This document shows, piece after piece, positions 1 through 64,000 of a DNA stretch of 64,000 nt. The position numbers and the translations under genes were made by a program. Source of the DNA: Frondihabitans peucedani. GTDB taxonomy: Bacteria > Actinomycetota > Actinomycetes > Actinomycetales > Microbacteriaceae. Positions within the stretch are counted from its first letter, which is position 1. Each line of letters starts with the position of its first letter. The stretch covers positions 1 to 64,000 of the forward strand of contig NZ_BAABAU010000003.1 in assembly GCF_039537585.1 (NCBI RefSeq), given 5' to 3'. The notes under the pieces are model-generated. The model was not told where the DNA came from. It saw only the letters and a program-made list of their open reading frames with translations, and ran no database searches.

Positions 1-262
1 TAAAAGAAAAACACAGCAGCAACCGGAATAGGCTGACCACTGCAAGTTTGATGCTGACCAAAAGAACAAAACAATCTGACGATTGTTGTCCATTTCAATC
101 TCAAAGAAACCAAGCACCCGACCATCCGTTACTCCGAAGGAGTGACAGAAAGAATCGAATGCCGAGGTATAATTTGGCATTTGACAATGTGCACGCTGTT
201 GAGTTCTCAAGGACCAAACGCACCCCGAACCACACCAAAACCATGGCGCTCGTCGGAAGCAA
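1..262 (-). promoter_or_regulatory. Leader of an rRNA operon (16S gene lies left of the window)
   Basis: No plausible protein is encoded here. Read on the minus strand, 215-191 gives GGTCCTTGAGAACTCAACAG followed by CGTGC, the type of conserved element found in actinobacterial rRNA leaders and spacers near antitermination boxes. Further downstream are small stems, for example ACAATC-GTCA-GATTGT and GTCACTCC-TTC-GGAGTAAC, as expected of pre-rRNA processing structures. Two strong tandem promoters sit just upstream. The 16S gene itself is not in the window, so the assignment rests on these signals and on known family patterns. Confidence 0.7.
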
Positions 263-269
263 CTGTGAA

Positions 270-298
270 ACCCTACCCACCCCTCCGGGCCCTGTCAA
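270..298 (-). promoter_or_regulatory. rRNA operon proximal promoter
   Basis: On the minus strand TTGACA (298-293) is followed by a 17-nt spacer and TAGGGT (275-270). The -35 is a perfect consensus and the spacing is ideal, as expected of a strong vegetative promoter. Transcription would start near 263 and run left into the rRNA leader. Confidence 0.75.
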
Positions 299-389
299 AC
301 CCGACCCGAAGACCGTGAACGACTAGACTTCCCAGCCCCCATAAAAGAGCACCAGGCATGCAAGCGAACCTGCAAGGTGAGGACTTACC

Positions 390-418
390 ACCCTACCCAC
401 AACCCGTTCAACTCACAA
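390..418 (-). promoter_or_regulatory. rRNA operon distal promoter
   Basis: On the minus strand TTGTGA (418-413), a 17-nt spacer and TAGGGT (395-390) form a second promoter exactly 120 bp upstream of the proximal one, with the same -10. Tandem promoters are common for actinobacterial rRNA operons. Confidence 0.6.
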
Positions 419-680
419 GAAGGAACGAGGGGGAAGGAGCCACCACTTGAGGAAGGTTAGCCAGGCACAAGACCCGGCCCGTTTTCATTCCTTTGGGCTG
501 ACAGGAAGAAACATTACGTCCCCCACACCCAACCAGCAAATCCCACCCACATCCCGGGCGTGTCGCACCACCCCCACCCGACAAAACCCCTGATCCTGCG
601 CCGAAAGGCCACCCCCCGCCCCAAAACACGACAACACAGGGCAGAAAGCGGCCTCTCGAGAGGAGCAGCGATGGCGGCCT

Positions 681-1994
681 TCAGTCGGCGACCGTGACGC
701 CGGCGAGCGTCTTCTTGCCGCGTCGCAGAACGGCATGCTTTCCGGCCAGAGCCAGGGACGCGACCGGCGCCGACTCGTCGGACACCCGCTCGTTGTTCAC
801 GTAGACCCCGCCCTCGGCCGCCGCGCGTCGGGCAGCCCCGAGCGACGCGACGAGACCGGTGGCCACGAGAGCCTGCGAGACCGTGGTGGTCGCATCGACC
901 TCCGCATTCGGGAGCTCGGCGATGGCCGCTTCGAGAACGTCGATCGGCAGAGCCGCCAGATCGCCCTGCCCGAAGAGCGCGGCCGACGCGTCGATCGCAG
1001 CCTGCGCGGCGTCGACACCGTGGACGAGCGACGTCACCTCCAGTGCCAGTCGCTTCTGGGCCTCCCGAGCGAACGGCCGCTCGGCTACCTGCGCCGCGTA
1101 CTCCTCGATCTCGGCACGGCCGAGGAACGTGAAGACCTTGAGGCGATCGATCACGTCTTTGTCGTCCTGGTTGAGCCAGAACTGGTAGAACGCGTACGGC
1201 GAGGTCATCGACGGATCGAGCCAGACGGCGTTCCCCTCGCTTTTGCCGAACTTCGTGCCGTCGGAATTCACGACGAGCGGGGTGCCGATGGCGTGGACGG
1301 AGACACCCTCGGTGCGCCGGATCAGCTCGGTCCCGCTGGTGAGATTGCCCCACTGATCGCTGCCACCGGTCTGGAGGACGCACCCGTACGTCCGGTAGAG
1401 CTCGCGGAAGTCGAGCCCCTGCAGGATCTGGTAGCTGAACTCGGTGTAGCTGATGCCGGCGTCGGAGTTCAGCCGGGCCGAGACGGCGTCTTTCTTGAGC
1501 ATCGTGCCCACGCGGAAGTTCTTGCCGATATCGCGGAGGAACTCGATGGCCGACAGAGGCTCGGTCCAGTCGAGGTTGTTCACGACTCGAAGGCCGTTCT
1601 CGCCCTCGGGCGACAGGAACTTCTCGACGTGAACGCGGATGCGGTCGACCCACTCGGCCGTCTGCTCGCGCGTCTTGAGCGTCCGTTCAGCAGTCGGACG
1701 GGGATCGCCGATGAGACCGGTCGAGCCGCCGACGAGTCCGAGCGGCTTGTGGCCAGCGAGCTGGAGACGCCGGAGGAGGAGCAGCTGCACGAGGTTGCCG
1801 AGGTGCAGGCTCGGCGCGGTCGGGTCGAACCCGCAGTAGTACGTGATCGGGGGCCCGGCCAGGAGCTCTCGGAGCGCGGACTCGTCGGTCGAGACGTGGA
1901 CGAGCCCGCGATAGACGATCTCGTCCCACACGTTCTCGAAGGAGGGATCGTTCGTCTGGGTGGCCAGGAGGTCGGCCGTCGATTGACTCGTCAC
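681..1994 (-). CDS. tyrS: Tyrosyl-tRNA synthetase
   Basis: Charges tRNA-Tyr with tyrosine in the cytoplasm. The 437-aa protein has the class I HIGH-type motif HLGN at residues 64-67, the KMSKS-type motif KFGKS at 248-252, and a C-terminal S4 RNA-binding domain from about residue 370, the normal full length. The start is GTG. A TAAACT -10-like box lies only 6 nt upstream (2006-2001), suggesting a leaderless mRNA. Downstream on the same strand come the rRNA promoters. Confidence 0.97.
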   Translation of the reverse strand: MTSQSTADLLATQTNDPSFENVWDEIVYRGLVHVSTDESALRELLAGPPITYYCGFDPTAPSLHLGNLVQLLLLRRLQLAGHKPLGLVGGSTGLIGDPRPTAERTLKTREQTAEWVDRIRVHVEKFLSPEGENGLRVVNNLDWTEPLSAIEFLRDIGKNFRVGTMLKKDAVSARLNSDAGISYTEFSYQILQGLDFRELYRTYGCVLQTGGSDQWGNLTSGTELIRRTEGVSVHAIGTPLVVNSDGTKFGKSEGNAVWLDPSMTSPYAFYQFWLNQDDKDVIDRLKVFTFLGRAEIEEYAAQVAERPFAREAQKRLALEVTSLVHGVDAAQAAIDASAALFGQGDLAALPIDVLEAAIAELPNAEVDATTTVSQALVATGLVASLGAARRAAAEGGVYVNNERVSDESAPVASLALAGKHAVLRRGKKTLAGVTVAD

Positions 1995-2019
1995 CCCGTG
2001 AGTTTAGCGGAGGGCCTCG

Positions 2020-2610
2020 TCACGGACGCCGACGCGAGACCGCCGCACGGTAGGCGGAGACGGTCGGGTCGTCGACGTAGAAGCGCCAGGGATACGCGTC
2101 GGTGCCTGCGACACCGGAGACGCCCACTCGGGGTGACGACAGGATCCTGCGCTCGGGCACGATAGGGAACTCGAGCGAGAACGGGGGCGTGGCGATGCTC
2201 GACCCGTTGTCGGCGAGCTCGATACCGAGCGCAGTCCCGAGGTTGCCCGGGCCGCGAGCAAGGTCGGCGTCGCGCCTCGCCGTGGGTCGACGGAGGCGGG
2301 CGATGTCGAGTCCGTCGACGACCTCTCCCCCGCGCAGGAGGACTCCGGACGGGGAGCCCTCCGGGCCGCAGACGAGGTTGAGGCAGCGGTGGATGCCGTA
2401 CGACAGGTACACGTAGAGGGTTCCCGGGGGTCCCCACATGCTCGCGTTTCGCGGGGTCATGCCGCGGTGGGCGTGCGAACCGGAGTCTCGACCCTCACCG
2501 AGATAGGCCTCGACTTCGGTGAGACGGACAGCGACCCCGCCCGACCGGAAGACTGCTCCGAGCAGCAGCGGGGCTGCGTCGAGAGCGGGCCGGTCGAGCG
2601 GGGTCGTCAT
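2020..2610 (-). CDS. mpg: 3-methyladenine DNA glycosylase, AAG/Mpg family
   Basis: Removes alkylated purines to begin base excision repair. The 196-aa product has the family pattern TEVEAYLGEGRDSGSHA early in the protein (catalytic Glu within EVEAY), then MWGPPGTLYVYLSYG and a RGPGNLGTALGI segment near the middle. The ATG at 2610 was chosen because the family begins at this point; the frame stays open upstream but encodes low-complexity, Arg-rich sequence overlapping the small membrane gene. It lies 9 nt before tyrS's upstream region, on the same strand as arg genes. Confidence 0.93.
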   Translation of the reverse strand: MTTPLDRPALDAAPLLLGAVFRSGGVAVRLTEVEAYLGEGRDSGSHAHRGMTPRNASMWGPPGTLYVYLSYGIHRCLNLVCGPEGSPSGVLLRGGEVVDGLDIARLRRPTARRDADLARGPGNLGTALGIELADNGSSIATPPFSLEFPIVPERRILSSPRVGVSGVAGTDAYPWRFYVDDPTVSAYRAAVSRRRP

Positions 2611-2627
2611 GGAGTCGCGACGGAGAT

Positions 2628-2774
2628 CTAGAAGAAGCGCTGGCCGGTCGCGATCGTGTAGACGATCGCGGCCACGACGATCACGACGGCGACCGTCGCC
2701 ACGGTCGGGAGCAGCCAGGGGCGAGCCCTGGGGTGCTTGTCGGTCGAGCCGGGACGACCGGTGTCGCGTGCCAT
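2628..2774 (-). CDS. Small single-span membrane protein, unknown function
   Basis: A 48-aa ORF starting ATG 5 nt after the argH stop and ending 17 nt before mpg. It has a short basic N-terminus, then one hydrophobic span rich in Val and Ala (about residues 22-42, WLLPTVATVAVVIVVAAIVY) and a short polar tail ending GQRFF. The position in a tight same-strand run favours a real gene, probably translationally coupled to argH. I do not recognise a family. It could be spurious. Confidence 0.5.
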   Translation of the reverse strand: MARDTGRPGSTDKHPRARPWLLPTVATVAVVIVVAAIVYTIATGQRFF

Positions 2775-2779
2775 CGTCG

Positions 2780-6392
<3,613 letters not shown>

Positions 6393-6393
<1 letters not shown>

Positions 6394-7598
6394 CAGATGC
6401 CCTTCAGGACGGCGGCGAAGATCTCGATGAACTCGGCGATCTCGGCGTCGCCCACGATGAGCGGCGGCGCGATCCTGATGCTCGAGTCGTTCGCGGCGTT
6501 GATGATGAGGCCCGCCTCGAGAGCGCGGGCAGAGATCTCGTCGGCGATCGGCTGACGGAGCCCGACGCCGATCAGGAGGCCGCGGCCCCGGATCTCGTCG
6601 ACGTGCGGCGACGCGAGCGCAGCGATGGCCTCCCGGATCTGGTGACCGCGTCGACTGGCGTTGTCGATCAGACCGGCGTCCTCGATCTCGCCGAGGACCG
6701 CGTTGGCGGCGGTCGTCGCGAAAGGATTGCCGCCGAAGGTCGAGCCGTGCTGACCCGCCTCGAAGAGGTCGGAGGCCGAGCCGAACGTGACGAGAGCGCC
6801 GATCGGGATGCCGCCGGCGATCCCCTTGGCGATCGTGATCGCGTCGGGCGTGATGCCGAACTGCTGGAACGCGAACCAGGATCCCGTCCGGCCCACGCCG
6901 GTCTGGATCTCGTCGAGCACGAGGAGCGCCCCGTGCTCCGTGGTCAGGGCGCGCGCCGCCTCGAGGAACCCCTCGGGCAGGTCGACGACGCCGGCCTCGC
7001 CCTTGATCGGCTCGATGATGATGCCGGCGACGCGGTCGTCGATCGCGTGCTCGAGAGCCTCGATCGTGGTGTCGATGTGCTCGACGCCCGGCAGCATCGG
7101 CTCGAACGGCTCGCGGAGGGCGGGCTTGCCGGTCAGGGCGAGAGCGCCCATGGTGCGACCGTGGAACGAGCTCTGGAGTGCCAGGATCCTGGTCTTCGAG
7201 CCGTCGGCGCCGCGGTTCAGCCGCATCAGCTTGAACGCGGCCTCGTTGGCCTCGGCTCCGGAGTTGCCGTAGTACACGCGGCCCTCATCGCCCGCGCCCG
7301 TGATGCGCTTGAGGCGCTCGGCGAGCTCGACCTGGGCCGGCGTGGCGAAGTAGTTGGAGACGTGGATGAGCGTGGCGGCCTGCTGGGAGACCGCGTCGAC
7401 GAGCACCGGGTGCGCGTGCCCGAGGGCGTTGACCGCGATCCCGGCGAGGAAGTCGAGGTACCGCTTGCCGTCGACGTCCCACACCTGGCAGCCCTCGCCG
7501 CGAGCGAGCATCACCTTCGGGGTCGAAAGGGACTTCATGAGGGAGTCACCGAATCGGCGCTGCCACGTGCCTTCGGTTGTCTGGGTGGTCGTGGTCAT
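6393..7598 (-). CDS. argD: Acetylornithine aminotransferase
   Basis: PLP-dependent transamination of N-acetylglutamate semialdehyde to N-acetylornithine. The 401-aa protein is a class III aminotransferase; the PLP lysine lies in TIAKGIAGGIPIGA and the cofactor-binding LLVLDEIQTGVGRTG precedes it. The ATG at 7598 overlaps the argB stop by 4 nt (ATGA). The upstream open frame is antisense-like low-complexity sequence within argB and was rejected. Confidence 0.96.
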
Positions 7599-8563
7599 GA
7601 CTGTCCTTTCTTCTGCTCGTTCGTGTTCTGGTGGGAGGGGCTCAGTCGGACGTAGGTGCTCGGCTTGCCGTTGGGGACGACCTCGGTGCCCGCACCGCGC
7701 TGGGTGAAGATCTCGAGGAGGATCGAGTGCGGGATGCGGCCGTCGATGATGGTCGCTCCCCCGACGCCCGCGACGACGGCGTCGAGGCAGGCGGTCATCT
7801 TGGGGATCATGCCGCTCTCGAGTCGCGGGAGGAGCTCGGTGAGCTCGTCGACCGAGATGAGGGCGACGAGCGACGAGCGGTCGGGCCAGTCGGCGTAGAG
7901 GCCCGGGACGTCGGTCAGCATGACGAGCTTCGAGGCGTCGAGGGCGATCGCGAGTGCCGCGGCAGCCGCATCGGCGTTGACGTTCAGCGCGCCGTCCGGG
8001 TCGAGCTCGTTGACCGCGATCGAGGACACGACCGGGATGCGGCCCGCCCCGATCTCGGCCAGGACCCGCGACGGATCGACCGCCGTGATGTCGCCGACGT
8101 GCCCGAGGTCGAAGGTCTCGCCGTCGATCTCGACGCCGCGCCTGTGCCCCTCGAAGAGCTTCGCCTCGTCGGTCCCGTCGCTGAAGACGCCGCGGGCGAG
8201 ATCGCCGTGCTCGTTGATCAGATCGACGATCTCGGCGTTCACCTCGCCGGCCAGGACGTCGCGGACGACCGAGATCGCCTCGGTCGTCGTGACGCGGTAC
8301 CCGCCTCGGAACTCGGACTCGATGCCGGCCGCCTTCAGCGCGGCCGAGATCTGCGGCCCCCCGCCGTGCACGACGACCGGGTGGAGCCCGACGCGGAGCA
8401 GGTAGACCATGTCTTCGGCGAAGGCCCGTTTGAGGTCGTCGTTGATCATGGCGTTGCCGCCGAACTTGACCACGACGATCTTGTCGGCGTAGTTCTTCAG
8501 CCACGGGAGCGACTCGATGAGGGTGGCGGCCTTGACCGCCGCGATCGCCTGTTCTGTGTCCAT
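7595..8563 (-). CDS. argB: Acetylglutamate kinase
   Basis: Phosphorylates N-acetylglutamate. The 322-aa amino-acid kinase has the VVKFGGNAM phosphate-binding loop, VVVHGGGPQIS and LTDVPGLYAD motifs. It is commonly the arginine-feedback enzyme; the N-terminal extension before KFGGNA fits arginine-sensitive types, but sensitivity cannot be shown here. It begins 11 nt after the argJ stop. Confidence 0.96.
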   Translation of the reverse strand: MDTEQAIAAVKAATLIESLPWLKNYADKIVVVKFGGNAMINDDLKRAFAEDMVYLLRVGLHPVVVHGGGPQISAALKAAGIESEFRGGYRVTTTEAISVVRDVLAGEVNAEIVDLINEHGDLARGVFSDGTDEAKLFEGHRRGVEIDGETFDLGHVGDITAVDPSRVLAEIGAGRIPVVSSIAVNELDPDGALNVNADAAAAALAIALDASKLVMLTDVPGLYADWPDRSSLVALISVDELTELLPRLESGMIPKMTACLDAVVAGVGGATIIDGRIPHSILLEIFTQRGAGTEVVPNGKPSTYVRLSPSHQNTNEQKKGQS

Positions 8564-8574
8564 CGTCAGCGCCC

Positions 8575-9732
8575 TCAGCTCGAGTACGCGCTGTTCTCGT
8601 GCACGTAGTCGTGCGTGAGATCGTTGGTCAGGATGGTCGCCGTCTCGGAACCGGCGTGGAGATCGAGCAGGATGTGGAGCGCCCGCGGCGTCATGTCGAC
8701 CTCCGTCACCGGACGGTCGGGTGCGCCCTTGGCGCACAGCCGGACGCCGTTGAACGACACGTCGACGTCGTAGGGGTCGAACTCCGCCTGCGTGGTGCCG
8801 ATCGCCGCGAGGACGCGGCCCCAGTTGGGGTCGTTGCCGAACACGGCCGCCATCAGCAGATTGCTGCGGGCGAGGGACCGCCCGACCTCGACCGCATCCT
8901 GCTCCGAGACCGCGTTCACGACCTCGACGGTGATGTCGTGCGAGGCCCCCTCGGCGTCGCCCTGGAGCTGGCGGGCGAGGTCGGCGCAGAGCTCGGTGAC
9001 GGCGGCGGCGAAGTCGGCCTCTGCCGGCGCGACGCCCGAGGCACCGCTCGCGAGCAGCACGACGGTGTCGTTCGTCGACATGCAGCCGTCGGAGTCGAGC
9101 CGGTCGAAGGTGACCCGCGTCGCCTGGCGGAGCGCCCGGTCGAGGGCGGCGGCCGGCAGGTCGGCGTCGGTCGTCAGCACGACGAGCATCGTGGCGAGGC
9201 CGGGCGCGAGCATCCCGGCGCCCTTCGCCATGCCGCCGACGCTCCAGCCGTCGCCCTGGACCACGGCCTCTTTCGGGTGGGTGTCGGTCGTCATGATCGC
9301 CGACGCGGCATCTCTCCCGCCGTCGGGGGCGAGTGCGAGAGCGGCCGCGCGCGATCCTGCGAGGACCTTGTCGCGGAACGCCTGGTCTCCGGTGCCGATC
9401 AGACCCGTCGAGCAGACGACGACGTCGCCGGCGCCGATCTCGAGAGCGTCGGCGACCGCCTCGGCCGTCGAGTGCGTGGTCTGGAACCCGAAGGAGCCGG
9501 TGAAGCAGTTGGCGCCGCCCGAGTTGAGGACCACGGCCCGCGCGACACCGTCGGCGAGCACCTGCTGCGACCACAGGACGGGGTTGGCCTTGGCGCGGTT
9601 CGACGTGAAGACCGCCGCTGCAGCCGAGCTCGGACCCCGGTTGACGACCAGGGCGACATCGGGCAGGCCGGTCGACTTGAGGCCGGCGACGACGCCGGAG
9701 GCCTCGAAGCCCCGGGCCGCGGTGACGCTCAC
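8575..9732 (-). CDS. argJ: Bifunctional glutamate N-acetyltransferase / ornithine acetyltransferase
   Basis: Recycles the acetyl group from acetylornithine to glutamate. The 385-aa proprotein has the self-cleavage site in [15 protein letters not shown], where the Thr of ATML becomes the N-terminal nucleophile of the beta chain, and the conserved GNDPNWGR near the end. The GTG start at 9732 overlaps the argC stop (GTGA). Presence of argJ implies the cyclic pathway; argE is not seen in the window. Confidence 0.96.
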
Positions 9733-10775
9733 GGTGCTACTCCGTCGGTGCTGAGCCCCAGGGTCTCGGGGAGGCCGAGAGCGATGTTGGCCGACTGGAC
9801 GGCAGCACCGGCGGTGCCCTTGCCGAGGTTGTCGAGGGCGCTGACGACGATGACACGGCCGGCCGCCTCGTCGACGGCGAGCCCGACCAGGCAGCTGTTC
9901 GACCCGATCGTGTCGGCGACCCGCGGGAACTCGCCCTCGGGGAGCAGAGTCACGAACGGCTCGTCGGCGTACGCGAGCTCCCACGCGCGCCGGAGGTCGT
10001 GCTCGGTCGCGCCGGGCGCGAGCCTGGCCGTGGTCGTCGCCAGGATGCCCCGCGCCATCGGCACGAGGACGGGGGTGAACGAGAGTCGGACGTCGGTGCC
10101 GCCCGCGAGCCGCAGGTTCTGCTGCGTCTCGGGGATGTGCCGGTGCGTGCCGCCGACGCCGTAGACCGAGGCGGAGCCGAGCATCTCGCTGGCGAGGAGG
10201 TGCGGCTTCAGGGCCTTGCCCGCGCCGGAAGGGCCGACGGCCAGGACCGACACGATGTCGTCGACCTCGACGAGGCCGGCCTCCACGCCCGGAGCGAGGC
10301 CGAGCGAGATCGCGGTGACGTTGCAGCCGGGCACGGCGATGCGGCGGGTGCCGACGATCTCGTCGCGCTGCTTCGTCTTGCCCGCATGGAGCAGCTCGGG
10401 CATGCCGTAGGTCCAGGCGCCGAAGAACTCGCCACCGTAGAACGCGGCCCAGTCGGCCTCGTCGGTCAGGCGGTGGTCGGCGCCGCAGTCGACGACGAGC
10501 GTCTCGTCGGAGAGCTGGGCCGTGATCTCGCCGGACTTGCCGTGCGGCAGCGCGAGGAAGACGACGTCGTGACCCGAGAGGTTCTCGGGGGACGTCTCGA
10601 GGAGTGTCAGGTGCGCGAGAGAGCGCAGGTGGGGTTGAGCCGCGATGAGCGGCTGGCCCGCGTTGGTGAACGCCGTGACGGTCGTCACGTCGAATTCCGG
10701 ATGCGCGGTGAGGAGTCGGAGGAGCTCTCCCCCGGCGTAACCGCTTGCGCCTGCGACGGCGACGGATAAAGGCAT
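9729..10775 (-). CDS. argC: N-acetyl-gamma-glutamyl-phosphate reductase
   Basis: NADPH-dependent reduction of acetylglutamyl phosphate. The 348-aa protein starts with the Rossmann motif [14 protein letters not shown] and has the catalytic Cys in PGCNVTA. TAGGGT lies 6 nt before the ATG (minus strand, 10787-10782 region), so a leaderless promoter is possible, although argC follows pheT by only 55 nt and could be read through from pheST. No ARG-box palindrome was recognisable upstream. Confidence 0.96.
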
Positions 10776-10830
10776 GCTTCTACCCTAATGTTCGGCTGGA
10801 CGGGATCGGGGCGGCGGCGCCTCGCGACGA

Positions 10831-13355
10831 CTAGTCGCGGAGCGTCGCCCCGAATCGCTCGCCGGCCAGACGCACGGCGCCCAGCTTCGCCTCCGAGGCC
10901 TCGGCTGCGGTGAGGGTGCGGTCGGTCGCGCGGAACCGCAGCGCGAACGTCAGCGACTTCGAGCCGTCTTCGAGGCCCTCGCCCCGGTAGTCGTCGACGA
11001 GGCGCGCGGCCTCGAGGAGGTCGCCCGCGCCTTCGACGACCGCGTCGAGCACCTCGCCCGCGGGCGCGTCGGCGCCTACGACGAGCGTCAGGTCTTGCGT
11101 GGCGGCGGGGTAGCCCGAGATCGGACGGGGCTCGGGCTCCGTGCGGCCCAGGGCGATGAGTCGGTCGAGATCGATCTCGGCGACGACGACCGTGCGAGGC
11201 AGGTCGAGATCGAGCGCGAGGGCCGGCAGGAGCTCGCCGGCGAAGCCGACGACCTCGTCGCCCACCAGAACGTCTGCGGTGCGGCCGGGGTGGAGCGAGG
11301 CGTGCCGACTCTGGCGGACACGGATCTCGGCCGCCACCTGACGAGCCGCGACTCGGAGCGCGTCGATCACCTCGGCCAGATCGGTCGCTGCGGCCTGCTG
11401 ACCGGGCTGCCTGTCGACGGTCGTTCCCGTCGCCAGGATCGCGAGGTGCCGGGGCTGCACGGGCAGGCTCCCATCGAGATCTGCCAGGACGGCATCGTCG
11501 GGACGGGCTGCGCCGACCGGGATGAAGTCGGTGCCGGCTGCCCTCCCCGGAGCCGTGAAGTAGACCGAGCCGGTCTCGTAGAGCGCCAGGTCGACGAGGC
11601 CGCGCGAGAGGTTCCGGCGCGCGGTGTCGAGCAGGCCCGGGATCAGCGACATGCGCATCTCGGGAGCGTCGGAGTCGAGAGGGTTCGCCAGGCGCACCGG
11701 AGCCGCCGGCGACTGGCGGTCGGCACCGCCGACGGAGGGCGCGAACGCCGCGTTGCGGGCGGTCGACACGAAGGGGTAGGCGAAGACCTCGGTGAAGCCC
11801 GCGGCCGCGAGCCCGGTCGAGACACCGCGACGCAGGACCTGCTCGCGCGTCAGCCCGCGGCCGGGAGGGGCGGTGGGCAGGACGGAGGGGATGCGGTCGT
11901 AGCCGGTGATGCGTGCGACCTCTTCGACGAGGTCGGCCGAGTGCTGGAGGTCGGGCCGCCAGGTCGGTGGCGTGACGCTCCAGCCGCCGTCGGCGCTCTG
12001 CACGTCGGCACCGATGGCGAGGAGGCTCTCCTCCACCTCGGCGTCTGCGTAGTCGACGCCGATCAGCGATGCGGCGCGGCCCTGCGGCAGGAAGATCGCG
12101 TCCGGTGCCTCGGAGACGTCGAAGGACGAGCCCAGAGAGTCGCTCGTGCCGCCGGCGAGCTCCACGAGGAGCGACACGGCGCGCTCGGCAGCGAAGCGGG
12201 CGACCGCGGGATCGACCCCGCGCTCGAAGCGACGAGACGCTTCGCTCGGCAGCTTGTGGCGGCGCGCAGTCCGGGCGATGCTGATCGGCTCGAAGGTCGC
12301 TGCCTCGATGACGACGTCGGTCGTCGACGCGGTGACCTCCGTGCGGGCACCGCCCATGACGCCGGCCAGGCCGACGGGCCCGTCGTCGTCGGTGATGAGG
12401 AGGTCTTCGGCGTCGAGGGTGCGCTCGACGCCGTCGAGCGTCGTGAGCCTCTCGCCCGGAGCGGCACGGCGGACGGTGAAGCCGCCCGACACCGTCGCGA
12501 GGTCGTAGGCGTGCAGCGGCTGGCCGAACTCGAGCATGACGTAGTTCGTGATGTCGACCGGGAGCGAGATCGACCGGATGCCGGCGAGCCGGAGCCGGGA
12601 GCGCATCGCCGGAGGCGTCGGCAGGGTCGGGTCGATGCCGCGGACGACGGCAGTCGTGAAGGTGGTGACGCCGGTGCGACCGCGGACGGGGGCCTCGTCG
12701 GAGACGGTGACTCGGAAGCCCTCGCGAGGAGCGGGCTCCTGCTCGGCGACGGGATCGCGGAAGGCGGCTCCGGTCGCGTGCGAGTACTCGCGGGCGACGC
12801 CGCGGATGCTCAGGGCGTAGCCGCGGTCGGGCGTGACGTTGATCTCGACGGCGGCGTCGTCGAGACCCAGCAGCGGAATGGCGTCGGCGCCGACCACCGG
12901 GTCGAGGCCCAGGTCGCTCAGCAGCAGGATGCCGTCGTGCTCGTCGCCGAGACCGAGTTCGCGGCTCGACGCGATCATGCCGTCGGACACGTGCCCGTAT
13001 GTCTTGCGCGCGGCGATCGGGAACGGCCCGGGCAGGATCGCGCCGGGGAGGCTCACGACCACCTTGTCGCCCACCGCGAAGTTGTGCGCGCCGCAGACGA
13101 TGCCGCGGACGTCGTCGTCGTCGGTGGCCGCGTTCGGACCCACGGCGACGCGGCACCAGTTGATCGTCTTGCCGTTCTTCTGCGGCTCGGGCGTGAACTC
13201 GAGCACCTGGCCCACGACCAGCGGACCGGTCACCTCGGAGAGGTGGACGTCTTCTTCTTCGAAGCCGACGCTGACCAGCGCCTCGTGGACGTGCTCGAGC
13301 GTGACGTCGTCGGGGAGGTCGGTGTACTCGCCGAGCCAGGACAGCGGGATGCGCA

Positions 13356-13356
<1 letters not shown>
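10831..13356 (-). CDS. pheT: Phenylalanyl-tRNA synthetase beta chain
   Basis: Forms the alpha2-beta2 enzyme with PheS. The 841-aa protein has the N-terminal MRIPLSWLGEY start, an EMAP/tRNA-binding domain (about 40-150), the B3/B4 editing region, B5, and a C-terminal ferredoxin-like anticodon-binding domain with RFRATDRTLT. The ATG shares one base with the pheS stop (TGATG). Length is normal. Confidence 0.97.
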
Positions 13357-15315
<1,959 letters not shown>

Positions 15316-15345
15316 AGAACAACTATGCCCGAGGCAGCCGGGGAA

Positions 15346-15735
15346 CTACGCGACCTGTGCCTTCGGCGCCGACGTGTCGGCGGGGAGGGCGGCCTTCGCG
15401 GTGGCGACGAGGCCGGCGAAGGTGGCGGGCTCGGTGACCGCGAGGTCGGCGAGCAGACGGCGGTCGACCTCGACGCCGGCCAGAGCGAGGCCCTGGATGA
15501 AGCGGTTGTAGGTCAGGCCGTTGGCACGCGAGGCCGCGTTGATGCGCTGGATCCAGAGGCGGCGGAACTCGCCCTTCTTGGCACGGCGGTCGCGGTACGC
15601 GTAGACGAGCGAGTGGATGCCCTGCTCTTTTGCCTTGCGGTAGAGGCGCGAACGCTGACCGCGGTAGCCCTTGGCGCGCTCGAGGATGACGCGACGCTTC
15701 TTGTGGGCGTTGACGGCCCTCTTTACTCTTGCCAT
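15346..15735 (-). CDS. rplT: 50S ribosomal protein L20
   Basis: Early-assembling 23S rRNA-binding protein. The 129-aa product carries the L20 signature from [18 protein letters not shown] through [14 protein letters not shown]. It ends the infC-rpmI-rplT operon and has a short Ala-rich tail (TSAPKAQVA). In other bacteria L20 autoregulates this operon; no such site is demonstrable here. Confidence 0.98.
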
Positions 15736-15765
15736 TTTTCTAGTTCCTTACGGTTTCAGATCGAC

Positions 15766-15960
15766 TCAGCGGCCGAGAAGCTTCTTGATGACCTTGCTGT
15801 CGGCCTTGGACAGCACCTGGTCCTGGTTGAGGCGGGCCTTGCGCTTGGCGGACTTCACCTCGAGGTTGTGGCGCATGCCGGCCTGCTGCTTCATGATCTT
15901 GCCGGTGCCAGTGACCTTGAACCGCTTCTTGGTGCCGGAGTGGGTCTTCATCTTGGGCAT
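15766..15960 (-). CDS. rpmI: 50S ribosomal protein L35
   Basis: Basic 64-aa ribosomal protein beginning [20 protein letters not shown], the standard L35 start, with the C-terminal KVIKKLLGR. It lies 30 nt upstream of rplT and 71 nt downstream of infC. Confidence 0.97.
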
Positions 15961-16031
15961 AGTCGTTACTTTCTTCTTCGGAACCGCGAGTGGTGACCCG
16001 GCGGTGCGAGGCTCGCGCCCGAGTGCTGCTG

Positions 16032-16658
16032 CTACTCGGCGGTCGCTTCGGCGGACTTCGACTCCGCGGCCGGGGCCTCGGAGTTCGTGGGGTGCTTCGG
16101 CGGCTTGTTGGCCGCCTTGCGGGCTTCTGTCTCGGCTTTCGCCTCGGCCTTGTTCTTCAGGGGGCCGATGACCATGACCATGTTGCGGCCGTCGATCGTG
16201 GGGTTGTTCTCGACCGTGCCCCACTCCGCGACGTCTTCGGCGAAGCGCTGGAGGAGGCGGACGCCCTGCTCGGGACGCGACTGCTCGCGGCCTCGGAACA
16301 GGATCATGGCCTTGACCTTGTCGCCCGACTGGAGGAAGCCCTCCGCGCGCTTGAGCTTGGTCTGGTAGTCGTGGGTGTCGATCTTCAGGCGGAAACGGAC
16401 CTCTTTGAGGATCGTGTTGGCCTGGTTCCGACGTGCTTCTTTGGCCTTCTGGGCCGCCTCGTACTTGAACTTGCCGTAATCCATGATCTTTGCCACGGGC
16501 GGCTTCGAGTTCGGTGCAACTTCGACCAGATCCAGGTCGGCCTCCTGCGCGAGACGCAGGGCCATGGCGATGGGGACAACGCCCACCTGCTCGCCGGCAG
16601 GCCCGACGAGTCGGACCTCTGGGACGCGGATGCGGTCGTTGGTACGGGGATCGCTGAT
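16032..16658 (-). CDS. infC: Translation initiation factor IF-3 with an AUC start codon
   Basis: IF-3 checks start codons and keeps ribosomal subunits apart. The conserved IF-3 N-terminus reads (I)[19 protein letters not shown] in frame, far upstream of the first ATG or GTG that an ORF caller would use. It is bounded upstream by TAA (16673-16671). The only sensible start is ATC at 16658-16656, preceded by AGGAG (16669-16665) with 6-nt spacing. This gives 208 aa: N-domain, linker helix with [14 protein letters not shown]-domain, and a 40-residue Ala/Lys/Glu-rich tail. AUU/AUC/AUA starts are known for infC and allow autorepression. Confidence 0.93.
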
Positions 16659-16727
16659 GCGGGGCTCCTCTTATTCTTTCTTCAACGCTCCGGCGGATGA
16701 CCGGGCGGGCTGAAAAGAGGAAATCAG

Positions 16728-16753
16728 GTGCCCGCACACACGTGTGCCGGCAC
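16728..16753 (-). promoter_or_regulatory. Hairpin in the infC operon leader
   Basis: A 26-nt inverted repeat, GTGCC-G-GCACA-CGTG-TGTGC-G-GGCAC on the minus strand: two 5-bp stems with one G-G mismatch and a 4-nt loop. It is followed within 20 nt by the U-rich stretch TTTCCTCTTTT and lies 70 nt upstream of the AUC start. It may be a transcript attenuator or a protein-binding leader; function is inferred only from place. Confidence 0.45.
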
Positions 16754-16928
16754 CGCACCCTGTCGAGCGGACCTCGTCGAGTGACGGGGAACGCCGGGGC
16801 ACAACAACCCGGTAACCTTGTAGGACGGTCTCGATTCTTTGCAGAATCAGCGCGGGTGGGAGAATCTCCACTTTCGTAACAGGGCGCAAGACCCCGTAGC
16901 CGAAGAGAGCTTAGCAGAGAGAATGCAC

Positions 16929-17306
16929 GTGAGCCACACCCCGCACGAATCCCCGTACGACTCCTTCGGCGACGGCGTCGACGCCGTCGGTGCCGAGCGC
17001 GACATCGCCGACGTCCCGGCGGTGGAGGTCATCAACACGGTGGCCGTCCACCTCCTGAGCGCCGGCGCCGTGAAGCTCGGCCTCGCCGACTCCCCCGATA
17101 CGCAGACCGACCTCGACGAGGCCCGGAAGCTCATCACAGCCCTGGCGGGCCTCGTCACTGCGGCCGCGCCCGAGATCGGCGACGCGCACGCGAGGGCCCT
17201 CCGCGACGGCCTCCGCACGCTGCAGCTCGCCTTCCGCGAGGCCTCGCCGATCGCCGACCCCGTCGGCAAGGGGCCCGGCGAGAAGTACACCGGCCCGGTC
17301 AACTAG
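16929..17306 (+). CDS. DUF1844 family protein
   Basis: A 125-aa acidic protein, divergent from infC. The DUF1844 core runs from VINTVAVHLLSAGAVKLGL to the C-terminal Gly/Pro tail. The family is conserved beside infC in actinobacteria; its function is not known. GTG at 16929 is preferred because AGAGAG lies at ribosome-binding distance; ATG at 16923 would leave no spacing. Confidence 0.85.
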   Translation: MSHTPHESPYDSFGDGVDAVGAERDIADVPAVEVINTVAVHLLSAGAVKLGLADSPDTQTDLDEARKLITALAGLVTAAAPEIGDAHARALRDGLRTLQLAFREASPIADPVGKGPGEKYTGPVN

Positions 17307-17330
17307 CCCCGGAGCCGGCCGGGGCCGGCC

Positions 17331-18140
17331 TCAGCTCGCAGCGACGACGCGGACGGCCATGCTGTCGACCCTCGTCGCGACGACCTCGTCGCCGGCCCAT
17401 GCCTCCTGGAGCCGCGCGAGGAGCGCCGACAGGGCAGCGCGGTCGAGGCCCGGCCGGAGTCCCAGCTCGACGACGACCTCGGGGCCGCCCAGTCGGGCAT
17501 CGGGCGACGCGGCGGCGACAGTCACGGTCGACACAGCAGGATCGTCCGCGGCCGGCCGCAGGAACGCCTCGGCCACCTCGTCGTCGGCATAGGCGGGCGT
17601 CCACGGCAGTGCCTGGGCGAGTGCCCACAGCGCCGGCCGACGCACTCCGAACTCCGTGTCGGACCCGGGGTCGAGGACGAGGAGCTCGGTCGCCTCGGAA
17701 GCTGCGGCGATCGCGATCCTGCGTGTCTCGGCGGGCACCGGCCGCGCACCCGGGTTCCAGGCGCGGAGGGTGTCGACACTGGAGAACGCGGGCAGCACGC
17801 TGCGGCCGTCGGGGCCGGCGACCGTCACGATGGCGAGCTCCTGGGTCTTGTCGACCCGGACGCCGTGCTCGTTGACCCCCTCGTCGCCGGCGTGGGCCAT
17901 CAGCGGGATCAGCAGACGCGCCCCCCGAAGCGCGTCGACGACCGCGGCCTCGGAGACCTCGCGGGCCCGGAAGCGCGCCAGGGCACGGACGAGCGCAGGA
18001 TCAGCGGACCCGTCGTCGCCCGCGTACGCCGTGTCGTGCGCCTGGAACGTCCGCCCGGCCCAGGGGGTGCCGGCACTGTCGGCGCCGCCGGCGAGCCCCT
18101 CGTGCCCCGGGACCGCAGGATGCTCGGGCCGGGCCGCCAT
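17331..18140 (-). CDS. SseB-like family protein
   Basis: A 269-aa soluble protein resembling the SseB N-terminal domain family: RLLIPLMAHAGDEG and AIVTVAGPDGRSVLPAFSS followed by a C-terminal domain with PEVVVELGLRPGLDR. Its ATG shares a base with the priA stop. It commonly accompanies priA and infC in actinobacteria; no biochemical role is established. Two copies of the GATCCTGC motif described in the findings fall within it. Confidence 0.75.
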   Translation of the reverse strand: MAARPEHPAVPGHEGLAGGADSAGTPWAGRTFQAHDTAYAGDDGSADPALVRALARFRAREVSEAAVVDALRGARLLIPLMAHAGDEGVNEHGVRVDKTQELAIVTVAGPDGRSVLPAFSSVDTLRAWNPGARPVPAETRRIAIAAASEATELLVLDPGSDTEFGVRRPALWALAQALPWTPAYADDEVAEAFLRPAADDPAVSTVTVAAASPDARLGGPEVVVELGLRPGLDRAALSALLARLQEAWAGDEVVATRVDSMAVRVVAAS

Positions 18141-18886
18141 CACCGGCTCGCGACGTCGAGGGCGGCCCGCAGCGTGAAGGCGCCCGAGTACAGGGCCTTG
18201 CCGACGATCGCGCCCTCGAGCCCCTCCGGGACGAGCTCCCGCAGGGCGATCAGGTCGTCGAGGCTCGAGATGCCCCCGGACGCGACGACGGGACGGTCGG
18301 TGCGGGCCATGACCTGCCGCAGCAGGTCGAGGTTCGGGCCCTGCAGGGTGCCGTCCTTCGTGACGTCGGTCACGACGTAGCGCGAGCAGCCGGCGTCCTC
18401 GAGTCGGGCAAGGACGTCCCAGAGGTCTCCGCCCTCTCTCGTCCACCCGCGGGCGGCGAGCGTCGTGCCGCGGACGTCGAGGCCGACGGCCACGGCGTCG
18501 CCGTGCTCCGCGATGGCGTGCGCCGCCCACTCGGGGTTCTCGAGTGCAGCGGTGCCGAGGTTGATGCGCTTGACGCCGGTCTCGAGGGCCTCGGCCAGGG
18601 AACGGTCGTCGCGGATGCCGCCCGACAGCTCGACGTGGAGACCCTTGACGTGGTGGATGACCCGGCGGATGAGCGCCCGGTTGTCGCCCCGGCCGAAGGC
18701 GGCGTCGAGGTCGACGAGGTGGAGCCACTCGGCTCCCTGCTCCTGCCAGTCGGCCGCTGCGTCGACAGGGTCGCCGTAGCTCGTCTCGGTGCCGGCCTCC
18801 CCCTGCGTCAGGCGCACAGCCTTCCCGTCGGCCACGTCGACGGCGGGGAGGAGGGTGAGGGCGGGGGTGGAGGTGAACTCGCTCAT
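18140..18886 (-). CDS. priA: Phosphoribosyl isomerase A (HisA, possibly also TrpF activity)
   Basis: TIM-barrel isomerase for ProFAR in histidine synthesis; in many actinobacteria it also acts on phosphoribosyl anthranilate. The 248-aa product has catalytic Asp in [15 protein letters not shown] and the second in [14 protein letters not shown], plus phosphate loops SGGIRDD and ASGGISS. No separate trpF is in the window, but that is not proof of bifunctionality. ATG at 18886 was preferred to an earlier start at 18910 by family alignment. Confidence 0.92.
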
Positions 18887-18952
18887 GGGACTCTCTGGAG
18901 GGGCGGGCACGGACGGGCCGTGCGGAAAGGACGAGGCTGGGGCCGGGTCGAC

Positions 18953-19618
18953 TCAGAGAGTCTGGAGCCAGTTGGTCAGGAGGCGGATGCCCGGCTGCCC
19001 GGACTTCTCGGGATGGAACTGCGTCGCCCAGAGGGGACCGTTCTCGACGGCGGCGACGAACGGCCCGCCGTGGTCGGCCCAGGTGACCTTCGGCGACTTC
19101 CGGGCTCCGTGACCCTCGAGCGACCACTCCTGGGCGGCGTAGGAGTGGACGAAGTAGAAGCGCTCGTCACGGACGCCGTCGAACAGCTGAGAGTCGACCG
19201 GGGCGTCGACGGTGTTCCAGCCCATGTGCGGCACGACCTGCGACTTGAGCGGCTCGATGCTGCCGGGCCACTCGCCGAGCCCCTCGGTGGTCTGGCCTCG
19301 CTCGACGCCGCGGTCGAAGAGGACCTGCATGCCGACGCAGATGCCGAGGACCGGACGGCCGCCGGCGAGGCGGCGATCGATCTTCTCGGCTCCGCGGACC
19401 GATTCGAGCTGGCTCATCACCGCGCTGAAGGCCCCGACTCCGGGGACGAAGAGGCCGTCGGCCGCAGCGACGTGTGCGCTGTCGGCGGTGAGCTCGACGT
19501 CGGCGCCGGCGAGCTCGAGGGCCTTGATGGCCGAGTGCACGTTGCCGCTGCCGTAGTCGAGCACGACGACGTGCGGCCTGGCACCAGAGGCGGGCTCGCC
19601 GGTAAGGGCGGTGCTCAC
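18953..19618 (-). CDS. hisH: Imidazole glycerol phosphate synthase, glutaminase subunit
   Basis: Class I glutaminase that feeds ammonia to HisF. The 221-aa protein has [11 protein letters not shown] at the start, nucleophile Cys in LGICVGMQ and the His-Glu pair in [10 protein letters not shown] start overlaps the hisB stop (GTGA). hisF is not in the window. Confidence 0.96.
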
Positions 19619-20259
19619 AGAGTCCCCTTCGTCGACGGGATGCCGGTGATGCGCGGGTCGGGCTCGACAGCAGCGCGGAGAGCCCTGGCGAACGCCTTGA
19701 ACTCGGCTTCGGCGATGTGGTGCGGGTCGCGGCCGCCCTGCACCGTGACGTGGACGGTGAGGCCGGCGTGGAACGTGATCGCCTCGAAGACGTGACGGAC
19801 CATCGAGCCGGTGAAGTGCCCGCCGATCAGGTGGAGCTCGAAGCCGGCGGGCTCGCCGGAGTGCACCAGGTAGGGGCGGCCGGACACGTCGACGACGGCC
19901 TGGACGAGAGCCTCGTCGAGGGGGACGAGGGCGTCGCCGTAGCGGCGGATGCCCCGCTTGTCGCCGAGGGCCTCTCGAAGGGCGGTGCCGAATGCGATCC
20001 CGATGTCCTCGACCGTGTGGTGGACGTCGATGTGCGTGTCGCCGGTGGCCTTCACGTCGAGGTCGATGAGGGAGTGCTTCGACAGGGCCGTCAGCAGGTG
20101 GTCGTAGAACGGGACCGACGTGTCGATGCTCGAGGCTCCCGTGCCGTCGAGATCGATCGCGAGCTCGATGCTCGACTCGCTCGTGGTGCGCGAGACGCTG
20201 GCAGTGCGGCGAAGACTCGCCGCGCCGGCGCTCGATCCGGTCGGGCTCTCAGTGGTCAT
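19615..20259 (-). CDS. hisB: Imidazoleglycerol-phosphate dehydratase
   Basis: Dehydrates imidazole glycerol phosphate. The 214-aa protein has the two metal-binding motifs [11 protein letters not shown] and [13 protein letters not shown]. It is the monofunctional bacterial form with a 25-residue Ser/Thr-rich N-terminus. The ATG overlaps the hisC stop by 4 nt. Confidence 0.97.
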
Positions 20260-21341
20260 GCTCCGAGCCTAATGTCGCGCATGGCGTCGAGGAACGCGGT
20301 CGTCTCGGCCTCGGTGCCCGCGCTGACCCGCAGGTGACCGGGGATCGCCAGGTCGCGCACGATGATGCCGCGGTCGAGCAGGGCCTCGAAGACGGCTCGC
20401 GGGTCGTCGACCCCGCCGAAGAGGACGAAGTTCGACCAGGTCGGCCACGGGTGATAGCCGAGCTCGCCCAGGCCGTGCACGATACGGTCGCGCTGCGCCT
20501 TGATGTCGTCGACCATCGCGAGCATCTCGTCGGCGTGCCTCAGGGCGGCGACGGCGGCCGCCTGGGTCAGAGACGACAGGTGGTACGGCAGCCGGACCAG
20601 CCGGAGAGCATCGATCACGGCCGGATCGGCAGCGAGATACCCGACACGGGCGCCGGCGAACGCGAAGGCCTTGCTCATGGTGCGCGAGACGAGCAGGCGC
20701 GGACGGCCTTCGAGCAGGGTCACCGCGCTCGGCCGGTCGGCGGGCATGAACTCGAAGTACGCCTCGTCGACGAGGACGATGCCCCGGCTCGCCTCGTACG
20801 CGGCCTCGATCGTCGCCAGCTCGACCGGCGTGCCCGTCGGGTTGTTGGGAGCGCAGAGGAAGACGAGGTCGGGGTCGACCCGTCGGATCTCGGCCGCCAC
20901 CGTCTCGGGGGTGATCTCGAACCCCTCGTCGCGGCGGCCCTCCACCCACTCGGTGCCGGTGCCCCGCGTGATGATGGAGTGCATGGAGTAGGTGGGCGGG
21001 AAGCCGAGGGCACGGCGACCGGGGCCGCCGAAGGCCTGCAGGATCTGCTGGATCACCTCGTTCGACCCGTTCGCCGCCCAGATCTGGTCGGCCCGCAGCC
21101 CGTGGCCGATGTAGCCCGCGAGGCTCTCGCGGAGCGCCGTGAACTCCCGGTCGGGGTAGCGGTTGACGTCGAGGACGGCAGCAGCGAGCGACTCGACGAT
21201 GTCGCGAGCGACGTCTTCGGGAATGGGATGCGTGTTCTCGTTGACGTTGAGGGCGACGGGCACCTTCTTCTGGGGCGCGCCGTAGGGCGACTGACCACGG
21301 AGGTCGTCGCGGATGGGCAGGTCGTCGAGTGTCAGAGCCAC
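20256..21341 (-). CDS. hisC: Histidinol-phosphate aminotransferase
   Basis: PLP enzyme of fold type I, 361 aa. The PLP lysine is in [21 protein letters not shown] lies in [10 protein letters not shown]. The GTG start has TAAAAT 6 nt upstream (21353-21348), suggesting a leaderless promoter and that this is the first gene of the his run. hisD, usually next to hisC, is absent here. Confidence 0.96.
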
Positions 21342-21520
21342 CCCTCTATTTTACGGGGCGCCGTCGAGTGTTGCTGCGGTCGTCCACAGGCGGAGCAGCC
21401 GGCAGCGGGTACTGGTGGCGGCGGGCCGCCGACACGAGAAGGGCAACCCCTCACGGGGACGCCCTCTGGCTGATCCGGCGGCTGCCACGCGACGGCCGAC
21501 AGAGCGTCGACCGATCGCGC

Positions 21521-21931
21521 CTAGCTGTGGTCGTACTTCAGCGGGATCGCCAGCGACTGACCCGGCAGGACCTGCGTGGTGGAGAGGTTGTTGAGCTGCT
21601 GGATGTCGGCGATGACGTCTCGGGGATCGGAGTCGGGAGCGACGTCTTCGGCGACCTGCCAGAGCGTCTCGCCCGCGGCGACGGTCACGTGCTGGAAGTG
21701 GACGTCGCCCGCGGTGCCTGTGGCCACGGCACTGCCGCCGCTCAGGACGAAGCCCAGCACCGTCGCCAGGACCGCCAGCGCCACTGTCGCTGTGAGCACG
21801 AGGCGCCCGCGGCGCGTGATGTGAAGGTGGGATGCGCGAGCAGGGGCTTCGACGGAGGCGCGCTCGACGTCGACGGGGAGAATGCCGTGCGTGCCAGCGA
21901 CGCGGGGGAAGGCTGTGATGGTGGCGCTCAT
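21521..21931 (-). CDS. LysM membrane protein, probable SOS-induced cell-division inhibitor
   Basis: A 136-aa protein with a basic stretch, one membrane span (about residues 45-66, [19 protein letters not shown]) and a C-terminal LysM domain from [19 protein letters not shown] to [15 protein letters not shown]. The architecture and position, divergent from lexA with an SOS box before it, match YneA of Bacillus, DivS of Corynebacterium and Rv2719c of mycobacteria, which block division during DNA damage. RBS GAGAGG precedes the ATG. Function is inferred from architecture and context. Confidence 0.8.
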
Positions 21932-22064
21932 GATGGTCCTCTCAGAAAACCTGGGGCCCGCAGACGGGGCCGTACCGCAAACCGGGGGCCTTCGCGCCGA
22001 GTGGTCGAGACCGAACACTCGGCCGGGACTGCTCGTGCTCTCGCACTGGCGCGAAGACGTGTTC

Positions 22065-22078
22065 CGAACATATCTTCG
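22065..22078. promoter_or_regulatory. SOS box for the LysM gene
   Basis: CGAACATATCTTCG differs at one base from the actinobacterial/Bacillus-type SOS consensus CGAAC-N4-GTTCG. It lies on the LysM-gene side of the divergent lexA promoter region, about 135 bp from the LysM start. Confidence 0.7.
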
Positions 22079-22136
22079 AACAGCAGCGATTTCAAGAGGA
22101 TCCGGCCAGAAAGCCTCGAAAAGAGTGCGACACGCT

Positions 22137-22150
22137 CGAACATATGTTTG
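22137..22150. promoter_or_regulatory. SOS box for lexA
   Basis: CGAACATATGTTTG matches CGAAC-N4-GTTCG at all but one base. It overlaps the -35 of the lexA promoter, as expected for autorepression by LexA. Confidence 0.85.
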
Positions 22151-22176
22151 TCGGGCATACCGCGACCGGATACAGT
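22148..22176 (+). promoter_or_regulatory. lexA promoter
   Basis: TTGTCG (22148-22153), 17-nt spacer, TACAGT (22171-22176). Good match to a vegetative promoter. The -35 overlaps the SOS box; the predicted transcript has a leader of about 85 nt before the lexA ATG. Confidence 0.75.
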
Positions 22177-22267
22177 TTCGATCGCTGGCCCTATCAGAAC
22201 AGGAGCCACCGACATTCGAGTCGGAGGCGCCTCCGGGCCAGAGACGACCGGGACGGCGAGGAGAGTC

Positions 22268-22951
22268 ATGAGCGCAGCGGAGACGACCGAGGCGGACCCA
22301 CGGGCCCGCAAGCCTCTGACGGCCAAGCAGACGCTGATCCTGGGCGCGATCCGCGATTCGATCGCCGCGCGCGGCTACCCGCCGAGCATGCGCGAGATCG
22401 GCGACGCCGTCGGCCTCGCATCCCTCTCGAGCGTGACCCACCAGCTGAACCAGCTCGAGCTCGCCGGGGTCATCCGCCGCGACCCGAACCGGCCTCGCGC
22501 GCTCGAGGTGCTGGCTGAGGATCCCGCGAAGGAGGAGCCGACCCCGTCGATCGTCCGCTTCGACGACGACGACAACGTCACCGCCCGGGTCCCGCTCGTC
22601 GGTCGCATCGCGGCCGGCGTCCCGATCACGGCCGAGCAGCAGGTCGAAGACGTCATGCCGCTCCCCCGCACCCTCGTCGGCAAGGGCGAGCTCTTCATGC
22701 TGAGGGTGGTCGGCGAGTCGATGATCGACGCCGCCATCTGCGACGGCGACTGGGTCGTCGTCCGCCAGCAGAACGACGCCGAGAACGGCGAGATCGTCGC
22801 CGCGATGCTCGACGACGAGGCGACCGTCAAGGTCTTCCGCCAGCGCGACGGTCACACGTGGCTGCTCCCCCGCAACTCGAACTTCGAGCCGATCGTGGGC
22901 GACCACGCGCAGATCCTCGGCAAGGTCGTGGCGGTCCTGCGGTCGCTCTGA
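22268..22951 (+). CDS. lexA: SOS repressor LexA
   Basis: Represses SOS genes until RecA filaments trigger its self-cleavage. The 227-aa protein has an N-terminal winged helix ([20 protein letters not shown]), the cleavage site Ala116-Gly117 in RIAAGVP, catalytic Ser151 in VVGESMIDA and Lys188 in ATVKVF. RBS GAGGAG precedes the ATG at 22268; upstream open frame is intergenic. It shares its regulatory region with the LysM inhibitor. Confidence 0.97.
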
Positions 22952-22989
22952 CCACGGCCTGAACACCCGCCTCGCGCAGCCCCGTACGT

Positions 22990-23023
22990 GAACCGCCCCC
23001 GACCAGAAGGCCGGGGGCGGTTC
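22990..23023. terminator. Bidirectional terminator between lexA and hflX
   Basis: An 11-bp perfect stem, GAACCGCCCCC paired with GGGGGCGGTTC, with a 12-nt loop, placed between two convergent genes. No long T run follows, which is usual in high-GC actinobacteria. Confidence 0.75.
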
Positions 23024-23038
23024 GCGTCGGTCGGCTTG

Positions 23039-24568
23039 CTAGGCCACGAACTCCTGGAGCGTCGGGGCATCCTGCGGGTAGACCTTCGCGATGACCCGCG
23101 TGCCGGCCTCGACGTACTGCACGTCGACGACCCGCCCGATCTCGTGGATCCTGGCGATCACCTCGCCGCGGTCGTACGGCACCAGCAGGTCGAGCTCGAC
23201 CTCGGGCCGCGGGAGCAGCTCGGCGAGCTTCGCGCGGAGCTCGTCGATGCCCTCGCCGGTCCGGGCCGACACGAAGACCGCGTCGGGCACCAGACCGCGG
23301 AGCACGAGGCGCTGACCCTCGTCGACCAGGTCGCTCTTGTTGAACACGACGACCTCGGGGATCTCGCGGCCGTCGACCTCGGAGATGACCTCCCGCACCG
23401 TCGCGAGCTGCGCGGCCGGGTCGGGGTGCGACCCGTCGACGACGTGCACGATGATGTCGCTGCCCTCGACCTCCTCCAGCGTCGACCGGAAGGCCTCCAC
23501 CAGCTGGTGCGGCAGATTGCGGACGAAGCCGACGGTGTCGGTGTACGTGAACGGGCGGCCGTCGTCGGTGACGCTCTTGCGGACGGTGGCATCGAGGGTC
23601 GCGAACAGCGCGTTCTCGACCAGGACGCCTGCCCGCGTGAGGCGGTTGAGGAGGCTCGACTTGCCCGCGTTCGTGTAGCCGGCGATGGCCACGCTCGGGA
23701 CGACGTTGCGGACGCGGTTCGCGCGCTTGGCGTCTCGAGCCGGCTTCATCTCCTTGATCTTCTTGCGCAGGATCGCCATCCGCGTGTGGATGCGGCGGCG
23801 GTCGAGCTCGATCTTCGTCTCACCGGGACCACGCGAGCCCATGCCCGCGCCCGCGCCGCCCACCTGGCCACCGGCCTGGCGGGACATCGACTCGCCCCAG
23901 CCGCGGAGCCGCGGGAGGAGGTACTCGAGCTGGGCGAGCTCGACCTGCGCCTTGCCCTCGCGGCTCTTGGCGTGCTGGCTGAAGATGTCGAGGATGACGG
24001 CCGTGCGGTCGATCACCTTCACCTTCACCACGTCCTCGAGCGCGCGCCGCTGGCTCGGAGCCAGCTCGGTGTCGGCGATCACGGTGTCGGCGCCGAGCGC
24101 CATGACGGTGTTCTTCAGCTCGATCGCCTTGCCCGAGCCGAGGTAGGTGCTGGGGTCGGGGTTCGGACGGCGCTGGAGCAGACCGTCGAGGACGACCGCA
24201 CCGGCCGTCTCGGCGAGAGCCGCGAGCTCGCGGAGGGAGTTCTCGGCATCCTGCAGGGAGCCCTGCGAATACACGCCGATCAGGACGACGTTCTCGAGTC
24301 GGAGCTGTCGGTATTCGACCTCGGTGACGTCTTCGAGCTCGGTCGAGAGCCCGGCCACGCGCCGGAGCGCCTGACGGTCTTCGAGGTCGAACTGGTCGCC
24401 GTCGGTCGCGTCGCCGTCGACTGCGGGGCCTCGGAGGCCCCTCGTCTGGATCGCCGACGCGGGCGAGAAGACCGACAGACCGGCGCGGGTCTCGGAGCCT
24501 CGCAGGATGCGGTCGACGACGTCGTCGCTCTCCTGGCGCTCGGTGCCCGTGCTGCTGTGCTCAGTCAT
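23039..24568 (-). CDS. hflX: GTPase HflX
   Basis: Ribosome-associated GTPase involved in splitting stalled ribosomes. The 509-aa protein has the HflX N-domain (GTYLGSGK-type PSTYLGSGKAIEL), a Gly-rich linker GGQVGGAGAGMGSRGPGETK, P-loop GYTNAGKSSLLN, DTVGFVRNLPHQL and NKSDL. ATG at 24568 is preferred; GTG at 24577 is possible. Convergent to lexA. Confidence 0.95.
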   Translation of the reverse strand: MTEHSSTGTERQESDDVVDRILRGSETRAGLSVFSPASAIQTRGLRGPAVDGDATDGDQFDLEDRQALRRVAGLSTELEDVTEVEYRQLRLENVVLIGVYSQGSLQDAENSLRELAALAETAGAVVLDGLLQRRPNPDPSTYLGSGKAIELKNTVMALGADTVIADTELAPSQRRALEDVVKVKVIDRTAVILDIFSQHAKSREGKAQVELAQLEYLLPRLRGWGESMSRQAGGQVGGAGAGMGSRGPGETKIELDRRRIHTRMAILRKKIKEMKPARDAKRANRVRNVVPSVAIAGYTNAGKSSLLNRLTRAGVLVENALFATLDATVRKSVTDDGRPFTYTDTVGFVRNLPHQLVEAFRSTLEEVEGSDIIVHVVDGSHPDPAAQLATVREVISEVDGREIPEVVVFNKSDLVDEGQRLVLRGLVPDAVFVSARTGEGIDELRAKLAELLPRPEVELDLLVPYDRGEVIARIHEIGRVVDVQYVEAGTRVIAKVYPQDAPTLQEFVA

Positions 24569-24609
24569 TGCAGTCACATTAGACCTTTCAGGTTCGATAA
24601 TCTGTGGGG

Positions 24610-25218
24610 ATGGCCAGCGAGCACTACTTCTCGTCGCAGCCGTCGAGCGAACTCCGACCGCGAGAGATCACGGTCGAGATCGCGGGCCGCGAACTCTCTC
24701 TGGCGACCGCCGCCGGCGTCTTCTCACCGGGGCGGATCGACCCGGGCACTCAGGTGCTCCTGGCCGAGATGCCGACGCCACCGCGCGAAGGCACCTTCTT
24801 GGATGTGGGATGTGGTTGGGGGCCCGTCGCCCTCACACTCGCCCTGCTCTCCCCCGACGCCACGGTGTGGGCGGTCGATGTGAACGAGCGGGTGCTGGAG
24901 CTGCTGCGCGAGAACGCGAGACGGGCGGGCATCACCAACATCAACGCGGTGCTGCCCGACGATGTTCCCTCGGAGATCGAGTTCGACGGCATCTGGTCGA
25001 ACCCGCCCATCCGGGTCGGCAAGACCGTTCTGCACGAGATCCTGTCGCAGTGGCTGCCTCGGCTCGGACGAGACCTCGAGGCGTACCTCGTGGTGGCGAA
25101 GAACCTCGGAGCCGACTCGCTGCAGAAGTGGCTGAACGAAGACCTGAAGGGCGTCGTGGAGGTCGAGCGAACGTCGACATCGAAGGGCTACCGCATTCTG
25201 CGGGCGACACGCCTGTAG
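24610..25218 (+). CDS. RsmC-like SAM-dependent methyltransferase
   Basis: A 202-aa class I methyltransferase with SAM loop DVGCGWGPVALTLAL and the catalytic motif SNPPIRVGK, typical of base N-methyltransferases of the RsmC/RlmG group, but in a single-domain form. The likely substrate is rRNA. GATAAT lies 8 nt before the ATG, suggesting a leaderless mRNA. Divergent from hflX. Confidence 0.85.
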   Translation: MASEHYFSSQPSSELRPREITVEIAGRELSLATAAGVFSPGRIDPGTQVLLAEMPTPPREGTFLDVGCGWGPVALTLALLSPDATVWAVDVNERVLELLRENARRAGITNINAVLPDDVPSEIEFDGIWSNPPIRVGKTVLHEILSQWLPRLGRDLEAYLVVAKNLGADSLQKWLNEDLKGVVEVERTSTSKGYRILRATRL

Positions 25219-25297
25219 TTCAGGTTCAGATCTTCATGCCTTGATTCTACGCGCCGTGGGCAGGATGCGAAAGGGCAGGCAGGCGCCTGCAGCCCGG

Positions 25298-26191
25298 TCA
25301 GATGGCGAGCTCTCCCGTGAACACCAGCTCGGCCGGACCGCTCAGCGAGACGTGCTCGCCGTCCTCCGTGGCGAACATGCGGACGCCGACGGTTCCGCCC
25401 GGGACGTCCACCCGCCACTGGTCGGGCGCGCTGGGGCCCGCGTAGTAGCGGACCGCGAGAGCTGCCGCCGCGGCGCCGGTGCCGCACGACAGCGTCTCGC
25501 CGGAGCCTCGTTCGTGGACGCGCATCGTGATCCTGCCCACGCCGTCGGCGACGAGCGGGTCGGACGGCACGACGAATTCGACGTTCGCGCCCTCGAGAGG
25601 CGCCGGCTCGATGATCGGGATGACCGTGAGATCGACCTTGGCAAGCTCGTCGGCGGTCGCCAGCGCGACCACGACGTGCGGGTTGCCGACGCTCAGCCCG
25701 AGCCCCGGCCGCACGGCGTGGAGATCGCGCGCCCGCACCTCGGGGTGCTCGTCGTCGAGGCGCCACCGCCCCAGGTCGACCTGGAACCCGCGGGCGTTGA
25801 GCTGCACGTCGCGGACGCCTGCGCGGGTGCCGATGGAGAGCGTCTCGCCCGGGGTCAGAGTCGCGAGACCCTGCTCGAGGAGGTATGCCGTGAAGACGCG
25901 GATGCCGTTGCCGCACATCTCGGCGGCGCTCCCGTCGGCGTTGTGGTAGTCCATGAACCACTCCGCGGCGTCGTCCTCCTCGAGGATCGCCCGCCCCTCG
26001 GGGTGGTTCTCGGACCGCACCGCGCGGATCACGCCGTCGCCGCCGACGCCGAAGTGGCGGTCTGCCAGCGCGCGGATGCGGTCGGGCGTCAGGTCGAAGT
26101 CGCCCTCCGGATCGGAGAACAGCACGAAGTCGTTGCCGGTGCCCTGACCCTTGGTGAATCGGACGGTGGTCGGCTGCGCGGTGGTGGTCAC
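25298..26191 (-). CDS. dapF: Diaminopimelate epimerase
   Basis: Interconverts LL- and meso-diaminopimelate for lysine and wall synthesis. The 297-aa protein has the catalytic Cys pair in [11 protein letters not shown] and [14 protein letters not shown] start overlaps the miaA stop (GTGA). Cofactor-independent. Works with dapA and dapB found elsewhere in the window. Confidence 0.97.
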
Positions 26192-27177
26192 CCCAGCAGT
26201 GTATCGGCGGCCGCCTCCGCTGCCCCGGGAGTGCCGGATCGCGACCAGGACACCCGCGGATAGCGCCGGAACCAGCTCACCTGCCGACGCGCGTAGCGTC
26301 TCGTGAGCTGCTTCGTGGCATCCTGCGCCTCGCTCTCGGACAGGTCGCCGCGGACCTCGGCGATCGCCTGCGCGTAGCCGATCGCTCGAGAGGCGGTGAC
26401 GCCCTGTTCGAGCCCCTGCGGCAGGAGCGCGCGGACCTCGTCGACGAGGCCGTCACGCCACATCGCCTCGACGCGCCGGTCGAGGCGGTCGACCAGCACG
26501 CCGCGCTCCTCCTCCAGGCCGAAGAAGACGGCAGGATGCCACAGGGGCGCGTCGTCGGGGAGGCCCACGGCGAACGACTCCCCGGTGAGTTCGCCGACCT
26601 CGAGGGCGCGGGCGAGTCGGCGCCCGTTGTGAGGCCCGATCGCCGTGGCCGCTGCAGGATCGCGCTCCCGCAGCAGCTCGTGGAGGGCGCGAGCCCCCTC
26701 CCGCTCGAGCTGGTCTTCGTAGCGCGCGCGGATCTCGGGGTCGGTGCCCGGGAACCGGAAGTCGAAGGCCACGCCGCTGACGTAGAGGCCCGAACCACCG
26801 ACCAGGATCGGCACGCGGTCGCGGCGCAGGATGTCGTCGATCACGTCGCGCGCACGCCCCTGGTACCACTCGACGCTCGCCTCTGCGGTGACGTCGAGCT
26901 CGTCGAGGAGGTGGTGCGGGACGCCGCGACGCTCACCCGGCGACAGCTTGGCAGTGCCGACGTCCATGCCGCGGTAGAGCTGCATCGCGTCGGCGTTCAC
27001 GATCTCGGCTGCGGAGCCTCGTCGCGCGAGAGCGTCGGCGAGGTCGAGGGCGAAGGCGGATTTTCCGGTGCCCGTCGCGCCCACGACGACCGCGAGGCGC
27101 CCGGTCGCGTCGCCGGCGAGGCGCCCGGTCGCGTCGGCGGATCCGCGATCGGCGGGCGCAGGATCGGGGTGGCTCAC
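26188..27177 (-). CDS. miaA: tRNA dimethylallyltransferase
   Basis: Adds dimethylallyl to A37 of tRNAs reading U-starting codons. The 329-aa protein has P-loop [32 protein letters not shown] and [11 protein letters not shown]. The N-terminus contains a tandem 8-residue repeat, GDATGRLA, from a 24-bp-period DNA duplication (27092-27112 and 27116-27136). GTG start, 3 nt from the miaB stop. Confidence 0.96.
27092..27136. repeat. 24-bp-period direct duplication inside miaA
   Basis: The 21-mer at 27092-27112 is repeated exactly at 27116-27136. It adds eight residues to the MiaA N-terminus ahead of the P-loop. Confidence 0.85.
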
Positions 27178-27180
27178 GAC

Positions 27181-28806
27181 CTAGCGCTGGCCGTCGGCGG
27201 GGTCGTAGATCGGGGTCGTCGCGACACGGAGCGTCGGGAGGCCGAGCGAGACGCGAGCGCCGGTGCCGGTGCCGGTGCCGGTGCCGGTGCCGGTGCCGGT
27301 GCCGGTGCCGTTAGTGGCGCCCGCATGCCCCGCTCCGCTCGTCGAGGACGGGACCGCGCAGCTCGCGATCTCGGCGGCGTCCCACGCGTCGCCGGCGCGG
27401 GTGCGCCGGACGGAGAACTCCGACCCGGGCGCGGCGTCGGCGATCAGGTAGAAGGGCTTCGCATCGGTGATCGTCGTCGTGACGACATCGCCCGGGCGGG
27501 GCGCCGGGGCGCCTTCGGGGACCTCGAAGTGGACGAGCCGTGAGTCTTCGGCACGGCCGGAGAGGCGGTGCGTGGCCTTGTCTTTGCGGCCCTCGCCGGT
27601 GGCGACGAGGATCTCGACGCGGCGTCCGACCTGCTTCTGGTTCTCTTCGGCGGAGATGCGGTCTTGGACGGCGACGAGACGCTCGTACCGCTCCTGAACG
27701 ACCTCCTTCGGGAGCTGGTCGGGCAGCGTGGCGGCCGGAGTGCCGGGCCGGATGGAGTACTGGAACGTGAAGGCGCTGGCGAAGCGGGCCTCTTCGACGA
27801 CGCGGAGCGTCTCGAGGAAGTCGGCTTCGGTCTCGCCGGGGAAGCCGACGATGATGTCGGTGCTGATCGCGGCGTTCGGGATCCGGGCGCGGACACGGTC
27901 GAGGATGCCGAGGAACTTCTCGCTCCGATAGCTGCGCCGCATCGCCTTCAGGATGCGGTCGGACCCCGATTGGAGCGGCATGTGCAGCTGGGGCATGACG
28001 CTCGGCGTCTCGGCCATCGCGTCGATGACGTCGTCGGTGAAGGCGGCGGGGTGCGGACTCGTGAAGCGGATGCGCTCGAGGCCGGGGATCGTGCCCACGG
28101 CGCGGAGGAGCTTGGCGAACGCGCCGCGGTCGCCGAACTCGACGCCGTACGAGTTGACGTTCTGGCCGAGGAGCGTGACCTCGACGGCCCCGTCGTCGAC
28201 CAGCGCCCGGATCTCGCTCAGGATGTCGCCGGGACGGCGGTCTTTCTCCTTGCCGCGGAGCGCGGGCACGATGCAGAACGTGCAGGTGTTGTTGCAACCG
28301 ACCGAGATGGAGACCCAGCCGCTGTAGGTCGAGTCGCGCTTCGTCGGCAGCGTCGAGGGGAACACGTCGAGGGACTCGAGGATCTCCAGCTGCGCCTCGT
28401 CGTTGTGCCGGGCCCGCTCGAGGAGCGTGGGCAGCGCGCCCATGTTGTGCGTGCCGAAGACCACGTCGACCCACGGGGCCTTCTCGAGGATGACGGACTT
28501 GTCTTTCTGGGCGAGGCAGCCGCCGACCGCGATCTGCATGCCCGCGTGGTCGCGCTTCAGGGCGGCCAGGTGCCCGAGGGTGCCGTAGAGCTTGTTGTCG
28601 GCGTTCTCGCGGACGGCGCAGGTGTTGATGACGACGATGTCGGCTTGTCGGCCCGCGGCGGGAAGGTAGCCGGCGGCCTCCAGCGACCCGCTCAGGCGCT
28701 CCGAGTCGTGCACGTTCATCTGACAGCCGAAGGTGCGGACCTCGTAGGTGCGCGGCGCCGCTGCTGCTGCGCTGGGGGTGGGACTGCTCTCGAGGACCGT
28801 CGACAT
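27181..28806 (-). CDS. miaB: tRNA-2-methylthio-N6-dimethylallyladenosine synthase
   Basis: Radical-SAM methylthiotransferase acting on the MiaA product. The 541-aa protein has N-terminal cluster Cys in [15 protein letters not shown] and GGCLAQ, the radical-SAM motif CNNTCTFC and a C-terminal TRAM domain. After TRAM comes a tail of about 65 residues holding a long Gly-Thr repeat from a hexanucleotide microsatellite; most homologues end earlier. Start ATG with GGAG upstream. Confidence 0.96.
27261..27308. repeat. Hexanucleotide tandem repeat in the miaB tail
   Basis: Eight perfect copies of CGGTGC (48 bp). On the coding strand it encodes alternating Gly-Thr. Each unit is two codons, so copy-number change keeps the frame. 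Confidence 0.95.
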
Positions 28807-28901
28807 AGTGCTCCAGTGTAAATCGTCAGGCCGTCGACCGAGTCGCAGTCGAACCGTCGACCCGCCGCCGCATCCGGGGTCTCAGCGTGCTGCGACAGTC
28901 G

Positions 28902-29837
28902 TCACTCGAAGCGGACGCCGCCGCCTCGGCCCCCGCGGGGAAGAGCCTTCTCGACCGCGCGGCGGATCACCTCGGACCGGTAGCCGCGTCGCATCAGGAA
29001 GGCGTTCAGTCGCCTCTCGGCCGTCGCCTGATCGAGGCCGCGCAGCTGGCCCGCCCTCTTCAGAGCCCACTCGTCGCAGCGCGCCTGCTCTTCGTCGTCG
29101 TCGATCTCGGAGACGGCCTGTTCGATCGCCTCCTGGGCGATGCCCCGCTGCCGCAGCTCGGCGGTGATGGCCTGCTTGCCGAGGCCCTTGCGGTCTTGCT
29201 TGGTGCGGACCAGGTTCTCGGCCAGCTCCGCGTCGTCGAGCAGCCCCACCCGCTCGAGCCGCTCGACCTCGGCGATCACGACCTCCTCGGGGAGGTCGCG
29301 CGACCGCAGTGTCTTGGCCATCTCGTGCGACGACACCCCTCGGCGACTCAGCGCGTGCAGGCTGATGTTCTCAGCCCGCTTCTGCGCTGCCTCGAGGCCT
29401 TCCGGCTCGGGCTCGGGCGGCTCGTCGTCGTCGAACCGCACGCCGCTGTCGGGGCCCTCGGTCTTCGCGGCGAAGGCGGCGTACGTCGGCAGAGGGCTCA
29501 CGATCGCGGTGGCGTCACCGTCGACAGCGCGGAGGGCAGAGGCCCGCCGCCGAGTGCTGGGGTGCGTGCTCGTGCCTGCTCCCCCGTCGGCGCGCCCGTC
29601 AGAGGCACTGCCCGCAGCATCATCGCCACTGTGTTCGATGGCGCCAGCCTCAGCGGCCCCGGCCTCAGCGGCACCGGCCTCATCGGCCCCGGGAGTCGCG
29701 CTCAGGGCCCAGCCGTCAGCAGTCTCGCCTGCCGAGGCCGCGGCGCCCGAGGCACGGCCGGACGACCGCCCGGAGCCCGGCGACTTCGCTCCGAAGAGCG
29801 GAGTCACCGGAGCGAGGCGGTCGTCGTGCTCCGTCAC
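28902..29837 (-). CDS. recX: Regulatory protein RecX with a long N-terminal extension
   Basis: Modulates RecA filaments. The RecX domain (three-helix repeats) occupies about residues 150-311, with [18 protein letters not shown] and a C-terminal [18 protein letters not shown]. The first 130-150 residues are Ala/Gly/Asp/Pro-rich and look disordered, including [13 protein letters not shown] repeats. GTG start overlaps the recA stop (GTGA), so the extension is in the natural frame, though a later start cannot be ruled out. Confidence 0.9.
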
Positions 29838-30925
29838 GCGCCCTTGCGCTCAGCCAGCTTGCGCTGGATGGGCTCGACGGGTGCAGCAGCGGAAGCCGCA
29901 TCGGTTGCGGCCTTGGCGGCAGCCCCGTCGGCTCCGACGCCGAGCTTGGCGAGGATCTTCTGCTCGATCTCGTCGGCGATGGCCTTGTTCTGCAGCAGGA
30001 AGTTGCGCGAGTTCTCTTTGCCCTGGCCGAGCTGGTCGCCTTCGTAGGTGTACCAGGCGCCCGACTTGCGGACGATGCTGTGCTCGACACCGAAGTCGAT
30101 CAGGCTGCCCTCGCGGGAGATGCCGACGCCGTACAGGATGTCGAACTCGGCCTGCTTGAAGGGCGGAGCCATCTTGTTCTTGACGACCTTCACGCGCGTG
30201 CGGTTGCCCACCGCGTCGCTGCCGTCTTTCAGGGTCTCGATGCGGCGGATGTCGAGCCGTACCGAGGCGTAGAACTTCAGCGCCTTGCCGCCCGCGGTGG
30301 TCTCGGGGCTTCCGAAGAACACGCCGATCTTCTCGCGGAGCTGGTTGATGAAGATCATCGTGGTGCCGGTCTGGTTGAGACCACCGGTGAGCTTTCGGAG
30401 GGCCTGCGACATGAGTCGCGCCTGGAGGCCGACGTGGGAGTCGCCCATCTCGCCCTCGATCTCGGCGCGGGGCACCAGGGCCGCCACGGAGTCGATGACG
30501 ACGAGGTCGATGGACCCGGATCGGACGAGCATGTCGGCGATCTCGAGGGCCTGCTCACCGGTGTCGGGCTGCGACACGAGGAGGGCGTCGATGTCGACGC
30601 CGAGCTTCTTGGCGTACTCGGGGTCGAGCGCGTGCTCGGCGTCGATGAAGGCGGCGATACCGCCGGCCTTCTGCGCGTTGGCGATGGCGTGCAGCGTCAG
30701 CGTCGTCTTTCCCGAGGACTCGGGGCCGTAAATCTCGACGATGCGGCCACGCGGAAGACCACCGATGCCGAGGGCGACGTCGAGGGCGATCGAGCCGGTG
30801 GGGATGATGGCGACGGGGGCGCGGTCGTCGCTGCCCAGCCTCATCACCGCACCCTTGCCGAACTGACGGTCGATCTGGGCGAGAGCGGTCTCGAGGGCCT
30901 TCTCGCGATCAGCAACTGAGGGCAT
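29834..30925 (-). CDS. recA: Recombinase RecA
   Basis: Strand-exchange ATPase and LexA co-protease. The 363-aa protein has Walker A GPESSGKT at residues 67-74, Walker [11 protein letters not shown], and the DNA-binding loop with [17 protein letters not shown]. The tail is Ala-rich. Strong RBS AAGGAGA. About 230-240 bp upstream is a perfect SOS box. Confidence 0.98.
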
Positions 30926-31166
30926 GGTGTTCTCCTTGTGACTGTCACCGTCGCGGCCACGGCCGAAGGGTGAGAAGCGGTGCGCCTATAGGCTGTCGCG
31001 TCTTCGTCGGCCGGTGGAGCAAGGCCGCCGTGTCTACGACAAGGCTCTGGGGTGCGCTGTTGTCCGGAACGTTACGGGCGGCCACCGACACTCGAGAGCG
31101 ACGTGCGACTACCTGTGGAGAACCGGGCGGAAGTGCGCCCCTGTGAGGATGAGGCTAGCACTCGAC

Positions 31167-31180
31167 CGAACACACGTTCG
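31167..31180. promoter_or_regulatory. SOS box upstream of recA
   Basis: CGAACACACGTTCG is a perfect match to CGAAC-N4-GTTCG. On the minus strand a TAGCCT -10-like box (31157-31152) lies 9 nt downstream, predicting a recA leader of roughly 220 nt. The rest of the 30926-31249 gap has no plausible gene; it contains one GATCCTGC copy (31204). Confidence 0.9.
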
Positions 31181-31249
31181 AGTGGCGCGGCCGCGTGTCG
31201 CGCGATCCTGCAGGGCCTGCTTCTGACGTTCGTGCGCAGAAGAGCCGGG

Positions 31250-31474
31250 CTAGGTGCGGGGCTTCGGCAGGCCGACGCCGTAGCGCCGCTCGGGCGGCAC
31301 GCCCTCGACCTCACAGAGCGCCAGCCACACGTCGCGCGGGTCTTCGCCGCGCGTGACGGCCTCGTCGGCGGTCGCGTTGCCGAAGGCGGGCAGGACGACG
31401 TCGCGGGTCACGACGCGGCCGTACCCCTCGCCGAACTCGTCGACGACGGCCCGGGCGAATTCACTCTTGCGCAC
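31250..31474 (-). CDS. DUF3046 family protein
   Basis: A 74-aa protein with the DUF3046 pattern: MRKSEFARAVVDEFGEGYGR, then DVVLPAFGNATADEAVTRGE and DPRDVWLALCE. It is conserved next to recA in actinobacteria. Function unknown. Confidence 0.88.
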   Translation of the reverse strand: MRKSEFARAVVDEFGEGYGRVVTRDVVLPAFGNATADEAVTRGEDPRDVWLALCEVEGVPPERRYGVGLPKPRT

Positions 31475-31527
31475 GAGGCGAGGGTACCTTCCTGGAGGTC
31501 CGGAGGCTCAGCGAGAGCCGGGAAACA

Positions 31528-31556
31528 CGAACGCCCCGACGATGTCGGGGCGTTCG
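31528..31556. terminator. Terminator downstream of clgR
   Basis: A 12-bp perfect stem, CGAACGCCCCGA with TCGGGGCGTTCG, and a 5-nt loop, followed on the minus strand by GTGTTTCCC. It separates clgR from the DUF3046/recA transcription unit. Confidence 0.8.
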
Positions 31557-31574
31557 CTTCGGAGCCGGTGCGTT

Positions 31575-31883
31575 CTACCGGACCGCGAGGTCGGCGTCGA
31601 ACTCGGCGACGAGGTCGTCGGGGAGCGTGTCGGGGACGGGGCTGAGCCCCTCGAGGACCGCCATGCGGTCTCCGACCTCACGCATGATGGTGGAAATGGG
31701 CGTCTCGAGAGCATCCGCAACCGAAGCGAGGATCTCGGAGCTGGCCTCTTTCTGACCGCGCTCGACCTCGCTCAGGTAACCGAGCGCGACGCTGGCCTTC
31801 GAAGCGACCTGGCGGAGCGTGCGGCCTTTCTGCAGGCGGAAGTCACGAAGGACGTCACCGATTTCTTGACGTACGAGAACCAT
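31575..31883 (-). CDS. clgR: XRE-family transcription activator ClgR
   Basis: Activates clp protease genes and, in relatives, recA. The 102-aa protein has a helix-turn-helix from LRQVASKASVALGYLSEVER. ATG at 31883 has an excellent RBS (AGGAGGAGGG); an earlier in-frame start was rejected for that reason. In mycobacteria clgR also lies between pgsA-type and recA genes. Confidence 0.9.
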   Translation of the reverse strand: MVLVRQEIGDVLRDFRLQKGRTLRQVASKASVALGYLSEVERGQKEASSEILASVADALETPISTIMREVGDRMAVLEGLSPVPDTLPDDLVAEFDADLAVR

Positions 31884-32027
31884 AGGACCCTCCTCCTGAG
31901 GACGACCCACCGTGATCGAAGTACCAGGTGGGTGAGTAACACTAATGCGACCGCTGCTGTAACCATAGCCAGCAGACTTTGAATGCGCCGTGTGTACCTG
32001 CGAGTTGTAACGCGACCGAAACCCGCG

Positions 32028-32519
32028 CTATTCCCGAGATCGCTGGAGCAGCCTCTCAGCCGCCGCAAGGGATTCGGACACGGTGGCCCTGCGGATTGCC
32101 TCGCGGTCGCCCTCGAGAGAGAGAGCTGTCACATCGACGTGGGAGCCGAGCGAGACACCGACGTAGACGGTGCCGACCGGCTTGCCGTCTTGCGGGTCGG
32201 GCCCGGCGACACCCGTCGTCGAGATGCCGACGTCGGCCGGGCGGCCGTCGACGGTCAGGCGCTGGCGGACGCCCTGGGCCATCTGAGCCGCGACGTCGGG
32301 GTGCACGGCTCCCTCGCGCTCGAGCAGGCCGGCGTCGACGCCGAGGAGGGAGTGCTTGAGCAGAGTCTGGTAGGCGACGACGCCGCCCGCGACGACGGCG
32401 GACGCCCCCGGTACGGAGACCAGCTCGGCGACGACCAGCCCGCCCGTCAGCGACTCGGCGACTGCGACGGTCAGGCCGGCCGAGCGGAGCTCGGCGACCA
32501 GATCGACGGCGGTGGTCAC
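32028..32519 (-). CDS. cinA: CinA-family protein (nicotinamide-nucleotide amidase domain)
   Basis: A 163-aa stand-alone CinA C-terminal/PncC domain, which deamidates NMN. Conserved parts are VAVAESLTGGLVVAELVSVPGAS and GISTTGVAGPD with KPVGTVYVG. The GTG start overlaps the pgsA stop (GTGA). The N-terminal molybdopterin-like domain of full CinA is absent, as usual for PncC. Confidence 0.92.
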   Translation of the reverse strand: MTTAVDLVAELRSAGLTVAVAESLTGGLVVAELVSVPGASAVVAGGVVAYQTLLKHSLLGVDAGLLEREGAVHPDVAAQMAQGVRQRLTVDGRPADVGISTTGVAGPDPQDGKPVGTVYVGVSLGSHVDVTALSLEGDREAIRRATVSESLAAAERLLQRSRE

Positions 32520-33172
32520 GCTGCCCCGCCGGAGCGGCTCCGCGAGTGCAGGAGCGCCACCCGCATGTAGTCGAGCCCCGACAGGATCGTCGCCACGAAC
32601 GCCGCCGACATGACGACGATGTTCACGTAGTCGAACCAGTGGCCGAACCAGTGCACGAACGGGAACAGGGCGAGCGTCAGCGCGACCCCCTGGAGCAGGG
32701 TCTTGAGCTTGCCGCCGCGAGAGGCGGCGATGACGCGGTCGCGGAGCGCGATGAACCGGTAGACGGTGATGCCGACCTCCCGGACCAGGATGAGGACGGT
32801 CACCCACCAGGGCAGCTCGCCGAGCACCGACAGGACGATGAACGCCCCGCCGGTCAGGACCTTGTCGGCCAGAGGGTCGACGATCTTGCCGAAGTCGGAC
32901 ACCAGGTTCTGACGGCGGGCGAGGAACCCGTCGAGGCTGTCGGTCAGGATCGCGACCACGAAGATGACGGCCGCCCAGACGCGGAGCGCACCGTCGGCGT
33001 GGTCGTCGGCGATCAGCAGGACGAAGAACACCGGGGCCATCAGGATGCGGACCACCGTGATGATGTTGGCGATGTTCGCCGTCGATGCGGGCCCGTCGCC
33101 GCGGCTGACGATCCGCCCGGTCAGGGGGAAGGCCTTGGCACGAGGGGTGTCGCCGTTCGGTGAGGAGCTCAT
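32516..33172 (-). CDS. pgsA: CDP-diacylglycerol--glycerol-3-phosphate 3-phosphatidyltransferase
   Basis: Makes phosphatidylglycerophosphate at the membrane. The 218-aa protein has the CDP-alcohol transferase motif DGFLARRQ...GKIVDPLADK with all Asp residues, within several membrane spans (about residues 35-60, 65-80, 110-130, 155-205). It starts 4 nt after the ftsK stop. Confidence 0.94.
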   Translation of the reverse strand: MSSSPNGDTPRAKAFPLTGRIVSRGDGPASTANIANIITVVRILMAPVFFVLLIADDHADGALRVWAAVIFVVAILTDSLDGFLARRQNLVSDFGKIVDPLADKVLTGGAFIVLSVLGELPWWVTVLILVREVGITVYRFIALRDRVIAASRGGKLKTLLQGVALTLALFPFVHWFGHWFDYVNIVVMSAAFVATILSGLDYMRVALLHSRSRSGGAA

Positions 33173-33176
33173 GGAC

Positions 33177-36164
33177 TCAGTCTCGTCCTGTCAGGCCCCA
33201 GGCGTCTTCGGACCCGTCGTCGCCGTCGACCTCCTCGTAGCCGCGGGTCAGGTCGCCGACCGGGTCGGCGGAGTAGCGGTCGCCCGCCGAGCGGTCGCCG
33301 CCCGCGCGCTCCGCCGGAGCGTCGGGACGCGGTGCGTAGCGCGGGTCGTCGACCGTCGGGCTGGCCGGCGCCGAGCCCTGGGAGCCTCCCTCGAGGCCGC
33401 GGAGCTTCGCGAGGACGCCGGGCAGCTGCTCGACGGTCACGAGGACGTCGCGCGCCTTGGAGCCCTCGGACGGGCCGACGATCTCGCGGGACTCCATGAG
33501 GTCCATCAGGCGCCCGGCCTTGGCGAATCCGACGCGGAGCTTGCGCTGCAGCATCGAGGTCGAGCCGAACTGCGTCGAGACGACGAGCTCGGCCGCCGCG
33601 AGGAGGAGCTCGAGGTCGTCGCCGATGTCGCCGTCGATCTCTTTCTTCTCGACCACGGCCGCGACGTCGGAGCGGTACTCGGGCCGCGCCTGCCGCGTGA
33701 CGTGCGCGACCACGTCGTTGATCTCGCTCTCCTGGACCCAGGCGCCCTGGATGCGCATGGCCTTGGAGGCGCCCATGGGGAGGAAGAGGCCGTCGCCCTG
33801 GCCGATCAGCTTGTCGGCGCCCGGCTGGTCGAGGATGACGCGGGAGTCGGTGACGCTCGCCACGGCGAACGCCAGGCGCGACGGCACGTTGGCCTTGATG
33901 AGGCCCGTGACGACGTCCACGGACGGCCGCTGCGTGGCGAGCACGAGGTGGATGCCGGACGCGCGGGCGAGCTGCGTGATGCGGACGATGGAGTCCTCGA
34001 CGTCGCGCGGCGCGACCATCATCAGGTCGGCGAGCTCGTCGACGACCACGAGGAGGTAGGGGTAGGGCTTGAGCGAGCGCTCGCTCCCCTGCGGCAGGAC
34101 GATCTCGTTGTTCACGACCGCCTTGTTGAAGTCGTCGATGTGACGGAAGCCGAACGACGCGAGATCGTCGTACCGCATGTCCATCTCCTTCACGACCCAC
34201 TGGAGAGCCTCGGCGGCCTTCTTGGAGTTCGTGATGATCGGCGTGATCAGGTGCGGGATGCCCGCGTAGATCGACAGCTCGACGCGCTTCGGGTCGATCA
34301 GCACCATGCGGACGTCGGTCGGCTTCGCGCGCATCAGGAGCGAGGTGATCAGCGTGTTGATGAAGATCGACTTGCCGGAGCCGGTCGACCCGGCGACCAG
34401 GAGGTGCGGCATCTTCGCGAGGTTCGCCACGACGTAGCCGCCCTCGACGTCTTTGCCGACGCCGATGGTCATCGGGTGGGTGCTCTTCGTCGCCGTGGAG
34501 GAGCGCAGGACGTCGCCGAGCGACACGATCTCGCGGTCGGTGTTGGGGATCTCGACACCGATGGCGCTCTTGCCGGGGATCGGCGACAGGATCCGCACCT
34601 CGTTGGAGGCGACGGCGTACGAGAGGTTCTTCGACAGCGCGGTGACCTTCTCGACCTTGACGCCCGGGCCGAGCTCGATCTCGTAGCGCGTCACGGTCGG
34701 GCCGCGCGAGAAGCCGACGACGCGGGCGTCGACGGAGAACTGCGTCAGCACCTCGGTGATGGCGGCGACGATGGTGTCGTTCGCCTCGCTCCGGGTCTTC
34801 GCAGGATCGCCCGGACTCAGCGTCGAGACGGCCGGGAGACGGTAGGGCGCGGCGTCGTCGTCGACGAGGTCGAGGCGCTGCGGCTCGTCGGCCTCGTCGG
34901 GCTCGAAGAACTCCGAGGCGGCGTCGGACGGGCCGAGGCTCGCGGCCGGAACGACGGGCCCCGCGGGTGCCGCCGCGGTCGCGGGGAGGCTCGGGAGGAC
35001 CGTCGTCGCGGAGTCGTCGCCCGACAGGTGACGGACGGCCTCTTCTGCGAAGCCAAGGTCGCTCAGCAGGTCTGTCTCGGCAGTCGCCGCGGCGGCGGCG
35101 CCGAACGGCTCGGGCGCCCCGGCCGTGGACGGCACGACTGGCGCGGGCACCGGGGGCTGCCCCTCGATGATGTCGGTGAACGACGCGGACTCCCCTCGAC
35201 GGCCTCGGCGCTTGCGCGAGCCCAGGCCCTCGGTCGGTGCCGTCTCGGCCACGACGGGGGTGTCGTACGCGGGGTCTTCTTCGCGGCCGCTCTTGTTGCG
35301 GCGCCACCACGGGAGCGAGTCGGCGTCTTCGTCGTCGACGCCGTCGATCGGCTGCTGCCCGGTCTCGTCTCGGCCGCGAGAGGGCGCGGAGGCAGCATCG
35401 TCGGGCCCGGGGGCGTCGAAGAGGTAGGCGTACAGCTCGTGGACGCGTCGGCCGATGTGGTTCGGCGGCGTCTTCGTGACGATCAGGATCGACAGCGCCA
35501 GGACGAAGCAGACCACCGGGACCGCCACCCAGACGGTGAGGAGGTTGACCATCCACGACGCGACGACCCAGCCGAGGATGCCGCCGCCCGCTGCGAGGCC
35601 GGCCATGCCGTCGGACGCGACGGGACGCCCGCCGTAGATGTGGCAGAGACCGCTGATCGAGACGACGAGGAGGCCGAGCCCGATGCCGATCCTGGTGTTG
35701 TCGTGCACGGAGGAGGGGTGTCGGAACAGCCAGCCGGCGAAGACCACCATGATGACCGGCAGGGCGTAGGCGACGCGGCCGAAGAGCCCGCCGAACGTGT
35801 AGTGGTCGAGAGCCATCGCGATCGGGTCGGCCGGATTCAGCCACTCGACGACGGCGCCGGCGACCGCGAGGAGCACCAGGAAGAAGGGCACGCCGTCGCG
35901 GCGCTCCGCAGGATCGAGGGACTCTTTGCCGAGGACGCGGAAGCCCGCGCCGACGATGTGGGCGAGGCCGAGCCACGCGCGCGTGCCGAGACCGGGGCCC
36001 TCGTGCACCGGCACGGGGGCGCGGGTGGCGGGCGCCTTGGACGCGGGGAGCCGCTTGGTCGCGGCGGCGCCGGAGCGCGAGGAACCGCGCGCCGGAGCCT
36101 TCGTCGACACAGGGGTCTTCGAAGACGCGCGAGGGCGCGACGACGGTTTCGTGCTCGTAGCCAT
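33177..36164 (-). CDS. ftsK: DNA translocase FtsK
   Basis: Septal DNA pump for chromosome segregation. The 995-aa protein has a basic N-terminus, four or five membrane spans (about 60-230), a long acidic linker (250-480), the RecA-like motor with Walker [10 protein letters not shown] near residue 590, and a C-terminal gamma domain ([21 protein letters not shown]). TACCTT stands 6 nt before the ATG, so the mRNA may be leaderless. GTNAC repeats lie upstream. Confidence 0.97.
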
Positions 36165-36214
36165 GCCGCAAAGGTACAGGCCGCCACCGTCAGCAGGCTC
36201 GTTCGGAGGCGCGT

Positions 36215-36235
36215 GTCACCAGTCACACCAGTAAC
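36215..36235 (+). promoter_or_regulatory. GTNAC direct repeats upstream of ftsK
   Basis: On the plus strand GTCAC (36215), GTCAC (36222) and GTAAC (36231); the last two are 9 bp apart, in the form GTNAC-N4-GTNAC. This resembles binding sites reported for the response regulator MtrA. They lie 39-60 bp upstream of the ftsK -10 box. The factor is inferred from memory of the motif. Confidence 0.5.
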
Positions 36236-36271
36236 ACGCGCCCCACGAGGAGGGCCGGGATCGGCCGGGGA

Positions 36272-37948
36272 TCAGGCCGAGATGACGACCGGGACGATCA
36301 TCGGACGACGGCGGTGCTGGCTGTTGACCCAGCGCCCGACGGTCCGGCGGACGACCTGGCTGAAGGCGTGCGCGTCGCGCGTGCCGTTCTCGGCGGCCTC
36401 GGTGAGCGCGGCCAGGATCTTCGGCCGCACGTCGTCGAAGACCGACTCGTCTTCGGCGAATCCGCGCGACTGGATCTCGGGGCCGACGACGACGCGACCG
36501 GTGGTGGGGTCGATCGCCAGGAAGACGCTGATGAAGCCCTCCTCGGCCAGCACGCGCCGGTCTTTCAGGTCGGCGTCGGTGATCTCGCCCACGGTCGAGC
36601 CGTCGACGTACACGTAGCCGAGGTCGAGCTGACCGGCGACGGTCACGACGCCGTCGCGGAGGTCGACCACGATGCCGTCCTGCCCGGTGATGATGTTCTT
36701 CCGCGGCACGCCCGTGCGCTCGGCCAGCGCGGCGTTGGCGAAGAGGTGCCGGTGCTCGCCGTGGACGGGCAGGACGTTCTTCGGGCGCAGGATGTTGTAG
36801 CAGTACAGCAGCTCGCCGGCGGAGGCGTGCCCGGAGACGTGCACCTTCGCGTTGCCCTTGTGCACGACGTGCGCGCCGAGCTTGGTCAGCCCGTCGATGA
36901 CGCGGTAGACGGCGTTCTCGTTGCCGGGGATGAGGCTCGAGGCCAGGATGACCGTGTCGCCCTCGCCGATCTCGATCTGGTGCTCGAGGTTCGCCATCCG
37001 CGCCAGGACCGCCATCGGCTCGCCCTGCGACCCGGTCGACATGTAGACGATCCGGTCGTCGGGGAGGTCTTTCGCCTTCTTCGAGTCGATGAGGACGTTC
37101 TCGGGGACCTTCAGGTAGCCGAGGTCGGCGGCGATCGTCATGTTGCGGATCATCGAGCGGCCCATGAACGCGACGCGGCGCCCGTTGGCGTGTGCGGCGT
37201 CGAGCACCTGCTGGACGCGGTGGACGTGGCTGGAGAAGCTCGCGACCACGACCCGGCGCGGAGCGCGGGCGATGATGTCGTCGAGGACCGGCCCGATGTC
37301 GCGCTCGAGAGCGGTGAAGCCGGGGACGTCGGCGTTCGTCGAGTCGGGGAGGAACAGATCGACACCCTCCTCGCCCAGGCGGGCGAAGGCCCGGAGGTCG
37401 GTGATGCGGTCGTCGAGCGGGAGCTGGTCCATCTTGAAGTCGCCCGTGTGGAGCACGAGCCCGGCCGAGGTGCGGATCGCGACCGCGAGCGCGTCGGGGA
37501 TGGAGTGGTTCACCGCGACGAACTCGAGCTCGAACGGGCCGAGCTTCTCGATCTGCCCCTCCTTGACCGCCAGCGTGTAGGGCTGGATGCGGTGCTCCTT
37601 GAGCTTCGCCTCGACGAGCGCCAGGGTCAGGGTCGACCCGAGCAGCGGGATGTCTTTACGGAGACGGAGGAGGTAGGGGACCGCGCCGATGTGGTCTTCG
37701 TGACCGTGCGTCAGGACGACGCCGAGGATGTCGTCGAGACGGTCTTTGATCGGCGAGAAGTCGGGCAGGATCAGGTCGACGCCCGGCTGGTGCTCTTCGG
37801 GGAAGAGCACGCCGGCGTCGACGATGAGGAGCTTGCCGTCGAGCTCGTAGACGGTCATGTTGCGGCCGATCTCGCCGAGGCCGCCGATCGGGATGACACG
37901 GAGCGTGCCCTTCTCGAGGGCGCGGGGAGTCTGGATTGTCGTGGGCAT
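36272..37948 (-). CDS. rnj: Ribonuclease J
   Basis: Metallo-beta-lactamase/beta-CASP exo- and endoribonuclease for RNA decay and rRNA maturation. The 558-aa protein has the metal motif LTHGHEDHIGAVPYL, TGDFKMDQ, and later SGHASAGELLY and PVHGEHRHL. ATG at 37948; the open frame continues upstream through dapA as a shadow. Located 80 nt after dapA, the usual actinobacterial dapA-rnj-ftsK order. Confidence 0.96.
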   Translation of the reverse strand: MPTTIQTPRALEKGTLRVIPIGGLGEIGRNMTVYELDGKLLIVDAGVLFPEEHQPGVDLILPDFSPIKDRLDDILGVVLTHGHEDHIGAVPYLLRLRKDIPLLGSTLTLALVEAKLKEHRIQPYTLAVKEGQIEKLGPFELEFVAVNHSIPDALAVAIRTSAGLVLHTGDFKMDQLPLDDRITDLRAFARLGEEGVDLFLPDSTNADVPGFTALERDIGPVLDDIIARAPRRVVVASFSSHVHRVQQVLDAAHANGRRVAFMGRSMIRNMTIAADLGYLKVPENVLIDSKKAKDLPDDRIVYMSTGSQGEPMAVLARMANLEHQIEIGEGDTVILASSLIPGNENAVYRVIDGLTKLGAHVVHKGNAKVHVSGHASAGELLYCYNILRPKNVLPVHGEHRHLFANAALAERTGVPRKNIITGQDGIVVDLRDGVVTVAGQLDLGYVYVDGSTVGEITDADLKDRRVLAEEGFISVFLAIDPTTGRVVVGPEIQSRGFAEDESVFDDVRPKILAALTEAAENGTRDAHAFSQVVRRTVGRWVNSQHRRRPMIVPVVISA

Positions 37949-38028
37949 CTGTTCCTTGGTGTTCGTGTGCGAGGTCGTGAGCCTCCGGTGTAGGTCTGTG
38001 TGCCCGGCGCGCGGGTGGTGGGCCCGCG

Positions 38029-39006
38029 CTAGCGCGTGGTGCCGTGCACCTTCGGCAGGGCGCCGCCCGCGGCCGCGTTGCGGTCGGGGCGGAAGGACGA
38101 GAAGTCGACGCCGGGGATCTGCCCCACGTGCGACAGCTCGTCTTCGATCAGGGCGGCCTCGGTGTCTTCGGGGCCGACGAGCGGCAGGCGGACCCGCGGG
38201 CTCGAGATGCGGCCGAGGCCGTGGAGGATGTACTTCGCCGCGACCGTGCCGGGCACGTGCGTCATGACGGCGCGGACCAGCGGCTCGAGCTGCTTGTGGG
38301 CGGCCGTCGCGGTCGCGAGGTCGCCCGCGTTCACCGCGTCGACGATGGTGCGGTAGGGCGCGGCCGCGATGTTCGCGGTGACGCCGATGAGGCCGGTCGC
38401 GCCGATCGAGAGGTGCGGGAGCACGTTCGTGTCGTCGCCGGAGAAGTAGAGCAGGTCGGTCTGGTTGAGCACCCGGCTGACCTCGGCGAAGTCGCCCTTG
38501 GCGTCTTTCACGCCGACGATGTTGGGGTGCTTCGCGGCGCGCAGGATCGTCTCGTAGCGGATGGGCACGCCGGTGCGGCCCGGGATGTCGTACAGCAGCA
38601 CCGGGAGGTCGGTCGCGTCGGCGATCATCCGGAAGTGGGTCAGGATGCCGGCCTGCGTCGGCTTGTTGTAGTACGGCGTGACGATCATGACGCCGTCGGC
38701 GCCGGCCTTCTCGCTGGCCTTGTAGAGCTGGATCGCGTGGGCGGTCTCGTTGGAGCCGCCGCCGGTGATGATCTTCGCCCGGCCGGCCGCGACCGACCTG
38801 CCCACCTCGACCAGCCGCAGCTTCTCGGGGTCGGTCAGCGTCGAGGTCTCGCCGGTGGTGCCGGTCACGACGATGCCGTCGGCGCCCGCGTTGATGCAGT
38901 CGTCGATGTGCTTCTCGACGCCCGGCCAGTCGACCTCGCCGTCGGCCGTGAAGGGCGTGACCAGAGCGACCAGGACCTGACCGAAGGGATTCGCGATGTT
39001 CGACAC
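38029..39006 (-). CDS. dapA: 4-hydroxy-tetrahydrodipicolinate synthase
   Basis: First committed step to lysine and diaminopimelate. The 325-aa TIM barrel has TGTTGETSTL, PYYNKPTQAG, LYDIPGRTG and Schiff-base Lys in VGVKDAKGD. GTG start. TACTCT lies 6 nt upstream and CTGCAA 16 nt before that, giving a possible leaderless promoter. Divergent from recQ. Confidence 0.96.
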   Translation of the reverse strand: MSNIANPFGQVLVALVTPFTADGEVDWPGVEKHIDDCINAGADGIVVTGTTGETSTLTDPEKLRLVEVGRSVAAGRAKIITGGGSNETAHAIQLYKASEKAGADGVMIVTPYYNKPTQAGILTHFRMIADATDLPVLLYDIPGRTGVPIRYETILRAAKHPNIVGVKDAKGDFAEVSRVLNQTDLLYFSGDDTNVLPHLSIGATGLIGVTANIAAAPYRTIVDAVNAGDLATATAAHKQLEPLVRAVMTHVPGTVAAKYILHGLGRISSPRVRLPLVGPEDTEAALIEDELSHVGQIPGVDFSSFRPDRNAAAGGALPKVHGTTR

Positions 39007-39091
39007 CCCTACAGAGTATCGGCACCGCCACCCCTTGCAGGAATCGTCCGGGTTTTGCAACCCCCCACGAGCACGGACGCGGCGGGGTTCG

Positions 39092-40900
39092 ATGCTGGAC
39101 GTGAGCACAGCACCGACCGGCACGACCGACCTGGACCCGAACGACCCGGACCCGAACGATCCGGACCCGAACGATCCGGACACGCACGAGCCCGACCTGC
39201 CCGACCTCGACCGCACGGCCCTGGAGCGCTTCGGCTGGGAGCACGTCCACCACGGCCAGCGCGAGGCCGTCGAGCACCTGCTCGCGGGACGAGACGTCGT
39301 GACCATCATGCCCACGGGCTACGGCAAGTCGGCGGTCTACCAGCTCGCGGCCGTCCTGCTCGACGCGCCGGTCGTCGTCGCGTCGCCGCTGATCGCCCTG
39401 CAGGCCGACCAGGAGGCCGGTCTCCTCGAGGCCCCCGGCGCTCCGCCCACCGCCTCCGTCAACTCGTCGAAGAGCGCGTCGCAGCTCGCCGCCGCGTGGG
39501 AGATGGTCGAGGGCGGCGGGGCGTCGATCCTGTTCGTGTCGCCGGAGCAGCTCGCGAAGCCGGAGATCCTCGAGCGGCTCTCGGAGCGCGGCGTCGCGCT
39601 CGTGGTCGTGGACGAGGCGCACTGCGTGTCGTCGTGGGGGCACGACTTCCGCCCCGACTACCTACGGATCGGCGACGCGGTGCGGCGGCTCGGGCATCCG
39701 ACGACGCTCGCGCTGACGGCCACCGCGTCGCTGCCCGTCCGGCGGGAGATCGTCGACCGGCTGGGGATGCGCGATCCTGCGATCGTCAGTCACGGGATCG
39801 ACCGGCCGAACATCCGGCTCGCCGTCGTCCGGCACGCCGACGCGGACGCCAAGCGCGACGCGGTGGCCGACGAGGTCGTCGCCCGCGCGGAGGCCGCACC
39901 CGGGTCGGGGCTCGTCTACGTCGCGACGCGGAAGGACACCGAGAGCCTGGCGGCGATCCTGCGCGATCGCGGCCTGTCGGCGGAGGCGTATCACGGCGGG
40001 CTCGCGGCGAAGCGGCGGGACGGGATCCACGGGCGGTTCCACGACGGCGAGACGCGGGTCGTCGTCGCGACCAGCGCCTTCGGCATGGGGATCGACAAGC
40101 CGGACGTGCGCTTCGTGGTGCACGAGGCGGTGCCGGAGTCGATCGACGCGTACTACCAGGAGATCGGCCGGAGCGGGCGCGACGGCGACGAGGCGTCGGC
40201 GACTCTCCACTATCGGAGCGAGGACCTCGGGCTACGGGCGTTCTTCGCGTCGCGGAAGCCGGGTCGGGCGACGGTCCGGCGGGCGGTCGAGGCGCTGGAG
40301 CAGGCGGACGGGCCGCTGACCGTCGTCGATGTCGCGGAGCGGTCCGGGCTCGCTCGTCGGACCGCGGGCTCCGTCGCGAATCTGCTGGAGGAGGCGGGCG
40401 TCGTGCGCTCCGACGACCGCGGGCTCGTCGCGGACGGCCCCGTCGATGCCGAGGAGGCCGTCGCGCGCGTCCGGGAGGTGACGGGCGGGCAGGAGCGCAT
40501 CGCCGCGTCCCGCCTCGAGATGATGCGCTCCTACGCCGAGGCGCGGACCTGTCGGCGGCGCGTGCTGCTCGGGTACTTCGGCGAGCAGGACGCTCAGGAG
40601 TGCGGGCACTGCGACCTCTGCGAGGAGACCGGCGCCCAGGATCACGGGGCTGCCGGAACCGCGGCGCAGGAGCACGACAGCGGGACCGTGGCCGCGGACG
40701 AGGTCTCAGACGACGCCCCGGACGAGTCACCCGAGCGCTGTCTCGACGTGGAGACGGAGGTCGAGCACCGCGAATGGGGCCGCGGCACCGTGATGGAGAG
40801 CGAGGCGGACCGCGCGACGATCTTCTTCGAGGGGCAGGGCTACCGGGTGCTGTCTCGGGAGCTGGTCGAGGAGAACGGCCTCCTGACGAGCGTCGAGTAG
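39092..40900 (+). CDS. recQ: RecQ-family ATP-dependent DNA helicase
   Basis: 3'-5' DNA helicase of the RecQ group, 602 aa from ATG 39092. Motifs: GQREAVEHLL, TIMPTGYGKSAVYQL, VVDEAHCVSSWGHDFRPDYL, LALTATAS and SFG-type SAFGMGIDKPDVRF with QEIGRSGRDG. Zn-binding Cys follow (CRRR...CGHCDLC). The C-terminus is a Tudor-like segment EWGRGTVMESEADRATIFF. An upstream in-frame start (38996) would overlap the dapA start and was rejected. Near the N-terminus there is a 15-bp repeat. Confidence 0.93.
   Translation: MLDVSTAPTGTTDLDPNDPDPNDPDPNDPDTHEPDLPDLDRTALERFGWEHVHHGQREAVEHLLAGRDVVTIMPTGYGKSAVYQLAAVLLDAPVVVASPLIALQADQEAGLLEAPGAPPTASVNSSKSASQLAAAWEMVEGGGASILFVSPEQLAKPEILERLSERGVALVVVDEAHCVSSWGHDFRPDYLRIGDAVRRLGHPTTLALTATASLPVRREIVDRLGMRDPAIVSHGIDRPNIRLAVVRHADADAKRDAVADEVVARAEAAPGSGLVYVATRKDTESLAAILRDRGLSAEAYHGGLAAKRRDGIHGRFHDGETRVVVATSAFGMGIDKPDVRFVVHEAVPESIDAYYQEIGRSGRDGDEASATLHYRSEDLGLRAFFASRKPGRATVRRAVEALEQADGPLTVVDVAERSGLARRTAGSVANLLEEAGVVRSDDRGLVADGPVDAEEAVARVREVTGGQERIAASRLEMMRSYAEARTCRRRVLLGYFGEQDAQECGHCDLCEETGAQDHGAAGTAAQEHDSGTVAADEVSDDAPDESPERCLDVETEVEHREWGRGTVMESEADRATIFFEGQGYRVLSRELVEENGLLTSVE
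39134..39178. repeat. Three 15-bp tandem repeats near the recQ start
   Basis: Units at 39134, 39149 and 39164, differing only at one C/T position, encode Asp-Pro-Asn-Asp-Pro. They extend an acidic disordered N-terminus. Confidence 0.9.
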
Positions 40901-40922
40901 ACGCCGGGCGACCGCGGACCGA

Positions 40923-41840
40923 CTACGGGGCGACACGGCCGTTCTTGCCGAACGCGGCGTAGGTGAGCGGCATGAGCCCGGCCCAGATGTCTTCCATCTT
41001 CTCGGCGCACATCTCGATCTCGCGCTGCGGGAACGACGGGAAGTGCGTGCCCTCGCGCTTGGTGCGGAGACTCAGGAAGTTCATCAGGGAGCGCGCGTTC
41101 ACCGTGACGTACATCGACGAGTAGATGTTCAGAGGCAGGACGATGCGGGCGACCTCGCGGGCGACGCCGGCGTCGAGCATGTCCTGGTAGGCGTCGAAGG
41201 CCTGGACGGACGACTCGCGGACGGCCGAGTCGACGAGCTCGAACTGGTCGGCGGTGCCGGGCACGAAGTCGTAGGCGCCGGGCTTGCCGACCTGGACCAG
41301 GTTGCGCGTCTCGGCGGGCACGTAGAAGACCGGGTTGAGCTCGCGGTAGCGGCCGCTCTCTTCGTTGTACGACGCCATGCGGTGCCGCATGAACTCGCGG
41401 AACACGAAGATCGGCGCCTGGACGTAGAAGGTCATCGAGTTGTGCTCGAACGGGGAGCCGTGACGGTCGCGCATCAGGTAGTTGATGAGACCGGCGCCCT
41501 TCGTCGCCCCCTCGCTCTCGGCGCTCGCCTGCGCGCCCTCGAGGGTCTGCTCGCCCATCGTCGAGACGCGGGCCGCGAAGAGCACGTCGGAGTCGTGGGC
41601 GCTCGACCGGACGAGCTCGACGGTGACGTCGCTGCGGAACTCCGGCGTCGGCCGGGCGCGAGCGCCCTCGTGAGCAGCGCTGGCCGCGGCGAGCTCGGAG
41701 GTGCCGGCCTGCGTGGTGGCTGCGGGCTCGGTGGCGGTGGGCTCGGTGGCTGCGGGCTCCGACGATGCGGGCGTGGTCGATGCGGGCGTGGTCGAGGCTT
41801 CTTCTGGCACGGGAACGAGACTACCGGCGAGCGGAGACAT
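40923..41840 (-). CDS. thyX: Flavin-dependent thymidylate synthase ThyX
   Basis: Makes dTMP using FADH2. The 305-aa protein has the ThyX signature RHRMASYNEESGRY. About 65 N-terminal residues are Thr/Ala/Pro/Glu-rich repeats (EPAATEPTATEPAATT) not found in most ThyX of about 250 aa; the true start could be internal, though the frame is intact. Convergent with recQ. Confidence 0.94.
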   Translation of the reverse strand: MSPLAGSLVPVPEEASTTPASTTPASSEPAATEPTATEPAATTQAGTSELAAASAAHEGARARPTPEFRSDVTVELVRSSAHDSDVLFAARVSTMGEQTLEGAQASAESEGATKGAGLINYLMRDRHGSPFEHNSMTFYVQAPIFVFREFMRHRMASYNEESGRYRELNPVFYVPAETRNLVQVGKPGAYDFVPGTADQFELVDSAVRESSVQAFDAYQDMLDAGVAREVARIVLPLNIYSSMYVTVNARSLMNFLSLRTKREGTHFPSFPQREIEMCAEKMEDIWAGLMPLTYAAFGKNGRVAP

Positions 41841-41906
41841 TCACGGCGGCGTCCCCAGCCAACCGGGCGGACGCCCGTCTACGCTGAACCCGACGAAGGG
41901 CGCTCC

Positions 41907-42815
41907 ATGACTCCGAACGACTCCACCGGCTCGACCGTTCTCATCGCCGGAGGCTCCGGGCTGATCGGGTCCGAGGTCACCAGGCAGCTCGAGGCGGCCG
42001 GGCACACCGTGCTCACCCTGGTGCGGCGGCCTCCGTCGAAGCCGACCGAGTTCACCTGGTCGCCCGCCGCGGGCATCCTCGACTACACGCTGATGGACCG
42101 CGCCGACTCGGTCGTCAACCTCTCCGGGGCGTCGCTGTCGAAGCTCCCGTGGACGCCTGCCTACAAGCACGAGATCCACGACTCCCGGGTCACCGCGACG
42201 CGGACCCTCGTCGAGGCGATGCGACGTGCCGAGACCCCTCCGAGCGTCTTCCTGAGCGGGTCCGCGGTCGGCGTCTACGGCGACCGGCCGCTCGACATCC
42301 TGACCGAGGACTCGACCCGCGGCACGGGGTTCCTGGCCGACGTGGTCACCGACTGGGAGGCCGAGGCGGAGGGCGCGCCGGAGTCGACGCGCGTCGTCCT
42401 GCTCCGCACCGGGATCGTCATCGGGCCCGGCGGCGCGATGAAGCCGCTGCTCGCCCTGACGAAGGCGTTCCTCGGGTCACGGCTCGGCAACGGCTCGCAG
42501 ATCTGGCCGTGGATCAGCCTCCACGACGAGGCCGCGGCGATCGTCCACCTGCTGAGCAGCGACCTCGAAGGCCCGGTCAACCTCGCCGGCCCGGTCCCCG
42601 CCACCAGCAACCGCCTGACCGCGCGGGTCGCCGAAGACCTCGGCAAGCCCTACCGGCTCGCCGTCCCCGAGTTCGCGATCCGCGGGTTGCTCGGCGACGC
42701 CGGCCAGGAGATGCTGCTGTCGAGCCAGAAGGTGGTGCCGCAGAGGCTGCTCGACGACGGGTTCGTGTTCCGCCACGAGACGGCCGAGCAGGCGCTCGAC
42801 GCCCTGATCAAGTAG
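41907..42815 (+). CDS. TIGR01777 (YfcH-like) NAD-dependent epimerase family protein
   Basis: A 302-aa short-chain-dehydrogenase-fold protein with GGSGLIGSEVTRQL and the family segments VNLSGASLS, FLSGSAVGVYGDR and LRTGIVIGPGG, ending in a DUF1731-like region (AIRGLLGDAGQEMLLSSQKVVP). The substrate is unknown for the family. RBS GAAGGGCG. Confidence 0.9.
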   Translation: MTPNDSTGSTVLIAGGSGLIGSEVTRQLEAAGHTVLTLVRRPPSKPTEFTWSPAAGILDYTLMDRADSVVNLSGASLSKLPWTPAYKHEIHDSRVTATRTLVEAMRRAETPPSVFLSGSAVGVYGDRPLDILTEDSTRGTGFLADVVTDWEAEAEGAPESTRVVLLRTGIVIGPGGAMKPLLALTKAFLGSRLGNGSQIWPWISLHDEAAAIVHLLSSDLEGPVNLAGPVPATSNRLTARVAEDLGKPYRLAVPEFAIRGLLGDAGQEMLLSSQKVVPQRLLDDGFVFRHETAEQALDALIK

Positions 42816-43260
42816 GGCTGGAGGGCTCGCGCCGCAGGCGGATGGAGCGCCGGATGGCGCCGCGCGCGCGGCGCCGGTCTCCGCACGCGTCGTAGGCCAG
42901 CCCGAGCCGGAACCAGGCCCGCCAGTCGTCGGGGCTGGCCTTCACGGCGTCGGCGTAGCCCGGGAACGCCTCGTCGGCCGCCTCCCGCTCGTAGCGTCCG
43001 CTCGCCCGGCGGGGCACGTCGTCGACGGGCAGCGAGCCCTCGCTCTCGAGCTGCTTCACGATGCGCTCGGTCGTCCAGCCGAAGCGCACCTCGGCCAGCA
43101 GGGCGAAGACGCCGATGATCGGCAGCACGAACAGCGCGACTCCGATCACGATCGCGACCGGCTCGCCGGTCTCGAGGAACAGCACGGCCCGCTGGGCGAT
43201 GAGGACGAGGTAGAGCACGAGGAGCGCGCACATCACGACGGCCGCGATCCTGCCCTTCAC
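42808..43260 (-). CDS. Membrane protein with a TPR-like tail
   Basis: A 150-aa protein with two N-terminal spans (about 5-25 and 35-58) and a cytosolic C-terminus, YADAVKASPDDWRAWFRLGLA, that looks like one tetratricopeptide repeat. It begins 7 nt after the dapB stop, so it is likely co-transcribed with dapB. No specific function recognised. Confidence 0.75.
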   Translation of the reverse strand: MKGRIAAVVMCALLVLYLVLIAQRAVLFLETGEPVAIVIGVALFVLPIIGVFALLAEVRFGWTTERIVKQLESEGSLPVDDVPRRASGRYEREAADEAFPGYADAVKASPDDWRAWFRLGLAYDACGDRRRARGAIRRSIRLRREPSSPT

Positions 43261-43267
43261 GGGGTCG

Positions 43268-44008
43268 TCACTCCGGGGCCCCGAGCGACAGGATCGAGTC
43301 GAGGCCGACGACGACTCCCGTGACGGTGGGCGCCGCGTCGAGAGAGAGCCGGATGCCCTTCTCGTAGGCCGACTGCGCCGTCGTGTCGTGGAGGAGCGAC
43401 AGCGTCTCGCCTGTGCCGCCGAAGACGACCTCCTGGCGGGCCTCGATGCCGGGGAGCCGGAGGCTGTGCACCGGCACGCTGGCGACCTGCTGCCCGCGGG
43501 CCCGCTGGTCGGCGTGCGGCGCGCGGACGGGCCCGAGGTCGCGCCGTGCCGCGGCGATGAGCTCCGCCGTGCGGATCGCGGTGCCCGACGGCGAGTCGAC
43601 CTTGCCGGGGTGGTGGGTCTCGATGATCTCGACGGACTCGTAGAAGCGGGCCGCCATCGTGGCGAAGGTGGTGGCGAGCACCGATCCGACCGAGAAGTTG
43701 GGGATGACCAGGACGCCGGGCCCGTCGACCTCGGCGACGACGCGGCGGAGCGCTGCGAGCCGGGGCTCCGACCAGCCGGAGGTGCCGACGAGGACCGGGA
43801 TGCCGGCCCGGACGGCCTTCTCGACGATGCCGGGGCTCACGGCGGGCACGGTCACGTCGACGACGAGGGCGGCACCGACGACGCCCTCGAGGTCGTCCTT
43901 CGACGAGAGGCCGGCGTGCAGCTCGAGCTCCGGGTCGTCGTCGATCAGCCGGAGGAACAGCCGCCCCATCTTGCCTGTTGCTCCGACCACGGCGACACGA
44001 GTTGTCAT
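43268..44008 (-). CDS. dapB: 4-hydroxy-tetrahydrodipicolinate reductase
   Basis: Second lysine/DAP-branch enzyme. The 246-aa protein has VVGATGKMGR for NAD(P)H and the catalytic EIIETHHPGKVDSPSGTA. TAGCCT lies 6 nt before the ATG, suggesting leaderless transcription. Divergent from the GNAT gene. Confidence 0.96.
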   Translation of the reverse strand: MTTRVAVVGATGKMGRLFLRLIDDDPELELHAGLSSKDDLEGVVGAALVVDVTVPAVSPGIVEKAVRAGIPVLVGTSGWSEPRLAALRRVVAEVDGPGVLVIPNFSVGSVLATTFATMAARFYESVEIIETHHPGKVDSPSGTAIRTAELIAAARRDLGPVRAPHADQRARGQQVASVPVHSLRLPGIEARQEVVFGGTGETLSLLHDTTAQSAYEKGIRLSLDAAPTVTGVVVGLDSILSLGAPE

Positions 44009-44045
44009 GCGTCAAGGCTACCCGGGGGTCGCTAGCATCGTCGTC

Positions 44046-44549
44046 GTGGTGCACTATCGCGAGGTCCCTGTCGACGAGCCCGAGGCGCACGCCCTCCTCG
44101 AGGCCTACTTCACCGAGCGGATCGCGACGTTCCCCGATCCTGCCGGGTACACCACCACGTTCCCCGACTCGGCCGCGTTCGTGCCGCCGCGCGGAGTGTT
44201 CGTCGTCGTCGACCTCGACGATCGAGAGGCCGTGGCCTGCGGCGGCATCCGCAGGATCGACGCCGGCTCGTCAGGAGAGGTCAGGTACGAGGTCAAGCAC
44301 CTCTTCGTGTCGCCGGACGGCCGTGGGCACGGGCTGGGCAAGGCCCTGCTCGCCGAGCTCGAGCGTCGCGCCGCCCGGTTCGGAGCGACGGAGGCCGTGC
44401 TCGACACCAACGACAGCCTGACCGCTGCCGGGGGCCTCTACCGCTCGACCGGCTACTCGTCGATCGAGCCCTACAACGACAACCCGAACGCGACGCACTG
44501 GTACGCCAAGCGCCTGAGCGCCGTCGACGCGCCGGATATCTCCGGCTAG
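44046..44549 (+). CDS. GNAT family N-acetyltransferase
   Basis: A 167-aa single-domain acetyltransferase with the acetyl-CoA loop SPDGRGHGLGKALLAELERR. Substrate unknown. Starts at one of two adjacent GTG codons (44046/44049); TAGCAT lies 7 nt upstream. Its 3' end overlaps the following convergent phosphatase by 4 nt. Confidence 0.85.
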   Translation: MVHYREVPVDEPEAHALLEAYFTERIATFPDPAGYTTTFPDSAAFVPPRGVFVVVDLDDREAVACGGIRRIDAGSSGEVRYEVKHLFVSPDGRGHGLGKALLAELERRAARFGATEAVLDTNDSLTAAGGLYRSTGYSSIEPYNDNPNATHWYAKRLSAVDAPDISG

Positions 44550-45148
44550 AGCGGCTGCTCGACCGGGAGGCCGGTCCGGAGCTCCACCGGCAGGTGCCCG
44601 AGGTCGTTGTGCGTCACGAGCTCCGGCGGCTTCGCCGAGCGCACCCGGATGATCGTGAGCCCGCAGTTGGCCTGGTTGACGCCCATCCAGCGCCAGGACG
44701 GCGCCCCGAACACCTCGCGGACGAACCAGCCGATCACGAAGTTGTGCGTGATGAGGAGGTCGTGTCGGTCTTCGCGAGCCGGCGTCAGCCACTCGGCGAC
44801 CGCGTCGGACATCTGCGCCTCGCCGGCCTCGATCTCCTGCTCGGTCACTCCCCCGAAGAACGGCTTGTAGGCCTGCGGCATGTCGGGCGACGGCCCGCAG
44901 GGGATGCAGTCGAACAGGAGCGTCGACGGCTCCGGCGTCAGGGCCGGCATCATCTCGGTCATGATCGTGGCCGTCTCGGCGGCGCGCTCGAGGGGCGAGT
45001 GCCAGGCCGCGTCGAACGGGACCCCGCCGAGCCGCTGGGCGATCGCGCGGGCCTGCCGCTTGCCCCGCTCGGAGAGCGGGCCGTCGGGGAGGCCGTACTC
45101 GGCGTCCTGCTGCTCGCCGTGCCGGACGAGGTAGAGGTAGTGCGACAC
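44546..45148 (-). CDS. Histidine phosphatase (phosphoglycerate-mutase-like) family protein
   Basis: A 200-aa protein with RHG motif at residues 9-11 (LYLVRHGEQ) and the second catalytic His in LLITHNFVIG. Probably a small-molecule phosphatase. GTG at 45148 was chosen because AGGAGG (45159-45154) lies 5 nt upstream; an earlier GTG at 45166 overlaps the protease stop and lacks such a site. Confidence 0.88.
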   Translation of the reverse strand: MSHYLYLVRHGEQQDAEYGLPDGPLSERGKRQARAIAQRLGGVPFDAAWHSPLERAAETATIMTEMMPALTPEPSTLLFDCIPCGPSPDMPQAYKPFFGGVTEQEIEAGEAQMSDAVAEWLTPAREDRHDLLITHNFVIGWFVREVFGAPSWRWMGVNQANCGLTIIRVRSAKPPELVTHNDLGHLPVELRTGLPVEQPL

Positions 45149-45162
45149 TGTCGCCTCCTGAT

Positions 45163-46533
45163 TCACGGAAGGGCCGGCGGCGTCGTCGCCGCGGGCCGGA
45201 CGTCGGACGGATCGAACAGCGCAGGATCGACGTCGCCCACGACCACCGTGGACAGTACGCCCGCGCGCAGCTCGGCGGCGAGACTCTGCACGTCGTCGGC
45301 CGTGACCGCCGCCAGGCGGGCCAGCGACTCGTCGAGATCGACGAACTCGCCCGTTGAGATCTCGGCCCGCCCGAGGCGGTTCATGCGCGTGTCGCTGTCT
45401 TCGAGGGCCAGGGCGGCCGCCCCGCCGAGCATGCCGAGGGAGCGCTCGAGCTCGTCGGAGGTGGCACCGTCGGCCGCGAGCCGGTCGAACTCGTCGAGCA
45501 GGAGCCTCGACACGTCGGGGGCGTTGCGGGGCGCGCAGCCGGCGTAGAGGCCGAAGAGGCCGCCGTCGGAGTAGCTGGGCGTGAACGAGTAGACGGAGTA
45601 GGCGAGGCCGCGCTTCTCGCGGATCTCCTGGAAGAGCCGCGACGACATGCCGCCGCCGAGGACGGCGTTCAGCATGCTCAGCACGGGGCGCCGCGGGTCG
45701 GTGAGTGCCAGGCCGGGCACGCCGAGCAGCACCGTGGCCTGCTCCAGGGGGCGAGGGAGGACGAGGACGGGCTCGCCCTGCACGAAGGGGGCCGGGGCGG
45801 TGGAGCGACGAGGGACCGGGGTGCCCGCGGAGGCGGGCCAGCCGGCCCGGGTGAGGGCGGCCTCGATCCTGCGCACCAGCTCGTCGTGATCGACGGCACC
45901 GGCGACGGTGACGATGAGGTCTTGCGGACGGTAGTTGGCCCGGTAGTGGCGGAGCACGTCGTCGCGCTTCGCCTGGCGGATGCTGTCGGGCGAGCCGCCG
46001 ATGGGCCGACCGAGCGGGTGGTCGCCGAAGACGGACTCGAAGAGGCGCTCGCTGCCGACGTCGGCCGCGTCGTCGTCGGCCATCGCCAGCTCGTCGAGGA
46101 TGACGCCCCGCTCGATCTCGAACTCGGCCTCGTCGAGCGTCGACGAGATCACCATGTCGGCGAGGACATCGACAGCCATGTCGAGATCGACGTCGCGGAC
46201 CTTGGCGTAGTAGCAGGTGTACTCCTTGGCGGTCGCGGCGTTGTGCTCGCCGCCGACGCTCTCGAAGGCCACGGAGATGTCGAAGGCCGACCTCGTCTCG
46301 GTGCCCTTGAAGAGGAGGTGCTCGAGGAAGTGGGTGGAGCCCCGTTCGCCCTCGGTCTCGTCGCGCGAGCCCACGGCGACCCAGAAGCCGACGGTCGCGC
46401 TCCGGGCCCCGGCCATGCGCTCGGAGAGCACCCGGACACCGGTCGTCAGGATGCTCCGGCGGACGAGCTCGTCGCCGGATGCGCGGAACGAGAGCTCGAC
46501 CTGGTCGAGTGGCAGCGGGACAGGACCATTCAT
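45163..46533 (-). CDS. M16 family zinc metallopeptidase
   Basis: Pitrilysin-type processing peptidase, 456 aa. Zn site HFLEH at residues 68-72 with distal FEIERGVILDE, and the C-terminal RGLAYSVYSF segment. Such genes often follow pnp in actinobacteria; here regulators and a reductase intervene. TAGGCT stands 8 nt before the ATG. Confidence 0.93.
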   Translation of the reverse strand: MNGPVPLPLDQVELSFRASGDELVRRSILTTGVRVLSERMAGARSATVGFWVAVGSRDETEGERGSTHFLEHLLFKGTETRSAFDISVAFESVGGEHNAATAKEYTCYYAKVRDVDLDMAVDVLADMVISSTLDEAEFEIERGVILDELAMADDDAADVGSERLFESVFGDHPLGRPIGGSPDSIRQAKRDDVLRHYRANYRPQDLIVTVAGAVDHDELVRRIEAALTRAGWPASAGTPVPRRSTAPAPFVQGEPVLVLPRPLEQATVLLGVPGLALTDPRRPVLSMLNAVLGGGMSSRLFQEIREKRGLAYSVYSFTPSYSDGGLFGLYAGCAPRNAPDVSRLLLDEFDRLAADGATSDELERSLGMLGGAAALALEDSDTRMNRLGRAEISTGEFVDLDESLARLAAVTADDVQSLAAELRAGVLSTVVVGDVDPALFDPSDVRPAATTPPALP

Positions 46534-46585
46534 CGCGTTCGAGCCTACGGGATCGCTGACACCCGAACTGGGGTACGGCAATTGT

Positions 46586-46611
46586 GGACAGACAGACTCG
46601 TCTGTTTGTCC
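46586..46611. promoter_or_regulatory. Palindromic operator of the TetR regulator
   Basis: Two 12-bp arms, GGACAGACAGAC and GTCTGTTTGTCC, separated by TC, match at 11 of 12 positions. The dyad lies between the divergent M16 and TetR genes, just upstream of a TAGGGT -10 box (46622-46627) for the regulator, covering its likely -35. This is a classical TetR autoregulation layout. Confidence 0.8.
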
Positions 46612-46744
46612 TCCTCCATGCTAGGGTCGGTCCACCGAGTGAGGGGCCGAGGCCCCGAAGCCCGGCGGCTAGTCGGACATCCGTCTGCCACCGTCGTTCC
46701 CCTGACGACGGTCTCCAGCCGAATCGTCCTCAAGGAGCCACGCT

Positions 46745-47362
46745 GTGACGGTCGAATTCCCCCCATCGGCCGTCCAGCGCTCCCCTGACGGGCGTGGCCT
46801 CCAGTCGGGCCCCGGCGCCAAGGCGCGCGTGCTCGCGACCGCAGACCGCCTCTTCTACCACGAGGGCATCCGGACCGTCGGCGTCGACCGGCTGATCGCC
46901 GAGTCGTCGGTGACGAAGGCGACGTTCTACAAGCACTTCGGGTCGAAGGACAACCTCGTCCTCGACTACATCGGACGCCGCCGCGACGAGGCCAGGCAGT
47001 CGGTCGAGGACATCCGGCGCGCCACCGAGACGCCGCTCGCCGCGCTCCGCGCCATCGCCCTCGACATCGTCGAGGCCCTGCAGTCGGCCGACTTCCGCGG
47101 CTGCCCCTTCTCGAACGCCGCATCCGAGTTCGCGGAGGCGGCCCACCCCGTCCGCCGGGTCGTCGTCGCGCACCGCGACTGGTACACCGAAGCCCTCGAC
47201 GAGCTCTTCCGAGACGCCTCGCACCCGATGCCGGGCGATGCGGCCGACGAGTTCTACCTGGCCCGCGACGGTGCCATGAGCGGCGCCTACGCCGGCGACG
47301 CCATCGCGTCCTCGGCGGCCTTCACCCGCGTCACCGACGCCCTCCTCGCCGACTGCCGCTGA
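46745..47362 (+). CDS. TetR/AcrR family transcriptional regulator
   Basis: A 205-aa repressor with N-terminal helix-turn-helix (GVDRLIAESSVTKATFYKHF, residues ~45-65) and a ligand-binding domain containing RGCPFSNAASEF. RBS AAGGAG 7 nt before the GTG. Likely binds the 26-bp palindrome upstream. The ligand and other targets are unknown; it is convergent with an aldo/keto reductase, a possible functional partner. Confidence 0.92.
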   Translation: MTVEFPPSAVQRSPDGRGLQSGPGAKARVLATADRLFYHEGIRTVGVDRLIAESSVTKATFYKHFGSKDNLVLDYIGRRRDEARQSVEDIRRATETPLAALRAIALDIVEALQSADFRGCPFSNAASEFAEAAHPVRRVVVAHRDWYTEALDELFRDASHPMPGDAADEFYLARDGAMSGAYAGDAIASSAAFTRVTDALLADCR

Positions 47363-47432
47363 CCGTGCGCGCCGTCGTCCTGGTCGCGCTCGTCGCGGCC
47401 GCGGTCCGCGTGACGCTGCGGGGCCGGGGTCG

Positions 47433-48533
47433 CTAGGAGCTGACCCGGTCGAGCTCCGCGACCTCGTGCCGCGTGAGCTGGACTCGAGCGGCCTCGGCCA
47501 GCTCGACGACCTGCTGCGGCGACGTGGCGCTGGCGACGGGCGCGACGACGTTCGGCTTGGCCAGCAGCCACGCGAGGGAGACCGCGGCGACCGGCGCGGC
47601 GTGGAGCGAGGCGATGCGGTCGAGCTCCGCCAGGATCCGGAGGTTCCGCTTCGAGAGGAGCTTCGCGACCTCGCTCCCCCGCCGGTGACCCTTGATGTCG
47701 GCCTTCGTGCGGTACTTGCCGGAGAGGAAGCCGCTCGCGAGCGCGAACCGCGGCATGACGGCCAGGCGCTGCTGGGCCGCGACCTTCGCGAGGTCTCTCT
47801 CGTACTCGGCGCGGTGGACGAGGCTGTACTGGTTCTGCAGCGCCACCATCGGGGCGATGCCGAGCATGCCCGAGGCGATCCTGGCCTCGTAGAGCCGGTT
47901 GCCGGAGTGGTCGGACCCGCCGAACCAGCGGACCTTGCCGGACCGGATCAGGCGGTCGACGCCGAGCAGGGTGCGTTCGAACGCCACCTCGGTGTCGTCG
48001 ATGTGCAGGTAGAGGAGGTCGATGCGGTCGGTGCCGAGCCGCTTCAGCGACGCGTCGACGGCACGCTCCATCGCCCACGGCGTGAGACCCGGGTTGTCGC
48101 GGTTCTTGCCGACCTTCGTGGCGAGCACGACGTCGTCGCGCGAGCGCCTCGAGCGCATCCACTGCCCGATCAGGCGCTCGCTCGCGCCGTCGGTGTACGA
48201 GTCGGCCGTGTCGAGGAAGTTCCCGCCCACGTTGAGGTAGGTGTCGAGGACGTCGAAGGTCTGGGCGTCGTCGGTCGTCCAGCCGAAGACGTTGCCGCTC
48301 AGCGCGACCGGGAAGACCCGGAGGTCGGAGACTCCGAGGCGCCGGCGGGGCTGGATGATGCCGAGGTCGACCGGGACGGTGGAGATGGGCTGCGTCGGAG
48401 CGGAGTGGCGGCCGTGGGGTGCGGCGGGCCGCTGATCCTGCGCATTCTCATGCGCGTCGTCCTGTGTGGCCGCGGATCGGCGCGCGGAGGATCGCGGAAG
48501 GGACGAATCGACGCGTGCGGTCGGTTCGGTCAC
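47433..48533 (-). CDS. Aldo/keto reductase
   Basis: NADPH-dependent oxidoreductase, 366 aa. Catalytic set visible: Asp and Tyr in FLDTADSYTDG, Lys in LATKVGKN, His in LLYLHIDD. The GTG at 48533 is supported by AGGAGG at 6-nt spacing, so an unusual ~50-residue polar N-terminus (ARRSAATQDDAHENAQDQR) seems real. A TACTCT -10-like box lies upstream near 48564. Confidence 0.92.
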   Translation of the reverse strand: MTEPTARVDSSLPRSSARRSAATQDDAHENAQDQRPAAPHGRHSAPTQPISTVPVDLGIIQPRRRLGVSDLRVFPVALSGNVFGWTTDDAQTFDVLDTYLNVGGNFLDTADSYTDGASERLIGQWMRSRRSRDDVVLATKVGKNRDNPGLTPWAMERAVDASLKRLGTDRIDLLYLHIDDTEVAFERTLLGVDRLIRSGKVRWFGGSDHSGNRLYEARIASGMLGIAPMVALQNQYSLVHRAEYERDLAKVAAQQRLAVMPRFALASGFLSGKYRTKADIKGHRRGSEVAKLLSKRNLRILAELDRIASLHAAPVAAVSLAWLLAKPNVVAPVASATSPQQVVELAEAARVQLTRHEVAELDRVSS

Positions 48534-48849
48534 TCGCTGCCTCCTGATATCTGCCTGAGACGAGAGTAGATCGCCTTCTGGGCCGCAACAGCGCGGCGCA
48601 CCAACTCGTTACCGAATTCGTCACCCCAGTTCCGGGGCGGTTTCGCAATCCGGCCCACCGTCGGGCCGGGGTACGGCTGCCAGTGGGTTCATCGAAAGCG
48701 CTCAGCCGTCTCTGGGCTGAGTGCGGTGGTGCCCACAGGGGCCGTCCGTAGTGTCTGTCGTGTGCGGTTCCTGGGAGGGTTCCGGGGCGACGTTCTTCGT
48801 GGTGGGGGGCGTCGTCGTCACACTGTGCCGGTGGGTAAGCCGGCGCCGA

Positions 48850-48885
48850 GAAGGGCCAGTGCGGTGGGGATCGCGCTGGCCCTTC
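48850..48885. terminator. Unassigned 14-bp hairpin between AKR and pnp genes
   Basis: GAAGGGCCAGTGCG pairs with CGCGCTGGCCCTTC (13 Watson-Crick plus one G-U), 8-nt loop. It is not needed by the flanking genes, since pnp has its own terminator nearer its stop, so it may end an unannotated transcript or be a second terminator. Confidence 0.45.
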
Positions 48886-48939
48886 GCCAATTCTGCTGCC
48901 GACCCGCGGGGCCGCGCCGCGCGGGGGCGGAACGCGGAA

Positions 48940-48970
48940 CGCCCGCCGCCGACCGGGGTCGGGGCGGGCG
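48940..48970 (-). terminator. pnp terminator
   Basis: CGCCCGCC pairs with GGCGGGCG, with an inner CCGACC/GGTCGG stem, 25 nt downstream of the pnp stop on the minus strand. Confidence 0.7.
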
Positions 48971-48994
48971 CTCGCGTGATGAGGCTCGGAGAGG

Positions 48995-51268
48995 CTAGAC
49001 CTCGACCGACGCGTCTTCGGAGACCTCGGCCGCGCCGGAGGAGTCGGTGTCGGCCTCCTCGGCGATGACCGGGGCGAGCGAGAGCTTGCCGCGGTCGTCG
49101 GTCTTGGTGATCTCGACCAGGATCTTCTGGCCGACTCCGAGGACGTCCTCGACGTTCTCGACGCGCTTGCCACCGGCGAGCTTGCGGACCTCGCTGATGT
49201 GCAGCAGACCGTCTTTCCCGGGGAGGAGCGAGACGAACGCACCGAAGGTCGCGATCTTGACGACCGTGCCGAGGAACTGCTCGCCGACCTCGGGGTTGGT
49301 CGGGTTGGCGATCGCGTTGACCTGGGCGCGGGCGGCCTCGGCCGACGGACCGTCGACGGCGCCGATGTACACGGTGCCGTCTTCTTCGATCGAGATGTCG
49401 GCGCCGGTCTCGTCCTGGATGGCGTTGATCGTCTTGCCCTTCGGGCCGATCAGCTCGCCGATCTTGTCCTGCGGGATCTGCACCGAGATCACGCGAGGCG
49501 CGGTCGGGGCCATCTCGTCGGGGGTGTCGATCGCCGAGTTCAGCACGTTCAGGATGGCCGTGCGGGCCTCCTTCGCCTGCTTGAGGGCGGCGTCGAGCAC
49601 GGCCGAGGGGATGCCGTCGAGCTTCGTGTCGAGCTGGATCGCGGTGACGAACTCGGCGGTGCCGGCGACCTTGAAGTCCATGTCGCCGAGGGCGTCTTCG
49701 GCACCGAGGATGTCGGTGAGGGCGGCGTAGCGGGTCTGGCCGTCGACCTCGTCGGAGACGAGACCCATGGCGATGCCGGCGACGGGGGCCTTCAGCGGGA
49801 CGCCCGCGTTGAGCAGCGACAGCGTCGAGGCGCAGACGGAGCCCATCGAGGTCGAGCCGTTCGAGGACAGCGCCTCGGACACCTGACGGATCGCGTAGGG
49901 GAACTCCTCGCGGCTCGGCAGGACCGGCACGAGGGCGCGCTCGGCGAGGAAGCCGTGGCCGATCTCGCGACGCTTCGGCGAACCGACGCGGCCGGTCTCA
50001 CCGGTCGAGTAGGGCGGGAAGTTGTAGTGGTGCAGGTAGCGCTTCTTGGTGATCGGGCTCAGCGAGTCGATCTGCTGCTCCATCTTGAGCATGTTCAGCG
50101 TGGTGACACCCAGGATCTGGGTCTCGCCGCGCTGGAAGATGGCGGAGCCGTGCACGCGCGGGATGACCTGCACCTCGGCGTCGAGCGGACGGATGTCGGC
50201 GAGGCCGCGGCCGTCCATGCGGATCTGCTCGGTGAGGATGCGTGAGCGGACGACCTTCTTGGTGACGGACTTGTAGGCGCCCGAGACCTGACCGGTGGCG
50301 GTGGCGGGCAGCGAGCCCGCCTCGACCTGCTCGGCGATGGCGGCCTTGACGCGGCCCTTCAGCGCGTCGTCGGCGTCCTGGCGCTCCTGCTTCGCGGCGA
50401 TCTGGTAGACGCCCTTCAGCTCCTCCTCCGCGACAGCGGCGACGGCCGAGTAGACCTCGTCGGTGTAGGGCGGGAAGACGGGGTAGTCGGCGATCTCCTT
50501 CGCGGACTGCGCGGCGAGCTTGGCCTGCGCCTCGACGAGGACCTTGAGGAACGGCTTGGCCGCCTCGAGACCCTGCGCGACGACGGCCTCGTCGGGCTTG
50601 GTGTCGCCGCCCTGGATGAGGCCCCAGGCGTGCTCGGTGGCCTCGGCCTCGACCATCATGATCGCGACGTCTTCATTGCCGGCGGCGTCGGTGACGACGC
50701 GGCCCGCGACGGTCAGGTCGAAGACGGCGTCCTCGAGCTGCGACGCCTTCGGGAAGGCGACCCACTGGCCCTTGATGAGCGCGAGGCGCACACCGGCGAT
50801 CGGGCCGGAGAAGGGCAGACCGGAGATCTGCGTGGAGGCGCTGGCCGCGTTGATGGCCAGGGCGTCGTAGAACTCGTCGGGCGCGATCGACAGGACCGTG
50901 ATGACGATCTGGACCTCGTTGCGGAGGCCGTCGACGAACGACGGGCGCAGCGGCCGGTCGATCAGACGGCAGACGAGGATCGCCTCGGTGGAGGGGCGGC
51001 CCTCGCGACGGAAGAACGAGCCGGGGATCTTGCCCGCGGCGTAGGAGCGCTCCTCGACGTCGACGGTCAGGGGGAAGAAGTCGAAGTTGTCCTTCGGGTT
51101 CTTCGAGGCGGAAGTGGCCGACAGAAGCATGGTGTCTTCGTCGAGGTACGCGGCGACGGCTCCCTGAGCCTGCTGCGCGAGGCGGCCGGTCTCGAACCGG
51201 ACCGTCCTGGTGCCGTACTTGCCGTTGTCGATGACGGCTTCGGCGAACTTGATCTCTGGACCCTCCAT
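48995..51268 (-). CDS. pnp: Polyribonucleotide nucleotidyltransferase (PNPase)
   Basis: Phosphorolytic 3'-5' exoribonuclease. The 757-aa protein has two RNase PH domains, with [20 protein letters not shown] and, in the second, [20 protein letters not shown]; then KH ([20 protein letters not shown]) and S1 ([20 protein letters not shown]) domains and an acidic tail. The start at 51268 follows a long leader. rpsO, normally adjacent, is 6 kb away. Confidence 0.97.
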
Positions 51269-51534
51269 ATGGGGGTTCTCTCCTCTTTGTTTTGTATCGC
51301 CCGACCTTGTTGACAGGCGATGTCGCACAGGGAGCACACGCGGAGTGGAGGCGACCTCGACGGCACGCCTGAGGGCGTGCGCAGACGAACCGCGCTTAGG
51401 AGGCGGTGGCGTGTGCCTGGCCAGCAGTAGAAACGGTCGGAGGCGCAGGATGAACCCGCGCGGCTTCCGCACATCACCACCGATGACCAGCTTCGTGCCG
51501 ACCTGTTCCGGGGTGTTCCGTATTTCTTTGTATC
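51269..51534 (-). promoter_or_regulatory. Long structured leader of pnp, candidate actino-pnp RNA
   Basis: About 265 nt between a TAGGAT -10-like box (51546-51541) and the pnp ATG with no coding content. Pairings visible on the minus strand include GGTCGG with CCGACC and CATC-GGTG-GTGATG. A conserved actino-pnp RNA motif is known from this position in actinobacteria; whether this leader matches its covariance model was not tested. Presumed role: control of pnp expression. Confidence 0.4.
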
Positions 51535-51605
51535 GGCGCGATCCTAGCATTCCGCGTGGAAATCCCTCCGAACCGCGAGTCGCGAGCGGGACGGGAGTGG
51601 CGCCT

Positions 51606-51637
51606 GTTACTGGTGTTACTCGTGTGATCGGCGTTAC
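51606..51637 (+). promoter_or_regulatory. Four 9-bp-phased GTTAC-type repeats before the wall-protein gene
   Basis: GTTAC at 51606, GTTAC at 51615, GTGAT at 51624 and GTTAC at 51633: an exact 9-bp period, with TGGT/TCGT/CGGC spacers. The array ends inside the TACAGT -10 box (51635-51640). On the other strand it reads as GTAAC-N4-GTAAC, similar to MtrA response-regulator sites, and the downstream gene fits an MtrA-type wall-remodelling regulon. Confidence 0.65.
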
Positions 51638-51647
51638 AGTCGGGCCT

Positions 51648-52964
51648 ATGGCAAACGACGCACGGCGATCGCGCACGCCCCGGCGCCTGGCTCTGCCCTC
51701 CCTCGGCGTCCTGCTCGTGGCCGGTCTCGCCGCGACGGTCGTGCTCGGAGCACCGCAGCCGGCCTCGGCCTACCCGTCCTGGAGCGAGGTGCAGGCGGCC
51801 AAGGGAAACGCCGCCGCCACCAAGACCCGGGTCGACCAGATCACGTCGGCACTCAGCGGCCTCGAGACAGAGGCTGCGGCCCGGAGCAGCGAGGCCCTGA
51901 AGGCCGATGCGGCCAGCACCGACGCCGAGACGCGGCTCCAAGCGGCGACCGAGCAGGCCCGCGCTCTCGACCAGCAGCTCGCAGCCGAGAAGAAGAAGGC
52001 CGGCGAGGCCCACGAGCAGGCGGGCCAGCTCGCGGCGCACCTCTACCGCATCGGGAACAGCACCTCGCTCGACGGCCAGCTCTTCTCCGGGCGCGACGCC
52101 AGCGGCACCCTCTACAAGCTCGGCGCCCTGTCGCAGCTGACCGCCCAGTGGCAGACGGTCCTCGACGACGCGACCGTCGCGAGCCACGCCGTCTCCTCCC
52201 TCAGCGCTCAGGCCGGCGTCGCAGCCCGCGAGCGCGACCGCCTCGCGGTGAAGGCTCAGACCACCCTGGCCGCGGCGACGGCCGCTCAGCGCGCCGCCGA
52301 CCAGGAGGTCGCGACGGCGACGACGCACCAGCAGACCCTCTACGCCCAGCTCGCCTCCCTGAACAACACCTCGGCGACCCTCGAGGCGAAGTACCGGCAG
52401 GGCGAGGCGGCGAAGGCCGCCTACGAGGCGCAGCAGAAGGCCGCCGCCGCCGAGCACGCGAGGCTCGTCGCGGCGAACGAGGCGGCGCACCGGCCGAAGC
52501 CGGTCGCCGCGCCGGCGCCCGTCCCAGGGTCCGGCTCCAGTGCGGGGTCGGGGTCGAGCGGCTCGGGGTCGAGCGGGTCGGGTTCGAGCGGGTCGGGGTC
52601 GTCCGCCGGGTCGGCTCCGGTCTCGACCGGCGGATCGCTCGGATCGGGCGTCGTCGACGATCCGGCGGGGGCCCAGGCCTACGCGTCGAGCGTCCTCGGC
52701 TCGTACGGCTGGTCGTCGTCGCAGATGTCGTGCCTCGTGCTCCTCTGGAACCAGGAGTCGGGCTGGCGGACGTCGGCCCTCAACCCCTCGAGCGACGCCT
52801 ACGGCATCCCGCAGGCCCTGCCCGCAGACAAGCTGGCCTCCGCCGGCCTCGACTGGCAGACCAGCTACCGGACCCAGATCAACTGGGGCCTCGGCTACAT
52901 CCGGGCCGTCTACTCCTCCCCCTGCGGTGCCTGGGCCCACGAGGTCGCGCACAACTGGTACTGA
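51648..52964 (+). CDS. Secreted coiled-coil protein with lytic-transglycosylase-like C-terminus
   Basis: A 438-aa exported protein. Signal peptide ([20 protein letters not shown] with cut near ASA-YPS); a long Ala/Glu/Gln-rich coiled coil (about 45-290) like CwlO/RipA N-domains; a Gly/Ser linker ([10 protein letters not shown] repeats); and a C-terminal lysozyme-like domain with [20 protein letters not shown], where the Glu of NQESGW is the likely catalytic acid. Probably a peptidoglycan remodelling enzyme. ATG 7 nt after TACAGT: leaderless. Confidence 0.85.
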
Positions 52965-53063
52965 CCCGCTCGGTGTGGCGGGATCCACAGGCGTCTGCAG
53001 ACGTTCTCCACAGCCGCAGGATCGGCAGAGGCGGAGCATAGAGGGCGTGGCTACTCTGATCCC

Positions 53064-54575
53064 ATGGACACCCTCCGGAGCCTGATCGCAGCCAGGTCGA
53101 GCGATGCGCCCGACGACGCCTACCTCGAAGACGCCCGCAGCGAGCGCGTCGTCACCTTCGCCGATCTCGACCGGCAGGCGACCTCGTGGTCGCGAGCCCT
53201 CGACGCCCTCGGCGTAGGTTCGAATGCGACCGTGGTCGTCGACATCGGCGACCCGCTGGCGTTCGCCGTCGCCCACCTCGCCGTGGTCGCCTCCGGTCGG
53301 CGGAGCGTGCCCGTCAACCCCCAGGGCACCTGGGCGGAGACCCTCCGCGCGGTGTCGCTCGGCGGCTCTGCGGCGATCGTGAGCGACCGCGACGAGCCCG
53401 GCGAGTCGAGCGTCCCGGTGCTGCGGCCCGACCCCGCGACGTGCTCTCCCGCGGGGGCGGCCGACTTCGATCCTGCGGCACCCGTCGACGGAGGCGCCGC
53501 TGAGCCGGGGGCGGGCTCCGTGATCCTCTTCACCTCGGGCTCGACCGGCACACCGAAGGGGGTCGAGCTGACCGAGGCGCAGCTGCTCTTCGTCGCCCGC
53601 GCGATCGCCCGGCACAACGCGCTGACGAGCGACGACCGCGGCTTCAACTCGCTGCCGCTGTTCCACGTCAACGCCGAGGTCGTCGGTCTGCTCTCGACGC
53701 TCGTCGCCGGCGCGACGCTCGTCCTCGACCGCGGATTCCACCGCACGGGCTTCTGGGAGCTGCTCGAGGAGCGGCGGATCACCTGGCTGAACGCGGTGCC
53801 CGCGATCCTGGCCGTCCTGGCGAAGTCCGGGCCCGCGCGGCCGCCGGCGGGGCTGCGCTTCGTCCGGAGCGCGTCGTCGGCCCTGCCCGAGGCCGTGCGG
53901 ACGGCGTTCGCCGGCATCCCCATGATCATCAGCTACGGCATGACCGAGGGCGCGAGCCAGATCACGGCGACGCCGCTCGGCGAAGAGCCCCGCGCGGGCT
54001 CCGTCGGGCTGCCGGTCGGCGACGAGGTGCAGCCGCGCGACGCCTCGGGAGGCGCCGTGCCCGTCGGCGAGATCGGCGAGCTGTGGATCCGGGGTCCGGG
54101 CGTCGTCACCGGCTACTTCGAGGGCCGTGCCGCCGACCGCTTCGACGCCGACGGCTGGCTCCGCACCGGCGACCTCGGGCACGTCGACGCCGACGGCTGG
54201 GTGTACCTCGCCGGCCGCACCGACGACGTCATCAACCGCGGCGGCGAGAAGGTCTACCCCGCCGAGGTCGAGGACGTCCTGCTCGAAGACGCGCGGGTGC
54301 GCGAGGCGGTCGTGGTGGCGCGGCCCGACCAGATCCTCGGGTCGGTGCCCGTGGCGTACGTCATCCCCGCCGATCTCGACCTCGCCGATCCTGCGCGCCC
54401 CGACGAGGCCCGGAAGGCGCTGACCGCCGACCTCGCGGCCCGCTGCGACGCCGAGCTGCCCCGGTTCAAGAGGCCGGTCGACATCACGGTGGTCGAAGAC
54501 CTCCCGCGGACGCCGACCGGCAAGGTGCAGCGCGGCCGGACCCGCGAGCTGCTCGCGGAGTCGACGCCAGCGTGA
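53064..54575 (+). CDS. ANL-superfamily AMP-dependent ligase
   Basis: Adenylate-forming acyl-CoA synthetase-like enzyme, 503 aa. P-loop FTSGSTGTPKGVELT, SYGMTEGASQ, GWLRTGDLGHVDADG and the C-terminal catalytic Lys in PRTPTGKVQRG are intact. The acid used is unknown. TACTCT stands 6 nt before the ATG. Its stop overlaps the next gene's GTG, so it forms an operon with a membrane acyltransferase. Confidence 0.9.
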   Translation: MDTLRSLIAARSSDAPDDAYLEDARSERVVTFADLDRQATSWSRALDALGVGSNATVVVDIGDPLAFAVAHLAVVASGRRSVPVNPQGTWAETLRAVSLGGSAAIVSDRDEPGESSVPVLRPDPATCSPAGAADFDPAAPVDGGAAEPGAGSVILFTSGSTGTPKGVELTEAQLLFVARAIARHNALTSDDRGFNSLPLFHVNAEVVGLLSTLVAGATLVLDRGFHRTGFWELLEERRITWLNAVPAILAVLAKSGPARPPAGLRFVRSASSALPEAVRTAFAGIPMIISYGMTEGASQITATPLGEEPRAGSVGLPVGDEVQPRDASGGAVPVGEIGELWIRGPGVVTGYFEGRAADRFDADGWLRTGDLGHVDADGWVYLAGRTDDVINRGGEKVYPAEVEDVLLEDARVREAVVVARPDQILGSVPVAYVIPADLDLADPARPDEARKALTADLAARCDAELPRFKRPVDITVVEDLPRTPTGKVQRGRTRELLAESTPA

Positions 54576-55780
54576 GCGAGAGGGGCGACCTGCGCGCTCC
54601 GGGCGACCCCGTCTCCGTGCCGACCGCAGCGTCGACGCCGTCTCGGGATGCCGATCCGGCCGCGACGCCAGCGCCGGTGCGCGCGGAGTCGCCGAGGCGG
54701 AAGCACCTGTACGAGGTCGACATCCTCCGGATCCTGACCTTCGTCTGCGTGATCGCCGTGCACGTGGTCAGCCACGCGGCGTCGAGCGGCGACGTCGGGC
54801 AGAACGGGTTCCTGATCCTGGTCCACTTCACCCGAGAGGTGTTCTTCGCCCTCACGGCCTTCGTCCTGGTGTACAGCTTCCTGCTGCGGCCGCGGCCCCT
54901 GGCGGAGTTCTGGCCGAGGCGGTTCCTGCTCGTCGCCCTCCCCTACGTCACCTGGTCGGCCATCTACGTCGTCGCCGACTGGCTGCACGACCCGCAGGGC
55001 ACGCTCCTCTCGCTCCTGCCGGCGTTCTGGCGCGACCTCTACACCGGCTCGGCCTGGTACCACCTCTACTTCCTGCTCGTGACGATGCAGGTGTACCTCC
55101 TCCTGCCGGTGATCGTCCGGCTGGTCCGGGCGACGCGCGGGCACCACCGGCTCGTGCTCGGCATCGCGCTGGCCGTCGAGCTCGTCATCGTCGGCAGCTA
55201 CCAGTACTTCCCGGCGCTGACCGCGTCGTTCAACCACTACAGCCGCATCGAGTTCTGGAGCTACGGCTTCCTGATCGTCGCCGGCGCGATCGCCGCCGAC
55301 CACGTGGGGCCGTTCCTCGCCTGGGTCCGCGGCAGCCGCGGGCTGATCGGGATCATCACCGCCGTCGGCGCCGCCGTCTCCCTCGCGGTCTACGCGATCA
55401 ACCTCGGGCTCGGTCAGTCGCCGGTCAAGGCGTCCACGGCCCTGCAGCCGGTCGTGATCGTGTGGTCGATCCCGGTCGCCCTCGCGTTCCTGGCGATCGG
55501 CACGGCCTGGGCCGACAGGCGTGTCGCAGGATCGCGCACCGCCCGCCTCGTCGACACGGCGAGCGACCGCTCCTTCGGCATCTTCCTGGCACACCCGTTC
55601 CTGATCTGGGTGCTGCTCCTCGCCTTCGACGGCTGGCTGCCGCGGATGATCCCGAGCCCGTGGCTGAGCGTCGTGCTGTACGTGCTGGTGGTCGTCGGGA
55701 CGGTGCTGCTGGTCGAGATCCTGCGACGCACGCCCCTGAGCCTCGCCCTGACCGGTAGGCCGTTCCGCTCGCGCCGGTAG
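54572..55780 (+). CDS. Acyltransferase_3 family membrane protein
   Basis: A 402-aa protein with about ten membrane spans after a 45-residue polar N-terminus. The family pattern YEVDILRILTFVCVIAVHVV includes the conserved His after the first helix; the end has FGIFLAHPFLIW. Such proteins O-acylate cell-surface sugars or lipids. The GTG overlaps the ligase stop (GTGA), suggesting a shared substrate. Confidence 0.88.
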   Translation: MSERGDLRAPGDPVSVPTAASTPSRDADPAATPAPVRAESPRRKHLYEVDILRILTFVCVIAVHVVSHAASSGDVGQNGFLILVHFTREVFFALTAFVLVYSFLLRPRPLAEFWPRRFLLVALPYVTWSAIYVVADWLHDPQGTLLSLLPAFWRDLYTGSAWYHLYFLLVTMQVYLLLPVIVRLVRATRGHHRLVLGIALAVELVIVGSYQYFPALTASFNHYSRIEFWSYGFLIVAGAIAADHVGPFLAWVRGSRGLIGIITAVGAAVSLAVYAINLGLGQSPVKASTALQPVVIVWSIPVALAFLAIGTAWADRRVAGSRTARLVDTASDRSFGIFLAHPFLIWVLLLAFDGWLPRMIPSPWLSVVLYVLVVVGTVLLVEILRRTPLSLALTGRPFRSRR

Positions 55781-55785
55781 CCGCG

Positions 55786-55819
55786 CGCCCGGCGGGGGGC
55801 AGGGCTCCGGCGCCGGGCG
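55786..55819. terminator. Terminator between acyltransferase and MFS genes
   Basis: CGCCCGGCG pairs with CGCCGGGCG (9 bp) over a 16-nt loop between convergent genes. It may serve both. Confidence 0.5.
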
Positions 55820-55823
55820 GGAG

Positions 55824-57134
55824 CTAGGCCAGCTTCTGCGCCCGGGCGAGGCCGTCGGTCGACGAGATGCGCTGCGGGTTCATCCGCCAGGCGACGACGG
55901 CGGCCGCGCCGAGGAGCACGATCGACGCGACGAACGGCCACTGCCAGCCGGTGGCGTCGACGAGGGCGCCGAACACGATGGGCGAGAAGATCCCGGCGAT
56001 GCCGAAGCCGGTGTTCATCATGCCGCTGGCGGTCCCGGCCCACTCGGGCGCGGCATCCATCGGGATCGCCCACAGCACGGCGTTGCAGAGCTCGAGGAAG
56101 AAGAACGACAGCGTCAACGACACGATCGCGACCGTGAGGTCGTGGAACACGAAGACCGGCACCAGGCAGAGCGCCGATCCGATCAGGCCGATCATGAGGG
56201 TGTTGCGGCGGGCGCTCCGCATGTCGCGGGTGCGGCGGAAGAACGCGTCGCTGACCACGCCGCCGACGGTGTCGCCGACCACGCCGCCGAGGAGCACCAG
56301 GGAGGTGAACACGGCGAAGGTGGTCAGCTTCAGGCCGAAGCTGTCGCCGAGGAACGACGGCAGCCAGGTCAGGAACACCCACAGGGTCCAGCCGTAGCCG
56401 AAGTCGACGAAGGTGACCGGCAGGATGGTGCGGATCAATCGCTTCCACGGCACCGGCGGGCGCACAGCGTCTTTCGGCACCGACGGCATCTCCGCCAGCT
56501 CGACCTGCGTGACCTTCTTGTGCTCGTCGGGGCGGTTGCGGAAGTACAGGAACCAGATGACGCCCCACACCGCGCTCACGACGCCGAGGATGAGGAACGA
56601 CTCGCGCCAGCCGGCCCAGACGATGAGGGCTGCGACGATGAGCGGGGCGGCGGCGTTGCCGAGGCGCGAGGCCGAGTGGACGACTCCCTGGACGAAGCCG
56701 TTCCGGTCGGACGGCACCCACCTCGTCATCGCGGACGTCGCCGTCGGGAAGGCGGCCGCCTCGGTCAGGCCGAGCAGGATGCGGGCGGCGAAGAGCGACC
56801 AGAAGCCGATCGAGAGACCGGTCGCGAGTGTCGCGACTCCCCAGAGCAGCGCGATCACGAAGAGCGCCTTCCGGGCGCCGAACCTCTCGCCGATGTTGCC
56901 GCCGACCACCTGGAGCAGCGCGTACGGGATGGAGAAGGCGGCGACGACGAGCCCCAGCTGCGTGTCGGTCAGCGAGAGGTCGGCCTTGATGCTCGGGAGG
57001 GCCGTCGAGATGTTCGTGCGGTCGATGTACGAGATCGCGTACATGACGCAGAGGATGAGGACGACGTTCCCGCGGACGCGATGCCGCATCGGCGTCGCCT
57101 TGACCTTGACGGGCTTCTCTTCGGTCAGACTCAT
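55824..57134 (-). CDS. MFS transporter, anion:cation symporter (ACS)-like
   Basis: A 436-aa, twelve-span permease. YIDRTNISTALPSIKADL in the first loop and GNIGERFGARKAL between helices 2 and 3 are typical of the ACS family (hexuronate, tartrate, phthalate and related carboxylates). Substrate not predictable. ATG at 57134 precedes the conserved region; an in-frame start at 57200 is less likely. Confidence 0.88.
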   Translation of the reverse strand: MSLTEEKPVKVKATPMRHRVRGNVVLILCVMYAISYIDRTNISTALPSIKADLSLTDTQLGLVVAAFSIPYALLQVVGGNIGERFGARKALFVIALLWGVATLATGLSIGFWSLFAARILLGLTEAAAFPTATSAMTRWVPSDRNGFVQGVVHSASRLGNAAAPLIVAALIVWAGWRESFLILGVVSAVWGVIWFLYFRNRPDEHKKVTQVELAEMPSVPKDAVRPPVPWKRLIRTILPVTFVDFGYGWTLWVFLTWLPSFLGDSFGLKLTTFAVFTSLVLLGGVVGDTVGGVVSDAFFRRTRDMRSARRNTLMIGLIGSALCLVPVFVFHDLTVAIVSLTLSFFFLELCNAVLWAIPMDAAPEWAGTASGMMNTGFGIAGIFSPIVFGALVDATGWQWPFVASIVLLGAAAVVAWRMNPQRISSTDGLARAQKLA

Positions 57135-57276
57135 TGGTTCGGGCACCTTCGGGGTTGTTCGTTCTTGTGTACTCCGGAGCGAAGTTCGACGCTCCCCCAT
57201 GAACTCTGCAGAGTCCCCCTCGGGTCATCCTAAGCAGAATCGGGCAAACGGCTAAGAGCCGATCTCTCCGGAGACG

Positions 57277-57313
57277 CAGAACGGCCCCTCCTGAGACAGG
57301 AGGGGCCGTTCTG
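57277..57313. terminator. rpsO terminator
   Basis: A 16-bp perfect stem, CAGAACGGCCCCTCCT with its complement, and the 5-nt loop GAGAC, 58 nt downstream of the rpsO stop. One of the strongest hairpins in the window. Confidence 0.9.
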
Positions 57314-57370
57314 GTGTCGTGTTTCAGACACGAACTGCGAAACGCGGCGTGAGCCGAGCGGTGCGCGGGA

Positions 57371-57640
57371 CTAGCGGCGCAGGCCGAGACGCTCGATGAG
57401 CGCGCGGTAGCGGTTGATGTCGACGTCGCTCAGGTAGCCGAGCAGACGACGACGCTGGCCCACGAGGAGCAGCAGACCACGACGCGAGTGGTGGTCGTGC
57501 TTGTGCTCTTTGAGGTGCTCGGTCAGGTCTTTGATGCGCTGAGTCATGACAGCCACCTGGACTTCGGGGGAACCCGTGTCGCCGGGGTGGGTCGCGTACT
57601 CTTCGATGATCGCAGTCTTCACTTCGGGTGCAAGTGCCAT
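57371..57640 (-). CDS. rpsO: 30S ribosomal protein S15
   Basis: The 89-aa 16S-binding protein with the S15 signature [20 protein letters not shown] and [18 protein letters not shown]. It has its own terminator and is not linked to pnp, unlike the common rpsO-pnp arrangement. Confidence 0.98.
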
Positions 57641-57742
57641 AGCTGGATCCCCTCTCTGTCGTTGCGCGGTGCTTCACGCCTGATGCGCGAGGCTCTCTTT
57701 ATCCGCGGCCGTTGGACGGCAACCTGAAGAGCTTAGCACCTG

Positions 57743-58237
57743 TCAGTACTGCCGGACAGCGCGCGACCGCCCGGCCGACGCGGACCGCGGCGAGCGCCGG
57801 GGCTTCCGGCCGGCGTTCGCGAACGGCAGGAAGAGCAGCCGGAGGAACAGCGCCGCGAGGACCCCGAGCAGGCCGCCGGCGCTGTTGTGGACGACGTCGC
57901 CGTAGTCCTCGACGCGGGTCGACGACAGGACCGTGCCCTGGTAGGTCTCGATCCCGAGCGACAGGACGACGCAGAGGGCCACGGCGAGGAAGAACAGCCG
58001 CTTCGGGAAGAACAGCGCCAGGAAGAATCCGAGCGGGACGAACATGGCCGCATTGGCGATCGACTCGACGACGTCGAAGGTGAGCCAGCTCGTCGAGGAG
58101 TGCCGGCCGAAGAAGCCGAGGGCGCGCCAGAGGAGCTCACCGGTCTGAGAGTCGTAGACGGAGGGCCGGAGGGTCATCCAGGCGACGAAGAGCAGGTAGA
58201 GGGCGGTGACGACGAGGAGCCACGGTCGGAATCGCAT
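57743..58237 (-). CDS. VanZ-like family membrane protein
   Basis: A 164-aa protein with four or five membrane spans and the VanZ pattern: TLRPSVYDSQTGE, SIANAAMFVPLGFFLAL and SLGIETYQ...DYGDVVHNSAGGLLG. The family's founding member gives teicoplanin tolerance, but most copies have unknown function. Confidence 0.85.
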   Translation of the reverse strand: MRFRPWLLVVTALYLLFVAWMTLRPSVYDSQTGELLWRALGFFGRHSSTSWLTFDVVESIANAAMFVPLGFFLALFFPKRLFFLAVALCVVLSLGIETYQGTVLSSTRVEDYGDVVHNSAGGLLGVLAALFLRLLFLPFANAGRKPRRSPRSASAGRSRAVRQY

Positions 58238-58288
58238 CCGGTCATCCTCCCCGATGCCGCCTGCGGATTCCCACGACGCGCCTCGGCG

Positions 58289-59179
58289 TCAGCCGAGGAG
58301 TCCCTGGACGACCGTCGGGGCCTCGAGCACGACGGCCAGCAGGAGGGCGGCGGCAGCACCCACGGCCCAGGCGGCCCGGATCCTGCGCGCGCCGTCGACC
58401 TCGGCCCGGACGCGTGCGAACCAGGACTGCAGCTCGGCCTGCGTCGGGAGCGCCTCGGGGGCCCTCGAGTCCGGGGCGGCGGAGGCCTCTGCTGGTGGTG
58501 CCGCGAGGGCGGGCCTCGGGTGCCAGGTGCGCGGCTTGAGAGCGGCGCGGGTGAGCTCGCGGACCTCGTCGACCGTCAGGATCGCGGGGAGGCCGCGCAG
58601 GTGGCGCTCGATCGCCGCCGCTCGGACGATCACGACCTCCTCCGGCTGCTGCGCGATCCTGAGGTGCGTCGCGCCGAGCACGACCACGAGCGGCGCGACC
58701 GGCACGGGGCGTCCGAGCGCGGTCTCGAGCAGGATCGACACGCGCCCGGCGCCGACGACGGAGTCGCGGAGGTACGGGGTCGACTCCCCGTCGGCGATGA
58801 CCGAGTGGTCCCAGACGACGACGCGCTTGCCGGGGTGGTTCTCGGTCGTGAGCGTGAAGACGCCGGCCGGTCCGATGACGACGTGGTCGACGTCGCGAAC
58901 GCCGTCGCCGACCGGCACCGAGTGGAGCACCCGCCAGGCCTCGCCGCGCGTGCCGAGGGCGCGCAGCCGCTCGGCGACCTCGAGCTCGCCCACGGCTCCG
59001 ACGAACCACAGACGGGCGCCGGGGGCGAGAGGGCTGCGGCCGGTAAGGCGCATCCGAGGACTTCGGTGAGCAGCGTCGTGCTGGCTCCGCCAGAGGCGTT
59101 CGAGCATCGTGGGCTCCGGCGCGCGGTCGTCGGCCAGCGGTGCTGACACGAGGTCGTCACTCGGACTCGGGATCGTCAA
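58289..59179 (-). CDS. NERD-domain protein with C-terminal membrane anchor
   Basis: A 296-aa protein with a nuclease-related (NERD) domain: GAVGELEVAERL, then DVDHVVIGPAGVFTLTTENH, followed by GKRVVV, and a C-terminal span (about 270-290). NERD resembles PD-(D/E)XK nucleases. The frame opens at TTG 59179; GTG 59149 is an alternative start. Role unknown. Confidence 0.8.
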   Translation of the reverse strand: MTIPSPSDDLVSAPLADDRAPEPTMLERLWRSQHDAAHRSPRMRLTGRSPLAPGARLWFVGAVGELEVAERLRALGTRGEAWRVLHSVPVGDGVRDVDHVVIGPAGVFTLTTENHPGKRVVVWDHSVIADGESTPYLRDSVVGAGRVSILLETALGRPVPVAPLVVVLGATHLRIAQQPEEVVIVRAAAIERHLRGLPAILTVDEVRELTRAALKPRTWHPRPALAAPPAEASAAPDSRAPEALPTQAELQSWFARVRAEVDGARRIRAAWAVGAAAALLLAVVLEAPTVVQGLLG

Positions 59180-59359
59180 TGGGAGGCCTTTCGAAGCGGT
59201 CCTCGAACGCTACCGACGCCCCGGTCGCTGCCGGTAGCGCTCATTGGGGGGTGAAATCCCGAACGGGGGCCGTACGGATGCTGAATGTCTCTCGGGTCCC
59301 AGCCGAATCGCTGCCCACCGCTCAGGAGTCGCCGCGCAGCACCTCAATAGGCTGTCGGC

Positions 59360-60085
59360 GTGGACACCCTCACCGCCCTGTGGTCGCGCGTCACCCAGAT
59401 CTCGGCGCCGCTGACGGTCCCGCTGCTGGTCGGCTCGCTCGTCGTCGGCATCCTGCTCGTCCTGCTGCCGGGCACCTGGCACACCGTCCGGCACGCGGTG
59501 ACCGTGGTCCACGAGGGCGGTCACGGGCTCGCCGCGGTCGTGAGCGGGAGGCGCCTGTCGGGCATCCGGCTGCACTCCGACACGTCCGGCCTCACCGTGT
59601 CGAAGGGGCCGCGCACCGGGCCCGGCATGGTCCTGACCCTGCTCGCCGGCTACACGGCCCCGGCCCTCGCTGCCCTCGGAGCTGCCTGGATGCTCAGTCG
59701 CGGCTACTCCGCGGGGCTCCTCTGGGCGCTGCTGGTCGTGCTCGCGCTGATGCTGATCCAGATCCGGAACTGGTTCGGGCTGTGGGTGATCCTCGTCGGC
59801 GCGGCTCTCGTCGCCGCCGTCACATTCTTCGCCACGCCGCAGTGGCAGCTGGTCTTCGGGCACGTGGTCACGGTGGTCCTGGCGCTCGGCGCCCTCCGGG
59901 CGAGCATCGAGCTTCAGGCGAGCAGGCGCCGCAGCCGAGGCGGCCAGTCGGACGCCGACCAGCTCGCGCGCCTGACGCGGGTGCCGGGGCTCGTCTGGGT
60001 GTTCGTGTTCGTCGTCGTGGCGCTCGGCTGTGCGATCGCCGACGCCTGGATGCTCGTGCCGCAGGGGCTGCTCACGCAGCCGTAG
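59360..60085 (+). CDS. M50 family membrane metallopeptidase-like protein
   Basis: A 241-aa integral membrane protein with about six spans and the zinc motif HEGGH (residues 51-55, VVHEGGHGLAAVVSG). It resembles the M50B-like family of actinobacteria with no known substrate. The GTG start has TAGGCT 6 nt upstream, suggesting a leaderless mRNA. Convergent with apt. Confidence 0.85.
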   Translation: MDTLTALWSRVTQISAPLTVPLLVGSLVVGILLVLLPGTWHTVRHAVTVVHEGGHGLAAVVSGRRLSGIRLHSDTSGLTVSKGPRTGPGMVLTLLAGYTAPALAALGAAWMLSRGYSAGLLWALLVVLALMLIQIRNWFGLWVILVGAALVAAVTFFATPQWQLVFGHVVTVVLALGALRASIELQASRRRSRGGQSDADQLARLTRVPGLVWVFVFVVVALGCAIADAWMLVPQGLLTQP

Positions 60086-60101
60086 CGGGGCGGGAGTCGC
60101 G

Positions 60102-60641
60102 TCAGGCCGGCGCCGACGAGATCGCGTGCACCGGCACGCGCGAGGCGAGGCGGTCGCGTCCGCCGAGCCCGTCGAGCTCGAGGAGCACTGCCACGCCGAC
60201 CACCTCGTAGCCCGCGCGCTCGAGCAGCGTGATGGAGGCCTCCGCCGTGCCGCCGGTGGCGAGGACGTCGTCGACGACCAGGACGCGCGAGCCGCGCGGC
60301 AGCTGGCCCGGTCGGAGCTCGATCGTGGCCTCTCCGTACTCGAGCGCGTAGCTCTCGCTGAGCACCTCGCCCGGGAGCTTGCCCGCCTTGCGGACGGTCA
60401 GGACGCCGGTGCCGGTCTGCGCGCCGATGCCTCCGGCGAGCGCGAAGCCGCGGGCCTCGATGCCCGCGACGGCCGTGAAGGCCCCCTCGAACGGCTCGGC
60501 CAGCTCGGCGCAGACGACGCCGAAGGCCTCGGCGTCGGCGAAGACCGGGGTGATGTCGCGGAACAGGATGCCGGGCTTCGGGAAGTCGGCCACGACGGCG
60601 GTAAGTCGGTCGACGAGGGCGGAGGCATCGGCTGCGGTCAT
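60102..60641 (-). CDS. apt: Adenine phosphoribosyltransferase
   Basis: Salvages adenine to AMP using PRPP. The 179-aa protein has PKPGILFRDITPVFAD, GIEARGF and the PRPP loop VLVVDDVLATGGTA (residues 120-133). ATG at 60641, with TACCGT 7 nt upstream. The frame continues far upstream as a shadow and was not used. Confidence 0.96.
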   Translation of the reverse strand: MTAADASALVDRLTAVVADFPKPGILFRDITPVFADAEAFGVVCAELAEPFEGAFTAVAGIEARGFALAGGIGAQTGTGVLTVRKAGKLPGEVLSESYALEYGEATIELRPGQLPRGSRVLVVDDVLATGGTAEASITLLERAGYEVVGVAVLLELDGLGGRDRLASRVPVHAISSAPA

Positions 60642-60818
60642 GGGATCAACGGTAGCGGGCCCCGGCTGCGCGTCCCGCCTCGGGTGCCGCCCGATCCTGC
60701 GCTCGGACGCGTACCCCGGACTGGGGCCGCTCCGTCCCCCGAACGGGCGCTGCTGGTCGGCGCCGCCCTCTGGTGGACTTGACAGCGACCACCCCGACCC
60801 GCCGATCGAGAGGCCACG

Positions 60819-61856
60819 ATGTCTGCCAGCCGCACCCGCGCGATCGTCCGGGCGCTGGCCGTCGCGGGCGCCGTCGCCGTCGTCGGCGGAGCGCTCGCCC
60901 AGGGGTTCCCGGCGGACGCCGCGACGGCCGCGAGGACGGCCCCGCCCAAGGTGCTCTCGATCGCCGAGATCCAGCGGTCGCAGGCGAAGCAGCTGTTCTC
61001 CGGCGGCCTCGCCGTCCAGAAGGACTCCAAGGCCGCGTCGATCGTCAGCGACCTCACCCGGCAGCGCAGGACCGCCGACGCGAAGGCGATCGGCCGGATC
61101 GCGTCGCAGCCGGTCGCGATCTGGCTCGGCGACTGGTACTCGAAGGCGCAGCTCGCCACGGTCGTCGGCCGCGCCGTCGCGAACGCCGCGAAGGCCGGGA
61201 AGACGCCGACGTTCGTCACCTACGCGATCCCGGACCGCGACTGCGGCGGCTACTCGAAGGGCGGTCTGACGGCCTCCCAGTACCTCAGCTGGAACAGGGC
61301 CGTGGCCGACGCCCTCCGCGGGCACCGCGCGGCCGTCCTGGTCGAGCCCGACTCCCTCGCCATGATCAGCAACTGCCCCTCCGTCGCGAAGGCCAGGCTG
61401 CCGCTGATCAAGTCGGCTGTCACGACCCTCGCCGGAGCCGGCATCGCGACCTACCTCGACGCGGGCAACTCGCACTGGGTCACGCCGCAGGTGATCGCCC
61501 CGCGTCTCGAGGCGGCCGGCATCGCATCGGCCCGCGGCTTCTTCACGAACGTGTCGAACTTCTACCCGCTGAAAGACGAGACCGCGTTCGCCGACCGGGT
61601 GTCCGCTCTGACGGACGGGTCGCACTACGTCGTCGACGTGTCGCGGAACGGACAGGGCTGGAAGGGCACCTGGTGCAACCCGAAGGGCGCCGGCCTCGGC
61701 AAGAACCCCGCGGTCGCCTCCGGGACCACCCGCCTCGACGCCACCCTGTGGGTCAAGACGCCCGGTGCCAGCGACGGCACCTGCAACGGCGGGCCCGCAG
61801 CCGGCACCTGGTGGCAGTCGTACGCGCTCGCCCTCGTCCGGCTCCGGGCGAAGTAG
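60819..61856 (+). CDS. Secreted glycoside hydrolase family 6 protein
   Basis: A 345-aa exported cellulase-type protein. Signal peptide (residues 1-35, cut near ADA-ATA). GH6 motifs: YAIPDRDCGGYSKGG (135-149, with the catalytic-centre Asp in RDC), VLVEPDSLA (general acid Asp178), YLDAGNSHWV, and the C-terminal WCNPKGAGLG and LWVKTPGASDGTCNGGP. No carbohydrate-binding module. Probably cuts beta-1,4-glucans. The 180 bp upstream hold one GATCCTGC site and no clear promoter. Confidence 0.92.
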   Translation: MSASRTRAIVRALAVAGAVAVVGGALAQGFPADAATAARTAPPKVLSIAEIQRSQAKQLFSGGLAVQKDSKAASIVSDLTRQRRTADAKAIGRIASQPVAIWLGDWYSKAQLATVVGRAVANAAKAGKTPTFVTYAIPDRDCGGYSKGGLTASQYLSWNRAVADALRGHRAAVLVEPDSLAMISNCPSVAKARLPLIKSAVTTLAGAGIATYLDAGNSHWVTPQVIAPRLEAAGIASARGFFTNVSNFYPLKDETAFADRVSALTDGSHYVVDVSRNGQGWKGTWCNPKGAGLGKNPAVASGTTRLDATLWVKTPGASDGTCNGGPAAGTWWQSYALALVRLRAK

Positions 61857-61916
61857 GGCGCAGGATCGGCCCGGCGGCACTCTCGCTGAGGCTCACGCTG
61901 CCTCGACCCCGGGGCC

Positions 61917-64000
61917 TCAGGCCACCTCGACCACGGTCAGCCGCTGCGTCGGCCTGGTCATCGCCACGTAGAGGCTCGCGTTGCCCCGCGAGGAGAGCTC
62001 GCGGATCTGCCTCGGACCGACGACCACGACCGAGTCGAACTCGAGGCCCTTCGACGTGGCGGGGCTCAGGACGCTGATCGGCGCGGTGAGCGAGCTCGTG
62101 CCGAGCGCGACATCGCCGGGGAAGCGCTCCTCGAGTGCACCGGCCAACCCCTCCACGAGGGCCTCAGGGGCGATGACCGCCAGCGTGCCCACCGCGTCGA
62201 TGCCGCGATCGAGAGCGACCGCCTCGACGACAGCCTCGCGGGCGTCATCACCCGCCTGGACCTCCCGCACCGGCCACTCGCTCGCGCGGACCGACCGGGA
62301 CGCGGTGATCCGGAGCCCCGACTCGCGGGCGACCCGCTCGGCGTACTCGACGATCTGGCTCGGGGTGCGGTAGTTGACGGTCAGCTCTTCGAGGCGCCAC
62401 GGGCCGGTCTCGCTGGACGCGGCCTGGCGGCGGCGACCGAGGAGGCTCTGCAGCGCGCGGTCCCACGAGTCGGCCGAGGCAGGCGAGGACGCCTGCGCGA
62501 TGTCGCCGACGACCGTGAAGGACCGCAGCGGGCAGCGCCGGGCGAGGAGTCGCCACTGCATGGGCGAGAGCTCCTGCGCCTCGTCGACGACGACGTGGCC
62601 GAACGCCCACGTCCGGTCGCCCGCAGCGCGCTCGGCGGTCGTCATCGACGCTGCCCGCTCGGCGAAGTTCCCGGCGATGTCGGACGCCGACACCATGCCC
62701 TCGACCTGCATGTTCTCGATGGCGCGCTCGGCGTTCTCGATGTCGCGCTTCTGCTGCTGCTTGCGCGCCCGCTCCCCCGCATCGACGGCGACGTCGAACT
62801 CGCCGAGGAGCTCGGCCGCCTCGTCGAGGAGCGGGACGTCGCTGATCGTCATGGCCGAGCCCCGCTCGCGCCGCAGCAGGGCGCGCTCCTCGTCGGTCCA
62901 CTGGGGCGTGATGCTCCGGAGCCAGTTCGGGCGGGCGTAGAGGTCTTCGAGGAGCTTCTGCGGGGTGAGCGGCAGCCAGGCCGTGTTGAGGAGCACGCGG
63001 ACGTCGTACGACTGCCGGATGTCTTCGCGGAGGACGAGGACGTCGGCGTCGTCGATCGTCGTGCCGCGCGTGCGGAGCTGTGCGACGAGCTGCCGGGTGA
63101 GGGCGGCGAGCGCGTTCTTGTTGAAGGTGACGCGGCCCTCGTTGTGCGGCTTCCCGCGATCCTGCGCCCGCTTCATCGCGTCGACGACGAGCTGCGGCTG
63201 CACGACGAGACGCTCGCCGTCGATGTCGACGGTGGCCGGCTCGGTCGGCGGGATCTGCCGCGAGCGGACGGCTCGCCGGAGCAGGTCGGCCATGCGCGAC
63301 GCGCCCTTGAGAGCGGCGACGTCGGGAGCGTCGTCGGTCGTCGCCTCGACGCCCGGGTAGAGGCCGCCGACGCTCGACAGGACGACGCCCGACTCGCCGA
63401 GCGACGGGAGCACCTGCTCGATGTAGCGGAGGAACGAGCGCGACGGCCCGACGACGAGCACGCCCGAGCCCCGAAGCCGCTCGCGGTGCGAGTAGAGGAG
63501 GTAGGCGGCGCGGTGGAGCGCGACCGCGGTCTTGCCGGTGCCGGGGCCGCCCTGCACGACCAGGATGCCGTCGAGCGCCGACCGGATGATGCGGTCCTGC
63601 TCGCCCTGGATGGTCGCGACGATGTCGGTCATCCTGCCGGTGCGCTGCGCTGTGAGCGCTGCCATCAGGGCGCCCTCGCCCTGCAGCTGCGCGTCGCCCC
63701 GGTCGAGGAGCGCGGCGTCGAAGACCTCGTCCTCGATGCGGGTGACCGTGCGGCCCTCGAGGGTCAGGTGACGCCTGGCGCGGGCTCCCATCGGGGTCGC
63801 CGCGGTCGCCTGATAGAAGGCGCTCGCACCGGGCACGCGCCAGTCGAGCAGGATCGGGTGGTGGTCGGGATCGCGGAGACCGATGCGCCCGATGTAGCGG
63901 TAGTCGCCCGACGGAGCCCCGTGGACGGCGGTCAGCGACCGGGGGGACGTCGTCTCGTCGGGCTCCTCGAGCTCGAGGCGACCGAAGGCCAGGCGGTCGT
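61917..64000 (-). CDS. helD: HelD/HelR-type UvrD-like ATPase, 5' end beyond window
   Basis: Superfamily 1 helicase-like protein that removes RNA polymerase from DNA; some relatives confer rifampicin tolerance. At least 694 residues are present and the frame is open to the right edge, so it is truncated by the window, not mutated. Seen: DYRYIGRIGLRDPDHHPILL, Walker A VVQGGPGTGKTAVAL, DEAQELSPMQW and ATSKGLEFDSVVVV with YVAMTRPTQRL at the end. Which HelD class it belongs to is not resolved. Confidence 0.9.
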   Translation of the reverse strand, partial: DRLAFGRLELEEPDETTSPRSLTAVHGAPSGDYRYIGRIGLRDPDHHPILLDWRVPGASAFYQATAATPMGARARRHLTLEGRTVTRIEDEVFDAALLDRGDAQLQGEGALMAALTAQRTGRMTDIVATIQGEQDRIIRSALDGILVVQGGPGTGKTAVALHRAAYLLYSHRERLRGSGVLVVGPSRSFLRYIEQVLPSLGESGVVLSSVGGLYPGVEATTDDAPDVAALKGASRMADLLRRAVRSRQIPPTEPATVDIDGERLVVQPQLVVDAMKRAQDRGKPHNEGRVTFNKNALAALTRQLVAQLRTRGTTIDDADVLVLREDIRQSYDVRVLLNTAWLPLTPQKLLEDLYARPNWLRSITPQWTDEERALLRRERGSAMTISDVPLLDEAAELLGEFDVAVDAGERARKQQQKRDIENAERAIENMQVEGMVSASDIAGNFAERAASMTTAERAAGDRTWAFGHVVVDEAQELSPMQWRLLARRCPLRSFTVVGDIAQASSPASADSWDRALQSLLGRRRQAASSETGPWRLEELTVNYRTPSQIVEYAERVARESGLRITASRSVRASEWPVREVQAGDDAREAVVEAVALDRGIDAVGTLAVIAPEALVEGLAGALEERFPGDVALGTSSLTAPISVLSPATSKGLEFDSVVVVGPRQIRELSSRGNASLYVAMTRPTQRLTVVEVA

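Follow-up and report, generated by a model that had tools for sequence, protein, structure and literature searches.

A dispersed eight-letter DNA word that looks like one genus's dialect in a family-wide set of GGAT words in Microbacteriaceae

The window analysed here, a 64,000-nucleotide stretch of DNA from Frondihabitans peucedani, raised the question of why the 8-mer GATCCTGC recurs throughout it and what kind of signal the word could be. We found 39 copies, 19 on the plus strand and 20 on the minus strand (Table 1); on the opposite strand, GATCCTGC(G) reads CGCAGGATC. The expected number was 3.78 by dinucleotide shuffling (largest 11 among 100 shuffles) and 4.3 by an order-2 Markov model, and when the synonymous codons of the predicted genes were shuffled, 4.96 copies were expected in the genes against 34 observed (largest 11 among 200). 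The excess in the window was 7- to 10-fold. A first-pass annotation had listed 38 starts, all of which were correct, and had overlooked the minus-strand copy at 13032; its expectation of about 2 copies was too low. The five copies that it had placed in gaps indeed lay outside the predicted genes, and GAT-CCT-GC, which it had described as a frequent frame, was the commonest in the window genes (12 of 34 copies), with 10 copies in G-ATC-CTG-C and 12 in the three GCAGGATC frames together. C stood just before the word in 28 of the 39 copies and G just after it in 26. A mobile repeat was rejected because the flanks were unlike one another beyond these two adjoining-base preferences.

Table 1 Copies of GATCCTGC in the window. 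The last column gives the number of congeners with the same word at the matching site over the number of congeners mapped.
Position	Strand	Location or frame	Identical
592..599	+	intergenic gap	
1421..1428	-	in gene	4/6
2143..2150	+	in gene	1/4
3558..3565	-	GAT-CCT-GC frame	4/6
3579..3586	+	inverted pair with 3558 copy	0/6
9353..9360	+	in gene	3/6
13032..13039	-	in pheT; absent from first-pass list	0/5
17536..17543	-	GAT-CCT-GC frame	0/6
17715..17722	+	in gene	0/6
17995..18002	-	GAT-CCT-GC frame	1/6
21038..21045	-	in gene	5/6
23767..23774	-	in gene	3/6
25529..25536	+	in gene	0/6
26654..26661	-	GAT-CCT-GC frame	3/6
27158..27165	-	GAT-CCT-GC frame	0/1
31204..31211	+	intergenic gap	
34801..34808	-	GAT-CCT-GC frame	0/6
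35908..35915	-	GAT-CCT-GC frame	2/6
37765..37772	-	in gene	5/5
38541..38548	-	in gene	4/6
39773..39780	+	in gene	
39955..39962	+	in gene	
43246..43253	+	in gene	1/6
44136..44143	+	GAT-CCT-GC frame	3/6
44251..44258	-	in gene	2/6
45221..45228	-	GAT-CCT-GC frame	1/6
45865..45872	+	in gene	1/6
48434..48441	+	in gene	0/1
53016..53023	-	intergenic gap	
53469..53476	+	GAT-CCT-GC frame	1/3
54387..54394	+	GAT-CCT-GC frame	1/1
55526..55533	-	in gene	0/3
55717..55724	+	in gene	2/3
58379..58386	+	in gene	
58729..58736	-	in gene	
60693..60700	+	intergenic gap	
61860..61867	-	intergenic gap	
63158..63165	+	in gene	0/2
63848..63855	-	in gene	1/2

Across the whole genome (3.69 Mb), 3,208 copies were counted, 1,629 forward and 1,579 reverse, corresponding to 869 per Mb or roughly one per kb. 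In the genes of a 744-kb sample, where GATCCTGC ranked first among all 8-mers by the codon null, 550 copies were observed against 72 expected when synonymous codons were shuffled within each gene, and against 104 when a pooled shuffle also preserved the bases at codon junctions. All six reading frames showed the excess. Codon or amino-acid preference, or chance, is a most improbable source of it: the G-ATC-CTG-C frame is built of favoured codons and held 199 of the 550 copies, but even this frame exceeded its own codon expectation of 54.6 by 3.6-fold, the remaining five frames exceeded theirs by 11- to 57-fold, and short intergenic gaps totalling 50.3 kb contained 48 copies against 3.6 expected (13-fold). 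Codon preference was accordingly rejected by the synonymous shuffles, including that of the window, and by the intergenic excess. The excess acts at the DNA level, beyond what the genes require; over-representation of this kind, in genes and gaps and on both strands, is a feature of the DUS/USS class of sequences. The first-pass annotation had proposed a genome-wide role with balanced strands and selection on DNA rather than on codons, and had named codon preference as the explanation that would overturn it; the strand counts agree with the former, and the gene, intergenic and rare-codon tests favour selection or drive on DNA. Inside genes, no position bias was detected (469 copies, KS p 0.31). 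Regular spacing was not found either, the gaps between copies being random and no more even than chance (CV 0.99 over 570 gaps). Among stretches of the window genome, the density of the word rose with GC content (rho 0.62).

Subsequently, the copies were compared between species. Rare codons lying wholly inside GATCCTGC were kept in 163 of 351 comparisons, compared with 117 of 752 for rare codons elsewhere in those gene pairs, giving a Mantel-Haenszel odds ratio of 6.0 (z 10.6) for pairs that share genomes. When six genomes were used in one pair each, the odds ratio was 4.8 (z 3.2), with 22 of 35 kept inside the word and 13 of 56 elsewhere. The copies turn over between species yet are partly kept, and density differs four- to five-fold among congeners.

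The first-pass annotation had also suggested a comparison with other Microbacteriaceae. In a survey that for most genomes covered about 20 kb, GATCCTGC belonged to one genus, probably Frondihabitans, and to one further genome, and other genera had words of their own that share GGAT, namely CGGATGCC(G), GGATGCGC and CGGATCCG. The top 8-mer contained GGAT or ATCC in 24 of 51 Microbacteriaceae samples versus none of 38 outside the family. Words also changed within a genus. In genus g85, genome G110 had CGGATGCC(G), but G167 had CGGATCC (83 against 12.3 expected in the genes of 30 kb), and its word CGGATCCG is a palindrome. Single-base variants occurred among the congeners of the window genome, GCAGGAAC additionally in G005 and GCAGGAGC in G001 and G004, and genus g51 avoided CGGATGCCG (14 and 10 copies against 57 and 55 for reversed-word controls). 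Thus, GATCCTGC looks like one genus's dialect in a family-wide set of dispersed GGAT words. Dialects with a shared core among relatives are likewise a feature of the DUS/USS class; the GGAT core is our own reading of the words, and its being common to them could be partly coincidence. Among the top-ranked matches in open-licence full-text literature, we found no published description of GATCCTGC, of CGGATGCC or of a word spanning the Microbacteriaceae, an absence that carries little weight.

The reading that we prefer, at a probability of roughly 0.35, is that GATCCTGC marks DNA as self, as uptake sequences do. The word would be bound by a sequence-specific protein and would work like a DNA uptake sequence, so that word-bearing fragments of kin DNA would be favoured for uptake or homologous recombination; that preference would drive the spread of new copies and their drift into dialects. 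The first candidate reader would be a pilin or minor pilin of the genus's type IV pilus, or a ComEA-like receptor. USS density is near one per kb, as is that of GATCCTGC. Passages of PMC3630211 give 2,245 to 5,918 copies for the uptake-sequence dialects of Neisseriaceae, with a short core kept, and the 3,208 copies in 3.7 Mb fall inside this range. The dialects of Neisseriaceae DUS described there, like those of the Microbacteriaceae, are built along a family around a short conserved core (CTG in DUS, GGAT in Microbacteriaceae) and shift between neighbouring species. Both are also short asymmetric words that occur thousands of times, in either orientation and both inside and between genes. Pasteurellaceae USS number hundreds to thousands of copies (PMC2346458). 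Unlike USS, GATCCTGC is randomly spaced, which counts against the uptake reading, and unlike the Neisseriaceae, the Microbacteriaceae are a Gram-positive family.

Pilus and competence genes were then considered. A type IV pilus operon was found in the window genome, PilM in 7/7 genomes of the genus and ComEC in 245/249 family genomes. ComEC was rejected as a discriminator since its near-ubiquity leaves no contrast. Genera with a majority of PilM-bearing genomes were richer in CGGATGCCG (geometric mean 191 vs 104 per Mb, p 0.009, 38 vs 27 genera). However, word-rich genomes of g57, g60, g79 and g85 had no PilM match, and in mixed genera the contrast ran in both directions; PilM was associated with the words but was rejected as their determinant because of these clear exceptions. 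Pilus genes thus do not strictly track the words, which is a difference from DUS.

Absence from non-transformed DNA is a further mark of the DUS/USS class. A chromosome sample contained 627 copies of GATCCTGC against 54.3 expected, whereas a plasmid contig of 94 kb from this genome showed no excess (6 against 5.5); the first 100 kb of one Frondihabitans plasmid contained 7 against 5.1. The plasmid without excess may simply be young in the lineage. The resident contig is GC-poorer (0.640), and word density tracks GC in this genome. Three lytic Microbacterium phages showed a weak, 2.1- to 2.9-fold excess of Microbacterium's 8- and 9-mer words, and three control phages gave 0.7 to 1.3 for the same words. 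This sharing by lytic phages, another difference from DUS, counts against the uptake reading, because natural transformation does not predict it.

Because the phages of one host genus weakly carry its word, a HIP1-like reading ranks close behind: all DNA replicated in the cell would be exposed to a process, linked to a methylase or to repair, that creates or keeps the word, as has been proposed for the HIP sites of cyanobacteria. We regard this as possible, with the odds against it. What HIP1 does is itself a matter of debate. Passages of PMC4390886 describe HIP sites as dominant 8-mers with densities of about 500-2500 per Mb that are missing or swapped for related words in some species and whose one-base deviants are biased to the ends. 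The density of GATCCTGC falls in this range, it too is its genome's dominant 8-mer and gives way to related words in some lineages, and the end-base variants GATCCTGA/T/G and CATCCTGC were its most enriched neighbours (3.7-, 2.8-, 2.7- and 2.3-fold). Other one-change neighbours were depleted, GATCCTCC (31 vs 88) and GGTCCTGC (61 vs 102), as conversion could leave them; however, they sit in broader avoided families (CATCCTCC, 7 vs 95; AGGTCC, 324 vs 802). The C-to-T precursors were not clearly depleted (GATCTTGC, 33 vs 28; AATCCTGC, 8 vs 5.1; GATTCTGC, 2 vs 3.8; GATCCTAC, 0 vs 2.2), which weakened Vsr-type context-specific repair conversion as a candidate. Furthermore, unlike HIP1 and the G167 palindrome, GATCCTGC is non-palindromic in this genus, as are most words of the family; the palindromic doubling GCAGGATCCTGC occurred 11 times in the 744-kb sample. 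The absence of an excess from the resident plasmid contig also argues against a process acting on all cell-replicated DNA.

An orphan CcrM-like methylase adjoins the lipoate ligase gene in the window genome, with no endonuclease recognised among six open frames scanned nearby, and such a methylase is widespread in the family (224/249 genomes at E 1e-20). It seemed promising as the determinant, since g51, which avoids CGGATGCCG, is without it. The wider search did not confirm this: the methylase is present and well conserved both where the genus has a different word and where words are few, and a modest CGGATGCCG count of 109-183 per Mb is seen in three g49 genomes that lack the methylase. Neither PF01555 (57/57 genomes) nor PF02086 (10/57) tracked the word, so that, unlike the HIP1 case, the methylases searched follow neither word nor dialect. 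A D12-type methylase was present in 2/7 genomes of the genus, the window genome not among them. The short list of the first-pass annotation, namely a HIP1-like, uptake-like or methylation-linked role, is still the right one; its Dam-type reading of the embedded GATC is weakened, because related genera's words lack GATC, within the genus the D12 methylase was found only in those two genomes, and the conserved orphan methylase is common to genera with different or few words.

Less probable, and in our judgement unlikely, is a binding site for a chromosome-organising protein, that is, a nucleoid-associated, condensin-loading or segregation factor needing many sites. An excess in the chromosome sample and none in the plasmid contig, at about one copy per kb on near-even strands, would suit such a factor, and neighbours less than 1 kb apart in the window genome preferred opposite orientation (213 vs 139). 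G006 (27 opposite, 26 same), G001 (12, 14) and G002-G005 (8, 7) showed no such preference, however, and the spacing is random. The chromosome-segregation words that we know of occur in few copies or are skewed between the strands. The density differences among congeners sit badly with an essential structural role.

A Chi-like site taming a recombination nuclease other than RecBCD, for example AdnAB, is more doubtful again. The word is short, asymmetric and over-represented on the chromosome, as Chi and KOPS are, and linear phage genomes weakly share the host word while the plasmid does not. Strand asymmetry among stretches of the window genome correlated with GC skew (rho -0.54, p 8e-4), but the strand counts of the 35 stretches were within binomial noise (chi-square 19.2), and the asymmetry tracked gene strand as well or better (rho 0.60), an expected consequence of the G-ATC-CTG-C frame. 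RecC (PF04257) was found in 0/249 family genomes, with a positive control search in E. coli; RecBCD is therefore absent, and RecBCD-Chi itself was rejected. To our knowledge, Chi words do not vary among species within a genus, and GATCCTGC changes between congeners. The earlier judgement that a polar Chi or KOPS role is less likely agrees with the missing RecC and the near-even strands.

Returning to the self-DNA mark, we tentatively extend it to the family: the words may be family-wide self-DNA words with genus and species dialects, recognised through a putative DNA-binding reader acting on incoming or recombining DNA, which would be the first uptake-sequence-type self-recognition in Gram-positives. 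Against the uptake reading, we know of no uptake specificity in Gram-positive bacteria. The main text of a paper on Micrococcus luteus transformation contains the term "uptake sequence" 0 times (PMC8467076).

The genome-wide DNA words that we know of are of few kinds: uptake sequences, HIP1, Chi and segregation words. Taken together, the related words in relatives suggest a signal in the DNA that has so far gone unrecognised and that is similar to the "self" tags by which some bacteria tell their own DNA. Word-free stretches may serve as a practical marker of candidate foreign DNA. The words change between and inside genera of a family that has many harmless, culturable members, which provides a natural experiment on word, reader and effect across close relatives. 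If the words are HIP-like, they would be a second independent case for testing methylation and repair models. If they mark self-DNA, specific DNA exchange would extend to Gram-positives and would help to define gene-exchange partners in soil and plant communities.

We counted 39 copies of the dispersed 8-mer GATCCTGC in the window, against 3.8 expected from dinucleotide shuffles and 4.3 from an order-2 Markov model. The list of starts in the first-pass annotation was correct as far as it went and lacked a single copy, at 13032 on the minus strand in pheT. In the window genes alone, 34 copies were observed vs 5.0 expected on synonymous-codon shuffling. The whole genome (G000; 3,692,699 bases in 12 contigs) carried 1,629 forward and 1,579 reverse copies. 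Taken together with the results below, it is close to certain that GATCCTGC is a genuine DNA signal at the level of the chromosome, with dialects. A second frequent dispersed word of the window, GCACCGGCAC/GTGCCGGTGC, was found 13 times vs 0.6 expected, and AGGACGTCCT 6 times vs 0.2, both under the order-2 model.

Codon usage was examined as an explanation in a 744-kb genome sample made up of 39 stretches, window included, of which four (L014-L017) read N and one (L004) was plasmid. Genes were predicted with a simple home-made codon-score finder, and 87% of the sample was called coding. Within-gene shuffling of synonymous codons predicted 72 copies of GATCCTGC in these genes and a pooled shuffle that also retained the bases at codon junctions predicted 104 (range 87-121 over 20), vs 550 found. 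All six reading frames are listed in the table. Under the codon null, GATCCTGC ranked first among all 8-mers of the sampled genes (z 56), and its 9-mer form GATCCTGCG was enriched 13.4-fold. Furthermore, 386 gaps of 30-400 bp (50.3 kb), in which any genes overlooked by the finder would be scored, held 48 copies vs 3.6 expected under the order-2 model. Two other words were scarce in the sampled genes: CCCCCCC occurred once vs 127 expected, and CCATCCTCC/GGAGGATGG was absent vs 33 expected, the latter probably being avoided as a ribosome-binding site with a start codon after it.

Copies of GATCCTGC in the sampled genes by reading frame
Frame	Observed	Expected	Null model
GAT-CCT-GC	116	2.2	within-gene synonymous shuffle
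G-ATC-CTG-C	199	54.6	within-gene synonymous shuffle
Third sense frame	5	0.2	within-gene synonymous shuffle
GCA-GGA-TC	68	1.2	within-gene synonymous shuffle
GC-AGG-ATC	91	8.1	within-gene synonymous shuffle
G-CAG-GAT-C	71	5.8	within-gene synonymous shuffle

Among the one-base neighbours of GATCCTGC, enrichment above 2-fold was confined to changes of the last base (A 3.7-, T 2.8-, and G 2.7-fold) and one change of the first (C 2.3-fold); the remaining 20 ranged from 0 to 1.9-fold. The clearest deficits were those of GATCCTCC (31 vs 88 expected) and GGTCCTGC (61 vs 102), both part of wider avoided words. At the flanks, A was disfavoured before the word and G was favoured after it. Spacing was compatible with random placement (CV 0.99 over 570 gaps, from stretches of at least 15 kb with at least 10 copies), and density correlated with the GC content of the stretch (rho 0.62). 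Strand counts over 35 stretches of the genome showed no heterogeneity above noise (chi-square 19.2), and the small strand asymmetry correlated with gene strand (rho 0.60) and GC skew (rho -0.54). In G000, pairs less than 1 kb apart favoured opposite over same orientation (213 vs 139, p 1e-4). In 12 samples from other genera, the same comparison gave 81 vs 55 for CGGATGCC (p 0.03) and 79 vs 61 for GGATGCCG (p 0.15). The preference was not found in congeners, with 27 opposite and 26 same in G006, 12 and 14 in G001, and 8 and 7 in G002-G005. None of seven control words in G000 preferred opposite orientation, and one, CGGCATCG, strongly preferred the same (79 vs 30).

Across the seven genomes of the genus, GATCCTGC density ranged from 0.22 to 0.87 copies/kb (rounded genome lengths). 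The window region was compared over 60-64 kb of syntenic sequence per genome, and 1,020 ortholog pairs were aligned. Only 226 of the 654 mapped sites (35%) were identical in other species, indicating that sites turn over. Rare codons lying wholly within the word were retained in 163/351 comparisons, and where they lay outside the word in those gene pairs the figure was 117/752 (odds ratio 6.0, the pairs having genomes in common); three non-overlapping genome pairs gave 22/35 vs 13/56 (odds ratio 4.8, z 3.2). One-base variants were raised in some congeners, namely GCAGGAAC in G005 (46 vs 10.5 expected) and GCAGGAGC in G001 (72 vs 23.1) and G004 (31 vs 10.3). In G006 (C1:2258240-2260767), pheT matched in two overlapping pieces, a frameshift or an assembly error.

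Over 249 genomes of 85 genera of Microbacteriaceae, GATCCTGCG reached 91-474 per Mb in the window's genus (six genomes), 140 in one genome of another (G052, g47), and at most 64 in the others (rounded genome lengths). The nearest named PheT match for the window was that of Frigoribacterium faeni (72%), own-genome or close records being possibly excluded; the genus is probably Frondihabitans. We then scanned, under the codon null, 59 family samples of about 20 kb from outside the genus, 51 of which had enough predicted genes; GC-poor genera were lost because the finder had been trained on GC-rich genes. The top 8-mer included GGAT or ATCC in 24 of the 51 (shuffled controls, 2; base rate, 1.4%), or in 22 of 49 without L202 and L203, picked as already known to be word-rich. 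Several genera contributed more than one sample, and L069 was an unclassified actinomycete placed by PheT identity (60%). Outside the family, no such top word was found in 38 usable samples of 55 scanned (controls, 1).

In these 249 genomes, the density of the word CGGATGCCG lay between 3.6 and 771 per Mb and exceeded 300 in a genome of 21 of 65 genera (genomes of at least 2.5 Mb, window's genus excluded). It stood at 42-63 per Mb in the window's genus, and CGGATGCC was 1.3-fold in G000 genes. Within genus g85, CGGATGCCG occurred at 660 per Mb in G110, 466 in G217, and 53 in G167; G167 uses CGGATCC (83 vs 12.3 expected in the genes of 30 kb, L211 and L239, in all frames). This is a word switch within one genus, the sister species using CGGATGCCG.

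Extrachromosomal DNA was examined with all contigs of G000 except C2 treated as chromosome. The chromosome sample held 627 copies of GATCCTGC vs 54.3 expected, and C2 (94,412 bp) showed no excess (6 vs 5.5). C2 encodes a TrwC/MobF relaxase that shares about 87% identity (92% coverage) with a MobF relaxase from a Frondihabitans sp. PAMC 28766 plasmid, and the first 100 kb of a Frondihabitans plasmid had 7 copies vs 5.1 expected. One chromosomal stretch of 20 kb (L053, C4:300001-320000, GC 0.645) held 3 copies, the mean over 33 such stretches, plasmid stretch L004 counted in, being 17.4. This low-GC, word-poor stretch is possibly acquired; it carries COX1-type oxidase and glycosyltransferase genes. 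In three lytic phages of Microbacterium foliorum (L240, L241, L242), the 8- and 9-mer Microbacterium words were enriched 2.1- to 2.9-fold, vs 0.7 to 1.3 in control phages (two of Gordonia, one of Mycobacterium). In three stretches from other Microbacterium species, they were enriched 3.1- to 4.3-fold. This weak phage excess counts against a simple uptake reading and favours a HIP-like process.

As for candidate machinery, ComEC was present in 245 of the 249 family genomes, and PilM in 123 and in all seven genomes of the window's genus. Outside that genus, 183 genomes measured at least 2.5 Mb; their median CGGATGCCG density was 204 per Mb with PilM vs 95 without, G078, whose match fell under the Pfam cut-off, being counted as without; geometric means by genus were 191 vs 104 (p 0.009). 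In genera mixed for PilM the contrast went in either direction, and no PilM match was found in word-rich genomes of g57, g60, g79, and g85. The pilus operon of G000 (C1:2146275-2158213) encodes a T2SSE ATPase, a PilC-like T2SSF protein, a prepilin peptidase, PilM, PilO, and three N-methylation-motif proteins, one of them under the Pfam cut-off. It also encodes a second pilin-like protein, outside the Pfam scan, and two proteins without a Pfam match, of which one precedes the peptidase and the other lies between PilM and PilO.

A well conserved orphan CcrM/RsrI-like adenine methylase adjoins the lipoate ligase gene lplA (L204:4743-5594, in C4 of G000); no endonuclease was recognised near it in the six frames scanned. 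It was found in 224 of the 249 family genomes at E 1e-20, word-poor ones included; in four of these 224 the match was weak. No match was found in g51 (G056, G125), which avoids CGGATGCCG (14 and 10 copies vs 57 and 55 for reversed-word controls). D12 methylases were sporadic (10 of 57 genomes), and RecC was found in none of the 249.

A HIP-like process behind GATCCTGC is somewhat unlikely. Nevertheless, the phage result, the exceptions to the PilM association, and the palindromic dialect of G167 keep it nearly level with uptake. Uptake sequences bear the closest resemblance to GATCCTGC, in asymmetry, near-even strands, density, dialects round a core, and the lack of a plasmid excess; we give a rough probability of one in three that the word works as an uptake-sequence-type signal.
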